Below are positions 1-64,000 of a stretch of 64,000 nucleotides of DNA, piece by piece. The stretch comes from Hypomesus transpacificus (lineage: Eukaryota > Chordata > Actinopteri > Osmeriformes > Osmeridae). The notes under the pieces were generated by a model. It was not told the DNA's origin and searched no databases. It worked only from the letters and a program-made list of their open reading frames with translations. Location: assembly GCF_021917145.1 (NCBI RefSeq), contig NC_061074.1, positions 2,107,487 through 2,171,486 of the forward strand, given 5' to 3'. The translations under genes were made by a program, and so were the position numbers. Each line of letters opens with the position of its first letter. Positions within the stretch are counted from its first letter, which is position 1.

Positions 1-15
1 AGGTTGTTGTTGCAG

Positions 16-857
16 GAGAACCTCCAGTGTGGACCTGCCTCTGGCTCAGAGGTTCAGGCAGCTGAAGACCTCCTCCAGGCAGACCGTGGGCGTCTACAGG
101 TGAGGCCTTGGACTCTCCTGTTAGAGTGCCTCTCATAGGCCACAGATTATAATCATAAGAATAATATTGAGCTAGATTTCACCACATGTAGTGTGTAGGC
201 CAGGGATCACTTCATGTTTTGTGTGTGTTTGTTCCCGAGGTCTCCTATCCATGGAAGGGGCCTCTTCTGTAAGAAGACCATCGAGGCAGGAGAGATGGTG
301 ATCGAGTACTCAGGCAACGTGATCCGCTCTGTCCTCACAGACAAGAGAGAGAAGCTCTATGACAGCAAGGTGAGGAGGGAGGGGAAGGAAACGGGGGAGG
401 GCACGGTAGAGGGCGAGGGAGGGAGGGAGAGGAATTTTTGTTGTGGTGGGAGGGTGAGAGTGTGAACTTTGACCTCTCATCATGGACCTTCTAATCCAGT
501 AACAAGTGGGTCTTTCCTTTTTAAACAGTATCATGCCGCCATCATCACTCTCACCCTCCTGTCTCTGATCCCTCCTCACAGGGGATTGGCTGCTACATGT
601 TCCGCATTGACGACTACGAGGTGGTGGACGCCACGGTGCATGGCAACGCCGCCCGCTTCATCAACCACTCCTGCGAGCCTAACTGCCACTCGCGTGTCCT
701 CAGCGTGGACGGCCAGAAGCACATCGTCATCTTCTCCAGCCGCCGCGTCTACCGGGGGGAGGAGCTCACCTACGACTACAAGTTCCCCACCGAGGAACCG
801 GCCAATAAGTTGCCCTGCAACTGCCGCACCAAGAAGTGCCGCAAGTTCCTCAACTAG
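16..857 (+). CDS. kmt2a: KMT2A-type histone H3K4 methyltransferase, last three coding exons (SET and post-SET)
   Basis: This is the C-terminal end of an MLL/KMT2 histone H3 lysine-4 methyltransferase, a nuclear chromatin enzyme working in the WDR5/RBBP5/ASH2L complex. Visible coding exons are 16-99 (acceptor TTGCAG, donor GTGAGG), 240-369 (unusual GAG acceptor, donor GTGAGG) and 582-857 (acceptor CTCACAG, stop TAG). Joined phases give VGVYRSPIHGRGLFCKK, the SAM- and substrate-binding SET core RFINHSCEPNC, GEELTYDYKFP, and the zinc-binding post-SET CNCRTKKCRKFLN, which ends exactly where KMT2A and KMT2B end. The upstream gene lies outside the window. SPIHGRG and the 11q23-like neighbours (c1qtnf5, rnf26) favour KMT2A, while YSGNVIRSVLTDKREK is nearer KMT2B. 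The SET domain differs from the human one at more sites than I would expect, which would fit one member of a teleost duplicate pair. KMT2A/B identity is sure; A over B is inferred. Confidence 0.88.
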
Positions 858-3282
858 ACGCCACCGCCCTCCCGTCCCACCGGGAGTCGGAACTTTTCAG
901 ACGTTAACCGGACGTTCTCCATAGATTCTCCTGCTTCCAACGTGGAGCCGTGGTCCCTGTGTCTTCATACGGGAGGTTCTATAGGGGGACAGTGGGTGTG
1001 TCTGTAGCGGGGGTCAGTGACGCTGTGGTGAGGGTGAGGGTCTCCTGGACGGAGGCTGGGCACACTGATGGGAAGGACCCAGACCAGGTACTGGCCCAGA
1101 TGGCACTCGTCTGGGCCCAGTCCAGGTTCTGTTCCAGACCAGTGCTCACCTAGTGTCTGTTCTGGTCCAGACCAGGGATGACACCATCCAGGTTCTGGTC
1201 CAGACTAGGGATGACCCCGTCCAGCTTCGGACCCCAGCCCTCAGCCTCTCCAAGCCTCTAATCTGAGCGGGGCCCCTCTGTGGAAGAACAACAGATTATC
1301 GTGCCTCCTTCGTTGTTTCTGTTTACTTTGGATGGAGGATTTAGGACCGGAGAGACGGGGGGAGGAAGAAAGAAGGATAGAAGCAAAGAGCCTTTACAGA
1401 GTTTGTAGTTTTGAAACCGTTTGAATCCTTTGAATAACGAGAAAGAAATATGCCCTTTTCATGAGGAGATAAAGCATTGCCTCACCCTCCATATTTTTCT
1501 AGAGGAGAGATCTTTCCTTGAGTCCTATCTGTGATGCTCAGGGAGGGTCTGGATGTAGAGCGCATAGAAGACAAAAATTGCCACATTGTTAAGAGTTCAG
1601 TTTATACACCAAAGTGCAATTTTGAGGAAGGGACTTTTACCAGTCAATGAAAGAACAGAGAGGAGCAAGCGAAGTGCTGCTGGCCTCGTCTGGTCGTACC
1701 TGCCCCTCCGTTGCTGTCCCCATGTGAAAATCCTTCAGGCCTTCAGAATAGCCATGCCAATACCCCACCCCAACCCCTCTCTCCCTCTCTCTCTCCTGGG
1801 CTGTGTGTTGTAGACACTGTACATAGTTGCCCATGCTTGTCCACAGCATCCTGGTGGAGCTGCATAGCCTGTAATCAACACCAGAGGGCGCTGTGGGGAG
1901 CCAGACGACAGGGCCACGGAGACCTCTGTCTGTCTGTCTGCAGGATGTTTTTAAACTGTAGTTGTGTTGCTCTTACTAGACGATAGCCACGAGTGTACTT
2001 ATGCTAGAGCCCTAGACGTAAACTTTAGACGTAGAATCCGATTTTAGGGAAATAGAAGGGTGGGTCATTGGATCACATCCCCGGTTCTGACTGAACTAGG
2101 TGGAGGTTCTGGTGGACTGACCGACGAGGGACTAGAACTTGCGTAGTTCTGTTTTTATGGTTACTTTTGCTTTAGTGAAACATTGTCTATGTATTTTATT
2201 TTTGCATAGGAAAACGTGACCAAGGCCAGAGCCATTGATTGGTCCAGCACTGTACCAGTGGGGTAAAGGAGGAGAGTGATATCGGAGTGTCTTTGGAAAT
2301 CAGATTTGGAACAATGTCTTGAATTTACAGCATTGAGTACCAAACGTCAGTTTAAAAAACCTTCATATGAAGAGTATCTCCATCTGTTGGAGAAGAAAAC
2401 CAGCTCATGGCCTATATTAATAATAACCGTTGACTATGGAATAATATTTTTTTTTTTATATGTATGAAAATTAGTCTTTTGAAGTCTTGTCTGTTATCTG
2501 TCTGGTTTGTTATGGACAGGGAAATATCATGCTTGCTTTTGAAATGTAAATAATATGTATATTTTTCTATACGAAAAGACTAAAAAGCACTCACTAGTGA
2601 ATAGCACTTAATGACGATGGTATTTATATTTTTAAGAAAATCGTATTTATTTTATTGCCATTTTTGTAGGAACTAGAGCGGTTTACAAACACTAATGCTT
2701 GGGCTCAACATTTTTTTTTTATTCAGCTGCCTTTTCAACATGTGTGTTCTTTTTGTTGTCGTTGCTTGTCGTTTTTTTTCTTTGTAGCCTGAATGTTTCT
2801 TTGATTCCAAAGACTGATGATGTGGCTTCGTCCCATTCGCTGAGAGCAGTCCACCAGTAGCTCGATCCACCAATAGGAATCATTCGTTCAGTCACGGCGG
2901 CATCCAATGGCATCCTAGCATTGTGACGTTCTTATGCACTTGAGGGAGTCCAGAGTGCTGCTCTATGAGAATAGCTGACACCTCGTCCCTTCCGCCTTAT
3001 TGATGATGATGATGATGATCTTCATCCAACCACACAGTCCCAAGCCCAGCCAGATCTAGCCAGTCACAACCCTGACACAGTCTTACTTGGTCAGCTTTAA
3101 CTCAACCCCTCACCATCTACCCAATCTCTAGCTGTAAAGATATGCAACTTACTAGTCTCCTATTCACCTCCGTACAGGGACCATGTCCCTCACAAGTCCT
3201 TGCTTTCCTCCAGTTAGACCCGACAACCTCCCTAGTTCTGTCCCAGCAGCCTCGATCTGGCTTTTGCCGGTCCATCCATTCA

Positions 3283-3657
3283 GGGATCCAGTTCTGGTCC
3301 AGCTCCCTCCCCGTCCCCCACCCCTGACGGACCACCCGCAGGTGGGATCCAGTTCTGGTCCAGCTCCCTCCCCGTCCCCCACCCCTGACGGACCACCCGC
3401 AGGTGGGATCCAGTTCTGGTCCAGCTCCCTCCCCGTCCCCCACCCCTGACGGACCACCCACAGGTGGGGTCCTGTTCTGGTCCAGCTCCCTCCCCGTCCC
3501 CCACCCCTGACGGACCACCCACAGGTGGGGTCCAGTTCTGGTCCAGCTCCCTCCCCGTCCCCCACCCCTGACGGACCACCCACAGGTGGGGTCCTGTTCT
3601 GGTCCAGCTCCCTCCCCGTCCCCCACCCCTGACGGACCACCCACAGGTGGGGTCCTG
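3283..3657. repeat. 61-bp minisatellite, about 6 copies
   Basis: A unit of 61 bp beginning GGGATCCAGTTCTGGTCC and running through CCCCACCCCTGACGGACC is repeated about six times with few changes (GGGATCC or GGGGTCC, CCGCAGG or CCACAGG). Because 61 is not a multiple of 3, all frames cycle through the unit and long spurious minus-strand ORFs appear. Confidence 0.95.
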
Positions 3658-4871
3658 AGTCCTGCTGGGTGCTGCTGCTAAGGCCCGCCATGAATGTACA
3701 CGCCTAGACCAACCTAATTCTTCATGGTGACGGTTATCATTACGTTTGTTCGAACCGTGATCAGAATGGTGAAAAGGACAGGGAGGGTGACCTCACAAGC
3801 CCCACCGGGGGAAAGGGACAGTGGAGTTCTCTGGCTAGCCTAGCTAAGCTAGTGTCGGGACAGGCAGGTCACACACACAGAGAACTTACAAACTCTCTAT
3901 CACACTTGCGTTGGTTAGCTAGCGAGCTAGCTGCTGCCATCTGAAGGGCTCCGTCTACGACTCTCTACTCTCCAGATTTAACGCAGTCCTGTGTTTGATA
4001 CCGGGTGACAAACAACAACAACACATTCTTTCACCATCATGTTTTAGATCCAGTTCCTGTAGTAGACTCTGTTGTTATCTGGTTGTCATAGCAACATACC
4101 ACCTCTGTGGTTCTTCATCTGTAATTAACCTATATTAAGATTACAATATATACACATACATAGTAGTTAACTTGTACTTCTGTATCTATACAATATACAG
4201 AATGGACATACAAATTTAGTAACAGTAGCCAACAACAGATCTTTTAACAGTTGATAGCAATGTTTCAGTGTACTCTATAATGGTTTTGTGTTACAGTATC
4301 AACTTAGATAATAGCTAATGTACAACATTTTGTATATTAATATCCAGTACCAGTTTTCCTGTGCCTGTGAACGTTCCCTTGACGTTGAGGGAACATTGCA
4401 GATGTTTAATTTTGGAAAAGGAACGGTATTTATGTCATGAGAAATGTAAATGTGTAACGTGGTTGTGAACTTCTTGAGGTCAGCCATCTTGGATTTTTTG
4501 TGTTTGATTGTTGTAGTGAATATTTCCGTTTTTATTTCTTCTTTTTTTTCTTTCTTTTTTTTTTGTGCATTTTTAACAGGGATTATTTTTGACTGCTTAC
4601 TTGATGTGGTAGAGAATCCAGTCTGGAGGTTTGTGGAGACCAGACGGGAGAAAGAGATCTCCACCAAAACCATGTTTCGCTCTCTCTCTCTCTCTCCTCC
4701 AACTTGTCAACTTGTTGGGCATTGCACCCATCACGTACTGTTGTACACAAACTCACCAATGATGGTAGCGAGGAGAAGCATTTGTATTTATTTATTTTTT
4801 TGTGTAACTTTCAGAACAGCTGTGTATTGTTCCGTGCAGGTCAAGGAGTCAGACAGCCCTTTTAAATTGGA

Positions 4872-5004
4872 GGGGGGGGGGGGGGGGAGGAAGACCTGCT
4901 TGTCTGCTGTTTCATTTCCTAACGGGTCCTCATGTTAAGAACGTTCTAGAATGTTCATGTTGTGTGTAGAACATCATCAGTGGGGGGGGGGGGGGGGGGG
5001 GGGG
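4872..5004. repeat. two poly-G tracts (16 and 23 G)
   Basis: Uninterrupted G runs at 4872-4887 and 4982-5004, 94 bases apart, in the presumed kmt2a 3' UTR. Run length is uncertain because such tracts are error-prone in sequencing. Confidence 0.85.
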
Positions 5005-5312
5005 TTGTGTCTTTTCTTATGCCTTGAACATACTGTATCTCTTGTCTTTCAAACGCTTCATCATCCACAGCTGTCCTACATCAATGATGATGATGATGTC
5101 AGTGATGTTTTCCCCTCTGCGTTGCTCATCAGTGTTCTCTCAGTGCTCCACAGGAAATGAAGGAAATGTCGAACCACAATAGTAAAAACCACAAAACTAC
5201 TTACGGTTGAATGTAAAATTAGGAAAACAAGAATTGTAAATAATTGTAAAAAGAAAAGTTTCTAATCATGTTTATTTTCTATGCACTTTTTTATTTAAGT
5301 GATAGTTTAAAT

Positions 5313-5318
5313 AATAAA
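5313..5318 (+). terminator. kmt2a: candidate kmt2a polyadenylation signal
   Basis: AATAAA preceded by AU-rich sequence and followed by CATGTCTCCTTT, the last such hexamer before sequence character changes to intergenic minisatellite. Confidence 0.5.
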
Positions 5319-5542
5319 CATGTCTCCTTTACTCTACCATCGGACTCCGGCTTCATGTTCTTTGTCCGTGGACCAACACAGAACTTCCCAGTCAGTAGCA
5401 TGTGTTGGTCTAACGCAAGCCTAGAGGGATAAAATACCTTGGCAAATTGTGAAGCGAACCTGCAGCGCTTTGGGTTCACAATGCACAGGTTAAGTCAAAC
5501 TCAACACAGACTTGAAGTGAGCGGTCCTCACACCATCTCCCG

Positions 5543-5758
5543 AGGAGGTCTGACTACAGTACAGATCAGAGGAGGTCTGACTACAGTACAGATCAGGGGA
5601 GGTCTGACTACAGTACAGATCAGGGGAGGTCTGACTACAGTACAGATCAGAGGAGGTCTGACTACAGTACAGATCAGAGGAGGTCTGACTACAGTACAGA
5701 TCAGAGGAGGTCTGACTACAGTACAGATCAGAGGAGGTCTGACTACAGTACAGATCAG
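5543..5758. repeat. 27-bp minisatellite, 8 copies
   Basis: Eight nearly perfect 27-bp units (AGGAGGTCTGACTACAGTAC followed by AGATCAG). The only variation I see is AGAGG versus AGGGG at the unit joint. Unit length is divisible by 3, so one plus frame reads the nonamer RGGLTTVQI repeatedly and a minus frame is also open; neither has other coding support. Confidence 0.97.
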
Positions 5759-6150
5759 GGGTCTGAGTTATTTTGGAGTGTTCACATACGCGCAATATGC
5801 TGACTAAGCTGAGTTTGTTTGGAGGGCTGAAAGGTGTGAAAACACCCTGAAACAAGCCCAACGCCGCCTCCAGTCTAAAAACCTCCAGAAAAAAAGTCTG
5901 TCTTCAAACGTTCCACCTGGAGGGAAAGTATTGGAGTCTGGTAGTACAGCTTCAAAGACCCGCTCTGACACCCCCTACTGTGACAATCTGGCTCATAAAA
6001 ACAGGGTTGTAATGTTGAAACACACAGTCAGACCGTGTGTCAGATTACTGCTGACATGTCACCCCTACATCCTTAAGCAGACTATGTTGCAATAGACAAC
6101 AACGTCAGAACAACAGACAGAACTGCAACCGACCTTCACACAACGACAGT

Positions 6151-6184
6151 CTCACACACACACAAACACACACACACACACACA
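6151..6184. repeat. (CA)n microsatellite
   Basis: CA dinucleotide run with one AA interruption. Confidence 0.85.
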
Positions 6185-6244
6185 GGCCCCACATCTCTAC
6201 ATGAACTGCTATCAAGAGAAAGATGACCAAGAGCAGAAGGTGAG

Positions 6245-6994
6245 AGAGTTCAAGTTCAAGTCTTTTATTTGTCAGGTACACAGAACAACACAAGGTTAGA
6301 CTGGGCACTGAAATTCTTAAGACAAGACAACGCAAGCACCTGGCATAACATAACATATAAGTACACGGAACACAATTTACATTAATGCTGAGCTTAAATA
6401 AGTGAAATTTCCTACATATACAGGTAGCAATAAATATTGACTATAATAACCCTAATACTAAAACTTCCTAAATTACAGATAACAATAGATAGTACACTAT
6501 ACCAACCCTAAATGCACAAGAAACCTGTTTCAACCCTATAACCTATTCTAACCTAAGTGGAGTACAGTACAATAGTGCAATGTCAATGACCATACAGGAG
6601 CCTGTTGGCGAGGTACAGTGAGGTACAGTAGTGCAAGTTACTGATAGAGCAACCAGTAGCTGAAAGTGACAGTGCATAGTGACTAGTGTGCAGAAAAACA
6701 ATGTCCATATCAGTGTCCATTCAGAAGCCTGATGGCCCTTGGGTAGAAACTGTTGTCCAGTCTGCGTGTGCGCGACCTGAAGGATGGGTGGGAACAGTCT
6801 CTTAGAATCCTGCCGGCTTTCCTTAGGCAACGTGTGTGGTAGGTGTCCTGTAGGGCTGGGAGCTTCCTGCCGATGATGAACTCAGCAGAACGGACCACAC
6901 TTCGTAGGGCCTTGCGGTTCCGGTCTGTGCAGCTCCCACACCACACTGTAATACAACCAGTCAGAATGCTCTCTATAGTGCATCTGTAAAAGTT
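6245..6994 (-). mobile_element. LINE retrotransposon, 5'-truncated 3' end (fish L2/Rex-like)
   Basis: On the minus strand, 6994 to about 6715 encodes the typical C-terminus of a fish LINE reverse transcriptase: NFYRCTIESILTGCITVWCG, then NRKALRSVVRSAEFIIG, TRCLRKAGRILRDCSHP and NSFYPRAIRLLN. The block that normally lies between SHP and the RTRRL segment in related elements seems shortened in frame. About 470 bp of 3' UTR follows to a tail with a CTTGAA repeat near 6245. This is a dead 5'-truncated copy. The exact clade (L2, Rex or other) is from memory of family motifs and not certain. Confidence 0.8.
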
Positions 6995-8231
6995 ACAGAG
7001 AGACATGGCGAGAGAGAGTGAAAGTGTTGGAAGAAAGGCAGAGCGTCTCATTGAAAGAAAGAATAAAGAATTATCCGGCTGTGTGTTGTGGTTTCATCTC
7101 CCATACCACAGTCATGACAACCTCTTCCTCTGTAAATCCCATGTAATCCACTAAATGTATCTAGATCCCATCCATACAGGACTGCTTCCCTAACACCCCT
7201 CAGTCTCTTTCAAGCTGCTCCAAATGGTTTTGTTGCTGATACTTTTCTCTCATTATTTATCGTGGACATACTTTAAATACTTCTCTTGTGTACTGTTTCT
7301 GTCCCTCCCTCTTTCTTCTCTGTTTTCCCCCTAACTCTGGCTTTTTTATTCCTCTCCCTCCCTCTCCCTCTCCTCCCTCCCTCTCCCTCTCCTCCCTCTC
7401 CTCTCTCTCTCTACTGCCCTCCAACCCTCTTTCTCTACTCCCCTACTACCTTCTCCCCTACTACTCTCTCTTTAACTCTATCTCCCTCCCACCCACCCTC
7501 TCTCTCCCACCCTCCCTTTCTCTTTCTAATTGGCTTTCATTACCATTTCCTGACTGAGGTCTTTCACTTTTCCCAGACTCCTCAGTTTCGGCAACAGAAC
7601 ACTTTCACCGTGTCCCGTCAGCTGCATTCACGGCTGTTCCTCTCCTTCTCCACTCCGCTGTTCCACTCAACCTCCACTTCTGGACCTCAACTGGTAATCC
7701 TGCACTTGTCTTTAGTTTGAGGTGAACTATTATTTTTAACTCTGAGACAAGGCTCAGTGAATGTTGTATGTTAAGGTCTCAGCATGTTTTCAATAATGGA
7801 TGTATGTGTTTGGTACATCTCACCAAATGATGAAAACTGCTGACCAAGTCTTTAATTGGATATTTGGCACCTACCTGCTTGTGAAAATAGTAGGTGAAAC
7901 ACAACTGTTGGGCTTAGAGATGGTAGAGATTTGAATAGAGAAAGAAGTCAAGAGTGATAGTTTGTTACCAGGCTGTAGACAGTGTGTTGAGAAGGGTTAG
8001 GCTGGGCTGGGCTGCGACATGTGGATATAGTTGTTGTAATGCCAGTAAACTATGATCTGGTGTTCTTCCTCGCACATCACTGTGGAGATGGTTGGAGGAG
8101 ATGGAGGGAGGAGGAGAGAAGGAGGGAACCCTGCATATGTTTGTAATGTCTGTTTTTCCTCAGAATGCTGAGACAGCTTTTTGTTGTGCAGCTGTTCCTC
8201 TTTTTGTCCCTCTCCTCTCTGTCTCCCTCCT

Positions 8232-8316
<85 letters not shown>

Positions 8317-8325
8317 TCCCTCTCT

Positions 8326-8386
<61 letters not shown>

Positions 8387-9128
8387 CCTCTCCTCAACCC
8401 CCCCCCTTTCTCCCTCTATTTCTCCCTCTTTCTCTCTTTCCCTCCCTCTTTCCCTTGACATAAAGTTCAAACCAGCTGTGCCTCGCATACTTCTAAAGTC
8501 AGTAGTTATTATGTGTAATAAGCTGAAAAGACATAAGGAGCTTTCAGTAAGGCGCTTTGAGGCCTCAGACTCTATGTGGATCTATTTGTTTGTATGTCCA
8601 AGAGCCAGCTCTTCATGCTGCCTGCTTAATGGGGCTGCAGTTCTGTGTTAAATGTGAGCTGCTACTCTGTAGACATGTCAGCACGGTTTATTGCCTGGTG
8701 ACGCTTGTCCTGTTCTCCCACAGCAGCCAACAGGGTGTGTGTGTGTGTGTGTTCCGCTTTCACAGCTGGGTCATCTTTTTCCAAGTTGAAACAGGGGGTG
8801 GAGGCTTTATTCCACACTTCGAGGCTTGCAAATATACACACACACACACAGCACACCCTTCTCTGTAGATAATCTTGCAGAAATATGATGGTTGTTTTGA
8901 GGACCCAGAAGCATGAACTCTGAACTCTTCGTCTTCTGCTAACAGGCTGCACCTGGAGTTGAGAGCTAAGGACAGCCAGTCAAAACAAGACTTATGTACT
9001 GATTACATTCAGAGATTCAGAGACTTGTGATTGCAAAACGGGCTATGCTTTCTGCTGTTCCCCTCTCCCCCTCCTCTTTTCCTCTTCTCTTCTTTCCTCT
9101 CTCCATCTCTGCTCTCCTGTCCTCACAG
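6995..9128. other. non-coding stretch upstream of c1qtnf5
   Basis: Pyrimidine-rich tract at 7300-7530, AT-rich DNA at 7700-7950, the long CT run, and short GT (8734-8751) and CA (8836-8851) runs. No frizzled, CUB or LDL-A type coding exon of mfrp is recognisable. A 5' UTR exon of c1qtnf5 may lie here but I cannot place it. Confidence 0.55.
8242..8383. repeat. (CT)n microsatellite
   Basis: About 140 bp of CT dinucleotides with a few CCT and TTT interruptions, embedded in a longer polypyrimidine stretch (7300-8455). Confidence 0.95.
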
Positions 9129-9138
9129 AAGTCGCCTA

Positions 9139-10060
9139 ATGATGACATTGCCACAGCTCTGGCTTGTGCCCCTCCTCCTGGTTCTACAGATCCACCTGTC
9201 TGACCTATTAGAAGACAACAAGATCCCGCCCAGCCTGTGTTCTGGCCAACCAGGTATCCCAGGCTCTCCTGGTGTCCACGGCCACCCTGGCTCACCAGGA
9301 AGAGATGGACGGGACGGGCGAGACGCTGCCCCTGGGGAGAAAGGCGAGCGGGGAGACAGGGGATACTCAGGTAGTGTACCATTAGTCTTCTGCAGCGCCC
9401 CCTGACAAGAAGGATCTGTCACACAACCCGTTCGGTGTTCTCTCTTTGGCCAGTCAGGTGTCTACTGTGTCTGTGCTCTACAGACTGTAGCAGGTCACCG
9501 AGGTAACCTGTGTGTCTGTGCTCCATCTTTCTCCAGGTGAGACAGGACCCCGAGGGCTGACCGGCGACAGGGGAGACCCGGCGCCGAAGGGTGAGCGGGG
9601 GGAGGCGGGGGAATGCGCCGTCTCCCCCAAGTCCGCCTTCAGTGCCAAATTATCTGAGGCTCGCTCCGTGCCCGTTGCCGTGGGCGACGCCGTCCGCTTC
9701 GACAGCATCGTCCTGAACGAGCAGGGAGATTACAATGCGGAGACGGGCCGCTTCACCACCAAAGTCCCAGGGGTGTACTACTTCTCCGTCCACGCCACCG
9801 TCTACCGCGCCAGTCTGCAGTTTGATCTGATGAAGAACGGCCACGCGATGGCGTCCTACTTCCAGTTCTACGGTAACTGGCCGAAGCCGGCCTCGCTGTC
9901 CGGCGGCTCGATGCTGCACCTCGTCCCGGGGGACCAGGTGTGGGTCCAGATGGCGCTGGGAGAGTACAGCGGAATCTACTCCAGCTCCAAGACCGACAGT
10001 ACCTTCTCTGGGTTCCTGATCTACTCAGACTGGAAACACTCACCTGTGTTTGCAAAGTAA
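9139..10060 (+). CDS. c1qtnf5: C1q and TNF related protein 5 (complement C1q tumor necrosis factor-related protein 5)
   Basis: A secreted short-chain collagen with a C-terminal globular C1q domain; in mammals it is made by retinal pigment epithelium and ciliary body, and mutation causes late-onset retinal degeneration. Two coding exons are visible: 9139-9370 (donor GTAGTG) and 9537-10060 (acceptor TTCTCCAG, stop TAA), giving 251 residues against 243 in human. Order: signal peptide ([15 protein letters not shown]), the family-specific [14 protein letters not shown], collagen Gly-X-Y repeats ([19 protein letters not shown] across the splice), then the C1q domain with [56 protein letters not shown] and the terminal SPVFAK. 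Two adjacent ATGs (9139, 9142) could start it; a CACAG acceptor at 9128 implies an upstream 5' UTR exon. It converges on rnf26 as in human. Confidence 0.95.
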
Positions 10061-10270
10061 AGAAATGTGTCATGGTGAATACCGTCAGTCCTAACTGACG
10101 TTCCTGGACGTTAAAAAAATATTACAAAGTTATGCAAGTGATGATAATAACCACAGGCGCAGCGCTAGGTTACTGTAATGGTGGATGGTCAGAGATGCAT
10201 AGCGCCCTAATTTGGAGAGCAGCTGCTAGCTTTGTTTAGTCTGTCTGTCTGTCAGACTGTTTGTTTACCT

Positions 10271-10314
10271 TCCTGCCTGCCTGTCTACCTGCCTGCCTGC
10301 CTGCCTGCCTGTCT
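10271..10314. repeat. (CTGC)n simple repeat
   Basis: Tetranucleotide CTGC run with CTGT and CTAC variants, 3' of the c1qtnf5 stop. Confidence 0.85.
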
Positions 10315-10470
10315 GCATTCCAGGTGAGTAACCAACTAACTTTCCTACCAGATGTTCTGACGACGGCCTGAACCCTCCCTTGTCCTCCCACAGCACCCCT
10401 GACCCAGGCCTTAACATGTCATCATACTAACAACCCTGTAAATCCTAGCGTGTCACCCACCAGTTATGTC

Positions 10471-10480
10471 AATAAATAAA
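10471..10480 (+). terminator. c1qtnf5: candidate c1qtnf5 polyadenylation signal
   Basis: Overlapping double AATAAA (AATAAATAAA) about 410 bp after the stop codon. Confidence 0.6.
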
Positions 10481-13400
10481 AATGTTCCGCTTTCATACCT
10501 GGCCCTCGTATAAAGTTACCTTGCCAAGTTCCACCCACTATACAAAGCTGTCTAGTTTATCAGAGACATGGCAGATGGAGGAGATGACAGGGAGAGGGAA
10601 GGAGTCCTCTGGACAGGATTGAAACTCGCCCATGTGGTTGCGACATCACTGTTTACCATTCTCTGCCAGGAGCAGTGGAACGTCTGTGTGGATGTTAAAC
10701 ACTCGCACTTGCCAAGCAGACAAGGAAAACTCCTTCCCTGTCTGCCTCTGAAACAACTCCAGGGCTCGATTATGTTCCACAAATACTCCTGTAATCGTTT
10801 GCCTTCGGAGGAGATGAGAGGAATGATCGGTCGTTCTCCTCCCTCTGGACAATCTGTTTCCATTCCTTCAGTAGTGCAGTAAATCTCTCCTTTTCTCTGA
10901 CGGCGCCAAGTCTAAGCACTAATCACCCAGACGGTGAAGTCATTCCCCTTTGGCATGGATGCGGGATGTCAGGGATAGGCAAGCACTCTCAGGCTGAGTT
11001 TCAAAACCTGTGAAATGTGTCCTTTCTTTCAGCCTTGTTTGATGTCATCCCTGAGAAGAGGTGAGTTAGTGAGAACTCAGCAGAGGGCAACTGGTTTTGT
11101 TAATCCAATCTTGTAATATCACTACCCTCGGGAGAGGGATGAGGAACTGGAAGGAATGAGAGGTGGTACTGAGAGGAAGACATGCTCCTTGTCCACTAGA
11201 GGGCAGTGTTGTGTTACTATGTCGCTTTCCACGTCTCTTCTTCATCCTTCTATCATCCCGTCTTTCTCCCCATGCCACAATCTCACCAAGGCCCAATCAA
11301 GAGACTGAATCCAGTCTCTTAACTGGGAGTGAGTGAGTGATCAACTAAATGAAAAAAGCTCACAGTTCCACAGTGGAAGGTATCATTTTCCGGGTTCGTT
11401 TGTCCATATATTGATGCATCCCTTCATCAGTATGCTCGCAAGTCTACTCCTCAGCTATGTTCAAGGTCTACAGCATGTGACCTGGCTGACCTATCCTGCA
11501 GATCCCCACAGCCTGGAGACAGTAGCCTCAGTATGTTTCTCTAGGGGTCAAAGGTCAAGTTCCAATGTGTCATTATGTTGGCAGGCCTGATGGTGATCTG
11601 CCACTTACAGAGGAAGCCCTGGTCACTGACCCTGCAGCCCTCGGCTCTGTCTGTCTGTGGGCTCTACAGATCAGTCTCTGGTCCAAACGCTGAGGATTAA
11701 CTTCAGAACGAATTACACAGAGAGGAGATCAGTGAGAGAGACAGATAGAGAACAGACAAAGTGAGAGGGGAACAGTGACAGACAGAGAAAGAGATCAGAC
11801 AGAGAGGAGAGAGACGTGTGGTGGCGTGGCTGGTCCTTTTCCCACAGTGCACTTGGCCAGGACTCCGAGGGTTCAGCTGGACCGATGTGACGGGTCGTGT
11901 CCAGAGGGGAAAAACTCTCATCCTCTGTTTATTTTCCGTCTTCCTCCTCTCTTTGTGTGTTCCTCGTCAAACATCATCTGCTCTGTGAACACGGACTCTG
12001 TTGACTAACTAACAAACAAACACTGCAGCATCTGACAGGAGTCGCCCTGGGACAACACAACCTGCTGGTCCTGCTGTCCTCCAGAGGGATGATGGCAGAG
12101 GGAAACCCACGACCCTCCAAGATCCTCCACTGAAATGTTCTAAGTTCATCCACTGGGAAAAAGAGAAGAGCTTAACTTTTATATCTTTTTTACATCAATT
12201 ATGGATGTAAAACGATGTCGTTCTGAAAGGTTTCAAACTGTCAGTACAGGGATAAACAGTCCTCATGGTGCTTACCCGGTGATTTGTGTCACAGACCTGG
12301 TGAATGTATGAAGATGTCCAGTGCTGAATGAAGTGTGGTTCTTCATCCAGGCCAAGCTTTGATCCACTGCCACATCCTAGAACCGTCCCCTCCAAGATTC
12401 TGCAAAGAAGCTTTGCAGGGCCAGATTGTAAAATCAAGACCCATTTTTACTATTAATATACATGAGTCTTTTTCACCAGTTGGGAACCTCTTAACTGAGT
12501 CACGTTCTCTCTAACATCATTTCACTTTTTTTACAGGATTCTGGGAATTATGATTTGTTTTTGTTAATAACTCCACCCCAGCAGATGGCTCCTTCCTGGC
12601 AGAACTTGTCCCTAATATCCAACAAGATTCTCCTTGTTTGAACCCTTCTCTGCTCTCCAACAACCCCTCAACTCATCCTACATCCCAAACCAGTCCCTGC
12701 CTTCAGCCCCAGCTATGACCCCCCTCCCAAACCCCCTCTCCCCCCCATTCACCCCTTTCCCCCACACCAAAGCCTCCAGCTCCCCCACCCTGCTGAGTGT
12801 TCACCCCCAGCATTCCCCTCTCTCAGATGGGGACTGGAGCGGAGCAGGCGGGGGAGGGGGGGGCACATTCTCATGGTCAGACAGCCAGAGGTCCAGAATC
12901 ACCCCACCCTTCCATCTAAAACATCTACATCCTGCTTCAATCTCCATCAGATCCAGTACTACCTAAGAAGGGGGATGTGATCATTCAGACCAAATTTGGT
13001 CTGAACAAACAGACTGGGTGAAGCTGGGGATTTGAGCTGAACCAAGCAGGGAGGAATGTTGGAACCAGCAGAGGCCTGTAACACCAGCATCAGTGACCTC
13101 GAGGGATTTACCGTGGCAAACGCTCAAGAAAGACACTCGGACACACACACATACATAAACACTCAGAAGACCTCATACACTCTCTAACACAAACCCACAC
13201 ACTCAGGAGACCACATGAAAACCAATCTCGCAGAAATTCCTACACAAACACACACTCAGAGACCTCAAAATAAACACTCTGACACACTCTCATTCACACA
13301 CTGTCCTCAGAGCTACAGTCTGTAACGGTTGAGTATTTATTAAGGAGATATTTGACATCCGTAATGTTGACAGAAATATTAATAAACGGAGGCTCAAAAT

Positions 13401-15063
13401 AGTTGTCAACCCTGCATGCAGATATACAGGTGAGCCACTCTGAGGGTTTATGTATGTGCTGTATAGTCTATCTCAGGAAATCTTCAAGAAGGAAACTGAC
13501 CAATAACATCAAATAATTTTTATGTCAACTTTGACAGGCGAGCAAAGCCACTTCCATTAACACAACATTTTCTTATTCACAAAGTCAGACTTGACAAATA
13601 CTGTTAGAAGAGTGGTTTGGAAAGACACAATACATTCATGGCTTCATACTGCAACACCCACCACCCTTTCCTCTCCATAACAAGACACATTCATATATGT
13701 TCTGCAGTTACACATCATGACTGTCTCCATATCAAGAGAATGCTTTGTCACTTTTATGAACAAGATGACAATGGGTGTGTGAGTTCATCCCTACCCCCCC
13801 TCCTCCCCTCCCCTTCACAGTAGCAGGTCCTACAGCCTGTGGTTGGAGACAGTCAGACTGGGATAGTCCAGAGCACTGCCTAACTGGATCCTGGTGGTCA
13901 ACACTAATGGGGTGCTGGGGGGGCGGGCTGATGATGTCATCAGGGCTTGTGATGCTATGTCCTGCTACAGCCTGGGTATTCTCTCAATGTGGGCGTGGCA
14001 GGCCAACCAATCAGATGATTTACAAGGTCAAATTAAACAGCCCCAAAAATTGTTTAGAAGACAGACGCCCTGGTGCAAAGTGTTTGGGACCAAAAAAGGC
14101 CTTTCAGTGGTGCTTCAGCTTTTAACCCCCCCCCCCCCCCCCCCCCCCTTGTCTCCCCTACAGAATAATGTAATAATCAGCCCACCGATATCCTGTTGAA
14201 GTGGAACCCAGTGCAGATCAATAGCACTAGAGCCAGTCAACAAAGGGAAAGGGCGATGCTGTAATGTGCTCGTGTGGACCTTCAGAACAAACAAATCAAT
14301 GAAGAGTTGGGAGGAAAAACACACATGTTTCCTAACAAGTACGCAGCGAGAACTTGGTTTGGTGCCAGTCCTGGGATCATGAGGCTGTCATCTTTTATTA
14401 TGGGATAGAATTCTCAATACCACAGAACCTGATGAGGAAAACAAAAACAAGGCTATATATACTTAAAATTAATAATGATGGGTTGCCTGCCTATTGTTAT
14501 TATAAATGTTGTTCCCAAAATGTCATACCCCATTTGGCTTTACAAGTGGTCCTGTATTCCTGTATTGGTGGTCATGCCTGTTTACAGCAACATTCTGTGC
14601 TGCAAGAAATAACAAAGTTTACAATACAGTCATTACCAATATTTCTCAAAGTATTGCCAAGCATACATTAGCCTTAAGACTAGGTTTGACGTCCCTTTGG
14701 TAGGATTCAAAACCCATTCAGCTCACAGAAACAGTCAGCTGCCTTTTATCTTTAAACATACAGCAGGTTGTTCAACACTCGCATCCCTGGTGGATTTCCT
14801 CTGAACATAATAGATCAAAGCTGCGGTGTGCAGTCACCACAGATACACTACTGGATGAATGTTTCGGATGGCTGTATTAGTGTTCTCCAGCACCGTGTTA
14901 TGGGTGTGTCGTGTGATAGGATTGTTCAGGCACAGGTTACCAAATCAGCATAGTGGACTACAGCTGTCCATCTGACAGGATCATGCAGATAGCATAGACC
15001 GACTAAATCTAGATTATGTATTATCTGGCTGTGGTCTAGATTCTACCTGGCTGTGTTCTAGAT
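10481..15063. other. intergenic stretch between convergent c1qtnf5 and rnf26
   Basis: No recognisable gene. ORFs of about 100 codons at 10568-10882 and 12634-12966 have no familiar motif; the second is proline and serine rich because of CCC-rich sequence. A 23-base poly-C run lies at 14126-14148. Confidence 0.55.
14126..14148. repeat. poly-C tract (23)
   Basis: Uninterrupted C run. Confidence 0.9.
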
Positions 15064-15069
15064 TTTATT
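15064..15069 (-). terminator. rnf26: candidate rnf26 polyadenylation signal
   Basis: AATAAA on the minus strand about 490 bp after the rnf26 stop. It is the nearest such hexamer I found; no other support. Confidence 0.35.
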
Positions 15070-15450
15070 TAGTCTGTTTTAGTCTCATTAGTCTCTCCTG
15101 GATACACAGTGATATTCATTGTCTTTTACAGACCATTGCTCATCAATAGGGTTGGTCCAGTTGCTAACAGAAAAAAATATTAATTTGTATCGCTCTGGTC
15201 CCTTTAATGCACTGTTTAAAAAGTGTCTAAAATGACTCTTTCACAGTTAGTTCCACATGTTGTTCATTGGTCTCTCTCACGTTGACCTGTCTGTTCTCAC
15301 AGAAGGTGTTGGACTCCAGTCTGCTGTGGAGTATATGGACCTCCATGACTTTGGTCTGCAGTCTTTCACAGACCTCCTTGTTGTTGATCTAGTTGTCACA
15401 GATAGATCTCCAAGGTGATCTTAAAAAGCCTTCATGTTCTCACAGACGTC

Positions 15451-15560
15451 TATGTTGTTGGTCTCTCCTCCTCACAGATCTATGTTGGTCTCTCCTCCTG
15501 ACAGATCTATGATGTTGGTCTCTCCTCCTCACAAATTTAAGATGTTGGTCCGTCCGCCTC
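15451..15560. repeat. imperfect 27-30 bp tandem repeat in the rnf26 3' end
   Basis: Four degenerate copies of a TGTTGGTCTCTCCTCCTCAC unit followed by AGATCTA; the last copy reaches the rnf26 stop codon at 15559. Confidence 0.7.
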
Positions 15561-16944
15561 ACATATAAACATCCATGGTGTTGAGGATCATGTGTCTGCA
15601 GAGAGGACAGTTCTGCAGGTAGATGGGTTGTCTGAGCAGGATGCAGGTGCAGTCTTTACACAGACACAGGTGCCGACAGGGCAGCAGCACCACCGTCTTG
15701 CTGCAGTCCTGGCAGATCACACACTTCTTCCTCTCCTCCTGCTCCTTCAGCAAGCTCAGCAGGCCATCTGCCGAGCCTGGGCCTGCCATAGCAGTCCCCC
15801 CAGGCCCTGAGAGCTTCCACAAGGGTCTGTCACTGCTGGAGCTGGGGTAGTCCTGTTGGTGACGGGGACCGGGGTGCTCCCGAGGCGGCCCCCCTGCAGC
15901 CCTGCCGTCTGGGGGGGCCCGCTGCTCTGCTTCCTCGGCGCCCCCCTGTCCTTGGTCCCCGTCCCCCCCTATCCTGCGGTCCCTGTGGGCCAACCCCTGC
16001 CTCAGCCTTGACCCCAAGCTCTGCCTCAGCCTTGACCCCAAGCTCTGCCCCAGCCTACTGCCTTGCCTGGACAGCCTCTCCCATCGGTCTCTCTCCTGCC
16101 AGTACATATCCAGGAGCACCCTCTGTAGAAGGCGCAGGGCTCCAGGAACCTGAGCCACTGCCCTCTGAAGACGCCGGAGGGACCCAGGTAGGCCTCTAAG
16201 CATGGGGATAGAGTTGAGGTAGATGGCTGCTGTTTGGGCTCCGCGGTGGGTCATCTCTGGGTGGAGGTAGAGGGTAGTAGCCAGGGCGATGAAGGCTGTG
16301 AGTAGGAGGCCGTAGACATTGAGGATGAAGGTGCTGATGAGGAAGTGAGCCAGCAAGAACAGGTACTCCAATGCCAGGCTGCAGGGAGTCCACAGCAACA
16401 TGGTCGTGCCAGACAGGCTGCTGTACAGGAAGGCTAAGAGAGTCATGCCCAGTTCCAGAACTTTCTGCAGGGGGCTGGACACGGCCTGCCACACGCTGAC
16501 CGCCCCGTAGTACACGTTCTGACTGCCAATGAGAAACATGTTGACCACGCTGTTGACCAGGTACACCGCTAGATTGACCGCGATGCCGCAACCGTCACAC
16601 ACGGACAACGCTCCGCGCTGCAGCAGCGCTCTCCCGCGCAGGCAGACGTGAGACGATAGATGACCCATCATCTTCAGGCTCTCCAGCATACTCCCCAACA
16701 TGCTGACCGCTCCTTGGGCCAGGACTGCCGCACTCTCCGCCAGATACACCAAACAGGAGAGGACAAACTGGCAGCATTCCACCACTAAATTGGCCAGCAA
16801 CATCGGAAGGTTGTTCACGAAGGCAATACATGCCACAACAAGGCGGATTAAGGAATGAACGATGACGAAGTTGAGGTCCAGCAGAAAGCCTATGACTTCG
16901 ATACATTTTGATACAGTGCTGAATACTAAGTTCACCAGACCCAT
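15559..16944 (-). CDS. rnf26: RING finger protein 26, ER membrane E3 ubiquitin ligase
   Basis: An ER-anchored E3 ubiquitin ligase that organises perinuclear endosomes through SQSTM1 and modulates STING in mammals. The coding sequence is one uninterrupted exon of 461 codons (human 433), as in human. Residues 1 to about 235 hold several hydrophobic membrane segments (e.g. VNNLPMLLANLVVECCQFVL and FLISTFILNVYGLLLTAFIA). About 300-400 is a charged, Gly/Pro-rich cytosolic linker with a small internal repeat (LGSRLRQSLGSRLRQGL). Residues 408-449 form the C3HC4 RING: CVIC, CRHLCLCKDC and CPLC, with metal ligands C408, C411, C423, H425, C429, C432, C446 and C449, followed by the short conserved tail ending DVYM. 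The start at 16944 sits in a good Kozak context (GCGATGG). It converges on c1qtnf5 and diverges from the probable mcam exon. Confidence 0.96.
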   Translation of the reverse strand: MGLVNLVFSTVSKCIEVIGFLLDLNFVIVHSLIRLVVACIAFVNNLPMLLANLVVECCQFVLSCLVYLAESAAVLAQGAVSMLGSMLESLKMMGHLSSHVCLRGRALLQRGALSVCDGCGIAVNLAVYLVNSVVNMFLIGSQNVYYGAVSVWQAVSSPLQKVLELGMTLLAFLYSSLSGTTMLLWTPCSLALEYLFLLAHFLISTFILNVYGLLLTAFIALATTLYLHPEMTHRGAQTAAIYLNSIPMLRGLPGSLRRLQRAVAQVPGALRLLQRVLLDMYWQERDRWERLSRQGSRLGQSLGSRLRQSLGSRLRQGLAHRDRRIGGDGDQGQGGAEEAEQRAPPDGRAAGGPPREHPGPRHQQDYPSSSSDRPLWKLSGPGGTAMAGPGSADGLLSLLKEQEERKKCVICQDCSKTVVLLPCRHLCLCKDCTCILLRQPIYLQNCPLCRHMILNTMDVYM

Positions 16945-18363
16945 CGCCGTATAGTTGTTGCAAGTTGGTTACACAGTTGCTCTGTGGTTGTTTTGATAAA
17001 CAAATAGAGTAATGGCCCAGTTTACGATACACCCTGGCCTGGACTGTTATGGCCAGGTTTAGTATTTAGCTAAAGAGCGAACATACTCCTCAAGTTCTAC
17101 CACAATCATCAGCGGATGTTTATTTTCAAAACGTTTGCTAACTAGCTGTGGCTAGCACGCAGTTCTCGTTTCTTCCTCGCAAGAAGCACGCTAAATAACG
17201 ACTATTTTCGTGGTGCCTTCTTTCGATAATCATGGATTAATATACTTGTCCAAAGTTCCCGACACTGCTAGGCTGAATGCACAAATAAATAACAAAAAGT
17301 CATAAAACAGCAACTGGCTGTGTATCGTTGCTACATGTGTTCCGCCATTCTTGTTTTGAGTTGCATGGTCAGCTGTGAGCACATTATCTGTGCCGCCAAA
17401 GCTGCGTGCTGGGTGCGCATTCAACTGAAAGGACAACGCAAAGCTATACGCAATTATGAAACTTTACAGACTACGTTTTTGTCGTTAGAAATTAATATAA
17501 ACGCAAATACTAGACACGCAACAACACTCACCACAATAATAGGCTACAATAAATTGGAAAATGACTAACACAGAAGACTGCTTCAAAAATAAAAAAAATA
17601 GCTTTTGACACAGGACTCAACGGGGCCCCTTTTCGGCACCTTTCGATGGCTTCGTTTGTGTTATGATTTAGCCTAGAGGTCTGTGTCTACTCTAGACAAT
17701 AACATTTCAGGAAGAAACCGCTGATATTGGGTAATAAAAAAAAATCGCACCCCAAAAATGTCGCTTGGTTTGTAACTCAGTGATCTCTCATGTCACCGGG
17801 ATTTCCCAGATTCCTTTGAGATAAATGCACCGGCTTCCCATGACCTCACCTGCTTGTATGACAATAGCCTGAATAAAAATCAACAATGCTGTGCCGAAGT
17901 TTCCTTCCTAGTCTTGTGTCTCATCCTCTCCAGCTAATGTCTACTGTTCTCCCACCATCAGTGTGTGTGTGTATGTGTGTGTGTGTGTGTGTGAGAGAAT
18001 ATAAGAAAGGAAGGCAGAATATGGCCTGCAGCTGCCAGAAAGGGGAAATGAATCATATATGATCATGGGGCTCATTCTGAAAACATGGAAGCTTTCCAGA
18101 CACTGTAAGTCTATCAACACAGTCTTGGGGTGGAGCAGTAAGTCTTCAAGGACCTTTAGAGGGCTAAAAGGACCTGTCATTCTATGGACTGTGTCCTGTA
18201 GGCTAATGGGTCCTGCAGGACAGGAGTTCCCTTCCTGTGTTTGTTTTATAAGATGATATAGGTCTTCATCCACACACTGGTGTAAGAGAAAGGGTCCACT
18301 CCATCCACACGGCACTTATAGGATAGACTAGGATATTCTTTTTGTTCCCTACAGGTGTAATGA
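16945..18363. other. rnf26 upstream region
   Basis: Likely promoter and 5' UTR of rnf26 within the first few hundred bases; no other gene seen. A GT microsatellite lies at 17961-17994. Confidence 0.5.
17961..17994. repeat. (GT)n microsatellite
   Basis: GT dinucleotides with one AT interruption. Confidence 0.85.
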
Positions 18364-18931
18364 GCTAGCCTGGCTCTGCCCTCCTACGTACTTCCGCTCA
18401 ATTTGGATTTTGCTTCTGTACTAGGTCCGGGAGTTTGACTTTGAAGTCGGTTTTCAGAAAGAAAAAAAATTGTAGGTCCAATCAGCGAACAGAGGGTGTG
18501 GCTGAGAACGATGACGTTAATGTCGTGTACTAGTTTGAGTAGTTCAGTAATGGCGGCGGAGAAAGATGCGAGCGAAGCTATTCTGCGGTTATGGCAACGC
18601 TGCCGAATATCCATATGTTAAAACCGGAGCAAGAACATTCCTTGCTGAGTTTTGTTGGTGGCCATGATGTTGTGGCCCTCCTCCCCACGGGATTCGGGAA
18701 AAGTTTGATTTTCCAACTACTGCAGCTAGCTCCGTTACAGTAGTGGTGAAGGAGTTGGCTAAGGCGAACGCTTGCGATTGGTTATGGCAGATCAGAGTGC
18801 TCTGGGCAGATCCAATAGTTTTAAACTTCAACAGAAGACCCGCCTTCAAGGAAGTTAACGCTTGTCAATGGAGCGATCCCAGACCCTCTGTACAAATGAA
18901 ATGTACGAGGGTCTGGTTAGGACCAGGCTAG
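18364..18931. mobile_element. non-autonomous DNA transposon with terminal inverted repeats
   Basis: The ends are imperfect inverted repeats: GCTAGCCTGGCTCTG on the left and CCAGGCTAG on the right, whose complement reads CTAGCCTGGTCC, with matching CCCTC and CGTAC blocks further in. The element is flanked by a 6-bp direct repeat TAATGA (18358-18363 and 18932-18937), the expected target-site duplication. At 568 bp it is too short to encode a transposase and looks like an internally deleted derivative of a larger element. Inside is a fragment of a RecQ-like helicase. I cannot name the superfamily; a 6-bp duplication excludes TA- or TTAA-specific groups. Confidence 0.75.
18591..18734 (+). pseudogene. 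RecQ-like DNA helicase N-terminal fragment inside the transposon
   Basis: Reading from the ATG at 18591 gives 48 codons including LKPEQEHSLLSFVGGHDVV and then ALLPTGFGKSLIFQLLQLAP, which has the Q-motif-like KPEQ and the Walker A (helicase motif I) PTGFGKS in the arrangement of RecQ-family helicases. The frame closes two codons later and no further helicase motifs (DExH and beyond) follow. A second ATG at 18550 in another frame reads MAAEKDASEAILRLWQ and may be the original start, displaced by an indel. This is a leftover of a gene carried by the parent element. Confidence 0.7.
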
Positions 18932-19385
18932 TAATGACTGACTGACTGCTCAAAAGTAGCATAACACATTGAACATGTAACATATATTATAACATGTCCT
19001 AATGTATAGTGATGTAAAAGCAATATCAGTGGAGTTACCTGGCAATGTCAAAGTAGCATGAACCAAAAATCTTTAGTTTTCACATACACAGAATGACAGG
19101 AAATCTGGAAATCCTTTCATGTATTCAGTTAATTAACTGGATGCACTGGATGCAAAGGACCCTGTGAAATCGGACAAATGGAACTGAGTTCAAGTTGCCG
19201 TCAAGTTGCTAAAATATACATTGTTGCTGTCAGGCTGCTAGGATGTTAATTGTTTATACTTTTTCTCACAGACCTCGGCCAGGGAGGTTATCAGCCATGA
19301 AGTGGTGCTTGCTCGTATCTTTCCTTGCTGTCAGCAGAATACAGAGACACACCATCCCACCCCCACTTTCACCCTATATTAACCC

Positions 19386-19388
<3 letters not shown>

Positions 19389-19416
<28 letters not shown>
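19389..19416. repeat. poly-C tract (28)
   Basis: Uninterrupted C run. Confidence 0.9.
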
Positions 19417-20435
19417 GGCTCAGTCCGGGGTAACGCTATCAACAGAGGCAAACACGTTTCCAGATTCTTTGTGGTTTAGTTTCATTAATTGTTCCCAGTC
19501 TGTCTCTGCCAGCGGACGACACAAACATCTCAACTTCCCTCACTGCCCCCCCCTCCTCCCACATGCCCCCCTGCTACAGTCTGCGGAGACAAACCTGGTC
19601 CCATGTGTTAGTCCCTGGCCACAGGCCCTGTCATGTGCCACCTCAGGGCAGAGGTCAGAGTGGAGGCAGCTTCTTTTCAGAACCCCTCTCTAAGACAAAC
19701 AAACATAACTGAAGTGAGGTCCGGCCACGGGGACAACAGGACGTGTCTCAGGGTAAAACAAGCAAACCTATTGACGCGTTTCCTACTGAAAGACGAGGGG
19801 CCTCTGAAGACTAATTTGCTTCAATAGATTTTCCCGCACTGTGGGTCCTTTTCATGGTGAGGAAGAGGGAGTGTGACTGTCTGACCCATCGCCCCGCCCC
19901 CCCCCCCCGCGCCCCCATCTTGTTTGATGGCAGGACCCGATAGCAGTGTAAACGGGAGAACAGAGCAGTTCCCTCCTCTTGAGACAGGAAGAGACACAGT
20001 CACAAGTGGCATCCTGGTCTGGGGTGATCACAGTCACAACACACATTATTTCATTTTATTCAAACATTTAATTGATGATGTCCCAGTGTCACAACCTTTG
20101 GACATAGACAACATTACAGGCCCAAACTTAAGCTCTGCACTGAAAAATAGACTTTTCTTGTTTCTTGTTTTTAAACAGGAAATTAAGCGACTGTGAATGC
20201 GTGAAATTATCACTGTAATGTTATGTGGTTTCATATTTATGCTCAAACTGTGTGGTTTGTGAAGTTGTTTACTGTTGAGACCATCTGATTGGGTGCTGTC
20301 TTTGGCAGCCCGCCAGAGAATCTGCAGAAGTGTACTATTTTTAATCAACGAGTGGGAGAGAGATGGGGAGAAAGGGAGGGAAGGAGAGAGAGGGAGGAAT
20401 AGAGAGATGGGGTAGAAAGAGTGAGAGAGGGACTT

Positions 20436-20452
20436 GGGGGGGGGGGGGGGGG
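20436..20452. repeat. poly-G tract (17)
   Basis: Uninterrupted G run within purine-rich DNA. Confidence 0.9.
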
Positions 20453-20772
20453 TTTACAGCGAGCAGGGGACTGGAAGCATCTATGGGAAAACACAAACTC
20501 CAAACAGTAGAAACCACTGGGGCCAGACTGGTCCCAACCTAGGGCAGGACCCTGCATACCACAGCAGCCCACAGACCCAGCTGGAGCCCACAGGACCACT
20601 GCACTGGACAGAGAAGAGAGGGAGACAGACAGACAGAGAGATGGAAAGAGATAGAGATACAGAGAAAGATAGAGGGAGCGACAGAGAGAGAAATAGTGAA
20701 TGAAAGAGGGAGTGAGAGAGAAAGAAGGTGGCAGAGAAACAATGTGTTGGTTTAAGAAAGAAGGATGGAAAG

Positions 20773-20775
<3 letters not shown>

Positions 20776-20811
<36 letters not shown>
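20776..20811. repeat. (GA)n microsatellite
   Basis: Pure GA run within a longer GA-rich tract from about 20345 to 20860. Confidence 0.9.
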
Positions 20812-20814
<3 letters not shown>

Positions 20815-21072
20815 TGAGAGAGACAGAGGGAGACGGGGAGAGAAAGAGAGTGAGCAGAGCTGGCCTGGTCTGCTTAGTGTGGAAGTCCCCCAGGGTGACA
20901 TTCTTGGCCTGTGAAAGTTTGCCTTCCCAGGCCCAGCAGTGTGACTGGGGCTCTGCTGGGACATGGAGACTCAACTCTACTCTACCGTACTCTACTGTAC
21001 TCAACTTTAGCCATCTGTAAACTCGAACATCTCAGTTTCTCTGTACAGCCACAGTCTCTGTCTGTCTTCCTG

Positions 21073-21128
21073 TCACAAACACACACCCACACACACACCC
21101 AAACCCACACACCCACACACCCACACAC

Positions 21129-21159
<31 letters not shown>

Positions 21160-21160
21160 G
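21073..21160. repeat. (CA)n microsatellite with CCCACA variants
   Basis: CA-rich run with ACCCAC interruptions in the first half. Confidence 0.85.
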
Positions 21161-22215
21161 TCTTTCTCTCTCTTTACCACTTCATGTCTCTCACAATAAG
21201 CAAACTCATGCAGATTCCCTCTCTCTTTCACACTCACTACCCCGCCCTAACTGTCACACAACTACCGCCCTTCAACAGGTCAGCTTGGTGATGTTCTGTC
21301 ACTAGCGATTGGCCTGTTTTCCTGTGTTCATCTCTGTATTTCCAGATATTGGCTGGTAGCAACGTACAATCTAATGCAATAATGTTGTGCTGGGATTTCC
21401 AGATGATGCTGTTATTTATCTTCTTCCTCCACCTCTCTCATTCTTCATTCCTCCTCCTTCCGACAGGTGCTCCCACTGGGCGCCTCCGCCTTTACCCTAC
21501 CTCTACTCTTCTTCTACCCTGCCTCCCTCCTGCCTCAACCCTGCTACGACCCTCTGCCTTCAGCACAGCAGGGCATTTGACAAGATTTATAACCTCAATT
21601 TCAAGTAATCACCATGGAGACAGACTTCAGCCCATGCATTCATCAAAGTGGCCCTTTTTCACAATGTCCCTCTTATTGTGACGGAGTTCAGAAGAAATGA
21701 GAAATGCATGCTCCTCTCCCACTCAGACCCCCTCCAGCACACGCCCAGACCCCCTCCCATGGCGTGTGCTGGACAATAGCCCCCTCTCATCCCAGCAGAC
21801 AAATCCCCAAACAACTCGCTCCAGGGTCGGTCCCTGGAAAGAATGACTTCTTTTCCTGTTCGCCTTCCTTCCTCCAGGCTCTCCTCAGAACATGAACAGA
21901 AGTGTTTCCACCGAGCAGCCACAGCCACATAACAAACAGAGATGCTCCAATCATTAATCACCCTTGCGCAGAGAGCACAGGGGTTAAAGTGTGAGAAGCG
22001 AGCCAATAGGGCAGGGGTACAGGGTAAGGGAGCCAGCCAATAGGATAGGGGTACTTAATTAGTCAGCTAGCCAACAGGTCAGAGGTACAGGGTAGGAGTC
22101 TGCAGCAGCAGTCTGTTGACCAATGAGAATGTATCTCTCAAAGCATGAGGAAATAACGTAATCATGGACCGTATCATAGAGACACTTTGTGTGAATACTC
22201 TCCAGATGTAGTCAT

Positions 22216-22285
22216 CTCATTTAGCAGCCGCTTTTATCCAAAGCACCGTACAGGGGGAGATTTGAACTTGCAATCTCCTAAACCA
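22216..22285. mobile_element. SINE-like teleost repeat relic
   Basis: Contains CATTTAGCAGCCGCTTTTAT followed by CCAAAGCACCGTACA, close to a motif common to dispersed short repeats in many fish genomes. Boundaries are unclear; recognition is from memory. Confidence 0.4.
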
Positions 22286-23591
22286 GATGAACGTCAGAGG
22301 AATCCAGAAGGTTCTTAGACACTTACACACTCAAGAGTTCAAAAAACTGCATACAGTCTTCCAAAACAACAGGCAAAATCAAGGTTAAAAACAAGAGTTT
22401 GAACAAGATGTCTCCAACACAAAATATCACTGGAAGAACTGGAAGGTTATACTACCACTGAGGGAGAGGAAGACGGGGAGAGAAAGAGAGGGAGAGAGTG
22501 TGGCACACCACAAACACAGAGAAGCAGTCCAGTCAGAATGAGAGCTCCTGTGCTCCGTACAGTCAGCAAAATCGAGGTCTGGCTCTTCCTTAGCCAGCTC
22601 TGTTGCTGTGGGAACCAGGAGAGGGCCAGTGGGTTCCCTGCTTTCCTAAAATACCCCGGCCCGGACTTATTCCCAAACATGTGACCCCTGACCCCTCTCC
22701 AGGCAGCCCAACAGGATGTATTAGGTTACAGGTGAGTGGGAGACTCTGATAGTGGGTTCCACTGAAACAAGCTCAAGTTTACAGCCTCACAAGGGCTCCA
22801 TCCCTAGACGCTGTGTTATTTAGCGTGATATCGGAATCTGGGTGATTGTTATCCATTCTGGGACAAGGAAATAAACTCTGACATGGTTCTGGATAGGTCA
22901 CAAATTACTAGAATGTAAACAAAATAGGAGACGTGTTCTTTTTTGGAGACACCCTGAGTCTAGGTGGTGAGAAATAGCTGTTGTGGTAACTTGTGCTAGC
23001 GGTCGTGTGTTTCCCTTGCTAATGTCAACACAGCGAGCAGTACAGGGAAGCGGGACTGACAGGGAGCTGAGACAGAAGCCATGTAATTGTAGCCCTCTAT
23101 AAGAAGGACTGATAAGGAATTCTCCTGGTCTTCTATGAGTTATCTGCATTTTGTTTTCGCTTTCCACCCATACTGATACGTCAGAAACACAGCCCGGAGT
23201 CAGAGCAGACCAGGGCAGGCTAGGTAAAGTGTTTTAGTCCAGTCAGAAAGAACCAGACTAGGCTTAGTAATGTGTTCCAGACCAGTCTAGATCAGTCCAA
23301 ACCAGATGAGGTTTAGAATGGTGTTTCAGACCAGGCCAGTCCAGGCCAACATGGCAGAACCACTCTGCATCCTTCTCTCCCATGACCCCTGCAGAAAACC
23401 CCCAACATAGAGAAATAAATTAAGAACATCAAATAAATAAGAGACATAACTGAAGCAACACAGGCAGGAAATAAAAAGGAATTCACTAAACAAAACCCAC
23501 ACAGGCTATAAACCCATCCATATTAATAGCAGTGAAATATCAGCATCTTGCTCTCAGTGACCTGAGGAGCTCTGGTCTCACAGAAGGGAAT
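22286..23591. other. non-coding stretch
   Basis: No gene or strong repeat seen. 23220-23350 is rich in CCAG/CAGACCAG words that look like weak tandem duplication. Confidence 0.45.
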
Positions 23592-24085
23592 GGGATGAGA
23601 GTGGTGGGGATGAGGGTGGCTGGGATGAGGGTGGTGGGGATGAGGGTGGCTGGGATGAGGGTGGTGGGGATGAGGGTGGCTGGGATGAGGGTGGTGGGGA
23701 TGAGGGTGGCTGGGATGAGGGTGGTGGGGATGAGGGTGGCTGGGATGAGGGTGGTGGGGATGAGGGTGGCTGGGATGAGGGTGGCTGGGATGAGGGTGGT
23801 GGGGATGAGGGTGGCTGGGATGAGGGTGGTGGGGATGAGGGTGGTGGGGATGAGGGTGGCTGGGATGAGGGTGGCTGGGATGAGGGTGGTGGGGATGAGG
23901 GTGGCTGGGATGAGGGTGGTGGGGATGAGGGTGGTGGGGATGAGGGTGGCTGGGATGAGGGTGGTGGGGATGAGGGTGGTGGGGATGAGGGTGGTGGGGA
24001 TGAGGGTGGTGGGGATGAGAGTGGTGGGGATGAAGGTGGCTGGGATGAGGGTGGCTGGGATGAGGGTGGCTGGGATGAGGGTGGC
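23592..24085. repeat. 15-bp minisatellite, about 33 copies
   Basis: Unit GGGATGAGGGTGGCT alternating with GGGATGAGGGTGGTG, so much of it has a 30-bp higher-order period. Strongly G-rich on the plus strand. Long ORFs on both strands (GMRVV/GMRVA; HPHHPHPS; PPSSQ) are products of a unit length divisible by three. Confidence 0.97.
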
Positions 24086-26017
24086 TTAAATGTGTCCTCA
24101 CTGAAACACTTTGTAAACAACATGGAAGAACCATAACCATACTTTTCCAATCAAACCGCATGAATAATGTACACTGACCAGATAAACATGTGCACGAGTG
24201 TCAGTCCTGTGAAATAGTTGTATAAATTTGTCAATATAGACTGTGTTAAAACCTGTGTGTTGAAACCAATACCATCCTTTGCATATCTTCAGCCAAAACT
24301 GTAGGTAATCCTCCTATGATGCGATGGAGTTTGTGTATAATCTAAACTGGCAGTGTGTAATCTCCTGTGTTGACGTGTGTGTGTGTGATATCCTGTGTTG
24401 ATGTGTGTGTCTGTGAGCTCTACTGTAATGTATTTGACAGCTGCAGGTGAGCAAACAGCCAGCTGCAGCCATTGGCTTTATGGTATTACACACACACACC
24501 CCCCCCCCACACACACACACACACTCACACACACACACACACGTCTAACCTGCCTCCCTTCCAGTCTCCTCTATAGCCTGCTTTGTCTGTGAAGACCAGG
24601 AGCCTCCCTCATGCTGTGGATGGTATCTTGTATCTGGCTCCTGGTAGCCTTGCATGGTGAGTTAAGAGCAGACTCAAAGCCCTCATACATGAACGTGCAC
24701 CGTTTACATGACCTCACCAGACCGTCTGCATAGACCAGGCCTTGTAACACTGGGAGGGAGTAAGCTTCACAGTAAATATTACATTATTTGGAGTCATGGA
24801 CTCCAAAATGGTGTTAATATAAGTCGATTAAGGTTGCATGCTAACATGCCTATGGTGACAAACTGCTCCTGTTTTGGAGTATACTGTCCATTGGAGTTAA
24901 CAGGTTTGTTAAGCTGGCAGGGGAGAGAGAGGAACCTTGAACCACAACACGCACGTCCAGCTTCCTATGCACAACAGCTGTGGCTGGTCGAGGTAACAGC
25001 ATGATGGGGAGTGAAACCCTACCCCATGCCAGCAATACCACTATGGGCTAATGGCTTTAAGGGCCCCTTGCTCCTCCACCACCCAGCCCTGGTCCTTCAG
25101 ATGATACCCCCACCCATCCACCCACCCACCCACCCACACACACCAACCCCAGCCCCCATCACCTCCCACTGTATCAGCTCACTCTCACGGTTCTCATGCT
25201 CTCCCACAGGAGGATCATGTCCAGGCAATGTGTCAGTGTTCAGAGACTATTACAAACAACTGATCAACTCAGATATTGTATGAAATGCCTACCACTACTA
25301 CATACTCTGAAAATTGGGTACAAAACATACTCAAAACGTGGTCATGACAGATTACATTTCACCATAACTGATTTGACTTATAAGAATATAAGACAGTTCC
25401 AATGGTTTCTGTGTGCATTGTGAACACTGATTCTTTACACTTGTTTAGGGGAAAGTCTGTCACGTGAACAAATGAAGAGATGGCTGTCTGATGTCCAGAG
25501 TGTCTTTTAACATCTCCATAGTGTTGCATGACAGACACATTAGGAAAACACATGTTCTGTAGCCTATCCTATCACTCTGTCTACGTGTCCGACTTTGCAA
25601 TTTTAACCTAAGAAGAGTCTGGCATGTTTAATAGTTCAACCATTTGTGGTAAAGTTCACCTTATAATATGAACATTTGACAACATATGGCTGTATGACAA
25701 GTTCACGGACGCTGCCTCCTGCATGCTGTCACTTACGTTGCTACTCCAACGCTATATGGCTAATACACTATGCCCCCCGACACACACACGCACACACCCC
25801 TCCCTCCCGGTCGGTCCGGTGCGTCGCGAGGTCCTCCTACAAGCCAATCCTCTCTGCCAGCTTCACATCATTGTCTTGCCTCCCTCGCGCTGCTTTTTTA
25901 TCTTGGACTTGTAGTTATACAGATTCACCATCTCAATCTTTCTCTCTCACACAAACTCTCCTATTCTTTCATACAAATTCGCACGTTCGGTCCCAGAGGA
26001 CACCGGCTAGGAGCGAC
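24086..26017. other. non-coding stretch upstream of the probable mcam exon 1
   Basis: CA microsatellite with C run (24488-24542), CCCA-rich DNA (25108-25145). The last 200-300 bp before 26018 is GC-richer and likely holds promoter and 5' UTR; no TATA box stands out. Confidence 0.45.
24488..24542. repeat. (CA)n microsatellite with embedded C run
   Basis: CA run broken by nine C and a CT. Confidence 0.85.
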
Positions 26018-26081
26018 ATGGCTTTACGGAAGAATACCTCTCTGTTTACCGGACTTTTCATCCTCGCTCTAAGCTGGAGAG
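26018..26081 (+). CDS. mcam: signal-peptide first coding exon, probable mcam (CD146)
   Basis: ATG in a strong context (GCGACATGG) opens 64 coding bases reading MALRKNTSLFTGLFILALSW then R and a split Gly, ending at a GTATGT donor (phase 1). Basic n-region plus hydrophobic core make a good secretory signal peptide, and phase-1 ends after the signal are typical of immunoglobulin-superfamily genes. In human 11q23.3 the gene divergent from RNF26 is MCAM, an Ig-superfamily adhesion molecule of endothelium; this exon lies next to rnf26 in just that orientation. No Ig-domain exon is visible in the 7 kb to the assembly gap, so intron 1 must be long or the scaffold join wrong. THY1, also in the region, is a less likely alternative. 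Confidence 0.5.
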
Positions 26082-26261
26082 GTATGTGGCACCTATATAC
26101 GATCCATGATGTGTTTTAAGGTGTGTATGTACGTTTGTGTGTGGCCGCGTGTCGGATGTTAAGGTAAAACTTTGCAGGGCTTCTTTTCGCTCTCCTTTGC
26201 TGCTGAACTTGATTGAGTTCTGCGAGGCAGATTCAGAGCAAACTGCAAACATGTGATACGG

Positions 26262-26293
26262 CATGTGAAATGACTAAATGTAAATGTAAATGA
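26262..26293. mobile_element. SINE-tail-like sequence
   Basis: AAATGACTAAATGTAAATG matches the tail of common teleost short interspersed repeats; only the tail is recognisable. Confidence 0.3.
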
Positions 26294-27282
26294 CGTACCA
26301 CATTCTTGTTGGGAAGACTAGTTTGTCTTCTGAATTACTGTTTATTTTGTATCGAACGGTTCACTCTGTTCAATCTAGGTGGGATGTAGCGTTCAGCGGT
26401 ATTGCCAGTTGTTTCAATTAGTCACTGTAGGAACAGTACTGGAAGAAAAGGCCTTGCTTTTGAAATTGTGATAAACAAGCAACTGTACCAACATGTGAAT
26501 ACAACTCTGTAATTTGTACAAAGGAATCATTGTTGCTTTCCTCAAACATTTGACATTTTACTAGGACAGAGATAATGAAACCCTCCAACTAAACAATGCA
26601 TGTGATGATAATCTGAACACTACAGAATGAATACGTAATACATTTTGACAGATTGTGACCTACTGTTGTGTCGGGTTATCTATGAGTGCTCCGGTCTCAC
26701 TGACTATCAGTAAGTCACTGTAACCATGGTAATTGGAGGTATGTGGTGTGTGATGTATGAAACTAGTAGAATGTGATCTGAGAAGTTGAAGAAGTTCTGA
26801 GAAGTTGAAGGTTATGATGCGAATTTGTCGATCTGAAAACCACTTTTCACCCGAGTTTTTTTTATTTTTTACAATGGTCTCCTTAGACACATGCTAGATG
26901 AGTGGACATGATATCACTGTGGCCTGGTTTTGAAAAGACTCTGTTGTAGTTACCAAATAAATAACCTGGAGGTAATGATCTTTATAACTGCTCCAGAGGC
27001 ACGTTCACATTTAGAGAGGGTCAGGTTTAAAATAACCTGGATCTGGGAGTGTGTCTCTGTGTAAGTGGGTGAAAGAGTAGTGACTGTCAGCTTAGAGAGA
27101 GAGAGACACGCAGGCCTGGATGATAAGAGAGCAGGTCTGTCAGTCCCTCCTGCCTGGCAGCAGCAGAGAGGAGAGAGACCTACAGCTGGAACACAGACCA
27201 CATACCCCTCACATAATGTCACATTTGGAAATCCCCAGCTATTCTAGGCCAACCACTACCTATACCAAGAGGTACCAGGTTC

Positions 27283-27345
27283 AAATCCACCCCTTGTAAT
27301 GAACTTGGGTTATTAAAAGTGTCTGCTAAGTAAATCTTGTACATT
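27283..27345. mobile_element. SINE-like relic
   Basis: GTTCAAATCC (a tRNA B-box-like word) followed by AAAAGTGTCTGCTAAGTAAAT, resembling the GCGTCTGCTAAATG tail block of fish SINEs. Degenerate. Confidence 0.35.
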
Positions 27346-27414
27346 GTTACTAAGCACCTAACTGAGTGTCTGTAGGATAATAGGTGTGTATGTAATGGGT
27401 TACAGCAGGACCGG

Positions 27415-27722
27415 GATCACTACCAGGGCCAGTGGTGATGAGGATCACTACCAGGGCCAGTGGTGATGAGGATCACTACCAGGGCCAGTGGTGATGAGGA
27501 TCACTACCAGGGCCAGTGGTGATGACGATCACTACCAGGGCCAGTGGTGATGAAGATCACTACCAGGGCCAGTGGTGATGAAGATCACTACCAGGGCCAG
27601 TGGTGATGAAGATCACTACCAGGGCCAGTGGTGATGAAGATCACTACCAGGGCCAGTGGTGATGAGGATCACTACCAGGGCCAGTGGTGATGAGGATCAC
27701 TACCAGGGCCAGTGGTGATGAG
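27415..27722. repeat. 28-bp minisatellite, 11 copies
   Basis: Eleven units of GATCACTACCAGGGCCAGTG followed by GTGATGAG, exactly 308 bp. The last two bases of the unit vary (GAG, GAC, GAA) in blocks, which suggests local homogenisation. Confidence 0.97.
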
Positions 27723-28651
27723 GGCAGAGGGTGAGGGCAAGGGTGAGAGAGCACATTATGTTTTACTGTGGAGAGATGATAGACTCTCATAACAGATGCA
27801 CAGTAATCAGAAGCATTTCAGTAATGGACTTCTCTAATTCACTTATTTACAAAGAGCTCCAGTGTTACTTTATGGAATGTCCTGAAAGCAGACTAGGGTA
27901 TCTGTGTGTGTGTGTCGACTATGTTTGTGTGTGTTCCTCTGTGTATGCGTGTGTGTTTGTGGCCAGGGGCAGGAATACTTAGGTTTTAAAGGGTGTGGCG
28001 GTGTTAATGGTATCCCCATAAGGGGCCTTTGACATTTTAAAGCATTTCTTTTCCTGTTTTTCTATTTTTGTGAGTTGTATGTGTTGTTTAAACACATAGG
28101 TTGACGACCCACTTTTCCCCCAATCCTTCCTCTCTCTATTCTTGACTTTCCTCCTCTCTCAGCCCTCCCTCGTTTGTCTCTTCCCCTTTAACCTTGCTAA
28201 CCCTTCCTTTGTTGTTCTGATCTCCTGCCCTTGTTTCTCTTCCCCTCTCTGTCAACCAAAGTTCCCTCTGACACACACCCCTCACCTCCCCATGTACACC
28301 CCCAATGAGCCCCTGGTCCTCTCCTTCACATCAGAGCCCACCTCAGAGAGGGAATCAAGGTACACCAGCTACTCTCTCCATGCTCCCCACAGCACGGTCT
28401 GGGGCTCTGGTCAGAAGACAGCTTTCCTCTTACCCAGCCCAGCAGCCAGGGGAACAGCTTCCAGAGCTGCCTTGTTGCCAGGACACCAGTTTGCTCCTGG
28501 CTGGCCGGCAGTTCCAGTGTTCCCTCGGTGTCTCTAGGGACAGAGCTTTAACGACTGTTATCTAAATATTTTAATGTCGCTGGTCATCAGAATCCAGGGA
28601 GCGCTACCGTGGTCTGGACAGTGTCCCAAGGACTTCATCATCTATCTTTCT

Positions 28652-28764
<113 letters not shown>

Positions 28765-30786
28765 TCCCTCTTCCTTCTCCTCTCCCAGGAGGGATCAAAG
28801 CAGAGCTTCTGGAGGAAAGGGCTCTAGACCCACCATGACCTCTGATAAAGACAGAATTCACTTCCTGTGACATCAGCCAATGAAGGGTCAAAGGGCGAAG
28901 GCATCACAAAGAGGTCTCGCAGTTGAAGGGCATTGTTTCTTAGCGTCTAGGGAGGGGAGAGGCAGCGGGACGGAGGGAAGCAGGAAGGGGGGCGGGGGTT
29001 GCAGAGGGTGGCGGAAGGGAGGGGTTAGGGGGGTGGGTGTTCCAGACCACTGTTCCAGAAAGGAGTAGTTGGCGTGAACAAAACCCTCCTTGTACCCATC
29101 CTCACAGCTGACAGATAATGAGGTGCTCTGGGTGGAAGACCCTAAACCTTTAACCACTAGAGCGCCTCCAAGCCAAGCCTCTAAACCCCCACAACCTCCA
29201 AACTGCCAGGGAAGCCCCTGCCTCACAGCCCAGCCTCTACCACCCTGGCTGGAGGGACAGTGGGTCTTATCTGGCTCATGAGGACCAAGAGGAACCTCCA
29301 GTCATTCAGTGGAGGTTCCATTCTTCTCCCGGTGTGCTGCTGTCTTCATTTTTACATGACCATTAGGTGTGTAGGTGGAATACTGCCACAGAAGCTTGAT
29401 TTATTTAGAGAAGGACTCAAAAGGGATGATCTTCTGAATACATGGACTCTGTTGGCTCCCTCTCTGCAGAGATTGGTCCTTCTTGTCACTGTGTGATATC
29501 TCTCCCATATTATTGCGTTGGTGATCATAAAATGGATGCAGTGACATAAAGATATGGATCAGTAATAGAGACAAATGGACACACAAACAACATATACTGT
29601 ACCTACACACAGCAAACAAATACACACTCACACTATACACACAGGCACTCAGAGAGCCACATGGCCTTCTATCTTCAGGCTCCAGTAATAAAACCCATTT
29701 GTCTAAGCTGACTCTCTGTGGCGTGTGTTTACGTGTTCAATGCTCCACCCACTCCAGTACACACACACACAGAAACACACTTACACACCACGCGCACTCT
29801 AGGACAAGATGCACTCAGGAAGCACTCCGTTCCTGTACTGCATCACTGAGAGGTGTGCTAGATTCCTGTTGGGGGTAAATCCATGGTTGTTGAAACTAGT
29901 CTTCCTGTATCCAGATCCCTCTGAAACATGGACAGGACATTTTTGAAACTCCACAGAATCTCTGTCACTGACCTGGCTCTTCCCAAGATTCCCGAAAACT
30001 ATCTCTGTTTTTCTTCCTCACTCTCTTCTTTTCTCGTCCTCATTCTCTTTCTCCTTCTCCTTAGTCTTCTCCCTCTCTCCACTTTACTCCCTTCTTTCTC
30101 CTATGTCCTCTCGACTCATTTCCATCCATCTCTCTATCCCTCCTTATTTCCACTTTTAACCCTCCCTCCTCCTCTCTCTCTCTCTGCAGTACTGTAATGT
30201 AGGCCTTGCTCTGTGTGTCTATCTCTGCCCTGACAGGCCCCTCCACAGTTCAAGGCCTGTGATTGGCCCTGATTGTATTAGACCAGAACAACATGTGTCT
30301 CTGTGGGATCAGTGAGGGATGTGGGAGATCTGTGGACGTGTGGAGATTTGTGGTGATATGTGGAGCTGTGTGGTGATCCTTGGAGAGATGTGAGGTGATC
30401 TCTGAGGTTTTGTTTTCTGTGTGTGATTGGAGTCCTGAGGACTGTGTGTCTGTTCACATGCTTCCTCTCCTCTTCAGTCCCTGTCTTCAGTCCCTGAAGA
30501 AAGGAATATCTCTCTTTCTCCTCTACTCCTCTATATTTGAGCTGTAGCAGACAGATAGGCAAAGCTGCTGGAAAGGAGGTGAGGAGGTGTCCAGGCATGC
30601 CCTCTTCTGTCTTTCCCTCTTCTCCTCACTCACCTCTCTCTCCACCCCTTCTTTCTCTCTCTCCCCCACCTGACTCATCAAACTCAGTCCTGTGTGTGGA
30701 ATTGATCTTCCACGCCATGAATCTTTACTGGGGCTGTTACTGGCTGCCTGGTGGGGAGTCAGGAGGACCTCCTCTGAGGTTTGAAT

Positions 30787-31183
30787 GAGAGTGGAGAGAG
30801 TGAGGGAGAATGAGAGAGAGCAGGAGAGGAGAGAGTGAGGGAGAGTGAGAGAGAGCAGGAGAGAGTGAGGGAGAGCAGGAGAGGAGAGAGAGCAGGAGAG
30901 GAGAGAGTGATGGAGAGCAGGAGAGGAGAGAGTGAGGGAGAGCAGGAGAGAGTGAAGGAGAGCAGGAGAGGAGAGAGTGAGGAAGAGCAGGAGAGAGTGA
31001 GGGAGAGCAGGAGAGAGTGAGGGAGAGCAGGAGAGGAGAGAGTGAGGGAGAGCAGGAGAGAGTGAGGGAGAGCAGGAGAGAGTGAGGGAGAGCAGGAGAG
31101 GAGAGAGTGAGGGAGAGCAGGAGAGGAGAGAGTGAAGGAGAGCAGGAGAGGAGAGAGTGAGGAAGAGCAGTAGAGGAGAGAGG
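30787..31183. repeat. GA-rich minisatellite (GAGAGCAGGAGAGGAGAGAGTG family)
   Basis: Units of variable length built from GAGAGCAGGAGAG and GAGAGTGAGG, about 400 bp. Purines dominate one strand, which explains the 177-278 codon minus-strand ORFs. Confidence 0.9.
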
Positions 31184-32003
31184 AAGACAGTGTGAGCAAG
31201 AGGAACAGGGAAATGAAGAAAGGGGGGAGAGAAAGGAAGAAAGAGAGGGACTGAGAAAGGGAGAGGAAGAAAAGAGAGGGAGGAGGCCACACCAGTTGGA
31301 GGAAGAAGGCGTAACACTCCGGAAACCTCCACCGTCGACGTCATTAACCATGTTGTCACAGCTACGACTGCTTATCTCTCCCTGGATGTATACAAACCCC
31401 GCTCGAACCAATGACATTATCAGCTGATAAAGTTATATGAGCAAAACGTCCCAAATTGTGCTGGGAGCCACTCCAGCAACCATAAAGATGTTTATTGTAT
31501 GATCAAGGAAGTAGATAACTTCTCATTATGTGCCCCTTTCCTCTGTCAAAATGCCATTGTTGTGCCAGAAGGCTCGGCCCTTGGGTAAACAACAGCTTGA
31601 TTGTTCTGCAGCCCAAACACCTACTGATGGCTGACAACCAACCAACAATGCAACATGTTTGCTGCTGAACTTCACTGAGAGATGAAGCTGTACTTGTACA
31701 GACATGCTCTGCTCTGCGATTTCAGATGGTTTCACTGTGGACGTTCTCAGTGTTCTTCGCAACATTGAGGCCATGACAGACCTACTTGATGTTGTATGAT
31801 GAGGAACGTGGAAGTTACAGTATGGGTGCTGTGTTGTCTTCAGATTGAGGCTTCCCATCTGCTGGACACGTGTGGAACACAGGACCAGGTAGAGCAGGAG
31901 CTTAAGAGTGTGGATGTTGACTGACTGACTCTGCCTTGGCTGTCAACATCGCTCTTCTGAATCCCTTTGAAGTTAGCTTGGCAGACAGCTGCACAGAGAT
32001 ATG

Positions 32004-32006
<3 letters not shown>

Positions 32007-32082
<76 letters not shown>
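32007..32082. repeat. (CA)n microsatellite
   Basis: About 76 bp of pure AC. Confidence 0.95.
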
Positions 32083-32085
<3 letters not shown>

Positions 32086-32199
32086 TACACAGACACACTC
32101 GCACACAAAGGCCAGCCAGGGGAAGCTTGTGTTACTGAAGTCTTTATCATGTAGCAGCTCCAGTTTGCCCCCTGACCCTTTGTGCTCCTTCTCATCTTT

Positions 32200-32420
32200 C
32201 TCACCCTCCTCACTGTCCTCACCCCCTCACCCTCCTCACTGTCCTCACCCCCTTACCCTGCTCACTGTCCTCACCCCCTCACCCTGCTCACTGTCCTCAC
32301 CCCCTCACCCTCCTCACTGTCCTCACCCCCTCACCCTCCTCACTGTCCTCACCCCCTCACCCTGCTCACTGTCCTCACCCCCTCACTGTCCTCACCCCCT
32401 CACCCTGCTCACCTCACCCT
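32200..32420. repeat. 26-bp CCT-rich minisatellite
   Basis: About eight units of CTCACTGTCCTCACCCCCTC followed by ACCCTC, with one shortened unit near 32380. Confidence 0.9.
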
Positions 32421-32426
32421 TCTCGA

Positions 32427-32444
32427 CCCCCCCCCCCCCCCCCC
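32427..32444. repeat. poly-C tract (18)
   Basis: Uninterrupted C run at the end of the CCT-rich minisatellite. Confidence 0.9.
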
Positions 32445-33389
32445 ACCTCTTCTCTCTGCTGGTACAGTACTGCCTGTCTGGAGACCAAGCAGCTTGGTTA
32501 AACCAGTTAGTGTGTCAGGGTTATTCACTTAGCCAACCCTCCCTGGATGGGTTCTTCTACTGATATCTAACGAACAGTGTGAGGGCCAGAATACTAGCTA
32601 TGGAACTGGGTATCACTTAGGAAACCGTAGGCGAACCGTAGACCATTGTGAAGTTCATAAAATCTAATTGAACTGGCAAGCATGTTTGAATCCTCGACAA
32701 AAATCCCCTTGACGTTGGAAGGCGTAAATGGCTACCGCGTCACTTTGAATTCAACCGCCCTGTGGAATATCTGGTAACTAGTGTCAGTACCCCACACACG
32801 CACCTCCAGCCTTCTGCCGTGCCTAGCTGGTGACGGGGTGAGACGTGGGACATCCAGCTATGTTCTGCTGCTGCCAAGCAGGTCTGGATGCTTCACCCAC
32901 TGCTCCGCATGCTCTCTGCCTCTTCTCTGAAACAATGTCATCCATCACAGCCAATCAGATCCGGGAACCGCTCGCTCTGAGGAGAGTTAGTGAACTCAGC
33001 GTGGGGTTGTTGTAGATCTCCTGGATCTCCTCCCCTGCTGTGGTTCTCCTTTGAACTGTGTTACAAAACAAACGGATCGTCTGTCCCCTTCGGAGACGGG
33101 GGGGAAATTGATTACATGGCTTGTGATTGGTCACCCTCAGTATTTTCCTCAGAATGCACTTGTCTGGTGTGAGAAAGCAGCACTAAGAGCTGCATTAAAT
33201 GGACTTTGAAGAGGAGAGTTACATTACTGCATGGAGGAAACGAAGCAGACATCATGGCTAATGGGGCTTTATTTCATGAAATTAAATCAGCTTTGCCTTC
33301 TGCCTTTAAATGTTGTCTCAAACAACTCTGCTAACGTAATACCACACAGTAAAAATGCACATGTCCACACAGTCCGTGAGGTGGAAGTT

Positions 33390-33489
33390 NNNNNNNNNNN
33401 NNNNNNNNNNNNNNNNNNNNNNNNNNNNNNNNNNNNNNNNNNNNNNNNNNNNNNNNNNNNNNNNNNNNNNNNNNNNNNNNNNNNNNNNN
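33390..33489. other. assembly gap of 100 N
   Basis: Exactly 100 N, the usual placeholder for a gap of unknown size. It separates single-copy-like DNA on the left from the tRNA array, whose first copy is cut by the gap. Confidence 1.
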
Positions 33490-33564
33490 GATGAGATTCG
33501 AAGTCGCGCGAGCAGAGCACAATGGATTAGCAGTCCATCACCTTAACCACTCGGCCACCTCGTC
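33490..33564 (-). tRNA. tRNA-Ser(GCT)-like, class B, 3' end lost in gap
   Basis: Class B; C25 is U (G10.U25 wobble). The acceptor 3' strand lies in the N gap. Confidence 0.65.
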
Positions 33565-33791
33565 TTTTGGAGCACTGGGCCAACGGCAGTTAAAAAACCT
33601 TCCATTTCACAAAACGTGGAGAAAAGCGGTTGACGACAGGCACAATTGTGAAAGGAACAAAATTAGGAGCTGAGGAAGGAATCAGAGAGTTGTTGGAAAG
33701 GTAGTGGAGGAACACTAAGTAGGAGAACTAGGAATTCAGGGACGGAAGAATTTCAATTTAAAAGGGCGGACATGTCATAAATTCAACTTGC

Positions 33792-33873
33792 CGACGAGGA
33801 TGAGATTCGAAGTCGCGCGAGCAGAGCACAATGGATTAGCAGTCCATCGCCTTAACCACTCGGCCACCTCGTC
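33792..33873 (-). tRNA. tRNA-Ser(GCT)-like, class B
   Basis: First complete copy; class B without private change. Confidence 0.65.
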
Positions 33874-34100
33874 TTTTGGAGCACTGGGCCAACGGCAGTT
33901 AAAAAACCTTCCATTTCACAAAACGTGGAGAAAAGCAGGTGACGACAGGCACAATTGTGAAAGGAACAAAATCAGGAGCTGAGGAAGGAATCAGAGAGTT
34001 ATTGGAAAGGTAGTGGAGGAACACTAAGTAGGAGAACTAAGAGTTCAGGGACGGAAGAATTTCAATTTAATAGGGCGGACATGTCATAAAGACAACTTGC

Positions 34101-34182
34101 CGACAAGGATGAGATTCAAAGTCGCGCGTGCAGAGCACAATGGGTTAGCAGTCCATCGCCTTAACCACTCGGCCACCTCGTC
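34101..34182 (-). tRNA. tRNA-Ser(GCT)-like, class D
   Basis: Class D; acceptor G.U wobble (CCTTGTC) and A31xC39 mismatch in the anticodon stem. Probable pseudogene. Confidence 0.55.
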
Positions 34183-34409
34183 TCTTTGAGCTCTGGGCCC
34201 ATTGCAGTTAAAAACCTTCCATTTTACAAAACATGGAGAAAAGCAAGTGACGCCATGCACAATTGGGAAAGGAACAAAATCAGGAGCTGAGGAAGGAATA
34301 TAAAGAGTTATTGGAAAGGTAGTGGAGGAACACTAAGTAGGAGAACTAAGAATTCAGGGACGGAAGAATTTCAATTTAATAGGGCGGACATGTCATAAAT
34401 TCAACTTGC

Positions 34410-34491
34410 CGACGAGGATGAGATTCAAACTCACGCGCGCAGAGCACAATGGATTAGCAGTCCATCGCCTTAACCACTCGGCCACCTCGTC
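34410..34491 (-). tRNA. tRNA-Ser(GCT)-like, class C
   Basis: Class C; stems pair, T loop C56 replaced by U. Confidence 0.65.
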
Positions 34492-34704
34492 ATTTACACC
34501 ACTGGGCCCTAGGCAGTGAAAAAACCTTCCATTTCACAAAACATGGAGAAAAGCAAGTGACGACAGGCACATTTGTGAAAAGGAACATAATCAGGAGTTG
34601 AGGAAGGAATCAAAGAGTTGTTGGAAAGGTAGTGGAGGGACACTAAGTAGGAGGAAGGAAGAATTTCAATTTGATAAGGCGGACATGTCATAAAGACAAC
34701 TTGC

Positions 34705-34785
34705 CGACGAGGATGAGATTCGAACTCACGCGTGCAGAGCACAATGGATAGCAGTCCATCGCCTTCACCACTCGGCCACCTCGTC
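34705..34785 (-). tRNA. tRNA-Ser-like, class E (6-nt anticodon loop)
   Basis: 81 nt; loop reads CTGCTA. Probable pseudogene or altered tRNA. Confidence 0.6.
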
Positions 34786-35012
34786 GTTTACAGCAATGGG
34801 CCCACGGCGGTGAAACACCTTCCATTTCCTAAAACATGGAGAAAAGCAAGTGACGCCATGCACAATTGGGAAAGGAACAAAATCAGGAGCTGAGGAAGGA
34901 ATATAAAGAGTTGTTGGAAAGGTAGTGGAGGAACACTAAGTAGGAGAACTAAGAATTCAGGGACGGAAGAATTTCAATTTAATAGGGCGGACATGTCATA
35001 AAGACAACTTAC

Positions 35013-35094
35013 CGACGATGATGAGATTCGAACTCACGCGTGCAGAGCACAATGGATTAGCAATCCATCGCCTTAACCACTCGGCCACCTCGTC
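35013..35094 (-). tRNA. tRNA-Ser(GCT), class A with acceptor mismatch
   Basis: Class A; G6xA67 mismatch and U32 in the anticodon loop. Confidence 0.75.
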
Positions 35095-35321
35095 GTTTAC
35101 AGCAATGGGCCCACGGCGGTGAAAGACCTTCCATTTCCCAAAACATGGAGAAAAGCAAGTGACGCCATGCACAATTGGGAAAGGAACAAAATCAGGAGCT
35201 GAGGAAGGAATATAAAGAGTTGCTGGAAAGGTAGTGGAGGAACACTAAGTAGGAGAACTAAGAATTCAGGGTCGGAAGAATTTCAATTTAATAGGGCGGA
35301 CATGTCATAAAGACAACTTGC

Positions 35322-35403
35322 CGACGAGGATGAGATTCGAACTCACGCGTGCAGAGCACAATGGATTAGCAGTCCATCGCCTTAACCACTCGGCCACCTC
35401 GTC
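35322..35403 (-). tRNA. tRNA-Ser-GCT: tRNA-Ser(GCT), class A
   Basis: Unaltered class A. Confidence 0.9.
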
Positions 35404-35615
35404 ATTTACACCACAAGCCCTAGGCAGTGAAAAAACCTTCCATTTCACAAAACGTGGAGAAAAGCAAGTGACGACAGGCACAATTGTGAAAAGGAACATA
35501 ATCAGGAGTTGAGGAAGGAATCAAATAGTCGTTGGAAAGGTAGTGGAGGGACACTAAGTAGGAGGAAGGAAGAATTTCAATTTGATAAGGCGGACATGTC
35601 ATACAGACAACTTGC

Positions 35616-35697
35616 CGACGAGGATGAGATTCGAAGTCGCGCGAGCAGAGCACAATGGATTAGCAGTCCATCACCTTAACCACTCGGCCACCTCGTC
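35616..35697 (-). tRNA. tRNA-Ser(GCT)-like, class B
   Basis: Class B with U25. Confidence 0.65.
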
Positions 35698-35924
35698 TTT
35701 TGGAGCACTGGGCCAACGGCAGTTAAAAAACCTTCCATTTCACAAAACGTGGAGAAAAGCGGTTGACGACAGGCACAATTGTGAAAGGAACAAAATTAGG
35801 AGCTGAGGAAGGAATCAGAGAGTTGTTGGAAAGGTAGTGGAGGAACACTAAGTAGGAGAACTAGGAATTCAGGGACGGAAGAATTTCAATTTAAAAGGGC
35901 GGACATGTCATAAATTCAACTTGC

Positions 35925-36006
35925 CGACGAGGATGAGATTCGAAGTCGCGCGAGCAGAGCACAATGGATTAGCAGTCCATCGCCTTAACCACTCGGCCAC
36001 CTCGTC
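35925..36006 (-). tRNA. tRNA-Ser(GCT)-like, class B
   Basis: Second 2133-bp copy, equals 33792. Confidence 0.65.
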
Positions 36007-36233
36007 TTTTGGAGCACTGGGCCAACGGCAGTTAAAAAACCTTCCATTTCACAAAACGTGGAGAAAAGCAGGTGACGACAGGCACAATTGTGAAAGGAAC
36101 AAAATCAGGAGCTGAGGAAGGAATCAGAGAGTTATTGGAAAGGTAGTGGAGGAACACTAAGTAGGAGAACTAAGAGTTCAGGGACGGAAGAATTTCAATT
36201 TAATAGGGCGGACATGTCATAAAGACAACTTGC

Positions 36234-36315
36234 CGACAAGGATGAGATTCAAAGTCGCGCGTGCAGAGCACAATGGGTTAGCAGTCCATCGCCTTAACCA
36301 CTCGGCCACCTCGTC
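36234..36315 (-). tRNA. tRNA-Ser(GCT)-like, class D
   Basis: Equals 34101. Confidence 0.55.
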
Positions 36316-36542
36316 TCTTTGAGCTCTGGGCCCATTGCAGTTAAAAACCTTCCATTTTACAAAACATGGAGAAAAGCAAGTGACGCCATGCACAATTGGG
36401 AAAGGAACAAAATCAGGAGCTGAGGAAGGAATATAAAGAGTTATTGGAAAGGTAGTGGAGGAACACTAAGTAGGAGAACTAAGAATTCAGGGACGGAAGA
36501 ATTTCAATTTAATAGGGCGGACATGTCATAAATTCAACTTGC

Positions 36543-36624
36543 CGACGAGGATGAGATTCAAACTCACGCGCGCAGAGCACAATGGATTAGCAGTCCATCG
36601 CCTTAACCACTCGGCCACCTCGTC
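36543..36624 (-). tRNA. tRNA-Ser(GCT)-like, class C
   Basis: Equals 34410. Confidence 0.65.
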
Positions 36625-36837
36625 ATTTACACCACTGGGCCCTAGGCAGTGAAAAAACCTTCCATTTCACAAAACATGGAGAAAAGCAAGTGACGACAGG
36701 CACATTTGTGAAAAGGAACATAATCAGGAGTTGAGGAAGGAATCAAAGAGTTGTTGGAAAGGTAGTGGAGGGACACTAAGTAGGAGGAAGGAAGAATTTC
36801 AATTTGATAAGGCGGACATGTCATAAAGACAACTTGC

Positions 36838-36918
36838 CGACGAGGATGAGATTCGAACTCACGCGTGCAGAGCACAATGGATAGCAGTCCATCGCCTTCA
36901 CCACTCGGCCACCTCGTC
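36838..36918 (-). tRNA. tRNA-Ser-like, class E
   Basis: Equals 34705. Confidence 0.6.
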
Positions 36919-37145
36919 GTTTACAGCAATGGGCCCACGGCGGTGAAACACCTTCCATTTCCTAAAACATGGAGAAAAGCAAGTGACGCCATGCACAATT
37001 GGGAAAGGAACAAAATCAGGAGCTGAGGAAGGAATATAAAGAGTTGTTGGAAAGGTAGTGGAGGAACACTAAGTAGGAGAACTAAGAATTCAGGGACGGA
37101 AGAATTTCAATTTAATAGGGCGGACATGTCATAAAGACAACTTAC

Positions 37146-37227
37146 CGACGATGATGAGATTCGAACTCACGCGTGCAGAGCACAATGGATTAGCAATCCA
37201 TCGCCTTAACCACTCGGCCACCTCGTC
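37146..37227 (-). tRNA. tRNA-Ser(GCT), class A with acceptor mismatch
   Basis: Equals 35013. Confidence 0.75.
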
Positions 37228-37454
37228 GTTTACAGCAATGGGCCCACGGCGGTGAAAGACCTTCCATTTCCCAAAACATGGAGAAAAGCAAGTGACGCCA
37301 TGCACAATTGGGAAAGGAACAAAATCAGGAGCTGAGGAAGGAATATAAAGAGTTGCTGGAAAGGTAGTGGAGGAACACTAAGTAGGAGAACTAAGAATTC
37401 AGGGTCGGAAGAATTTCAATTTAATAGGGCGGACATGTCATAAAGACAACTTGC

Positions 37455-37536
37455 CGACGAGGATGAGATTCGAACTCACGCGTGCAGAGCACAATGGATT
37501 AGCAGTCCATCGCCTTAACCACTCGGCCACCTCGTC
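37455..37536 (-). tRNA. tRNA-Ser-GCT: tRNA-Ser(GCT), class A
   Basis: Unaltered; equals 35322. Confidence 0.9.
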
Positions 37537-37748
37537 ATTTACACCACAAGCCCTAGGCAGTGAAAAAACCTTCCATTTCACAAAACGTGGAGAAAAGCAA
37601 GTGACGACAGGCACAATTGTGAAAAGGAACATAATCAGGAGTTGAGGAAGGAATCAAATAGTCGTTGGAAAGGTAGTGGAGGGACACTAAGTAGGAGGAA
37701 GGAAGAATTTCAATTTGATAAGGCGGACATGTCATACAGACAACTTGC

Positions 37749-37830
37749 CGACGAGGATGAGATTCGAAGTCGCGCGAGCAGAGCACAATGGATTAGCAGT
37801 CCATCACCTTAACCACTCGGCCACCTCGTC
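37749..37830 (-). tRNA. tRNA-Ser(GCT)-like, class B
   Basis: Class B with U25; equals 35616. Confidence 0.65.
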
Positions 37831-38057
37831 TTTTGGAGCACTGGGCCAACGGCAGTTAAAAAACCTTCCATTTCACAAAACGTGGAGAAAAGCGGTTGAC
37901 GACAGGCACAATTGTGAAAGGAACAAAATTAGGAGCTGAGGAAGGAATCAGAGAGTTGTTGGAAAGGTAGTGGAGGAACACTAAGTAGGAGAACTAGGAA
38001 TTCAGGGACGGAAGAATTTCAATTTAAAAGGGCGGACATGTCATAAATTCAACTTGC

Positions 38058-38139
38058 CGACGAGGATGAGATTCGAAGTCGCGCGAGCAGAGCACAATGG
38101 ATTAGCAGTCCATCGCCTTAACCACTCGGCCACCTCGTC
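38058..38139 (-). tRNA. tRNA-Ser(GCT)-like, class B
   Basis: Third 2133-bp copy, equals 33792. Confidence 0.65.
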
Positions 38140-38366
38140 TTTTGGAGCACTGGGCCAACGGCAGTTAAAAAACCTTCCATTTCACAAAACGTGGAGAAAA
38201 GCAGGTGACGACAGGCACAATTGTGAAAGGAACAAAATCAGGAGCTGAGGAAGGAATCAGAGAGTTATTGGAAAGGTAGTGGAGGAACACTAAGTAGGAG
38301 AACTAAGAGTTCAGGGACGGAAGAATTTCAATTTAATAGGGCGGACATGTCATAAAGACAACTTGC

Positions 38367-38448
38367 CGACAAGGATGAGATTCAAAGTCGCGCGTGCAGA
38401 GCACAATGGGTTAGCAGTCCATCGCCTTAACCACTCGGCCACCTCGTC
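38367..38448 (-). tRNA. tRNA-Ser(GCT)-like, class D
   Basis: Equals 34101. Confidence 0.55.
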
Positions 38449-38675
38449 TCTTTGAGCTCTGGGCCCATTGCAGTTAAAAACCTTCCATTTTACAAAACAT
38501 GGAGAAAAGCAAGTGACGCCATGCACAATTGGGAAAGGAACAAAATCAGGAGCTGAGGAAGGAATATAAAGAGTTATTGGAAAGGTAGTGGAGGAACACT
38601 AAGTAGGAGAACTAAGAATTCAGGAACGGAAGAATTTCAATTTAATAGGGCGGACATGTCATAAATTCAACTTGC

Positions 38676-38757
38676 CGACGAGGATGAGATTCAAACTCAC
38701 GCGCGCAGAGCACAATGGATTAGCAGTCCATCGCCTTAACCACTCGGCCACCTCGTC
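38676..38757 (-). tRNA. tRNA-Ser(GCT)-like, class C
   Basis: Equals 34410. Confidence 0.65.
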
Positions 38758-38970
38758 ATTTACACCACTGGGCCCTAGGCAGTGAAAAAACCTTCCATTT
38801 CACAAAACATGGAGAAAAGCAAGTGACGACAGGCACATTTGTGAAAAGGAACATAATCAGGAGTTGAGGAAGGAATCAAAGAGTTGTTGGAAAGGTAGTG
38901 GAGGGACACTAAGTAGGAGGAAGGAAGAATTTCAATTTGATAAGGCGGACATGTCATAAAGACAACTTGC

Positions 38971-39051
38971 CGACGAGGATGAGATTCGAACTCACGCATG
39001 CAGAGCACAATGGATAGCAGTCCATCGCCTTCACCACTCGGCCACCTCGTC
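38971..39051 (-). tRNA. tRNA-Ser-like, class E
   Basis: As 34705 but with one private change beside the variable arm (GCATGCG for GCACGCG). Confidence 0.6.
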
Positions 39052-39278
39052 GTTTACAGCAATGGGCCCACGGCGGTGAAACACCTTCCATTTCCTAAAA
39101 CATGGAGAAAAGCAAGTGACGCCATGCACAATTGGGAAAGGAACAAAATCAGGAGCTGAGGAAGGAATATAAAGAGTTGTTGGAAAGGTAGTGGAGGAAC
39201 ACTAAGTAGGAGAACTAAGAATTCAGGGACGGAAGAATTTCAATTTAATAGGGCGGACATGTCATAAAGACAACTTAC

Positions 39279-39360
39279 CGACGATGATGAGATTCGAACT
39301 CACGCGTGCAGAGCACAATGGATTAGCAATCCATCGCCTTAACCACTCGGCCACCTCGTC
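39279..39360 (-). tRNA. tRNA-Ser(GCT), class A with acceptor mismatch
   Basis: Equals 35013. Confidence 0.75.
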
Positions 39361-39587
39361 GTTTACAGCAATGGGCCCACGGCGGTGAAAGACCTTCCAT
39401 TTCCCAAAACATGGAGAAAAGCAAGTGACGCCATGCACAATTGGGAAAGGAACAAAATCAGGAGCTGAGGAAGGAATATAAAGAGTTGCTGGAAAGGTAG
39501 TGGAGGAACACTAAGTAGGAGAACTAAGAATTCAGGGTCGGAAGAATTTCAATTTAATAGGGCGGACATGTCATAAAGACAACTTGC

Positions 39588-39669
39588 CGACGAGGATGAG
39601 ATTCGAACTCACGCGTGCAGAGCACAATGGATTAGCAGTCCATCGCCTTAACCACTCGGCCACCTCGTC
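39588..39669 (-). tRNA. tRNA-Ser-GCT: tRNA-Ser(GCT), class A
   Basis: Unaltered; equals 35322. Confidence 0.9.
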
Positions 39670-39881
39670 ATTTACACCACAAGCCCTAGGCAGTGAAAAA
39701 ACCTTCCATTTCACAAAACGTGGAGAAAAGCAAGTGACGACAGGCACAATTGTGAAAAGGAACATAATCAGGAGTTGAGGAAGGAATCAAATAGTCGTTG
39801 GAAAGGTAGTGGAGGGACACTAAGTAGGAGGAAGGAAGAATTTCAATTTGATAAGGCGGACATGTCATACAGACAACTTGC

Positions 39882-39963
39882 CGACGAGGATGAGATTCGA
39901 AGTCGCGCGAGCAGAGCACAATGGATTAGCAGTCCATCACCTTAACCACTCGGCCACCTCGTC
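39882..39963 (-). tRNA. tRNA-Ser(GCT)-like, class B
   Basis: Class B with U25; equals 35616. Confidence 0.65.
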
Positions 39964-40190
39964 TTTTGGAGCACTGGGCCAACGGCAGTTAAAAAACCTT
40001 CCATTTCACAAAACGTGGAGAAAAGCGGTTGACGACAGGCACAATTGTGAAAGGAACAAAATTAGGAGCTGAGGAAGGAATCAGAGAGTTGTTGGAAAGG
40101 TAGTGGAGGAACACTAAGTAGGAGAACTAGGAATTCAGGGACGGAAGAATTTCAATTTAAAAGGGCGGACATGTCATAAATTCAACTTGC

Positions 40191-40272
40191 CGACGAGGAT
40201 GAGATTCGAAGTCGCGCGAGCAGAGCACAATGGATTAGCAGTCCATCGCCTTAACCACTCGGCCACCTCGTC
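40191..40272 (-). tRNA. tRNA-Ser(GCT)-like, class B
   Basis: Fourth 2133-bp copy, equals 33792. Confidence 0.65.
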
Positions 40273-40499
40273 TTTTGGAGCACTGGGCCAACGGCAGTTA
40301 AAAAACCTTCCATTTCACAAAACGTGGAGAAAAGCAGGTGACGACAGGCACAATTGTGAAAGGAACAAAATCAGGAGCTGAGGAAGGAATCAGAGAGTTA
40401 TTGGAAAGGTAGTGGAGGAACACTAAGTAGGAGAACTAAGAGTTCAGGGACGGAAGAATTTCAATTTAATAGGGCGGACATGTCATAAAGACAACTTGC

Positions 40500-40581
40500 C
40501 GACAAGGATGAGATTCAAAGTCGCGCGTGCAGAGCACAATGGGTTAGCAGTCCATCGCCTTAACCACTCGGCCACCTCGTC
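40500..40581 (-). tRNA. tRNA-Ser(GCT)-like, class D
   Basis: Equals 34101. Confidence 0.55.
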
Positions 40582-40808
40582 TCTTTGAGCTCTGGGCCCA
40601 TTGCAGTTAAAAACCTTCCATTTTACAAAACATGGAGAAAAGCAAGTGACGCCATGCACAATTGGGAAAGGAACAAAATCAGGAGCTGAGGAAGGAATAT
40701 AAAGAGTTATTGGAAAGGTAGTGGAGGAACACTAAGTAGGAGAACTAAGAATTCAGGGACGGAAGAATTTCAATTTAATAGGGCGGACATGTCATAAATT
40801 CAACTTGC

Positions 40809-40890
40809 CGACGAGGATGAGATTCAAACTCACGCGCGCAGAGTACAATGGATTAGCAGTCCATCGCCTTAACCACTCGGCCACCTCGTC
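40809..40890 (-). tRNA. tRNA-Ser(GCT)-like, class C
   Basis: As 34410 with a private change in the variable stem (GTAC for GTGC). Confidence 0.6.
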
Positions 40891-41103
40891 ATTTACACCA
40901 CTGGGCCCTAGGCAGTGAAAAAACCTTCCATTTCACAAAACATGGAGAAAAGCAAGTGACGACAGGCACAATTGTGAAAAGGAACATAATCAGGAGTTGA
41001 GGAAGGAATCAAAGAGTTGTTGGAAAGGTAGTGGAGGGACACTAAGTAGGAGGAAGGAAGAATTTCAATTTGATAAGGCGGACATGTCATAAAGACAACT
41101 TGC

Positions 41104-41184
41104 CGACGAGGATGAGATTCGAACTCACGCGTGCAGAGCACAATGGATAGCAGTCCATCGCCTTCACCACTCGGCCACCTCGTC
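41104..41184 (-). tRNA. tRNA-Ser-like, class E
   Basis: Equals 34705. Confidence 0.6.
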
Positions 41185-41411
41185 GTTTACAGCAATGGGC
41201 CCACGGCGGTGAAACACCTTCCATTTCCTAAAACATGGAGAAAAGCAAGTGACGCCATGCACAATTGGGAAAGGAACAAAATCAGGAGCTGAGGAAGGAA
41301 TATAAAGAGTTGTTGGAAAGGTAGTGGAGGAACACTAAGTAGGAGAACTAAGAATTCAGGGACGGAAGAATTTCAATTTAATAGGGCGGACATGTCATAA
41401 AGACAACTTAC

Positions 41412-41493
41412 CGACGATGATGAGATTCGAACTCACGCGTGCAGAGCACAATGGATTAGCAATCCATCGCCTTAACCACTCGGCCACCTCGTC
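41412..41493 (-). tRNA. tRNA-Ser(GCT), class A with acceptor mismatch
   Basis: Equals 35013. Confidence 0.75.
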
Positions 41494-41720
41494 GTTTACA
41501 GCAATGGGCCCACGGCGGTGAAAGACCTTCCATTTCCCAAAACATGGAGAAAAGCAAGTGACGCCATGCACAATTGGGAAAGGAACAAAATCAGGAGCTG
41601 AGGAAGGAATATAAAGAGTTGCTGGAAAGGTAGTGGAGGAACACTAAGTAGGAGAACTAAGAATTCAGGGTCGGAAGAATTTCAATTTAATAGGGCGGAC
41701 ATGTCATAAAGACAGCTTGC

Positions 41721-41802
41721 CGACGAGGATGAGATTCGAACTCACGCGTGCAGAGCACAATGGATTAGCAGTCCATCGCCTTAACCACTCGGCCACCTCG
41801 TC
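41721..41802 (-). tRNA. tRNA-Ser-GCT: tRNA-Ser(GCT), class A
   Basis: Unaltered; last unit of the 2133-bp series. Confidence 0.9.
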
Positions 41803-42015
41803 ATTTACACCGCTGGGCCCTAGGCAGTGAAAAAACCTTCCATTTCACAAAACATGGAGAAAAGCAAGTGACGACAGGCACAATTGTGAAAAGGAACATA
41901 ATCAGGAGTTGAGGAAGGAATCAAAGAGTTGTTGGAAAGGTAGTGGAGGGACACTAAGTAGGAGGAAAGAAGAATTTCAATTTGATAAGGCGGACATGTC
42001 ATAAAGACAACTTGC

Positions 42016-42097
42016 CGACGAGGATGAGATTCGAACTCACGCGTGCAGAGCACAATGGATTAGCAGTCCATCGCCTTAACCACTCGGCCACCTCGTC
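42016..42097 (-). tRNA. tRNA-Ser-GCT: tRNA-Ser(GCT), class A
   Basis: Unaltered; occupies the slot where the 2133-bp series has class B. Confidence 0.9.
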
Positions 42098-42323
42098 GTT
42101 TACATTAATTGGACCACAGCGGTGAAAGACTTTCCATTTGCCAAAACATGGAGAAAAGCAAGTGACGCCATGCACAATTGGGAAAGGAACAAAATCAGGA
42201 GTTGAGGAAGGAATCAAAGAGTTGTTGGAAAGGTAGTGGAGGGACACTAAGTAGGAGAACTAAGAATTCAGGGACGGAAGAATTTCAATTTAATAGGGCG
42301 GACATGTCATAAAGACAACTTGC

Positions 42324-42405
42324 CGACGAGGATGAGATTCGAACTCACGCGTGCAGAGCACAATGGATTAGCAGTCCATCGCCTTAACCACTCGGCCACC
42401 TCGTC
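42324..42405 (-). tRNA. tRNA-Ser-GCT: tRNA-Ser(GCT), class A
   Basis: Unaltered. Confidence 0.9.
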
Positions 42406-42632
42406 TTTTGGAGCACTGGGCCAACGGCAGTGAAAAAACCTTCCATTTCACAAAACGTGGGGAAAAGCAAGTGACGACAGGCACAATTGTGAAAGGAACA
42501 AAATTAGGAGCTGAGAAAGGAATCAGAGAGTTGTTGGAAAGGTAGTGGAGGAACACTAAGTAGGAGAACTAGGAATTCAGGGACGGAAGAATTTCAATTT
42601 AAAAGGGCGGACATGTCATAAATTCAACTTGC

Positions 42633-42714
42633 CGACGAGGATGAGATTCGAAGTCGCGCGAGCAGATCACAATGGATTAGCAGCCCATCGCCTTAACCAC
42701 TCGGCCACCTCGTC
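42633..42714 (-). tRNA. tRNA-Ser(GCT)-like, class B
   Basis: Class B; G31 (G.U with U39) and variable-arm GTGATC for GTGCTC. Confidence 0.6.
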
Positions 42715-42941
42715 TTTTGGAGCACTGGGCCAACGGCAGTTAAAAAACCTTCCATTTCACAAAACGTGGAGAAAAGCAGGTGACGACAGGCACAATTGTG
42801 AAAGGAACAAAATTAGGAGCTGAGGAAGGAATCAGAGAGTTGTTCGAAAGGTAGTGGAGGAACACTAAGTAGGAGAACTAGGAATTCAGGGACGGAAGAA
42901 TTTCAATTTAAAAGGGCGGACATGTCATAAATTCAACTTGC

Positions 42942-43023
42942 CGACAAGGATGAGATTCGAAGTCGCACGAGCAGAGCACAATGGATTAGCAGTCCATCGC
43001 CTTAACCACTCGGCCACCTCGTC
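42942..43023 (-). tRNA. tRNA-Ser(GCT)-like, class B
   Basis: Class B; acceptor CCTTGTC wobble and one change beside the variable arm. Confidence 0.6.
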
Positions 43024-43250
43024 TTTTGGAGCACTGGGCCAACGGCAGTTAACAAACCTTCCATTTCACAAAACGTGGAGAAAAGCAGGTGACGACAGGC
43101 ACAATTGTGAAAGGAACAAAATCAGGAGCTGAGGAAGGAATCAGAGAGTTATTGGAAAGGTAGTGGAGGAACACTAAGTAGGAGAACTAAGAGTTCAGGG
43201 ACGGAAGAATTTCAATTTAATAGGGCGGACATGTCATGAAGACAACTTGC

Positions 43251-43332
43251 CGACGAGGACGAGATTCGAACTCACGCGTGCAGAGCACAATGGATTAGCA
43301 GTCCATCGCCTTAACCACTCGGCCACCTCGTC
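43251..43332 (-). tRNA. tRNA-Ser-GCT: tRNA-Ser(GCT), class A with C65
   Basis: Class A; C65 turns the G49.U65 wobble into a G-C pair. Confidence 0.9.
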
Positions 43333-43559
43333 TTTTTGAGCTCTGGGCCCATTGTAGTTAAAACCCTTCCATTTTACAAAACATGGAGAAAAGCATGTGA
43401 CGCCATGCACAATTGGGAAAGGAACAAAATCAGGAGCTGAGGAAGGAATATAAAGAGTTGTTGGAAAGGTAGTGGAGGAACACTAAGTAGGAGAACTAAG
43501 AATTCAGGGACGGAAGAATTTCAATTTAATAGGGCGGACATGTCATAAATTTAACTTGC

Positions 43560-43641
43560 CGACGAGGATGAGATTCAAACTCACGCGCGCAGAGCACAAT
43601 GGATTAGCAGTCCATCGCCTTAACCACTCGGCCACCTCGTC
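43560..43641 (-). tRNA. tRNA-Ser(GCT)-like, class C
   Basis: Class C, no private change. Confidence 0.65.
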
Positions 43642-43854
43642 ATTTACACCACTGGGCCCTAGTCAGTGAAAAAACCTTCCATTTCATAAAACATGGAGAA
43701 AAGCAAGTGACGACAGGCACAATTGTGAAAAGGAACATAATCAGGAGTTGAGGAAGGAATCAAAGAGTTGTTGGAAAGGTAGTGGAGGGACACTAAGTAG
43801 GAGGAAGGAAGAATTTCAATTTGATAAGGCGGACATGTCATAAAGACAACTTGC

Positions 43855-43936
43855 CGACGAGGATGAGATTCGAAGTCGCGCGAGCAGAGCATAATGGATT
43901 AGCAGTCCATCACCTTAACCACTCGGCCACCTCGTC
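43855..43936 (-). tRNA. tRNA-Ser(GCT)-like, class B
   Basis: Class B with U25 and TTATGC for TTGTGC at the variable arm. Confidence 0.6.
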
Positions 43937-44163
43937 TTTTGGAGCACTGGGCCAACGGCAGTTAAAAAACCTTCCATTTCACAAAACGTGGAGAAAAGCG
44001 GTTGACGACAGGCACAATTGTGAAAGGAACAAAATTAGGAGCTGAGGAAGGAATCAGAGAGTTGTTGGAAAGGTAGTGGAGGAACACTAAGTAGGAGAAC
44101 TAGGAATTCAGGGACGGAAGAATTTCAATTTAAAAGGGCGGACATGTCATAAATTCAACTTGC

Positions 44164-44245
44164 CGACGAGGATGAGATTCGAAGTCGCGCGAGCAGAGCA
44201 CAATGGATTAGCAGTCCATCGCCTTAACCACTCGGCCACCTCGTC
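44164..44245 (-). tRNA. tRNA-Ser(GCT)-like, class B
   Basis: Class B, no private change. Confidence 0.65.
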
Positions 44246-44472
44246 TTTTGGAGCACTGGGCCAACGGCAGTTAAAAAACCTTCCATTTCACAAAACGTGG
44301 AGAAAAGCAGGTGACGACAGGCACAATTGTGAAAGGAACAAAATTAGGAGCTGAGGAAGGAATCAGAGAGTTGTTGGAAAGGTAGTGGAGGAACACTAAG
44401 TAGGAGAACTAGGAATTCAGGGACGGAAGAATTTCAATTTAAAAGGGCGGACATGTCATAAATTCAACTTGC

Positions 44473-44554
44473 CGACGAGGATGAGATTCGAAGTCACGCG
44501 AGCAGAGCACAATGGATTAGCAGTCCATCGCCTTAACCACTCGGCCACCTCGTC
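44473..44554 (-). tRNA. tRNA-Ser(GCT)-like, A/B intermediate
   Basis: T stem GTGAC/CTCAT: only the C53xC61 mismatch of class B is present, a possible conversion intermediate. Confidence 0.65.
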
Positions 44555-44767
44555 ATTTACACCACTGGGCCCTAGGCAGTGAAAAAACCTTCCATTTCAC
44601 AAAACATGGAGAAAAGCAAGTGACGACAGGCACAATTGTGAAAAGGAACATAATCAGGAGTTGAGGAAGGAATCAAAGAGTTGTTGGAAAGGTAGTGGAG
44701 GGACACTAAGTAGGAGGAAGGAAGAATTTCAATTTGATAAGGCGGACATGTCATAAAGACAACTTGC

Positions 44768-44849
44768 CGACGAGGATGAGATTCGAAGTCGCGCGAGCAG
44801 AGCATAATGGATTAGCAGTCCATCACCTTAACCACTCGGCCACCTCGTC
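44768..44849 (-). tRNA. tRNA-Ser(GCT)-like, class B
   Basis: Class B with U25 and TTATGC, as 43855. Confidence 0.6.
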
Positions 44850-45076
44850 TTTTGGAGCACTGGGCCAACGGCAGTTAAAAAACCTTCCATTTCACAAAAC
44901 GTGGAGAAAAGCGGTTGACGACAGGCACAATTGTGAAAGGAACAAAATTAGGAGCTGAGGAAGGAATCAGAGAGTTGTTGGAAAGTTAGTGGAGGAACAC
45001 TAAGTAGGAGAACTAGGAATTCAGGGACGGAAGAATTTCAATTTAAAAGGGCGGACATGTCATAAATTAAACTTGC

Positions 45077-45158
45077 CGACGAGGATGAGATTCGAAGTCG
45101 CGCGAGCAGAGCACAATGGATTAGCAGTCCATCGCCTTAACCACTCGGCCACCTCGTC
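45077..45158 (-). tRNA. tRNA-Ser(GCT)-like, class B
   Basis: Class B; first unit of the 5208-bp repeat. Confidence 0.65.
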
Positions 45159-45385
45159 GTTTACAGCAATGGGCCCACGGCGGTGAAAGACCTTCCATTT
45201 CCCAAAACATGGAGAAAAGCAAGTGACGCCATGCACAATTGGGAAAGGAACAAAATCAGGAGCTGAGGAGAGAATATAAAGAGTTGCTGGAAAGGTAGTG
45301 GAGGAACACTAAGTAGGAGAACTAAGAATTCAGGGTCGGAAGAATTTCAATTTAATAGGGCGGACATGTCATAAAGACAACTTGC

Positions 45386-45467
45386 CGACGAGGATGAGAT
45401 TCGAAGTCGCGCGAGCAGAGCATAATGGATTAGCAGTCCATCACCTTAACCACTCGGCCACCTCGTC
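45386..45467 (-). tRNA. tRNA-Ser(GCT)-like, class B
   Basis: Class B with U25 and TTATGC. Confidence 0.6.
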
Positions 45468-45694
45468 TTTTGGAGCACTGGGCCAACGGCAGTTAAAAAA
45501 CCTTCCATTTCACAAAACGTGGAGAAAAGCGGTTGACGACAGGCACAATTGTGAAAGGAACAAAATTAGGAGCTGAGGAAGGAATCAGAGAGTTGTTGGA
45601 AAGTTAGTGGAGGAACACTAAGTAGGAGAACTAGGAATTCAGGGACGGAAGAATTTCAATTTAAAAGGGCGGACATGTCATAAATTAAACTTGC

Positions 45695-45776
45695 CGACGA
45701 GGATGAGATTCGAAGTCGCGCGAGCAGAGCACAATGGATTAGCAGTCCATCGCCTTAACCACTCGGCCACCTCGTC
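45695..45776 (-). tRNA. tRNA-Ser(GCT)-like, class B
   Basis: Class B, no private change. Confidence 0.65.
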
Positions 45777-46003
45777 GTTTACAGCAATGGGCCCACGGCG
45801 GTGAAAGACCTTCCATTTCCCAAAACATGGAGAAAAGCAAGTGACGCCATGCACAATTGGGAAAGGAACAAAATCAGGAGCTGAGGAGAGAATATAAAGA
45901 GTTGCTGGAAAGGTAGTGGAGGAACACTAAGTAGGAGAACTAAGAATTCAGGGTCGGAAGAATTTCAATTTAATAGGGCGGACATGTCATAAAGACAACT
46001 TGC

Positions 46004-46085
46004 CGACGAGGATGAGATTCGAACTCACGCGCGCAGAGCACAATCGATTAGCAGTCCATCGCCTTAACCACTCGGCCACCTCGTC
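46004..46085 (-). tRNA. tRNA-Ser(GCT), class A-like with anticodon-stem mismatch
   Basis: G29xG41 mismatch and GCGC variable stem. Confidence 0.7.
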
Positions 46086-46298
46086 ATTTACACCACTGGG
46101 CCCTAGGCAGTGAAAAAACCTTCCATTTCACAAAACATGGAGAAAAGCAAGTGACGACAGGCACAATTGTGAAAAGGAACATAATCAGGAGTTGAGGAAG
46201 GAATCAAAGAGTTGTTGGAAAGGTAGTGGAGGGACACTAAGTAGGAGGAAGGAAGAATTTCAATTTGATAAGGCGGACATGTCATAAAGACAACTTGC

Positions 46299-46379
46299 CG
46301 ACGAGGATGAGATTCGAACTCACGCGTGCAGAGCACAATGGATAGCAGTCCATCGCCTTCACCACTCGGCCACCTCGTC
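46299..46379 (-). tRNA. tRNA-Ser-like, class E
   Basis: Class E, no private change. Confidence 0.6.
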
Positions 46380-46606
46380 GTTTACAGCAATGGGCCCACG
46401 GCGGTGAAAGACCTTCCATTTCCCAAAACATGGAGAAAAGCAAGTGACGCCATGCACAATTGGGAAAGGAACAAAATCAGGAGGTGAGGAAGGAATATAA
46501 AGAGTTGTTGGAAAGGTAGTGGAGGAACACTAAGTAGGAGAACTAAGAATTCAGGGTCGGAAGAATTTCAATTTAATAGGGCGGACATGTCATGAAGACA
46601 ACTTGC

Positions 46607-46688
46607 CGACGAGGACGAGATTCGAACTCACGCGTGCAGAGCACAATGGATTAGCAGTCCATCGCCTTAACCACTCGGCCACCTCGTC
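46607..46688 (-). tRNA. tRNA-Ser-GCT: tRNA-Ser(GCT), class A with C65
   Basis: As 43251. Confidence 0.9.
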
Positions 46689-46915
46689 TTTTTGAGCTCT
46701 GGGCCCATTGTAGTTAAAACCCTTCCATTTTACAAAACATGGAGAAAAGCATGTGACGCCATGCACAATTGGGAAAGGAACAAAATCAGGAGCTGAGGAA
46801 GGAATATAAAGAGTTGTTGGAAAGGTAGTGGAGGAACACTAAGTAGGAGAACTAAGAATTCAGGGACGGAAGAATTTCAATTTAATAGGGCGGACATGTC
46901 ATAAAGACAACTTGC

Positions 46916-46997
46916 CGACGAGGATGAGATTCGAACTCACGCGTGCAGAGCACAATGGATTAGCAGTCCATCGCCTCAACCACTCGGCCACCTCGTC
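46916..46997 (-). tRNA. tRNA-Ser-GCT: tRNA-Ser(GCT), class A
   Basis: One D-arm change (TTGAGGC for TTAAGGC). Confidence 0.85.
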
Positions 46998-47210
46998 ATT
47001 TACACCACTGGGCCCTAGGCAGTGAAAAAACCTTCCATTTCACAAAACGTGGGGAAAAGCACGTGACGACAGGCACAATTGTGAAAAGGAACATAATCAG
47101 GAGTTGAGGAAGGAATCAAAGAGTTGTTGGAAAGGTAGTGGAGGGACACTAAGTAGGAGGAAAGAAGAATTTCAATTTGATAAGGCGGACATGTCATAAA
47201 GACAACTTGC

Positions 47211-47292
47211 CGACGAGGATGAGATTCGAACTCACGCGTGCAGAGCACAATGGATTAGCAGTCCATCGCCTTAACCACTCGGCCACCTCGTC
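47211..47292 (-). tRNA. tRNA-Ser-GCT: tRNA-Ser(GCT), class A
   Basis: Unaltered. Confidence 0.9.
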
Positions 47293-47518
47293 GTTTACAG
47301 CAATGGGCCCACAGCGGTGAAACACCTTCCATTTGCCAAAACATGGAGAAAAGCAAGTGACGCCATGCACAATTGGGAAAGGAACAAAATCAGGAGTTGA
47401 GGAAGGAATCAAAGAGTTGTTGGAAAGGTAGTGGAGGGACACTAAGTAGGAGAACTAAGAATTCAGGGACGGAAGAATTTCAATTTAATAGGGCGGACAT
47501 GTCATAAAGACAACTTGC

Positions 47519-47600
47519 CGACGAGGATGAGATTCGAACTCACGCGTGCAGAGCACAATGGATTAGCAGTCCATCGCCTTAACCACTCGGCCACCTCGTC
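47519..47600 (-). tRNA. tRNA-Ser-GCT: tRNA-Ser(GCT), class A
   Basis: Unaltered. Confidence 0.9.
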
Positions 47601-47827
47601 TTTTGGAGCACTGGGCCAACGGCAGTGAAAAAACCTTCCATTTCACAAAACGTGGGGAAAAGCAAGTGACGACAGGCACAATTGTGAAAGGAACAAAATT
47701 AGGAGCTGAGGAAGGAATCAGAGAGTTGTTGGAAAGGTAGTGGAGGAACACTAAGTAGGAGAACTAGGAATTCAGGGACGGAAGAATTTCAATTTAAAAG
47801 GGCGGACATGTCATAAATTCAACTTGC

Positions 47828-47909
47828 CGACGAGGATGAGATTCGAAGTCGCGCGAGCAGATCACAATGGATTAGCAGCCCATCGCCTTAACCACTCGGC
47901 CACCTCGTC
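47828..47909 (-). tRNA. tRNA-Ser(GCT)-like, class B
   Basis: Same private changes as 42633. Confidence 0.6.
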
Positions 47910-48136
47910 TTTTGGAGCACTGGGCCAACGGCAGTTAAAAAACCTTCCATTTCACAAAACGTGGAGAAAAGCAGGTGACGACAGGCACAATTGTGAAAGG
48001 AACAAAATTAGGAGCTGAGGAAGGAATCAGAGAGTTGTTCGAAAGGTAGTGGAGGAACACTAAGTAGGAGAACTAGGAATTCAGGGACGGAAGAATTTCA
48101 ATTTAAAAGGGCGGACATGTCATAAATTCAACTTGC

Positions 48137-48218
48137 TGACAAGGATGAGATTCGAAGTCGCGCGAGCAGAGCACAATGGGTTAGCAGTCCATCGCCTTAA
48201 CCACTCGGCCACCTCGTC
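48137..48218 (-). tRNA. tRNA-Ser(GCT)-like, class B, discriminator A
   Basis: Discriminator A instead of G, acceptor wobble and A31xC39; probable pseudogene, since G73 is a seryl-tRNA synthetase identity base in vertebrates. Confidence 0.55.
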
Positions 48219-48445
48219 TTTTTGAGCTCTGGGCCCATTGCAGTTAAAAACCTTCCATTTTACAAAACATGGAGAAAAGCAAGTGACGCCATGCACAATT
48301 GGGAAAGGAACAAAATCAGGAGCTGAGGAAGGAATATAAAGAGTTGTTGGAAAGGTAGTGGAGGAACACTAAGTAGGAGAACTAAGAATTCGGGGACGGA
48401 AGAATTTCAATTTAATAGGGCGGACATGTCATAAAGACAACTTAC

Positions 48446-48527
48446 CGACGAGGATGAGATTCGAACTCACGCGTGCAGAGCACAATGGATTAGCAGTCCA
48501 TCGCCTTAACCACTCGGCCACCTCGTC
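48446..48527 (-). tRNA. tRNA-Ser-GCT: tRNA-Ser(GCT), class A
   Basis: Unaltered. Confidence 0.9.
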
Positions 48528-48754
48528 GTTTACAGCAATGGGCCCACGGCGGTGAAAGACCTTCCATTTCCCGAAACATGGAGAAAAGCAAGTGACGCCA
48601 TGCACAATTGGGAAAGGAACAAAATCAGGAGCTGAGGAAGGAATATAAAGAGTTGCTGGAAAGGTAGTGGAGGAACACTAAGTAGGAGAACTAAGAATTC
48701 AGGGTCGGAAGAATTTCAATTTAATAGGGCGGACATGTCATAAATTCAACTTGC

Positions 48755-48836
48755 CGACGAGGATGAGATTCGAAGTCGCGCGAGCAGAGCACAATGGATT
48801 AGCAGTCCATCGCCTTAACCACTCGGCCACCTCGTC
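48755..48836 (-). tRNA. tRNA-Ser(GCT)-like, class B
   Basis: Class B, no private change. Confidence 0.65.
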
Positions 48837-49063
48837 TTTTGGAGCACTGGGCCAACGGCAGTTAAAAAACCTTCCATTTCACAAAACATGGAGAAAAGCA
48901 AGTGACGCCATGCACAATTGGGAAAGGAACAAAATCAGGAGCTGAGGAAGGAATCAGAGAGTTATTGGAAAGGTAGTGGAGGAACACTAAGTAGGAGAAC
49001 TAAGAGTTCAGGGACGGAAGAATTTCAATTTAATAAGGCGGACATGTCATAAAGACAACTTGC

Positions 49064-49145
49064 CGACGAGGATGAGATTCAAAGTCGCGCGTGCAGAGCA
49101 CAATGGGTTAGCAGTCCATCGCCTTAACCACTCGGCCACCTCGTC
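49064..49145 (-). tRNA. tRNA-Ser(GCT)-like, class D
   Basis: Acceptor intact, A31xC39. Confidence 0.55.
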
Positions 49146-49372
49146 TTTTTGAGCTCTGGGCCCATTGCAGTTAAAAACCTTCCATTTTACAAAACATGGA
49201 GAAAAGCAAGTGACGCCATGCACAATTGGGAAAGGAACAAAATCAGGAGCTGAGGAAGGAATATAAAGAGTTGTTGGAAAGGTAGTGGAGGAACACTAAG
49301 TAGGAGAACTAAGAATTCAGGGACGGAAGAATTTCAATTTAATAGGGCGGACATGTCATAAATTCAACTTGC

Positions 49373-49454
49373 CGACAAGGATGAGATTCAAACTCACGCG
49401 CGCAGAGCACAATGGATTAGCAGTCCATCGCCTTAACCACTCGGCCACCTCGTC
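49373..49454 (-). tRNA. tRNA-Ser(GCT)-like, class C
   Basis: Class C with acceptor wobble. Confidence 0.6.
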
Positions 49455-49681
49455 GTTTACAGCAATGGGCCCACGGCGGTGAAAGACCTTCCATTTCCCA
49501 AAACATGGAGAAAAGCAAGTGACGCCATGCACAATTGGGAAAGGAACAAAATCAGGAGCTGAGGAAGGAATATAAAGAGTTGCTGGAAAGGTAGTGGAGG
49601 AACACTAAGTAGGAGAACTAAGAATTCAGGGTCGGAAGAATTTCAATTTAATAGGGCGGACATGTCATAAAGACAACTTGC

Positions 49682-49763
49682 CGACGAGGATGAGATTCGA
49701 ACTCACGCGTGCAGAGCACAATAGATTAGCAGTCCATCGCCTTAACCACTCGGCCACCTCGTC
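49682..49763 (-). tRNA. tRNA-Ser-GCT: tRNA-Ser(GCT), class A
   Basis: G29.U41 wobble in the anticodon stem. Confidence 0.85.
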
Positions 49764-49976
49764 ATTTACCCCACTGGGCCCTAGGCAGTGAAAAAACCTT
49801 CCATTTCACAAAACATGGAGAAAAGCAAGTGACGACAGGCACAATTGTGAAAAGGAACATAATCAGGAGTTGAGGAAGGAATCAAAGCGTTGTTGGAAAG
49901 GTAGTGGAGGGACACTAAGTAGGAGGAAGGAAGAATTTCAATTTGATAAGGCGGACATGTCATAAAGACAACTTGC

Positions 49977-50057
49977 CGACGAGGATGAGATTCGAACTCA
50001 CGCGTGCAGAGCACAATGGATAGCAGTCCATCGCCTTCACCACTCAGCCACCTCGTC
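49977..50057 (-). tRNA. tRNA-Ser-like, class E
   Basis: Class E plus U12 (A box TGGCTGAGTGG). Confidence 0.55.
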
Positions 50058-50284
50058 GTTTACAGCAATGGGCCCACGGCGGTGAAACACCTTCCATTTC
50101 CCAAAACATGGAGAAAAGCAAGTGACGCCATGCACAATTGGGAAAGGAACAAAATCAGGAGCTGAGGAAGGAATATAAAGAGTTGTTGGAAAGGTAGTGG
50201 AGGAACACTAAGTAGGAGAACTAAGAATTCAGGGACGGAAGAATTTCAATTTAATAGGGCGGACATGTCATAAATTAAACTTGC

Positions 50285-50366
50285 CGACGAGGATGAGATT
50301 CGAAGTCGCGCGAGCAGAGCACAATGGATTAGCAGTCCATCGCCTTAACCACTCGGCCACCTCGTC
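50285..50366 (-). tRNA. tRNA-Ser(GCT)-like, class B
   Basis: Start of the second 5208-bp copy; equals 45077. Confidence 0.65.
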
Positions 50367-50593
50367 GTTTACAGCAATGGGCCCACGGCGGTGAAAGACC
50401 TTCCATTTCCCAAAACATGGAGAAAAGCAAGTGACGCCATGCACAATTGGGAAAGGAACAAAATCAGGAGCTGAGGAGAGAATATAAAGAGTTGCTGGAA
50501 AGGTAGTGGAGGAACACTAAGTAGGAGAACTAAGAATTCAGGGTCGGAAGAATTTCAATTTAATAGGGCGGACATGTCATAAAGACAACTTGC

Positions 50594-50675
50594 CGACGAG
50601 GATGAGATTCGAAGTCGCGCGAGCAGAGCATAATGGATTAGCAGTCCATCACCTTAACCACTCGGCCACCTCGTC
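50594..50675 (-). tRNA. tRNA-Ser(GCT)-like, class B
   Basis: Equals 45386. Confidence 0.6.
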
Positions 50676-50902
50676 TTTTGGAGCACTGGGCCAACGGCAG
50701 TTAAAAAACCTTCCATTTCACAAAACGTGGAGAAAAGCGGTTGACGACAGGCACAATTGTGAAAGGAACAAAATTAGGAGCTGAGGAAGGAATCAGAGAG
50801 TTGTTGGAAAGTTAGTGGAGGAACACTAAGTAGGAGAACTAGGAATTCAGGGACGGAAGAATTTCAATTTAAAAGGGCGGACATGTCATAAATTAAACTT
50901 GC

Positions 50903-50984
50903 CGACGAGGATGAGATTCGAAGTCGCGCGAGCAGAGCACAATGGATTAGCAGTCCATCGCCTTAACCACTCGGCCACCTCGTC
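50903..50984 (-). tRNA. tRNA-Ser(GCT)-like, class B
   Basis: Equals 45695. Confidence 0.65.
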
Positions 50985-51211
50985 GTTTACAGCAATGGGC
51001 CCACGGCGGTGAAAGACCTTCCATTTCCCAAAACATGGAGAAAAGCAAGTGACGCCATGCACAATTGGGAAAGGAACAAAATCAGGAGCTGAGGAGAGAA
51101 TATAAAGAGTTGCTGGAAAGGTAGTGGAGGAACACTAAGTAGGAGAACTAAGAATTCAGGGTCGGAAGAATTTCAATTTAATAGGGCGGACATGTCATAA
51201 AGACAACTTGC

Positions 51212-51293
51212 CGACGAGGATGAGATTCGAACTCACGCGCGCAGAGCACAATCGATTAGCAGTCCATCGCCTTAACCACTCGGCCACCTCGTC
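51212..51293 (-). tRNA. tRNA-Ser(GCT), class A-like with anticodon-stem mismatch
   Basis: Equals 46004. Confidence 0.7.
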
Positions 51294-51506
51294 ATTTACA
51301 CCACTGGGCCCTAGGCAGTGAAAAAACCTTCCATTTCACAAAACATGGAGAAAAGCAAGTGACGACAGGCACAATTGTGAAAAGGAACATAATCAGGAGT
51401 TGAGGAAGGAATCAAAGAGTTGTTGGAAAGGTAGTGGAGGGACACTAAGTAGGAGGAAGGAAGAATTTCAATTTGATAAGGCGGACATGTCATAAAGACA
51501 ACTTGC

Positions 51507-51587
51507 CGACGAGGATGAGATTCGAACTCACGCGTGCAGAGCACAATGGATAGCAGTCCATCGCCTTCACCACTCGGCCACCTCGTC
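51507..51587 (-). tRNA. tRNA-Ser-like, class E
   Basis: Equals 46299. Confidence 0.6.
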
Positions 51588-51814
51588 GTTTACAGCAATG
51601 GGCCCACGGCGGTGAAAGACCTTCCATTTCCCAAAACATGGAGAAAAGCAAGTGACGCCATGCACAATTGGGAAAGGAACAAAATCAGGAGGTGAGGAAG
51701 GAATATAAAGAGTTGTTGGAAAGGTAGTGGAGGAACACTAAGTAGGAGAACTAAGAATTCAGGGTCGGAAGAATTTCAATTTAATAGGGCGGACATGTCA
51801 TGAAGACAACTTGC

Positions 51815-51896
51815 CGACGAGGACGAGATTCGAACTCACGCGTGCAGAGCACAATGGATTAGCAGTCCATCGCCTTAACCACTCGGCCACCTCGTC
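51815..51896 (-). tRNA. tRNA-Ser-GCT: tRNA-Ser(GCT), class A with C65
   Basis: Equals 46607. Confidence 0.9.
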
Positions 51897-52123
51897 TTTT
51901 TGAGCTCTGGGCCCATTGTAGTTAAAACCCTTCCATTTTACAAAACATGGAGAAAAGCATGTGACGCCATGCACAATTGGGAAAGGAACAAAATCAGGAG
52001 CTGAGGAAGGAATATAAAGAGTTGTTGGAAAGGTAGTGGAGGAACACTAAGTAGGAGAACTAAGAATTCAGGGACGGAAGAATTTCAATTTAATAGGGCG
52101 GACATGTCATAAAGACAACTTGC

Positions 52124-52205
52124 CGACGAGGATGAGATTCGAACTCACGCGTGCAGAGCACAATGGATTAGCAGTCCATCGCCTCAACCACTCGGCCACC
52201 TCGTC
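52124..52205 (-). tRNA. tRNA-Ser-GCT: tRNA-Ser(GCT), class A
   Basis: Equals 46916. Confidence 0.85.
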
Positions 52206-52418
52206 ATTTACACCACTGGGCCCTAGGCAGTGAAAAAACCTTCCATTTCACAAAACGTGGGGAAAAGCAAGTGACGACAGGCACAATTGTGAAAAGGAAC
52301 ATAATCAGGAGTTGAGGAAGGAATCAAAGAGTTGTTGGAAAGGTAGTGGAGGGACACTAAGTAGGAGGAAAGAAGAATTTCAATTTGATAAGGCGGACAT
52401 GTCATAAAGACAACTTGC

Positions 52419-52500
52419 CGACGAGGATGAGATTCGAACTCACGCGTGCAGAGCACAATGGATTAGCAGTCCATCGCCTTAACCACTCGGCCACCTCGTC
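52419..52500 (-). tRNA. tRNA-Ser-GCT: tRNA-Ser(GCT), class A
   Basis: Unaltered. Confidence 0.9.
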
Positions 52501-52726
52501 GTTTACAGCAATGGGCCCACAGCGGTGAAACACCTTCCATTTGCCAAAACATGGAGAAAAGCAAGTGACGCCATGCACAATTGGGAAAGGAACAAAATCA
52601 GGAGTTGAGGAAGGAATCAAAGAGTTGTTGGAAAGGTAGTGGAGGGACACTAAGTAGGAGAACTAAGAATTCAGGGACGGAAGAATTTCAATTTAATAGG
52701 GCGGACATGTCATAAAGACAACTTGC

Positions 52727-52808
52727 CGACGAGGATGAGATTCGAACTCACGCGTGCAGAGCACAATGGATTAGCAGTCCATCGCCTTAACCACTCGGCC
52801 ACCTCGTC
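52727..52808 (-). tRNA. tRNA-Ser-GCT: tRNA-Ser(GCT), class A
   Basis: Unaltered. Confidence 0.9.
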
Positions 52809-53035
52809 TTTTGGAGCACTGGGCCAACGGCAGTGAAAAAACCTTCCATTTCACAAAACGTGGGGAAAAGCAAGTGACGACAGGCACAATTGTGAAAGGA
52901 ACAAAATTAGGAGCTGAGGAAGGAATCAGAGAGTTGTTGGAAAGGTAGTGGAGGAACACTAAGTAGGAGAACTAGGAATTCAGGGACGGAAGAATTTCAA
53001 TTTAAAAGGGCGGACATGTCATAAATTCAACTTGC

Positions 53036-53117
53036 CGACGAGGATGAGATTCGAAGTCGCGCGAGCAGATCACAATGGATTAGCAGCCCATCGCCTTAAC
53101 CACTCGGCCACCTCGTC
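53036..53117 (-). tRNA. tRNA-Ser(GCT)-like, class B
   Basis: Equals 47828. Confidence 0.6.
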
Positions 53118-53344
53118 TTTTGGAGCACTGGGCCAACGGCAGTTAAAAAACCTTCCATTTCACAAAACGTGGAGAAAAGCAGGTGACGACAGGCACAATT
53201 GTGAAAGGAACAAAATTAGGAGCTGAGGAAGGAATCAGAGAGTTGTTCGAAAGGTAGTGGAGGAACACTAAGTAGGAGAACTAGGAATTCAGGGACGGAA
53301 GAATTTCAATTTAAAAGGGCGGACATGTCATAAATTCAACTTGC

Positions 53345-53426
53345 TGACAAGGATGAGATTCGAAGTCGCGCGAGCAGAGCACAATGGGTTAGCAGTCCAT
53401 CGCCTTAACCACTCGGCCACCTCGTC
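53345..53426 (-). tRNA. tRNA-Ser(GCT)-like, class B, discriminator A
   Basis: Equals 48137. Confidence 0.55.
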
Positions 53427-53653
53427 TTTTTGAGCTCTGGGCCCATTGCAGTTAAAACCCTTCCATTTTACAAAACATGGAGAAAAGCAAGTGACGCCAT
53501 GCACAATTGGGAAAGGAACAAAATCAGGAGCTGAGGAAGGAATATAAAGAGTTGTTGGAAAGGTAGTGGAGGAACACTAAGTAGGAGAACTAAGAATTCA
53601 GGGACGGAAGAATTTCAATTTAATAGGGCGGACATGTCATAAAGACAACTTAC

Positions 53654-53735
53654 CGACGAGGATGAGATTCGAACTCACGCGTGCAGAGCACAATGGATTA
53701 GCAGTCCATCGCCTTAACCACTCGGCCACCTCGTC
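53654..53735 (-). tRNA. tRNA-Ser-GCT: tRNA-Ser(GCT), class A
   Basis: Unaltered. Confidence 0.9.
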
Positions 53736-53962
53736 GTTTACAGCAATGGGCCCACGGCGGTGAAAGACCTTCCATTTCCCGAAACATGGAGAAAAGCAAG
53801 TGACGCCATGCACAATTGGGAAAGGAACAAAATCAGGAGCTGAGGAAGGAATATAAAGAGTTGCTGGAAAGGTAGTGGAGGAACACTAAGTAGGAGAACT
53901 AAGAATTCAGGGTCGGAAGAATTTCAATTTAATAGGGCGGACATGTCATAAATTCAACTTGC

Positions 53963-54044
53963 CGACGAGGATGAGATTCGAAGTCGCGCGAGCAGAGCAC
54001 AATGGATTAGCAGTCCATCGCCTTAACCACTCGGCCACCTCGTC
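53963..54044 (-). tRNA. tRNA-Ser(GCT)-like, class B
   Basis: Equals 48755. Confidence 0.65.
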
Positions 54045-54271
54045 TTTTGGAGCACTGGGCCAACGGCAGTTAAAAAACCTTCCATTTCACAAAACATGGA
54101 GAAAAGCAAGTGACGCCATGCACAATTGGGAAAGGAACAAAATCAGGAGCTGAGGAAGGAATCAGAGAGTTATTGGAAAGGTAGTGGAGGAACACTAAGT
54201 AGGAGAACTAAAAGTTCAGGGACGGAAGAATTTCAATTTAATAAGGCGGACATGTCATAAAGACAACTTGC

Positions 54272-54353
54272 CGACGAGGATGAGATTCAAAGTCGCGCGT
54301 GCAGAGCACAATGGGTTAGCAGTCCATCGCCTTAACCACTCGGCCACCTCGTC
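54272..54353 (-). tRNA. tRNA-Ser(GCT)-like, class D
   Basis: Equals 49064. Confidence 0.55.
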
Positions 54354-54580
54354 TTTTTGAGCTCTGGGCCCATTGCAGTTAAAAACCTTCCATTTTACAA
54401 AACATGGAGAAAAGCAAGTGACGCCATGCACAATTGGGAAAGGAACAAAATCAGGAGCTGAGGAAGGAATATAAAGAGTTGTTGGAAAGGTAGTGGAGGA
54501 ACACTAAGTAGGAGAACTAAGAATTCAGGGACGGAAGAATTTCAATTTAATAGGGCGGACATGTCATAAATTCAACTTGC

Positions 54581-54662
54581 CGACAAGGATGAGATTCAAA
54601 CTCACGCGCGCAGAGCACAATGGATTAGCAGTCCATCGCCTTAACCACTCGGCCACCTCGTC
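54581..54662 (-). tRNA. tRNA-Ser(GCT)-like, class C
   Basis: Equals 49373. Confidence 0.6.
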
Positions 54663-54889
54663 GTTTACAGCAATGGGCCCACGGCGGTGAAAGACCTTCC
54701 ATTTCCCAAAACATGGAGAAAAGCAAGTGACGCCATGCACAATTGGGAAAGGAACAAAATCAGGAGCTGAGGAAGGAATATAAAGAGTTGCTGGAAAGGT
54801 AGTGGAGGAACACTAAGTAGGAGAACTAAGAATTCAGGGTCGGAAGAATTTCAATTTAATAGGGCGGACATGTCATAAAGACAACTTGC

Positions 54890-54971
54890 CGACGAGGATG
54901 AGATTCGAACTCACGCGTGCAGAGCACAATAGATTAGCAGTCCATCGCCTTAACCACTCGGCCACCTCGTC
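54890..54971 (-). tRNA. tRNA-Ser-GCT: tRNA-Ser(GCT), class A
   Basis: Equals 49682. Confidence 0.85.
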
Positions 54972-55184
54972 ATTTACCCCACTGGGCCCTAGGCAGTGAA
55001 AAAACCTTCCATTTCACAAAACATGGAGAAAAGCAAGTGACGACAGGCACAATTGTGAAAAGGAACATAATCAGGAGTTGAGGAAGGAATCAAAGCGTTG
55101 TTGGAAAGGTAGTGGAGGGACACTAAGTAGGAGGAAGGAAGAATTTCAATTTGATAAGGCGGACATGTCATAAAGACAACTTGC

Positions 55185-55265
55185 CGACGAGGATGAGATT
55201 CGAACTCACGCGTGCAGAGCACAATGGATAGCAGTCCATCGCCTTCACCACTCAGCCACCTCGTC
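55185..55265 (-). tRNA. tRNA-Ser-like, class E
   Basis: Equals 49977. Confidence 0.55.
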
Positions 55266-55492
55266 GTTTACAGCAATGGGCCCACGGCGGTGAAACACCT
55301 TCCATTTCCCAAAACATGGAGAAAAGCAAGTGACGCCATGCACAATTGGGAAAGGAACAAAATCAGGAGCTGAGGAAGGAATATAAAGAGTTGTTGGAAA
55401 GGTAGTGGAGGAACACTAAGTAGGAGAACTAAGAATTCAGGGACGGAAGAATTTCAATTTAATAGGGCGGACATGTCATAAAGACAACTTAC

Positions 55493-55574
55493 CGACGATG
55501 ATGAGATTCGAACTCACGCGTGCAGAGCACAATGGATTAGCAGTCCATCGCCTTAACCACTCGGCCACCTCGTC
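55493..55574 (-). tRNA. tRNA-Ser(GCT), class A with acceptor mismatch
   Basis: G6xA67 as in 35013 but with normal C32. Confidence 0.75.
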
Positions 55575-55801
55575 GTTTACAGCAATGGGCCCACGGCGGT
55601 GAAAGACCTTCCATTTCCCAAAACATGGAGAAAAGCAAGTGACGCCATGCACAATTGGGAAAGGAACAAAATCAGGAGCTGAGGAAGGAATATAAAGAGT
55701 TGCTGGAAAGGTAGTGGAGGAACACTAAGTAGGAGAACTAAGAATTCAGGGTCGGAAGAATTTCAATTTAATAGGGCGGACATGTCATAAAGACAACTTG
55801 C

Positions 55802-55883
55802 CGACGAGGATAAGATTCGAACTCACGCGTGCAGAGCACAATAGATTAGCAGTCCATCGCCTTAACCACTCGGCCACCTCGTC
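55802..55883 (-). tRNA. tRNA-Ser(GCT), class A
   Basis: G51.U63 and G29.U41 wobbles. Confidence 0.75.
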
Positions 55884-56096
55884 ATTTACCCCACTGGGCC
55901 CTAGGCAGTGAAAAAACCTTCCATTTCACAAAACATGGAGAAAAGCAAGTGACGACAGGCACAATTGTGAAAAGGAACATAATCAGGAGTTGAGGAAGGA
56001 ATCAAAGCGTTGTTGGAAAGGTAGTGGAGGGACACTAAGTAGGAGGAAGGAAGAATTTCAATTTGATAAGGCGGACATGTCATAAAGACAACTTGC

Positions 56097-56177
56097 CGAC
56101 GAGGATGAGATTCGAACTCACGCGTGCAGAGCACAATGGATAGCAGTCCATCGCCTTCACCACTCAGCCACCTCGTC
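56097..56177 (-). tRNA. tRNA-Ser-like, class E
   Basis: As 49977 (U12); the 55185-56096 block is a 912-bp local duplication. Confidence 0.55.
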
Positions 56178-56404
56178 GTTTACAGCAATGGGCCCACGGC
56201 GGTGAAACACCTTCCATTTCCCAAAACATGGAGAAAAGCAAGTGACGCCATGCACAATTGGGAAAGGAACAAAATCAGGAGCTGAGGAAGGAATATAAAG
56301 AGTTGTTGGAAAGGTAGTGGAGGAACACTAAGTAGGAGAACTAAGAATTCAGGGACGGAAGAATTTCAATTTAATAGGGCGGACATGTCATAAAGACAAC
56401 TTAC

Positions 56405-56486
56405 CGACGATGATGAGATTCGAACTCACGCGTGCAGAGCACAATGGATTAGCAGTCCATCGCCTTAACCACTCGGCCACCTCGTC
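56405..56486 (-). tRNA. tRNA-Ser(GCT), class A with acceptor mismatch
   Basis: Equals 55493. Confidence 0.75.
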
Positions 56487-56713
56487 GTTTACAGCAATGG
56501 GCCCACGGCGGTGAAAGACCTTCCATTTCCCAAAACATGGAGAAAAGCAAGTGACGCCATGCACAATTGGGAAAGGAACAAAATCAGGAGCTGAGGAAGG
56601 AATATAAAGAGTTGCTGGAAAGGTAGTGGAGGAACACTAAGTAGGAGAACTAAGAATTCAGGGTCGGAAGAATTTCAATTTAATAGGGCGGACATGTCAT
56701 AAAGACAACTTGC

Positions 56714-56795
56714 CGACGAGGATGAGATTCGAACTCACGCGTGCAGAGCACAATGGATTAGCAGTCCATCGCCTCAACCACTCGGCCACCTCGTC
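56714..56795 (-). tRNA. tRNA-Ser-GCT: tRNA-Ser(GCT), class A
   Basis: D-arm change as in 46916. Confidence 0.85.
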
Positions 56796-57022
56796 ATTTA
56801 CACCACTGGGCCCTAGGCAGTGAAAAAACCTTCCATTTCACAAAACGTGGAGAAAAGCAGGTGACGACAGGCACAATTGTGAAAGGAACAAAATTAGGAG
56901 CTGAGGAAGGAATCAGAGAGTTGTTCGAAAGGTAGTGGAGGAACACTAAGTAGGAGAACTAGGAATTCAGGGACGGAAGAATTTCAATTTAAAAGGGCGG
57001 ACATGTCATAAATTCAACTTGC

Positions 57023-57104
57023 TGACAAGGATGAGATTCGAAGTCGCGCGAGCAGAGCACAATGGGTTAGCAGTCCATCGCCTTAACCACTCGGCCACCT
57101 CGTC
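57023..57104 (-). tRNA. tRNA-Ser(GCT)-like, class B, discriminator A
   Basis: Equals 48137. Confidence 0.55.
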
Positions 57105-57331
57105 TTTTTGAGCTCTGGGCCCATTGCAGTTAAAAACCTTCCATTTTACAAAACATGGAGAAAAGCAAGTGACGCCATGCACAATTGGGAAAGGAACAAA
57201 ATCACGAGCTGAGGAAGGAATATAAAGAGTTGTTGGAAAGGTAGTGGAGGAACACTAAGTAGGAGAACTAAGAATTCAGGGACGGAAGAATTTCAATTTA
57301 ATAGGGCGGACATGTCATAAAGACAACTTAC

Positions 57332-57413
57332 CGACGAGGATGAGATTCGAACTCACGCGTGCAGAGCACAATGGATTAGCAGTCCATCGCCTTAACCACT
57401 CGGCCACCTCGTC
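57332..57413 (-). tRNA. tRNA-Ser-GCT: tRNA-Ser(GCT), class A
   Basis: Unaltered. Confidence 0.9.
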
Positions 57414-57640
57414 GTTTACAGCAATGGGCCCACGGCGGTGAAAGACCTTCCATTTCCCGAAACATGGAGAAAAGCAAGTGACGCCATGCACAATTGGGAA
57501 AGGAACAAAATCAGGAGCTGAGGAAGGAATATAAAGAGTTGCTGGAAAGGTAGTGGAGGAACACTAAGTAGGAGAACTAAGAATTCAGGGTCGGAAGAAT
57601 TTCAATTTAATAGGGCGGACATGTCATAAATTCAACTTGC

Positions 57641-57722
57641 CGACGAGGATGAGATTCGAAGTCGCGCGAGCAGAGCACAATGGATTAGCAGTCCATCGCC
57701 TTAACCACTCGGCCACCTCGTC
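57641..57722 (-). tRNA. tRNA-Ser(GCT)-like, class B
   Basis: Equals 48755. Confidence 0.65.
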
Positions 57723-57949
57723 TTTTGGAGCACTGGGCCAACGGCAGTTAAAAAACCTTCCATTTCACAAAACATGGAGAAAAGCAAGTGACGCCATGCA
57801 CAATTGGGAAAGGAACAAAATCAGGAGCTGAGGAAGGAATCAGAGAGTTATTGGAAAGGTAGTGGAGGAACACTAAGTAGGAGAACTAAGAGTTCAGGGA
57901 CGGAAGAATTTCAATTTAATAAGGCGGACATGTCATAAAGACAACTTGC

Positions 57950-58031
57950 CGACGAGGATGAGATTCAAAGTCGCGCGTGCAGAGCACAATGGGTTAGCAG
58001 TCCATCGCCTTAACCACTCGGCCACCTCGTC
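57950..58031 (-). tRNA. tRNA-Ser(GCT)-like, class D
   Basis: Equals 49064. Confidence 0.55.
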
Positions 58032-58258
58032 TTTTTGAGCTCTGGGCCCATTGCAGTTAAAAACCTTCCATTTTACAAAACATGGAGAAAAGCAAGTGAC
58101 GCCATGCACAATTGGGAAAGGAACAAAATCAGGAGCTGAGGAAGGAATATAAAGAGTTGTTGGAAAGGTAGTGGAGGAACACTAAGTAGGAGAACTAAGA
58201 ATTCAGGGACGGAAGAATTTCAATTTAATAGGGCGGACATGTCATAAATTCAACTTGC

Positions 58259-58340
58259 CGACAAGGATGAGATTCAAACTCACGCGCGCAGAGCACAATG
58301 GATTAGCAGTCCATCGCCTTAACCACTCGGCCACCTCGTC
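58259..58340 (-). tRNA. tRNA-Ser(GCT)-like, class C
   Basis: Equals 49373. Confidence 0.6.
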
Positions 58341-58553
58341 ATTTACACCACTGGGCCCTAGGCAGTGAAAAAACCTTCCATTTCACAAAACATGGAGAAA
58401 AGCAAGTGACGACAGGCACAATTGTGAAAAGGAACATAATCAGGAGTTGAGGAAGGAATCAAAGAGTTGTTGGAAAGGTAGTGGAGGGACACTAAGTAGG
58501 AGGAAGGAAGAATTTCAATTTGATAAGGCGGACATGTCATAAAGACAACTTGC

Positions 58554-58635
58554 CGACGAGGATGAGATTCAAACTCACGCGCGCAGAGCACAATGGATTA
58601 GCAGTCCATCGCCTTAACCACTCGGCCACCTCGTC
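58554..58635 (-). tRNA. tRNA-Ser(GCT)-like, class C
   Basis: Class C, acceptor intact. Confidence 0.65.
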
Positions 58636-58862
58636 ATTTACACCACTGGGCCCACGGCGGTGAAAGACCTTCCATTTCCCAAAACATGGAGAAAAGCAAG
58701 TGACGCCATGCACAATTGGGAAAGGAACCAAATCAGGAGCTGAGGAAGGAATATAAAGAGTTGTTGGAAAGGTAGTGGAGGAACACTAAGTAGGAGAACT
58801 AAGAATTCAGGGACGGAAGAATTTCAATTTAATAGGGCGGACATGTCATAAAGACAACTTAC

Positions 58863-58944
58863 CGACGAGGATGAGATTCGAACTAACGCGTGCAGAGCAC
58901 AATGGATTAGCAGTCCATCGCCTTAACCACTCGGCCACCTCGTC
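58863..58944 (-). tRNA. tRNA-Ser(GCT), class A with T-stem mismatch
   Basis: GTTAG T stem: U51xC63 mismatch. Confidence 0.75.
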
Positions 58945-59171
58945 GTTTACAGCAATGGGCCCACGGCGGTGAAAGACCTTCCATTTCCCAAAACATGGAG
59001 AAAAGCAATTGACGCCATGCACAATTGGGAAAGGAACAAAATCAGGAGCTGAGGAAGGAATATAAAGAGTTGCTGGAAAGGTAGTGGAGGAACACTAAGT
59101 AGGAGAACTAAGAATTCAGGGTCGGAAGAATTTCAATTTAATAGGGCGGACATGTCATAAAGACAACTTGC

Positions 59172-59253
59172 CGACGAGGATGAGATTCGAACTCACGCGT
59201 GCAGAGCACAATGGATTAGCAGTCCATCGCCTTAACCACTCGGCCACCTCGTC
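59172..59253 (-). tRNA. tRNA-Ser-GCT: tRNA-Ser(GCT), class A
   Basis: Unaltered. Confidence 0.9.
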
Positions 59254-59480
59254 ATTTACACCACTGGGCCGACGGCGGTGAAAGACCTTCCATTTCCCAA
59301 AACATGGAGAAAAGCAAGTGACGCCATGCACAATTGGGAAAGGAACAAAATCAGGAGCTGAGGAAGGAATATAAAGAGTTGTTGGAAAGGTAGTGGAGGA
59401 ACACTAAGTAGGAGAACTAAGAATTCAGGGACGGAAGAATTTCAATTTAATAGGGCGGACATGTCATAAAGACAACTTAC

Positions 59481-59562
59481 CGACGAGGATGAGATTCGAA
59501 CTCACGCGTGCAGAGCACAATGGATTAGCAGTCCATCGCCTTAACCACTCGGCCACCTCGTC
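59481..59562 (-). tRNA. tRNA-Ser-GCT: tRNA-Ser(GCT), class A
   Basis: Unaltered. Confidence 0.9.
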
Positions 59563-59789
59563 GTTTACAGCAATGGGCCCACGGCGGTGAAAGACCTTCC
59601 ATTTCCCAAAACATGGAGAAAAGCAAGTGACGCCATGCACAATTGGGAAAGGAACAAAATCAGGAGCTGAGGAAGGAATATAAAGAGTTGCTGGAAAGGT
59701 AGTGGAGGAACACTAAGTAGGAGAACTAAGAATTCAGGGTCGGAAGAATTTCAATTTAATAGGGCGGACATGTCATAAAGACAACTTGC

Positions 59790-59871
59790 CGACGAGGATG
59801 AGATTCGAACTCACGCGTGCAGAGCACAATGGATTAGCAGTCCATCGCCTTAACCACTCGGCCACCTCGTC
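59790..59871 (-). tRNA. tRNA-Ser-GCT: tRNA-Ser(GCT), class A
   Basis: Unaltered. Confidence 0.9.
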
Positions 59872-60098
59872 TTTTGGAGCACTTGGCCAACGGCAGTTAA
59901 AAAACCTTCCATTTCACAAAACGTGGAGAAAAGCGGGTGACGACAGGCACAATTGTGAAAGGAACAAAATTAGGAGCTGAGGAAGGAATCAGAGAGTTGT
60001 TGGAAAGGTAGTGGAGGAACACTAAGTAGGAGAACTAGGAATTCAGGGACGGAAGAATTTCAATTTAAAAGGGCGGACATGTCATAAATTCAACTTGC

Positions 60099-60180
60099 CG
60101 ACGAGGATGAGATTCGAAGTCGCGCGAGCAGAGCACAATGGATTAGCAGTCCATCGCCTTAACCACTCGGCCACCTCGTC
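60099..60180 (-). tRNA. tRNA-Ser(GCT)-like, class B
   Basis: Last copy before the retroviral insertion; class B. Confidence 0.65.
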
Positions 60181-60328
60181 ATTTACACCACTGGGCCCTA
60201 GGCAGTGAAAAAACCTTCCATTTCACAAAACATGGAGAAAAGCAAGTGACGACAGGCACAATTGTGAAAGGAACAAAATCAGGAGCTGAGGAAGGAATCA
60301 GAGAGTTATTGGAAAGGTAGTGGAGGAA

Positions 60329-60925
60329 TGTTGGGGTCTCGAAAGTGGTTCTTAGTGAAGCAAGAATTAACAGGCTTGGAGTCAGGAGATTGATTGCAAA
60401 GGTCTTTGTCTTTATTGTTGCCAGGCAGATTGGAAATCACGCGCAGAACTTCTCTAGCCAGGGAAGTCTACCATGCATTGACAGACTAGAGCTTTTATAC
60501 AGTCTTATTACGTCACACAAATATGTTTGGCCATTATCAGACAACACACAGTTTGTTCAAGATAAACAGATGTCCTCCCTCAATTGGCTGTCCTTACACA
60601 ACCCGTGGTCCCTCTTGCACAACCCGTGGTCTCACTCGAGCAACATTTCCCTATCAGGTCATCCCGACCTGACTCCTTCTCTGAAAAGAACATTCTAACG
60701 GGAGGGGGAGAGTGACTCTCCCAGCTCACTCTTCTCCTCATTATCGAGCATGGGACCCAAACAGCTTCCTCTCTCACCTAATTCCTTACATGGGGATAAA
60801 CATGGGGATAAACAAGTCTTCTTTCCTGGCCTAGTTCCCTACGTGGGCTATTTCCTCTCCTCATCTAACCCCTGTCCTAGTTGACTCCTTTCTTGAGGTC
60901 ACCTTACATCAGAAATCCCCCGACA
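60329..60925 (-). repeat. 3' LTR of the endogenous retrovirus
   Basis: 597 bp bounded by TGT...ACA with inverted ends (TGTTGGGG and CCCCGACA on the plus strand). On the minus strand it has a TATAAAAG box at 60492-60499 and an AATAAA at 60411-60416, the order expected for U3-R-U5. Confidence 0.8.
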
Positions 60926-60937
60926 CTCCCCCCTTTG
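60926..60937 (-). other. retroviral polypurine tract
   Basis: Minus-strand CAAAGGGGGGAG directly abuts the LTR, the usual plus-strand primer site, and fixes the element's orientation. Confidence 0.75.
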
Positions 60938-61658
60938 TGGGCATTTTGCCCACACTACTCCTCCCATAATCTATCTTTCTGTGTAGCCTGTAAAACATTT
61001 AAACATTGAAAAAAACAAAACTCCTCAGACCCAATTTTCCTTAATTCTTTTGAGTAATAGGCGAGTATATGGTAGAATAGTAAGCTAGTGTTTGCCTGTA
61101 ATGAAACTGTCCAAATTCATGTTGTGTAAACAAGGTCCCCAGTCTGAGGGAAACCTTGGCTCAGTCTACTCATATGGTTGTAAGCCTGCAATATGTGTGA
61201 GTATATAACCTTCCTTTGGCTAGGTAAATACCCCCAGACCCTCAAACACAGTTTCACAAAAACACGATGGTATATGATCAAACATCAAGTCTACACATAA
61301 AGTTTACAACAACATATGCAGTACTCAAATATCTGTTCAGAATTGCCTTTGCTCCTCTGTATCATCAGATCCTGGAGTAAAACTCCCCCCGGCTTTTTAG
61401 GCCTCGCTCTTTTAAGGGGGGAGAAACCATGGATGATTCAACAGAAATGGGTTTGGGAGGGCAGTCCTCCACAAACCTACACTGATTAATGCACAAATCA
61501 CTGAGTTACATATACACCACTCAATTAATAAAACAAAAATTAAACTCATAAAACAAACAAAATTATGTGCTTGGTATACTCATTGAGCGATGTTCCACGG
61601 CCCCGAAGCGGCTCGACTGATTTGGCATCGCTCGGTGTGGCCTGGTTTGGGACATCAT
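60938..61658 (-). other. region between env remains and 3' LTR of the retrovirus fossil
   Basis: AT-rich non-coding retroviral 3' sequence; nothing else recognised. Confidence 0.5.
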
Positions 61659-62406
61659 TCAGCCACTTTGTCCCTCCGCCACCTGGACAGGGTACAAGTC
61701 CGGGGCAGAAGGCTTGCTCTTAAACAGAGAAAAAGCATGTGAGTCATCCAACTCCTTCATCTTAGCTACAATGGGGCAGGCATAGTGGGTTTTGACACGA
61801 GACCGGAAGATGGGTATGCAACAGCAGAGAATCAATACAATGGCCAATAAGGTCAGCAGCACTGCAATCCCTATTCTTACCCAGCTAAACCCCCAATCTC
61901 CCAAGCTCTCCCTCATCAGTTCAAACCATTCAGTCTTGTGTCCTGCATTATCCTTCACCTCCTGTCTCAGTGCCTTTAAGTCAGTCATAGCTTGTGCAAA
62001 TCTTCCTGTAGGGGCAGTGTTGTTTGGTATGAATGTGCAACATACCTGACCAATCAGAGTGCAAACGCTCCGCCAGCAGCCAGTCCAATACCTGTCGGTT
62101 CTGCCAGGTCATTGCTGATGTTGAAGACAGCTGCTGGCCCAGGGCGGTGAGAGCCTCGTCTGTATAGTTAATGAAGCGCTGCTGATTATAGTACAGATAA
62201 TTAATCCATTCAGTGTTCTTATTTACCGTTATCCAGGGCAAGATGGACTCAAACCCTGACGCCACCTCATTTCTTGCTTTAAAGTCATTGGGCACCCCCC
62301 TTGGCTGACCTATGGCATCAATCGTTACATCAGACTTGAAGGCCCGCCTCTTGCGAGGAGCCTCCTCGAGGTTTTCTGTGGTTTGGTTTAGCTTGAAGTG
62401 GATCAC
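61659..62406 (-). pseudogene. retroviral env remains (surface/transmembrane region)
   Basis: Shows a furin-type cleavage motif RKRR, a heptad-rich ectodomain segment, an NRQVLDWLLAER stretch resembling the immunosuppressive region of class I envelopes, and a membrane anchor (VRIGIAVLLTLLAIVLILCC) with a short cytoplasmic tail. Fossil; not intact. Confidence 0.75.
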
Positions 62407-64000
62407 CTAGGTGACGGCATGTGGTATTCATATTGCAATGAACTCTGCTTTGCTCCCCCCTTGTCCTAAAACATCTCGTGTCAGCCCACTTACCTCTACC
62501 TCACCGAGCAGTTTGCTCGGGAAGGGGATTCTGCTGTGTGGGTGTGGGGTCTATGGGGTCTGCCAGGATCGTCCCCTGCTCGCTCAGCTGCACGTCTTTT
62601 AGCAGCTGCACAAGTGGGGTTGTTGGAGGTCGATGGTCTCTGGTGCTGGCCCTCTTTGGTGAACCTTCCCTGGCTCGACCCCTGGATCTGGATCTGGTTT
62701 TACCCTCTCCTGGAATTAGACACAGTCCAGGAACAGGATACTTCTGCGTTCAGGGGAGAGTCCTATTGACTCTGTCATCATAATGGAGGTGAGTTTTATA
62801 GAAACCGGGACAGAGAGATGGATATACAGTCATAACAGCTTCAAGCTTAGGATGTTTAGTTTAGTCATAGCTTTTGTGAAACTCCATCAGAAACAATGTG
62901 GATGTGATGTAGGCATACATCACCAAACCCTATTTTCCTCTGCTACTCGCCAGTTGTTCTCCATGCACGGGCAGTGGACTCTGGGAGGTGTTAACTCAGA
63001 GCCAACAAACATCGTTAATGTCATCAATAAACCCTGGTTCTATTAACCTAAACCACCTAGGCATTTGTCAACAATTACTCTAGTTTCACATTTCCAATGA
63101 CAATATTGCTGTTGCATCCACCTCATGTGTCCCCGTTTCACTCACCCCCCTTCTTCCCAGTTGGAACGCAACCAGGAAGGGTTTGTTGTTATTCGGCGGC
63201 TGAGTTTCATTTTCTGATCCCTCAACAGGGAGCAGGGGTTGAGTGACTGTTCGCCGTTGTCCAGGGTGGCTTGGTAACTTCGAGCCCTGGATTTGGTCCT
63301 TGATCTTAGGCACACCCTTGACTTCTGAGGCACGAGCAGGAAGCTCTCAATCCTCAGTCTCAGGCCCAGTTGGAGGCTGAGAGTTAACCAACGTCATTCG
63401 TGTGCTTTGCCTTTAGGAGAGCACTGTCCTGTACTGTATCAGGGAAATCAGAGTCAATAGTTGTTATAGGTGTGACCAAGTTTGATGTGGGATTTATAAC
63501 GGTGCTTCCAGATGGACCACATGGTTGACCCTTCAAACTGTGTTGTGGTCATCGTTGCTCGTGACCCTGTGTTCAGGCAGTGTCTCTACACGGGGTGTTG
63601 ACTTTTCCCCCGGTCGCCTTTACTGGAGACTCGACCACCAGGCTGGATGCTGATTGGTTTCTCCGAGGCTCGTCCTCTCCTCCTTCTCCTCCCCTAGTTC
63701 CTACAAAACATCTTTAACAAAACTTCACCATAGTCTAAGGTTAGACTATCAAAATTATAAATGTTACTACTTAGGGTGTGCTTTACTTGTTTATCAACTA
63801 AATTATCAATTTAAAATTGCCTCTGTCTCTGAGACCATAGTCCAAATTTTTCCTATCCCCCTTCCCCCCATCGCACAGTTCATATCTATGCAATTCCTAA
63901 GGGATAGAAAAAATATGTTAGTCAGTGACAACCCAAATTCTTCATACTCCTTCACATATTTCATAATATTTTTACCTCTTCTTTAAATCTCCTAATTTCG
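62407..64000 (-). other. upstream part of the retrovirus fossil
   Basis: Presumed env surface or leader region on the minus strand by position; I recognise no specific motif. No host gene seen. Confidence 0.4.

Follow-up and report, generated by a model that had tools for sequence, protein, structure and literature searches.

A tandem array of tRNA-Ser(GCT)-type copies in a smelt genome, probably behaving as a tRNA-gene satellite

Introduction

Does a long tandem array built from a single tRNA type act as a gene family, or does it behave as a satellite whose units happen to contain a tRNA? Tandem tRNA arrays in fish are already known, and a further case lies on the minus strand of a 64,000-nucleotide stretch of Hypomesus transpacificus contig NC_061074.1 (hereafter the window, meaning the whole stretch that was analysed). 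Here, its units, their differences and their edges are described, followed by the explanations that these features allow.

Extent and composition of the array

The initial annotation described a single-orientation, minus-strand tandem array of tRNA-Ser(GCT), and Tandem Repeats Finder, Rfam, a motif scan and BLAST all bear this out (Table 1). Tandem Repeats Finder delimits a repeat of period 309 at 33490-60328 (87.7 copies, score 41933), the unit of which consists of an 82-nt tRNA and a spacer of ~227 bp. The Rfam tRNA family RF00005 was matched at 88 positions, 88/88 on the minus strand, with scores of 31.5-64.7 bits for a gathering score of 29 bits. ARAGORN made 77 calls in the array, nine of which were given as 'tRNA-???' with the anticodon 'gc' and fall on the same nine copies that are without one anticodon-loop base. 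When the whole window was scanned with a fuzzy motif, 88 copies came up on the minus strand and none on the opposite strand; one unit used as a BLAST query, with a positive control included, gave 88 matches in the window, every one of them inside the array. In 88/88 units, tRNA and spacer are repeated head to tail in one orientation. Most units measure 309 bp (66), followed by 294 bp (12), 295 bp (6) and 308 bp (3), and a single unit is cut to 75 bp by a gap.

The annotated figure of 88 copies holds inside the window but is only a lower bound, as a gap of 100 N lies at the left and three full copies and one partial copy lie beyond a provirus, outside the window; because of the gap at the left edge, the copy number of the array is not exactly trustworthy. 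Likewise, the description as one tRNA gene is right as to type, tRNA-Ser(GCT), but not as to sequence: 25 different tRNA bodies, the truncated one included, and 50 distinct units among 87 were counted.

Table 1. Coordinates of the array, its repeats, example copies and adjoining features in the window.
Feature	Position	Strand	Details
Tandem array, 88 tRNA-Ser(GCT)-type copies, ~309-bp units	33490..60328	-	Tandem Repeats Finder, Rfam, motif scan, BLAST
Higher-order repeat A, three 2133-bp, 7-unit blocks	33565..39963	-	0, 2 and 2 differences between blocks
Higher-order repeat A, fourth block, partial	39964-41802	-	5 differences from counterpart
Higher-order repeat B	45159..55265	-	4899 bp; units 40-55 (45159-50057) recur as units 57-72 (50367-55265), 4 differences
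Commonest fold-intact tRNA body, example	35322..35403	-	16 identical copies, 64.7 bits
T-stem-broken class, example	33792..33873	-	C62.C70 in 35 full copies, 34 also C59.A73
Anticodon-loop deletion class (9 copies), example	34705..34785	-	ARAGORN, Rfam
Run of 100 N, read as assembly gap, cutting first unit	33390..33489	.	Motif scan, BLAST
LTR of minus-strand provirus inserted within array unit	60329..60925	-	Partner LTR L009:3296-3892
In-window portion of provirus	60926..64000	-	

Edges and flanking sequence

Neither of the visible edges of the array is a natural end. Left of the N run, BLAST with a positive control found no array sequence within the window, and this flank holds protein-coding genes, among them RNF26, which is 94% identical to rainbow smelt. 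The provirus at the right edge is recent, its two LTRs being identical over 597 bp and GGAA being duplicated on both outer sides. Array sequence is present on both sides of it, with one unit split, and the array continues past it for three full copies and one partial copy before ending at the poly(A) end of a LINE. All of these outer copies are T-stem broken, and ARAGORN called none of them. Satellite edges homogenise least, and the broken copies past the provirus are counted in favour of a tRNA-gene satellite.

No array units were found within ~30 kb beyond the end of the array. A tRNA-derived SINE would have numerous dispersed copies. In a genome search, the matches listed that included unit spacer were the array tail, one fragment (contig C135) and one solo unit (C6), counts that are lower bounds, since very common words were skipped and the array itself was absent from the matches; the readable remainder of contig C135 yielded no array units. 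An exact 27-base piece of the spacer was absent from viral and prokaryote collections, in which a repeat from a fish would hardly be expected. A salmonid origin is rejected, since two salmonid transposon ends were absent at <=3 mismatches and RNF26 points to smelt.

Higher-order repeats and exchange between units

The near-identical 2133-bp and 4899-bp blocks mark unequal exchange. They give the array the properties of a satellite, namely a long tandem arrangement with higher-order repeats generated by such exchange, and they lend direct support to the annotated view of a satellite-like, single-isoacceptor array under concerted evolution. The higher-order blocks differ by 0-5 positions; between distinct units, mean divergence amounts to 4% of sites in the tRNA and 8% in the spacer. 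The block comparison makes no use of an out-of-register line for units 78-82 or of the ungapped mean for adjacent units. Additionally, the T-stem-broken haplotype appears scattered across the unit tree (one FastTree run) and is accompanied by five leader types, as expected if units exchange pieces.

Copy classes, internal promoters and terminators

Twenty-five of the 88 copies are fold-intact, and the other 63 carry changes in the T-stem, the anticodon loop, the acceptor stem or C56. The largest class has a broken T-stem (36/88, comprising 35 full copies and the gap-truncated unit 1); anticodon-loop deletions, C56U and other breaks account for nine copies each. The A-box is kept in 88/88 copies and the B-box core is absent from 45, so that both boxes occur together in 43/88. 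An A61-T71 pair in the T-stem is found in 78/78 full 82-nt copies and in all nine copies of 81 nt. At this position the vertebrate tRNA-Ser(GCT) gene has G-C, and the comparison was made with the human read GTGGGTTCGAATCCCATCCTCGTCGG, which we take to be tRNA-Ser. This small-RNA read is printed in PMC4378994.

A TTTT run, as would be expected near a functional tRNA-Ser(GCT) gene, occurs within 120 nt downstream of 0/25 fold-intact copies, the first run being located at 124-131 nt. Within 60 nt, TTTT follows 18/35 full T-stem-broken copies versus 0/25 intact ones (Fisher p=6e-6) and none of the other 27 full copies; in 17 of the 35 it lies 29 nt downstream. Since Pol III read-through is reported to be common in human cells (PMC5356446), the absence of TTTT is not proof of silence.

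Sequence constraint on tRNA and spacer

The conserved spacer had been proposed to act as a promoter, an insulator or a second RNA, a suggestion that finds no support here. In neither segregating sites nor diversity does the spacer surpass the gene in conservation. Segregating sites number 16/82 in the tRNA versus 31/166 in the trailer and middle spacer combined (p=0.86), and 22/60 in the leader. Pairwise diversity among distinct units is 0.042 for the tRNA versus 0.080 for the spacer, which divides into trailer (0.065), middle (0.056) and leader (0.139). In the intact class the values are 0.009 and 0.068, respectively, a comparison that is partly circular, the class being defined by its tRNA. 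Stem changes keep pairing in 9/19 cases versus 4.7 expected from simulated random changes (p=0.027), and in 9/13 when transitions alone are considered (p=0.13). The lower tRNA diversity and the pairing-keeping changes hint at some constraint, which would be weak at best. C-T/G-A variation affects 14/31 CpG sites versus 28/135 other C/G sites (odds ratio 3.1, p=0.010), an excess that is consistent with germline methylation.

No second RNA was found in the spacer with Rfam or by folding. No Rfam family besides tRNA reached its gathering score in the whole window, none appeared in the spacers of the ~3 units examined at a lenient threshold, and in the folding of one spacer 13/200 and 40/200 shuffles folded equally well or better for the two strands, respectively. 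Weak antisense Rfam matches to a plastid family were located on the tRNA itself, below the gathering score of that family. A CTCF boundary is rejected: a CTCF-type tRNA boundary repeat would carry the motif in every unit, and a CTCF core motif has no match with <=2 mismatches in the array (23 matches fall in the rest of the window; the chance expectation is 25).

Origin and possible function of the array

We consider it reasonably probable that the locus is a tRNA-gene satellite, in which an amplified tRNA-Ser(GCT) gene and its spacer are homogenised by exchange while copies decay and a minority is possibly active. A tRNA-Ser(GCT) gene, probably a working one given the A61-T71 pair shared by its descendants where the vertebrate gene has G-C, would have been amplified head to tail together with its spacer, and unequal exchange and gene conversion would keep the units similar and produce the satellite behaviour. 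After amplification the copies would have decayed, leaving about a quarter fold-intact. Overall, expression of the array is probably absent or weak, and a minority of copies may be transcribable in some tissue. Counted against the satellite reading are the lower tRNA diversity, the pairing-keeping stem changes, the 16 identical tRNA bodies and Pol III read-through.

The alternative that survives best, even though we judge it unlikely, is a working dosage array that would supply maternal (oocyte) tRNA-Ser, with an isodecoder whose T-stem would set it apart from its somatic counterpart. The 25 fold-intact copies, the A61-T71 pair common to all full copies, compared with the human read (PMC4378994), and the lower diversity of tRNA than of spacer would suit it, as would zebrafish, in which egg-deposited tRNAs are proposed to derive from highly repetitive regions and later tRNAs from isolated genes, Ala isodecoders differing in one T-stem pair (PMC11417395); the same proposal for zebrafish is made in PMC11075544. 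However, the majority of copies look broken, TTTT is near no intact copy, variable sites are no scarcer in the tRNA than in most of the spacer, and CpG sites show decay. A related and more doubtful idea is that the array actively supplies the egg or some other tissue with a distinct T-stem isodecoder of tRNA-Ser(GCT). Its precursors would be read-through transcripts that lack a nearby TTTT, and recombination would keep restoring intact copies although most of the pool is broken.

A chromatin boundary built of TFIIIC sites, comparable to the human 1q23.3 tRNA repeat, appears highly improbable: A-box and B-box core are kept together in 43/88 copies, but the B-box core is missing in the other 45 and the CTCF core motif is lacking in the array and no more frequent than chance outside it. 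An assembly artefact, either an inflated shorter array or a collapsed longer one, has equally little in its favour, for although an N run adjoins the array and two 2133-bp blocks are identical, the 50 distinct units speak against it, as does the provirus, which interrupts a unit, is bounded by a matching 4-bp duplication and has array sequence on either flank.

Comparison with known tRNA arrays

The array appears to stand midway between a gene family and a satellite, and its copy classes are separable by sequence. Such a locus makes it possible to examine whether fish tRNA genes in clusters are expressed at all, and whether broken copies are rescued or spread by exchange; the A61-T71 pair offers a ready tag for expression tests. 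Among the closest parallels are the clusters on the long arm of zebrafish chromosome 4, which also comprise many repeated tRNA genes with nearly all neighbours in parallel, with ~20,000 predicted genes, pseudogenes included (PMC11417395, PMC2888827, PMC11075544). In zebrafish, adjacent genes mostly differ in type (PMC2888827), whereas the smelt array is a single compact one, is made of one isoacceptor and has protein-coding genes in its left flank. In Entamoeba, tandem tRNA units are likewise most likely homogenised by concerted evolution, but almost all tRNA genes are distributed among 25 types of array, whose units hold at most five tRNAs (PMC2652664), in contrast to the one array, one tRNA and many decayed copies of the smelt. 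The Arabidopsis SYY and tRNA-Cys clusters are also tandem tRNA units, are silenced in most tissues and resemble the smelt array in that their major copies form a core, with more variable copies and pseudogenes on its flanks (PMC12308677, PMC10701932). In this plant, SYY consists of 27 units, each with one Ser gene and two Tyr genes, compared to one Ser tRNA per smelt unit, and 13/54 clustered Tyr copies are only tRNA-like (PMC12308677, PMC10701932) versus 63/88 smelt copies that are not fold-intact. Finally, the human 1q23.3 tRNA variable number tandem repeat is a vertebrate tandem repeat containing tRNA genes, but its 7.3-kb, GC-rich unit holds five tRNA genes and CTCF sites (PMC4041453), while the smelt unit measures 309 bp and is without a CTCF-like motif.

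Extent and Genomic Setting of the tRNA Array

An array of 88 tRNA-Ser(GCT) genes in one orientation with a period of about 309 bp had been proposed in the initial annotation, and Tandem Repeats Finder, Rfam, a motif scan and BLAST agree on it. Tandem Repeats Finder reports 87.7 copies with a period of 309, Rfam places 88 tRNAs in the window, every one on the minus strand and inside the array, the motif scan of the window detected no copies on the opposite strand, and a BLAST query with one unit matches the window 88 times, always within the array; the ARAGORN count for the window is 77 tRNAs. This is far above chance expectation. The window corresponds to C15:2107487-2171486 in an assembly of 437 Mb and 376 contigs. 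Past its right end, in the adjoining stretch L009, the array restarts at position 3893 with three full tRNAs (43.0, 37.6 and 44.4 bits; none called by ARAGORN) and one partial copy, giving 92 copies visible on the scaffold. A run of 100 N truncates the array on its left side, and the part of the window before this run holds no array sequence. No more units were found on C15 as far as 2207000. Among the genes of the left flank, the RNF26-like protein shares 94% identity with RNF26 of Osmerus mordax (rainbow smelt) across 98% of its length, ahead of the next listed match at 58%, which makes a smelt (Osmeridae) or a near relative the most likely host.

Features of the array, its flanks and a related fragment
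Feature	Location	Strand	Details
KMT2-type SET domain			left flank of array
C1q-domain gene			left flank of array
RNF26-like gene	15559-16968		left flank of array
Minisatellite	3283-3655		61-bp period, 6.1 copies, 98% match; ~2.4 kb from KMT2-like SET exon
Minisatellite	23592-24084		15-bp period, 33 copies, several frames open
tRNA-Ser(GCT) array	33490-60328	minus	
Provirus	60329-64000 and L009:1-3892		LTRs at 60329-60925 and L009:3296-3892
LINE	L009:4945-6994	minus	poly(A) end closes array
Fragment on contig C135	L011:5077-5201		tRNA positions 19-82 and 61 nt of trailer

State of the tRNA Copies

The array evolves as a satellite in which sound copies are a minority: only 25 of the 88 remain fold-intact. 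The T-stem is broken in 35 full copies and in the truncated unit 1 at the left edge by C62.C70, accompanied by C59.A73 in 34 of the 35, while an anticodon-loop base is absent in nine copies, C56U occurs in nine, and other mismatches affect the acceptor stem (six copies), the anticodon stem (two) and the T-stem at another place (one). The A-box is found in 88/88 copies and the B-box core in 43/88. Where the vertebrate reference gene has a G-C pair, all 78 full 82-nt copies and all nine 81-nt copies share an A61-T71 pair, and this compensated pair suggests that the founder of the array was a working tRNA gene. A human read with the G-C reference sequence has been printed as a microRNA-offset RNA (PMC4378994).

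The interest of the array turns on expression. No TTTT lies within 120 nt downstream of any of the 25 intact copies, whose nearest four-T run is 124-131 nt away, or of the 27 remaining full copies, whereas some T-stem-broken copies carry one, at 29 nt (17 copies) or 59 nt (one copy); the contrast between intact and T-stem-broken copies has p=6e-6, with copies in repeated blocks being non-independent. For human Pol III, four T suffice for termination and read-through is common (PMC5356446), and given such read-through the intact copies may make long precursors rather than nothing.

Exchange Between Units, Selection and the Spacer

Unit classes return as blocks along the array. Three seven-unit blocks of 2133 bp show 0, 2 and 2 differences among themselves, a fourth block that is only partial shows 5, and units 40-55 differ from units 57-72 (4899 bp) at 4 positions, compared with mean differences among distinct units of 4% at tRNA sites and 8% at spacer sites. 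Higher-order repeats of this type are generated by unequal exchange. In addition, the T-stem-broken haplotype occupies several places of the unit tree (a single FastTree run, no support values read) and is paired with five leader types, a distribution that would fit the swapping of pieces between units.

Segregating sites, counted where 2 or more of the 50 distinct units carry a minor base, are as frequent in the tRNA (16/82) as in the trailer and middle spacer (31/166; p=0.86), and variation within the unit peaks in the leader (22/60; five types), which comprises the 60 nt on the 5' side of each tRNA across 33565-60328. Pairwise diversity (tRNA 0.042, trailer 0.065, middle 0.056, leader 0.139) points a little in the opposite direction. 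Pairing is kept in 9 of 19 stem changes against 4.7 expected (p=0.027), or in 9 of 13 for transitions alone (p=0.13), and CpG transitions are enriched (14/31 versus 28/135; p=0.010). Taken together, these patterns point to at most weak constraint on the tRNA and to an array that is probably methylated in the germline.

The conservation of the spacer had also been taken as a possible sign of function, a reading that found no support: tRNA is the only Rfam family in the window to reach its gathering score, a lenient Rfam search of about three units yielded no family in the spacer, one folded spacer was no more stable than expected (z -1.66 and -0.86), and no CTCF-like site was found in the array at up to 2 mismatches. 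The spacer is explicable without any function.

Mobile Elements at the Array Edges and Related Copies

At the right edge, a provirus breaks one tRNA unit at 60328/60329. Its two 597-bp LTRs are identical and GGAA stands on both outer flanks as a 4-bp target duplication, which argues for a recent insertion. The array terminates at L009:4947, at about position 21 of a tRNA, and abuts there the poly(A) end of a LINE. A reverse-transcriptase segment of the element has matches among LINE-1 ORF2-type chains (lowest E value 1.9e-10), its Pfam hits fall below the curated cut-offs (RVT_1, 7.7e-5, 22.9 bits against 29.6; zf-RVT, 5.3e-6, 27.4 bits against 27.5), and eight relatives were found at 37-47% identity.

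Related copies came from a genome search that passes over very frequent words and did not list the array, so that it gives no evidence that other Ser-GCT genes are absent. The fragment on C135, a contig of 138 kb, is isolated and adjoins a tRNA-Leu(CAG) gene; its tRNA part is identical (64/64) to the fold-intact tRNA body of the array and its trailer matches at 98%. Contig C6 holds part of a solo unit that is 5-10% different from array units, and the remaining fetched matches are, by ARAGORN, tRNA-Ser(AGA) genes (four on C50, one each on C19 and C21), with one weak tRNA-like stretch (29.7 bits) also on C19. The breakpoints of the C135 fragment (tRNA position 19) and of the LINE-closed array end nearly coincide, which hints that the LINE may be tRNA-targeting.

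Comparison With Known tRNA Arrays

Dewa, a Tx-group LINE of zebrafish, was reportedly described by Kojima and Fujiwara in 2004 as specific for tandem tRNA arrays. tRNA genes are listed among LINE targets (PMC4640811), 65% of tRNA genes and pseudogenes in zebrafish and 87% in stickleback lie in clusters (PMC2888827), and maternal tRNAs of zebrafish originate in repetitive regions (PMC11417395). No report of a smelt tRNA array appeared in literature searches that were mostly general rather than smelt-specific, so that absence is not proven. The single-isoacceptor tRNA array is real, and it is new as a case of a kind that is already known.
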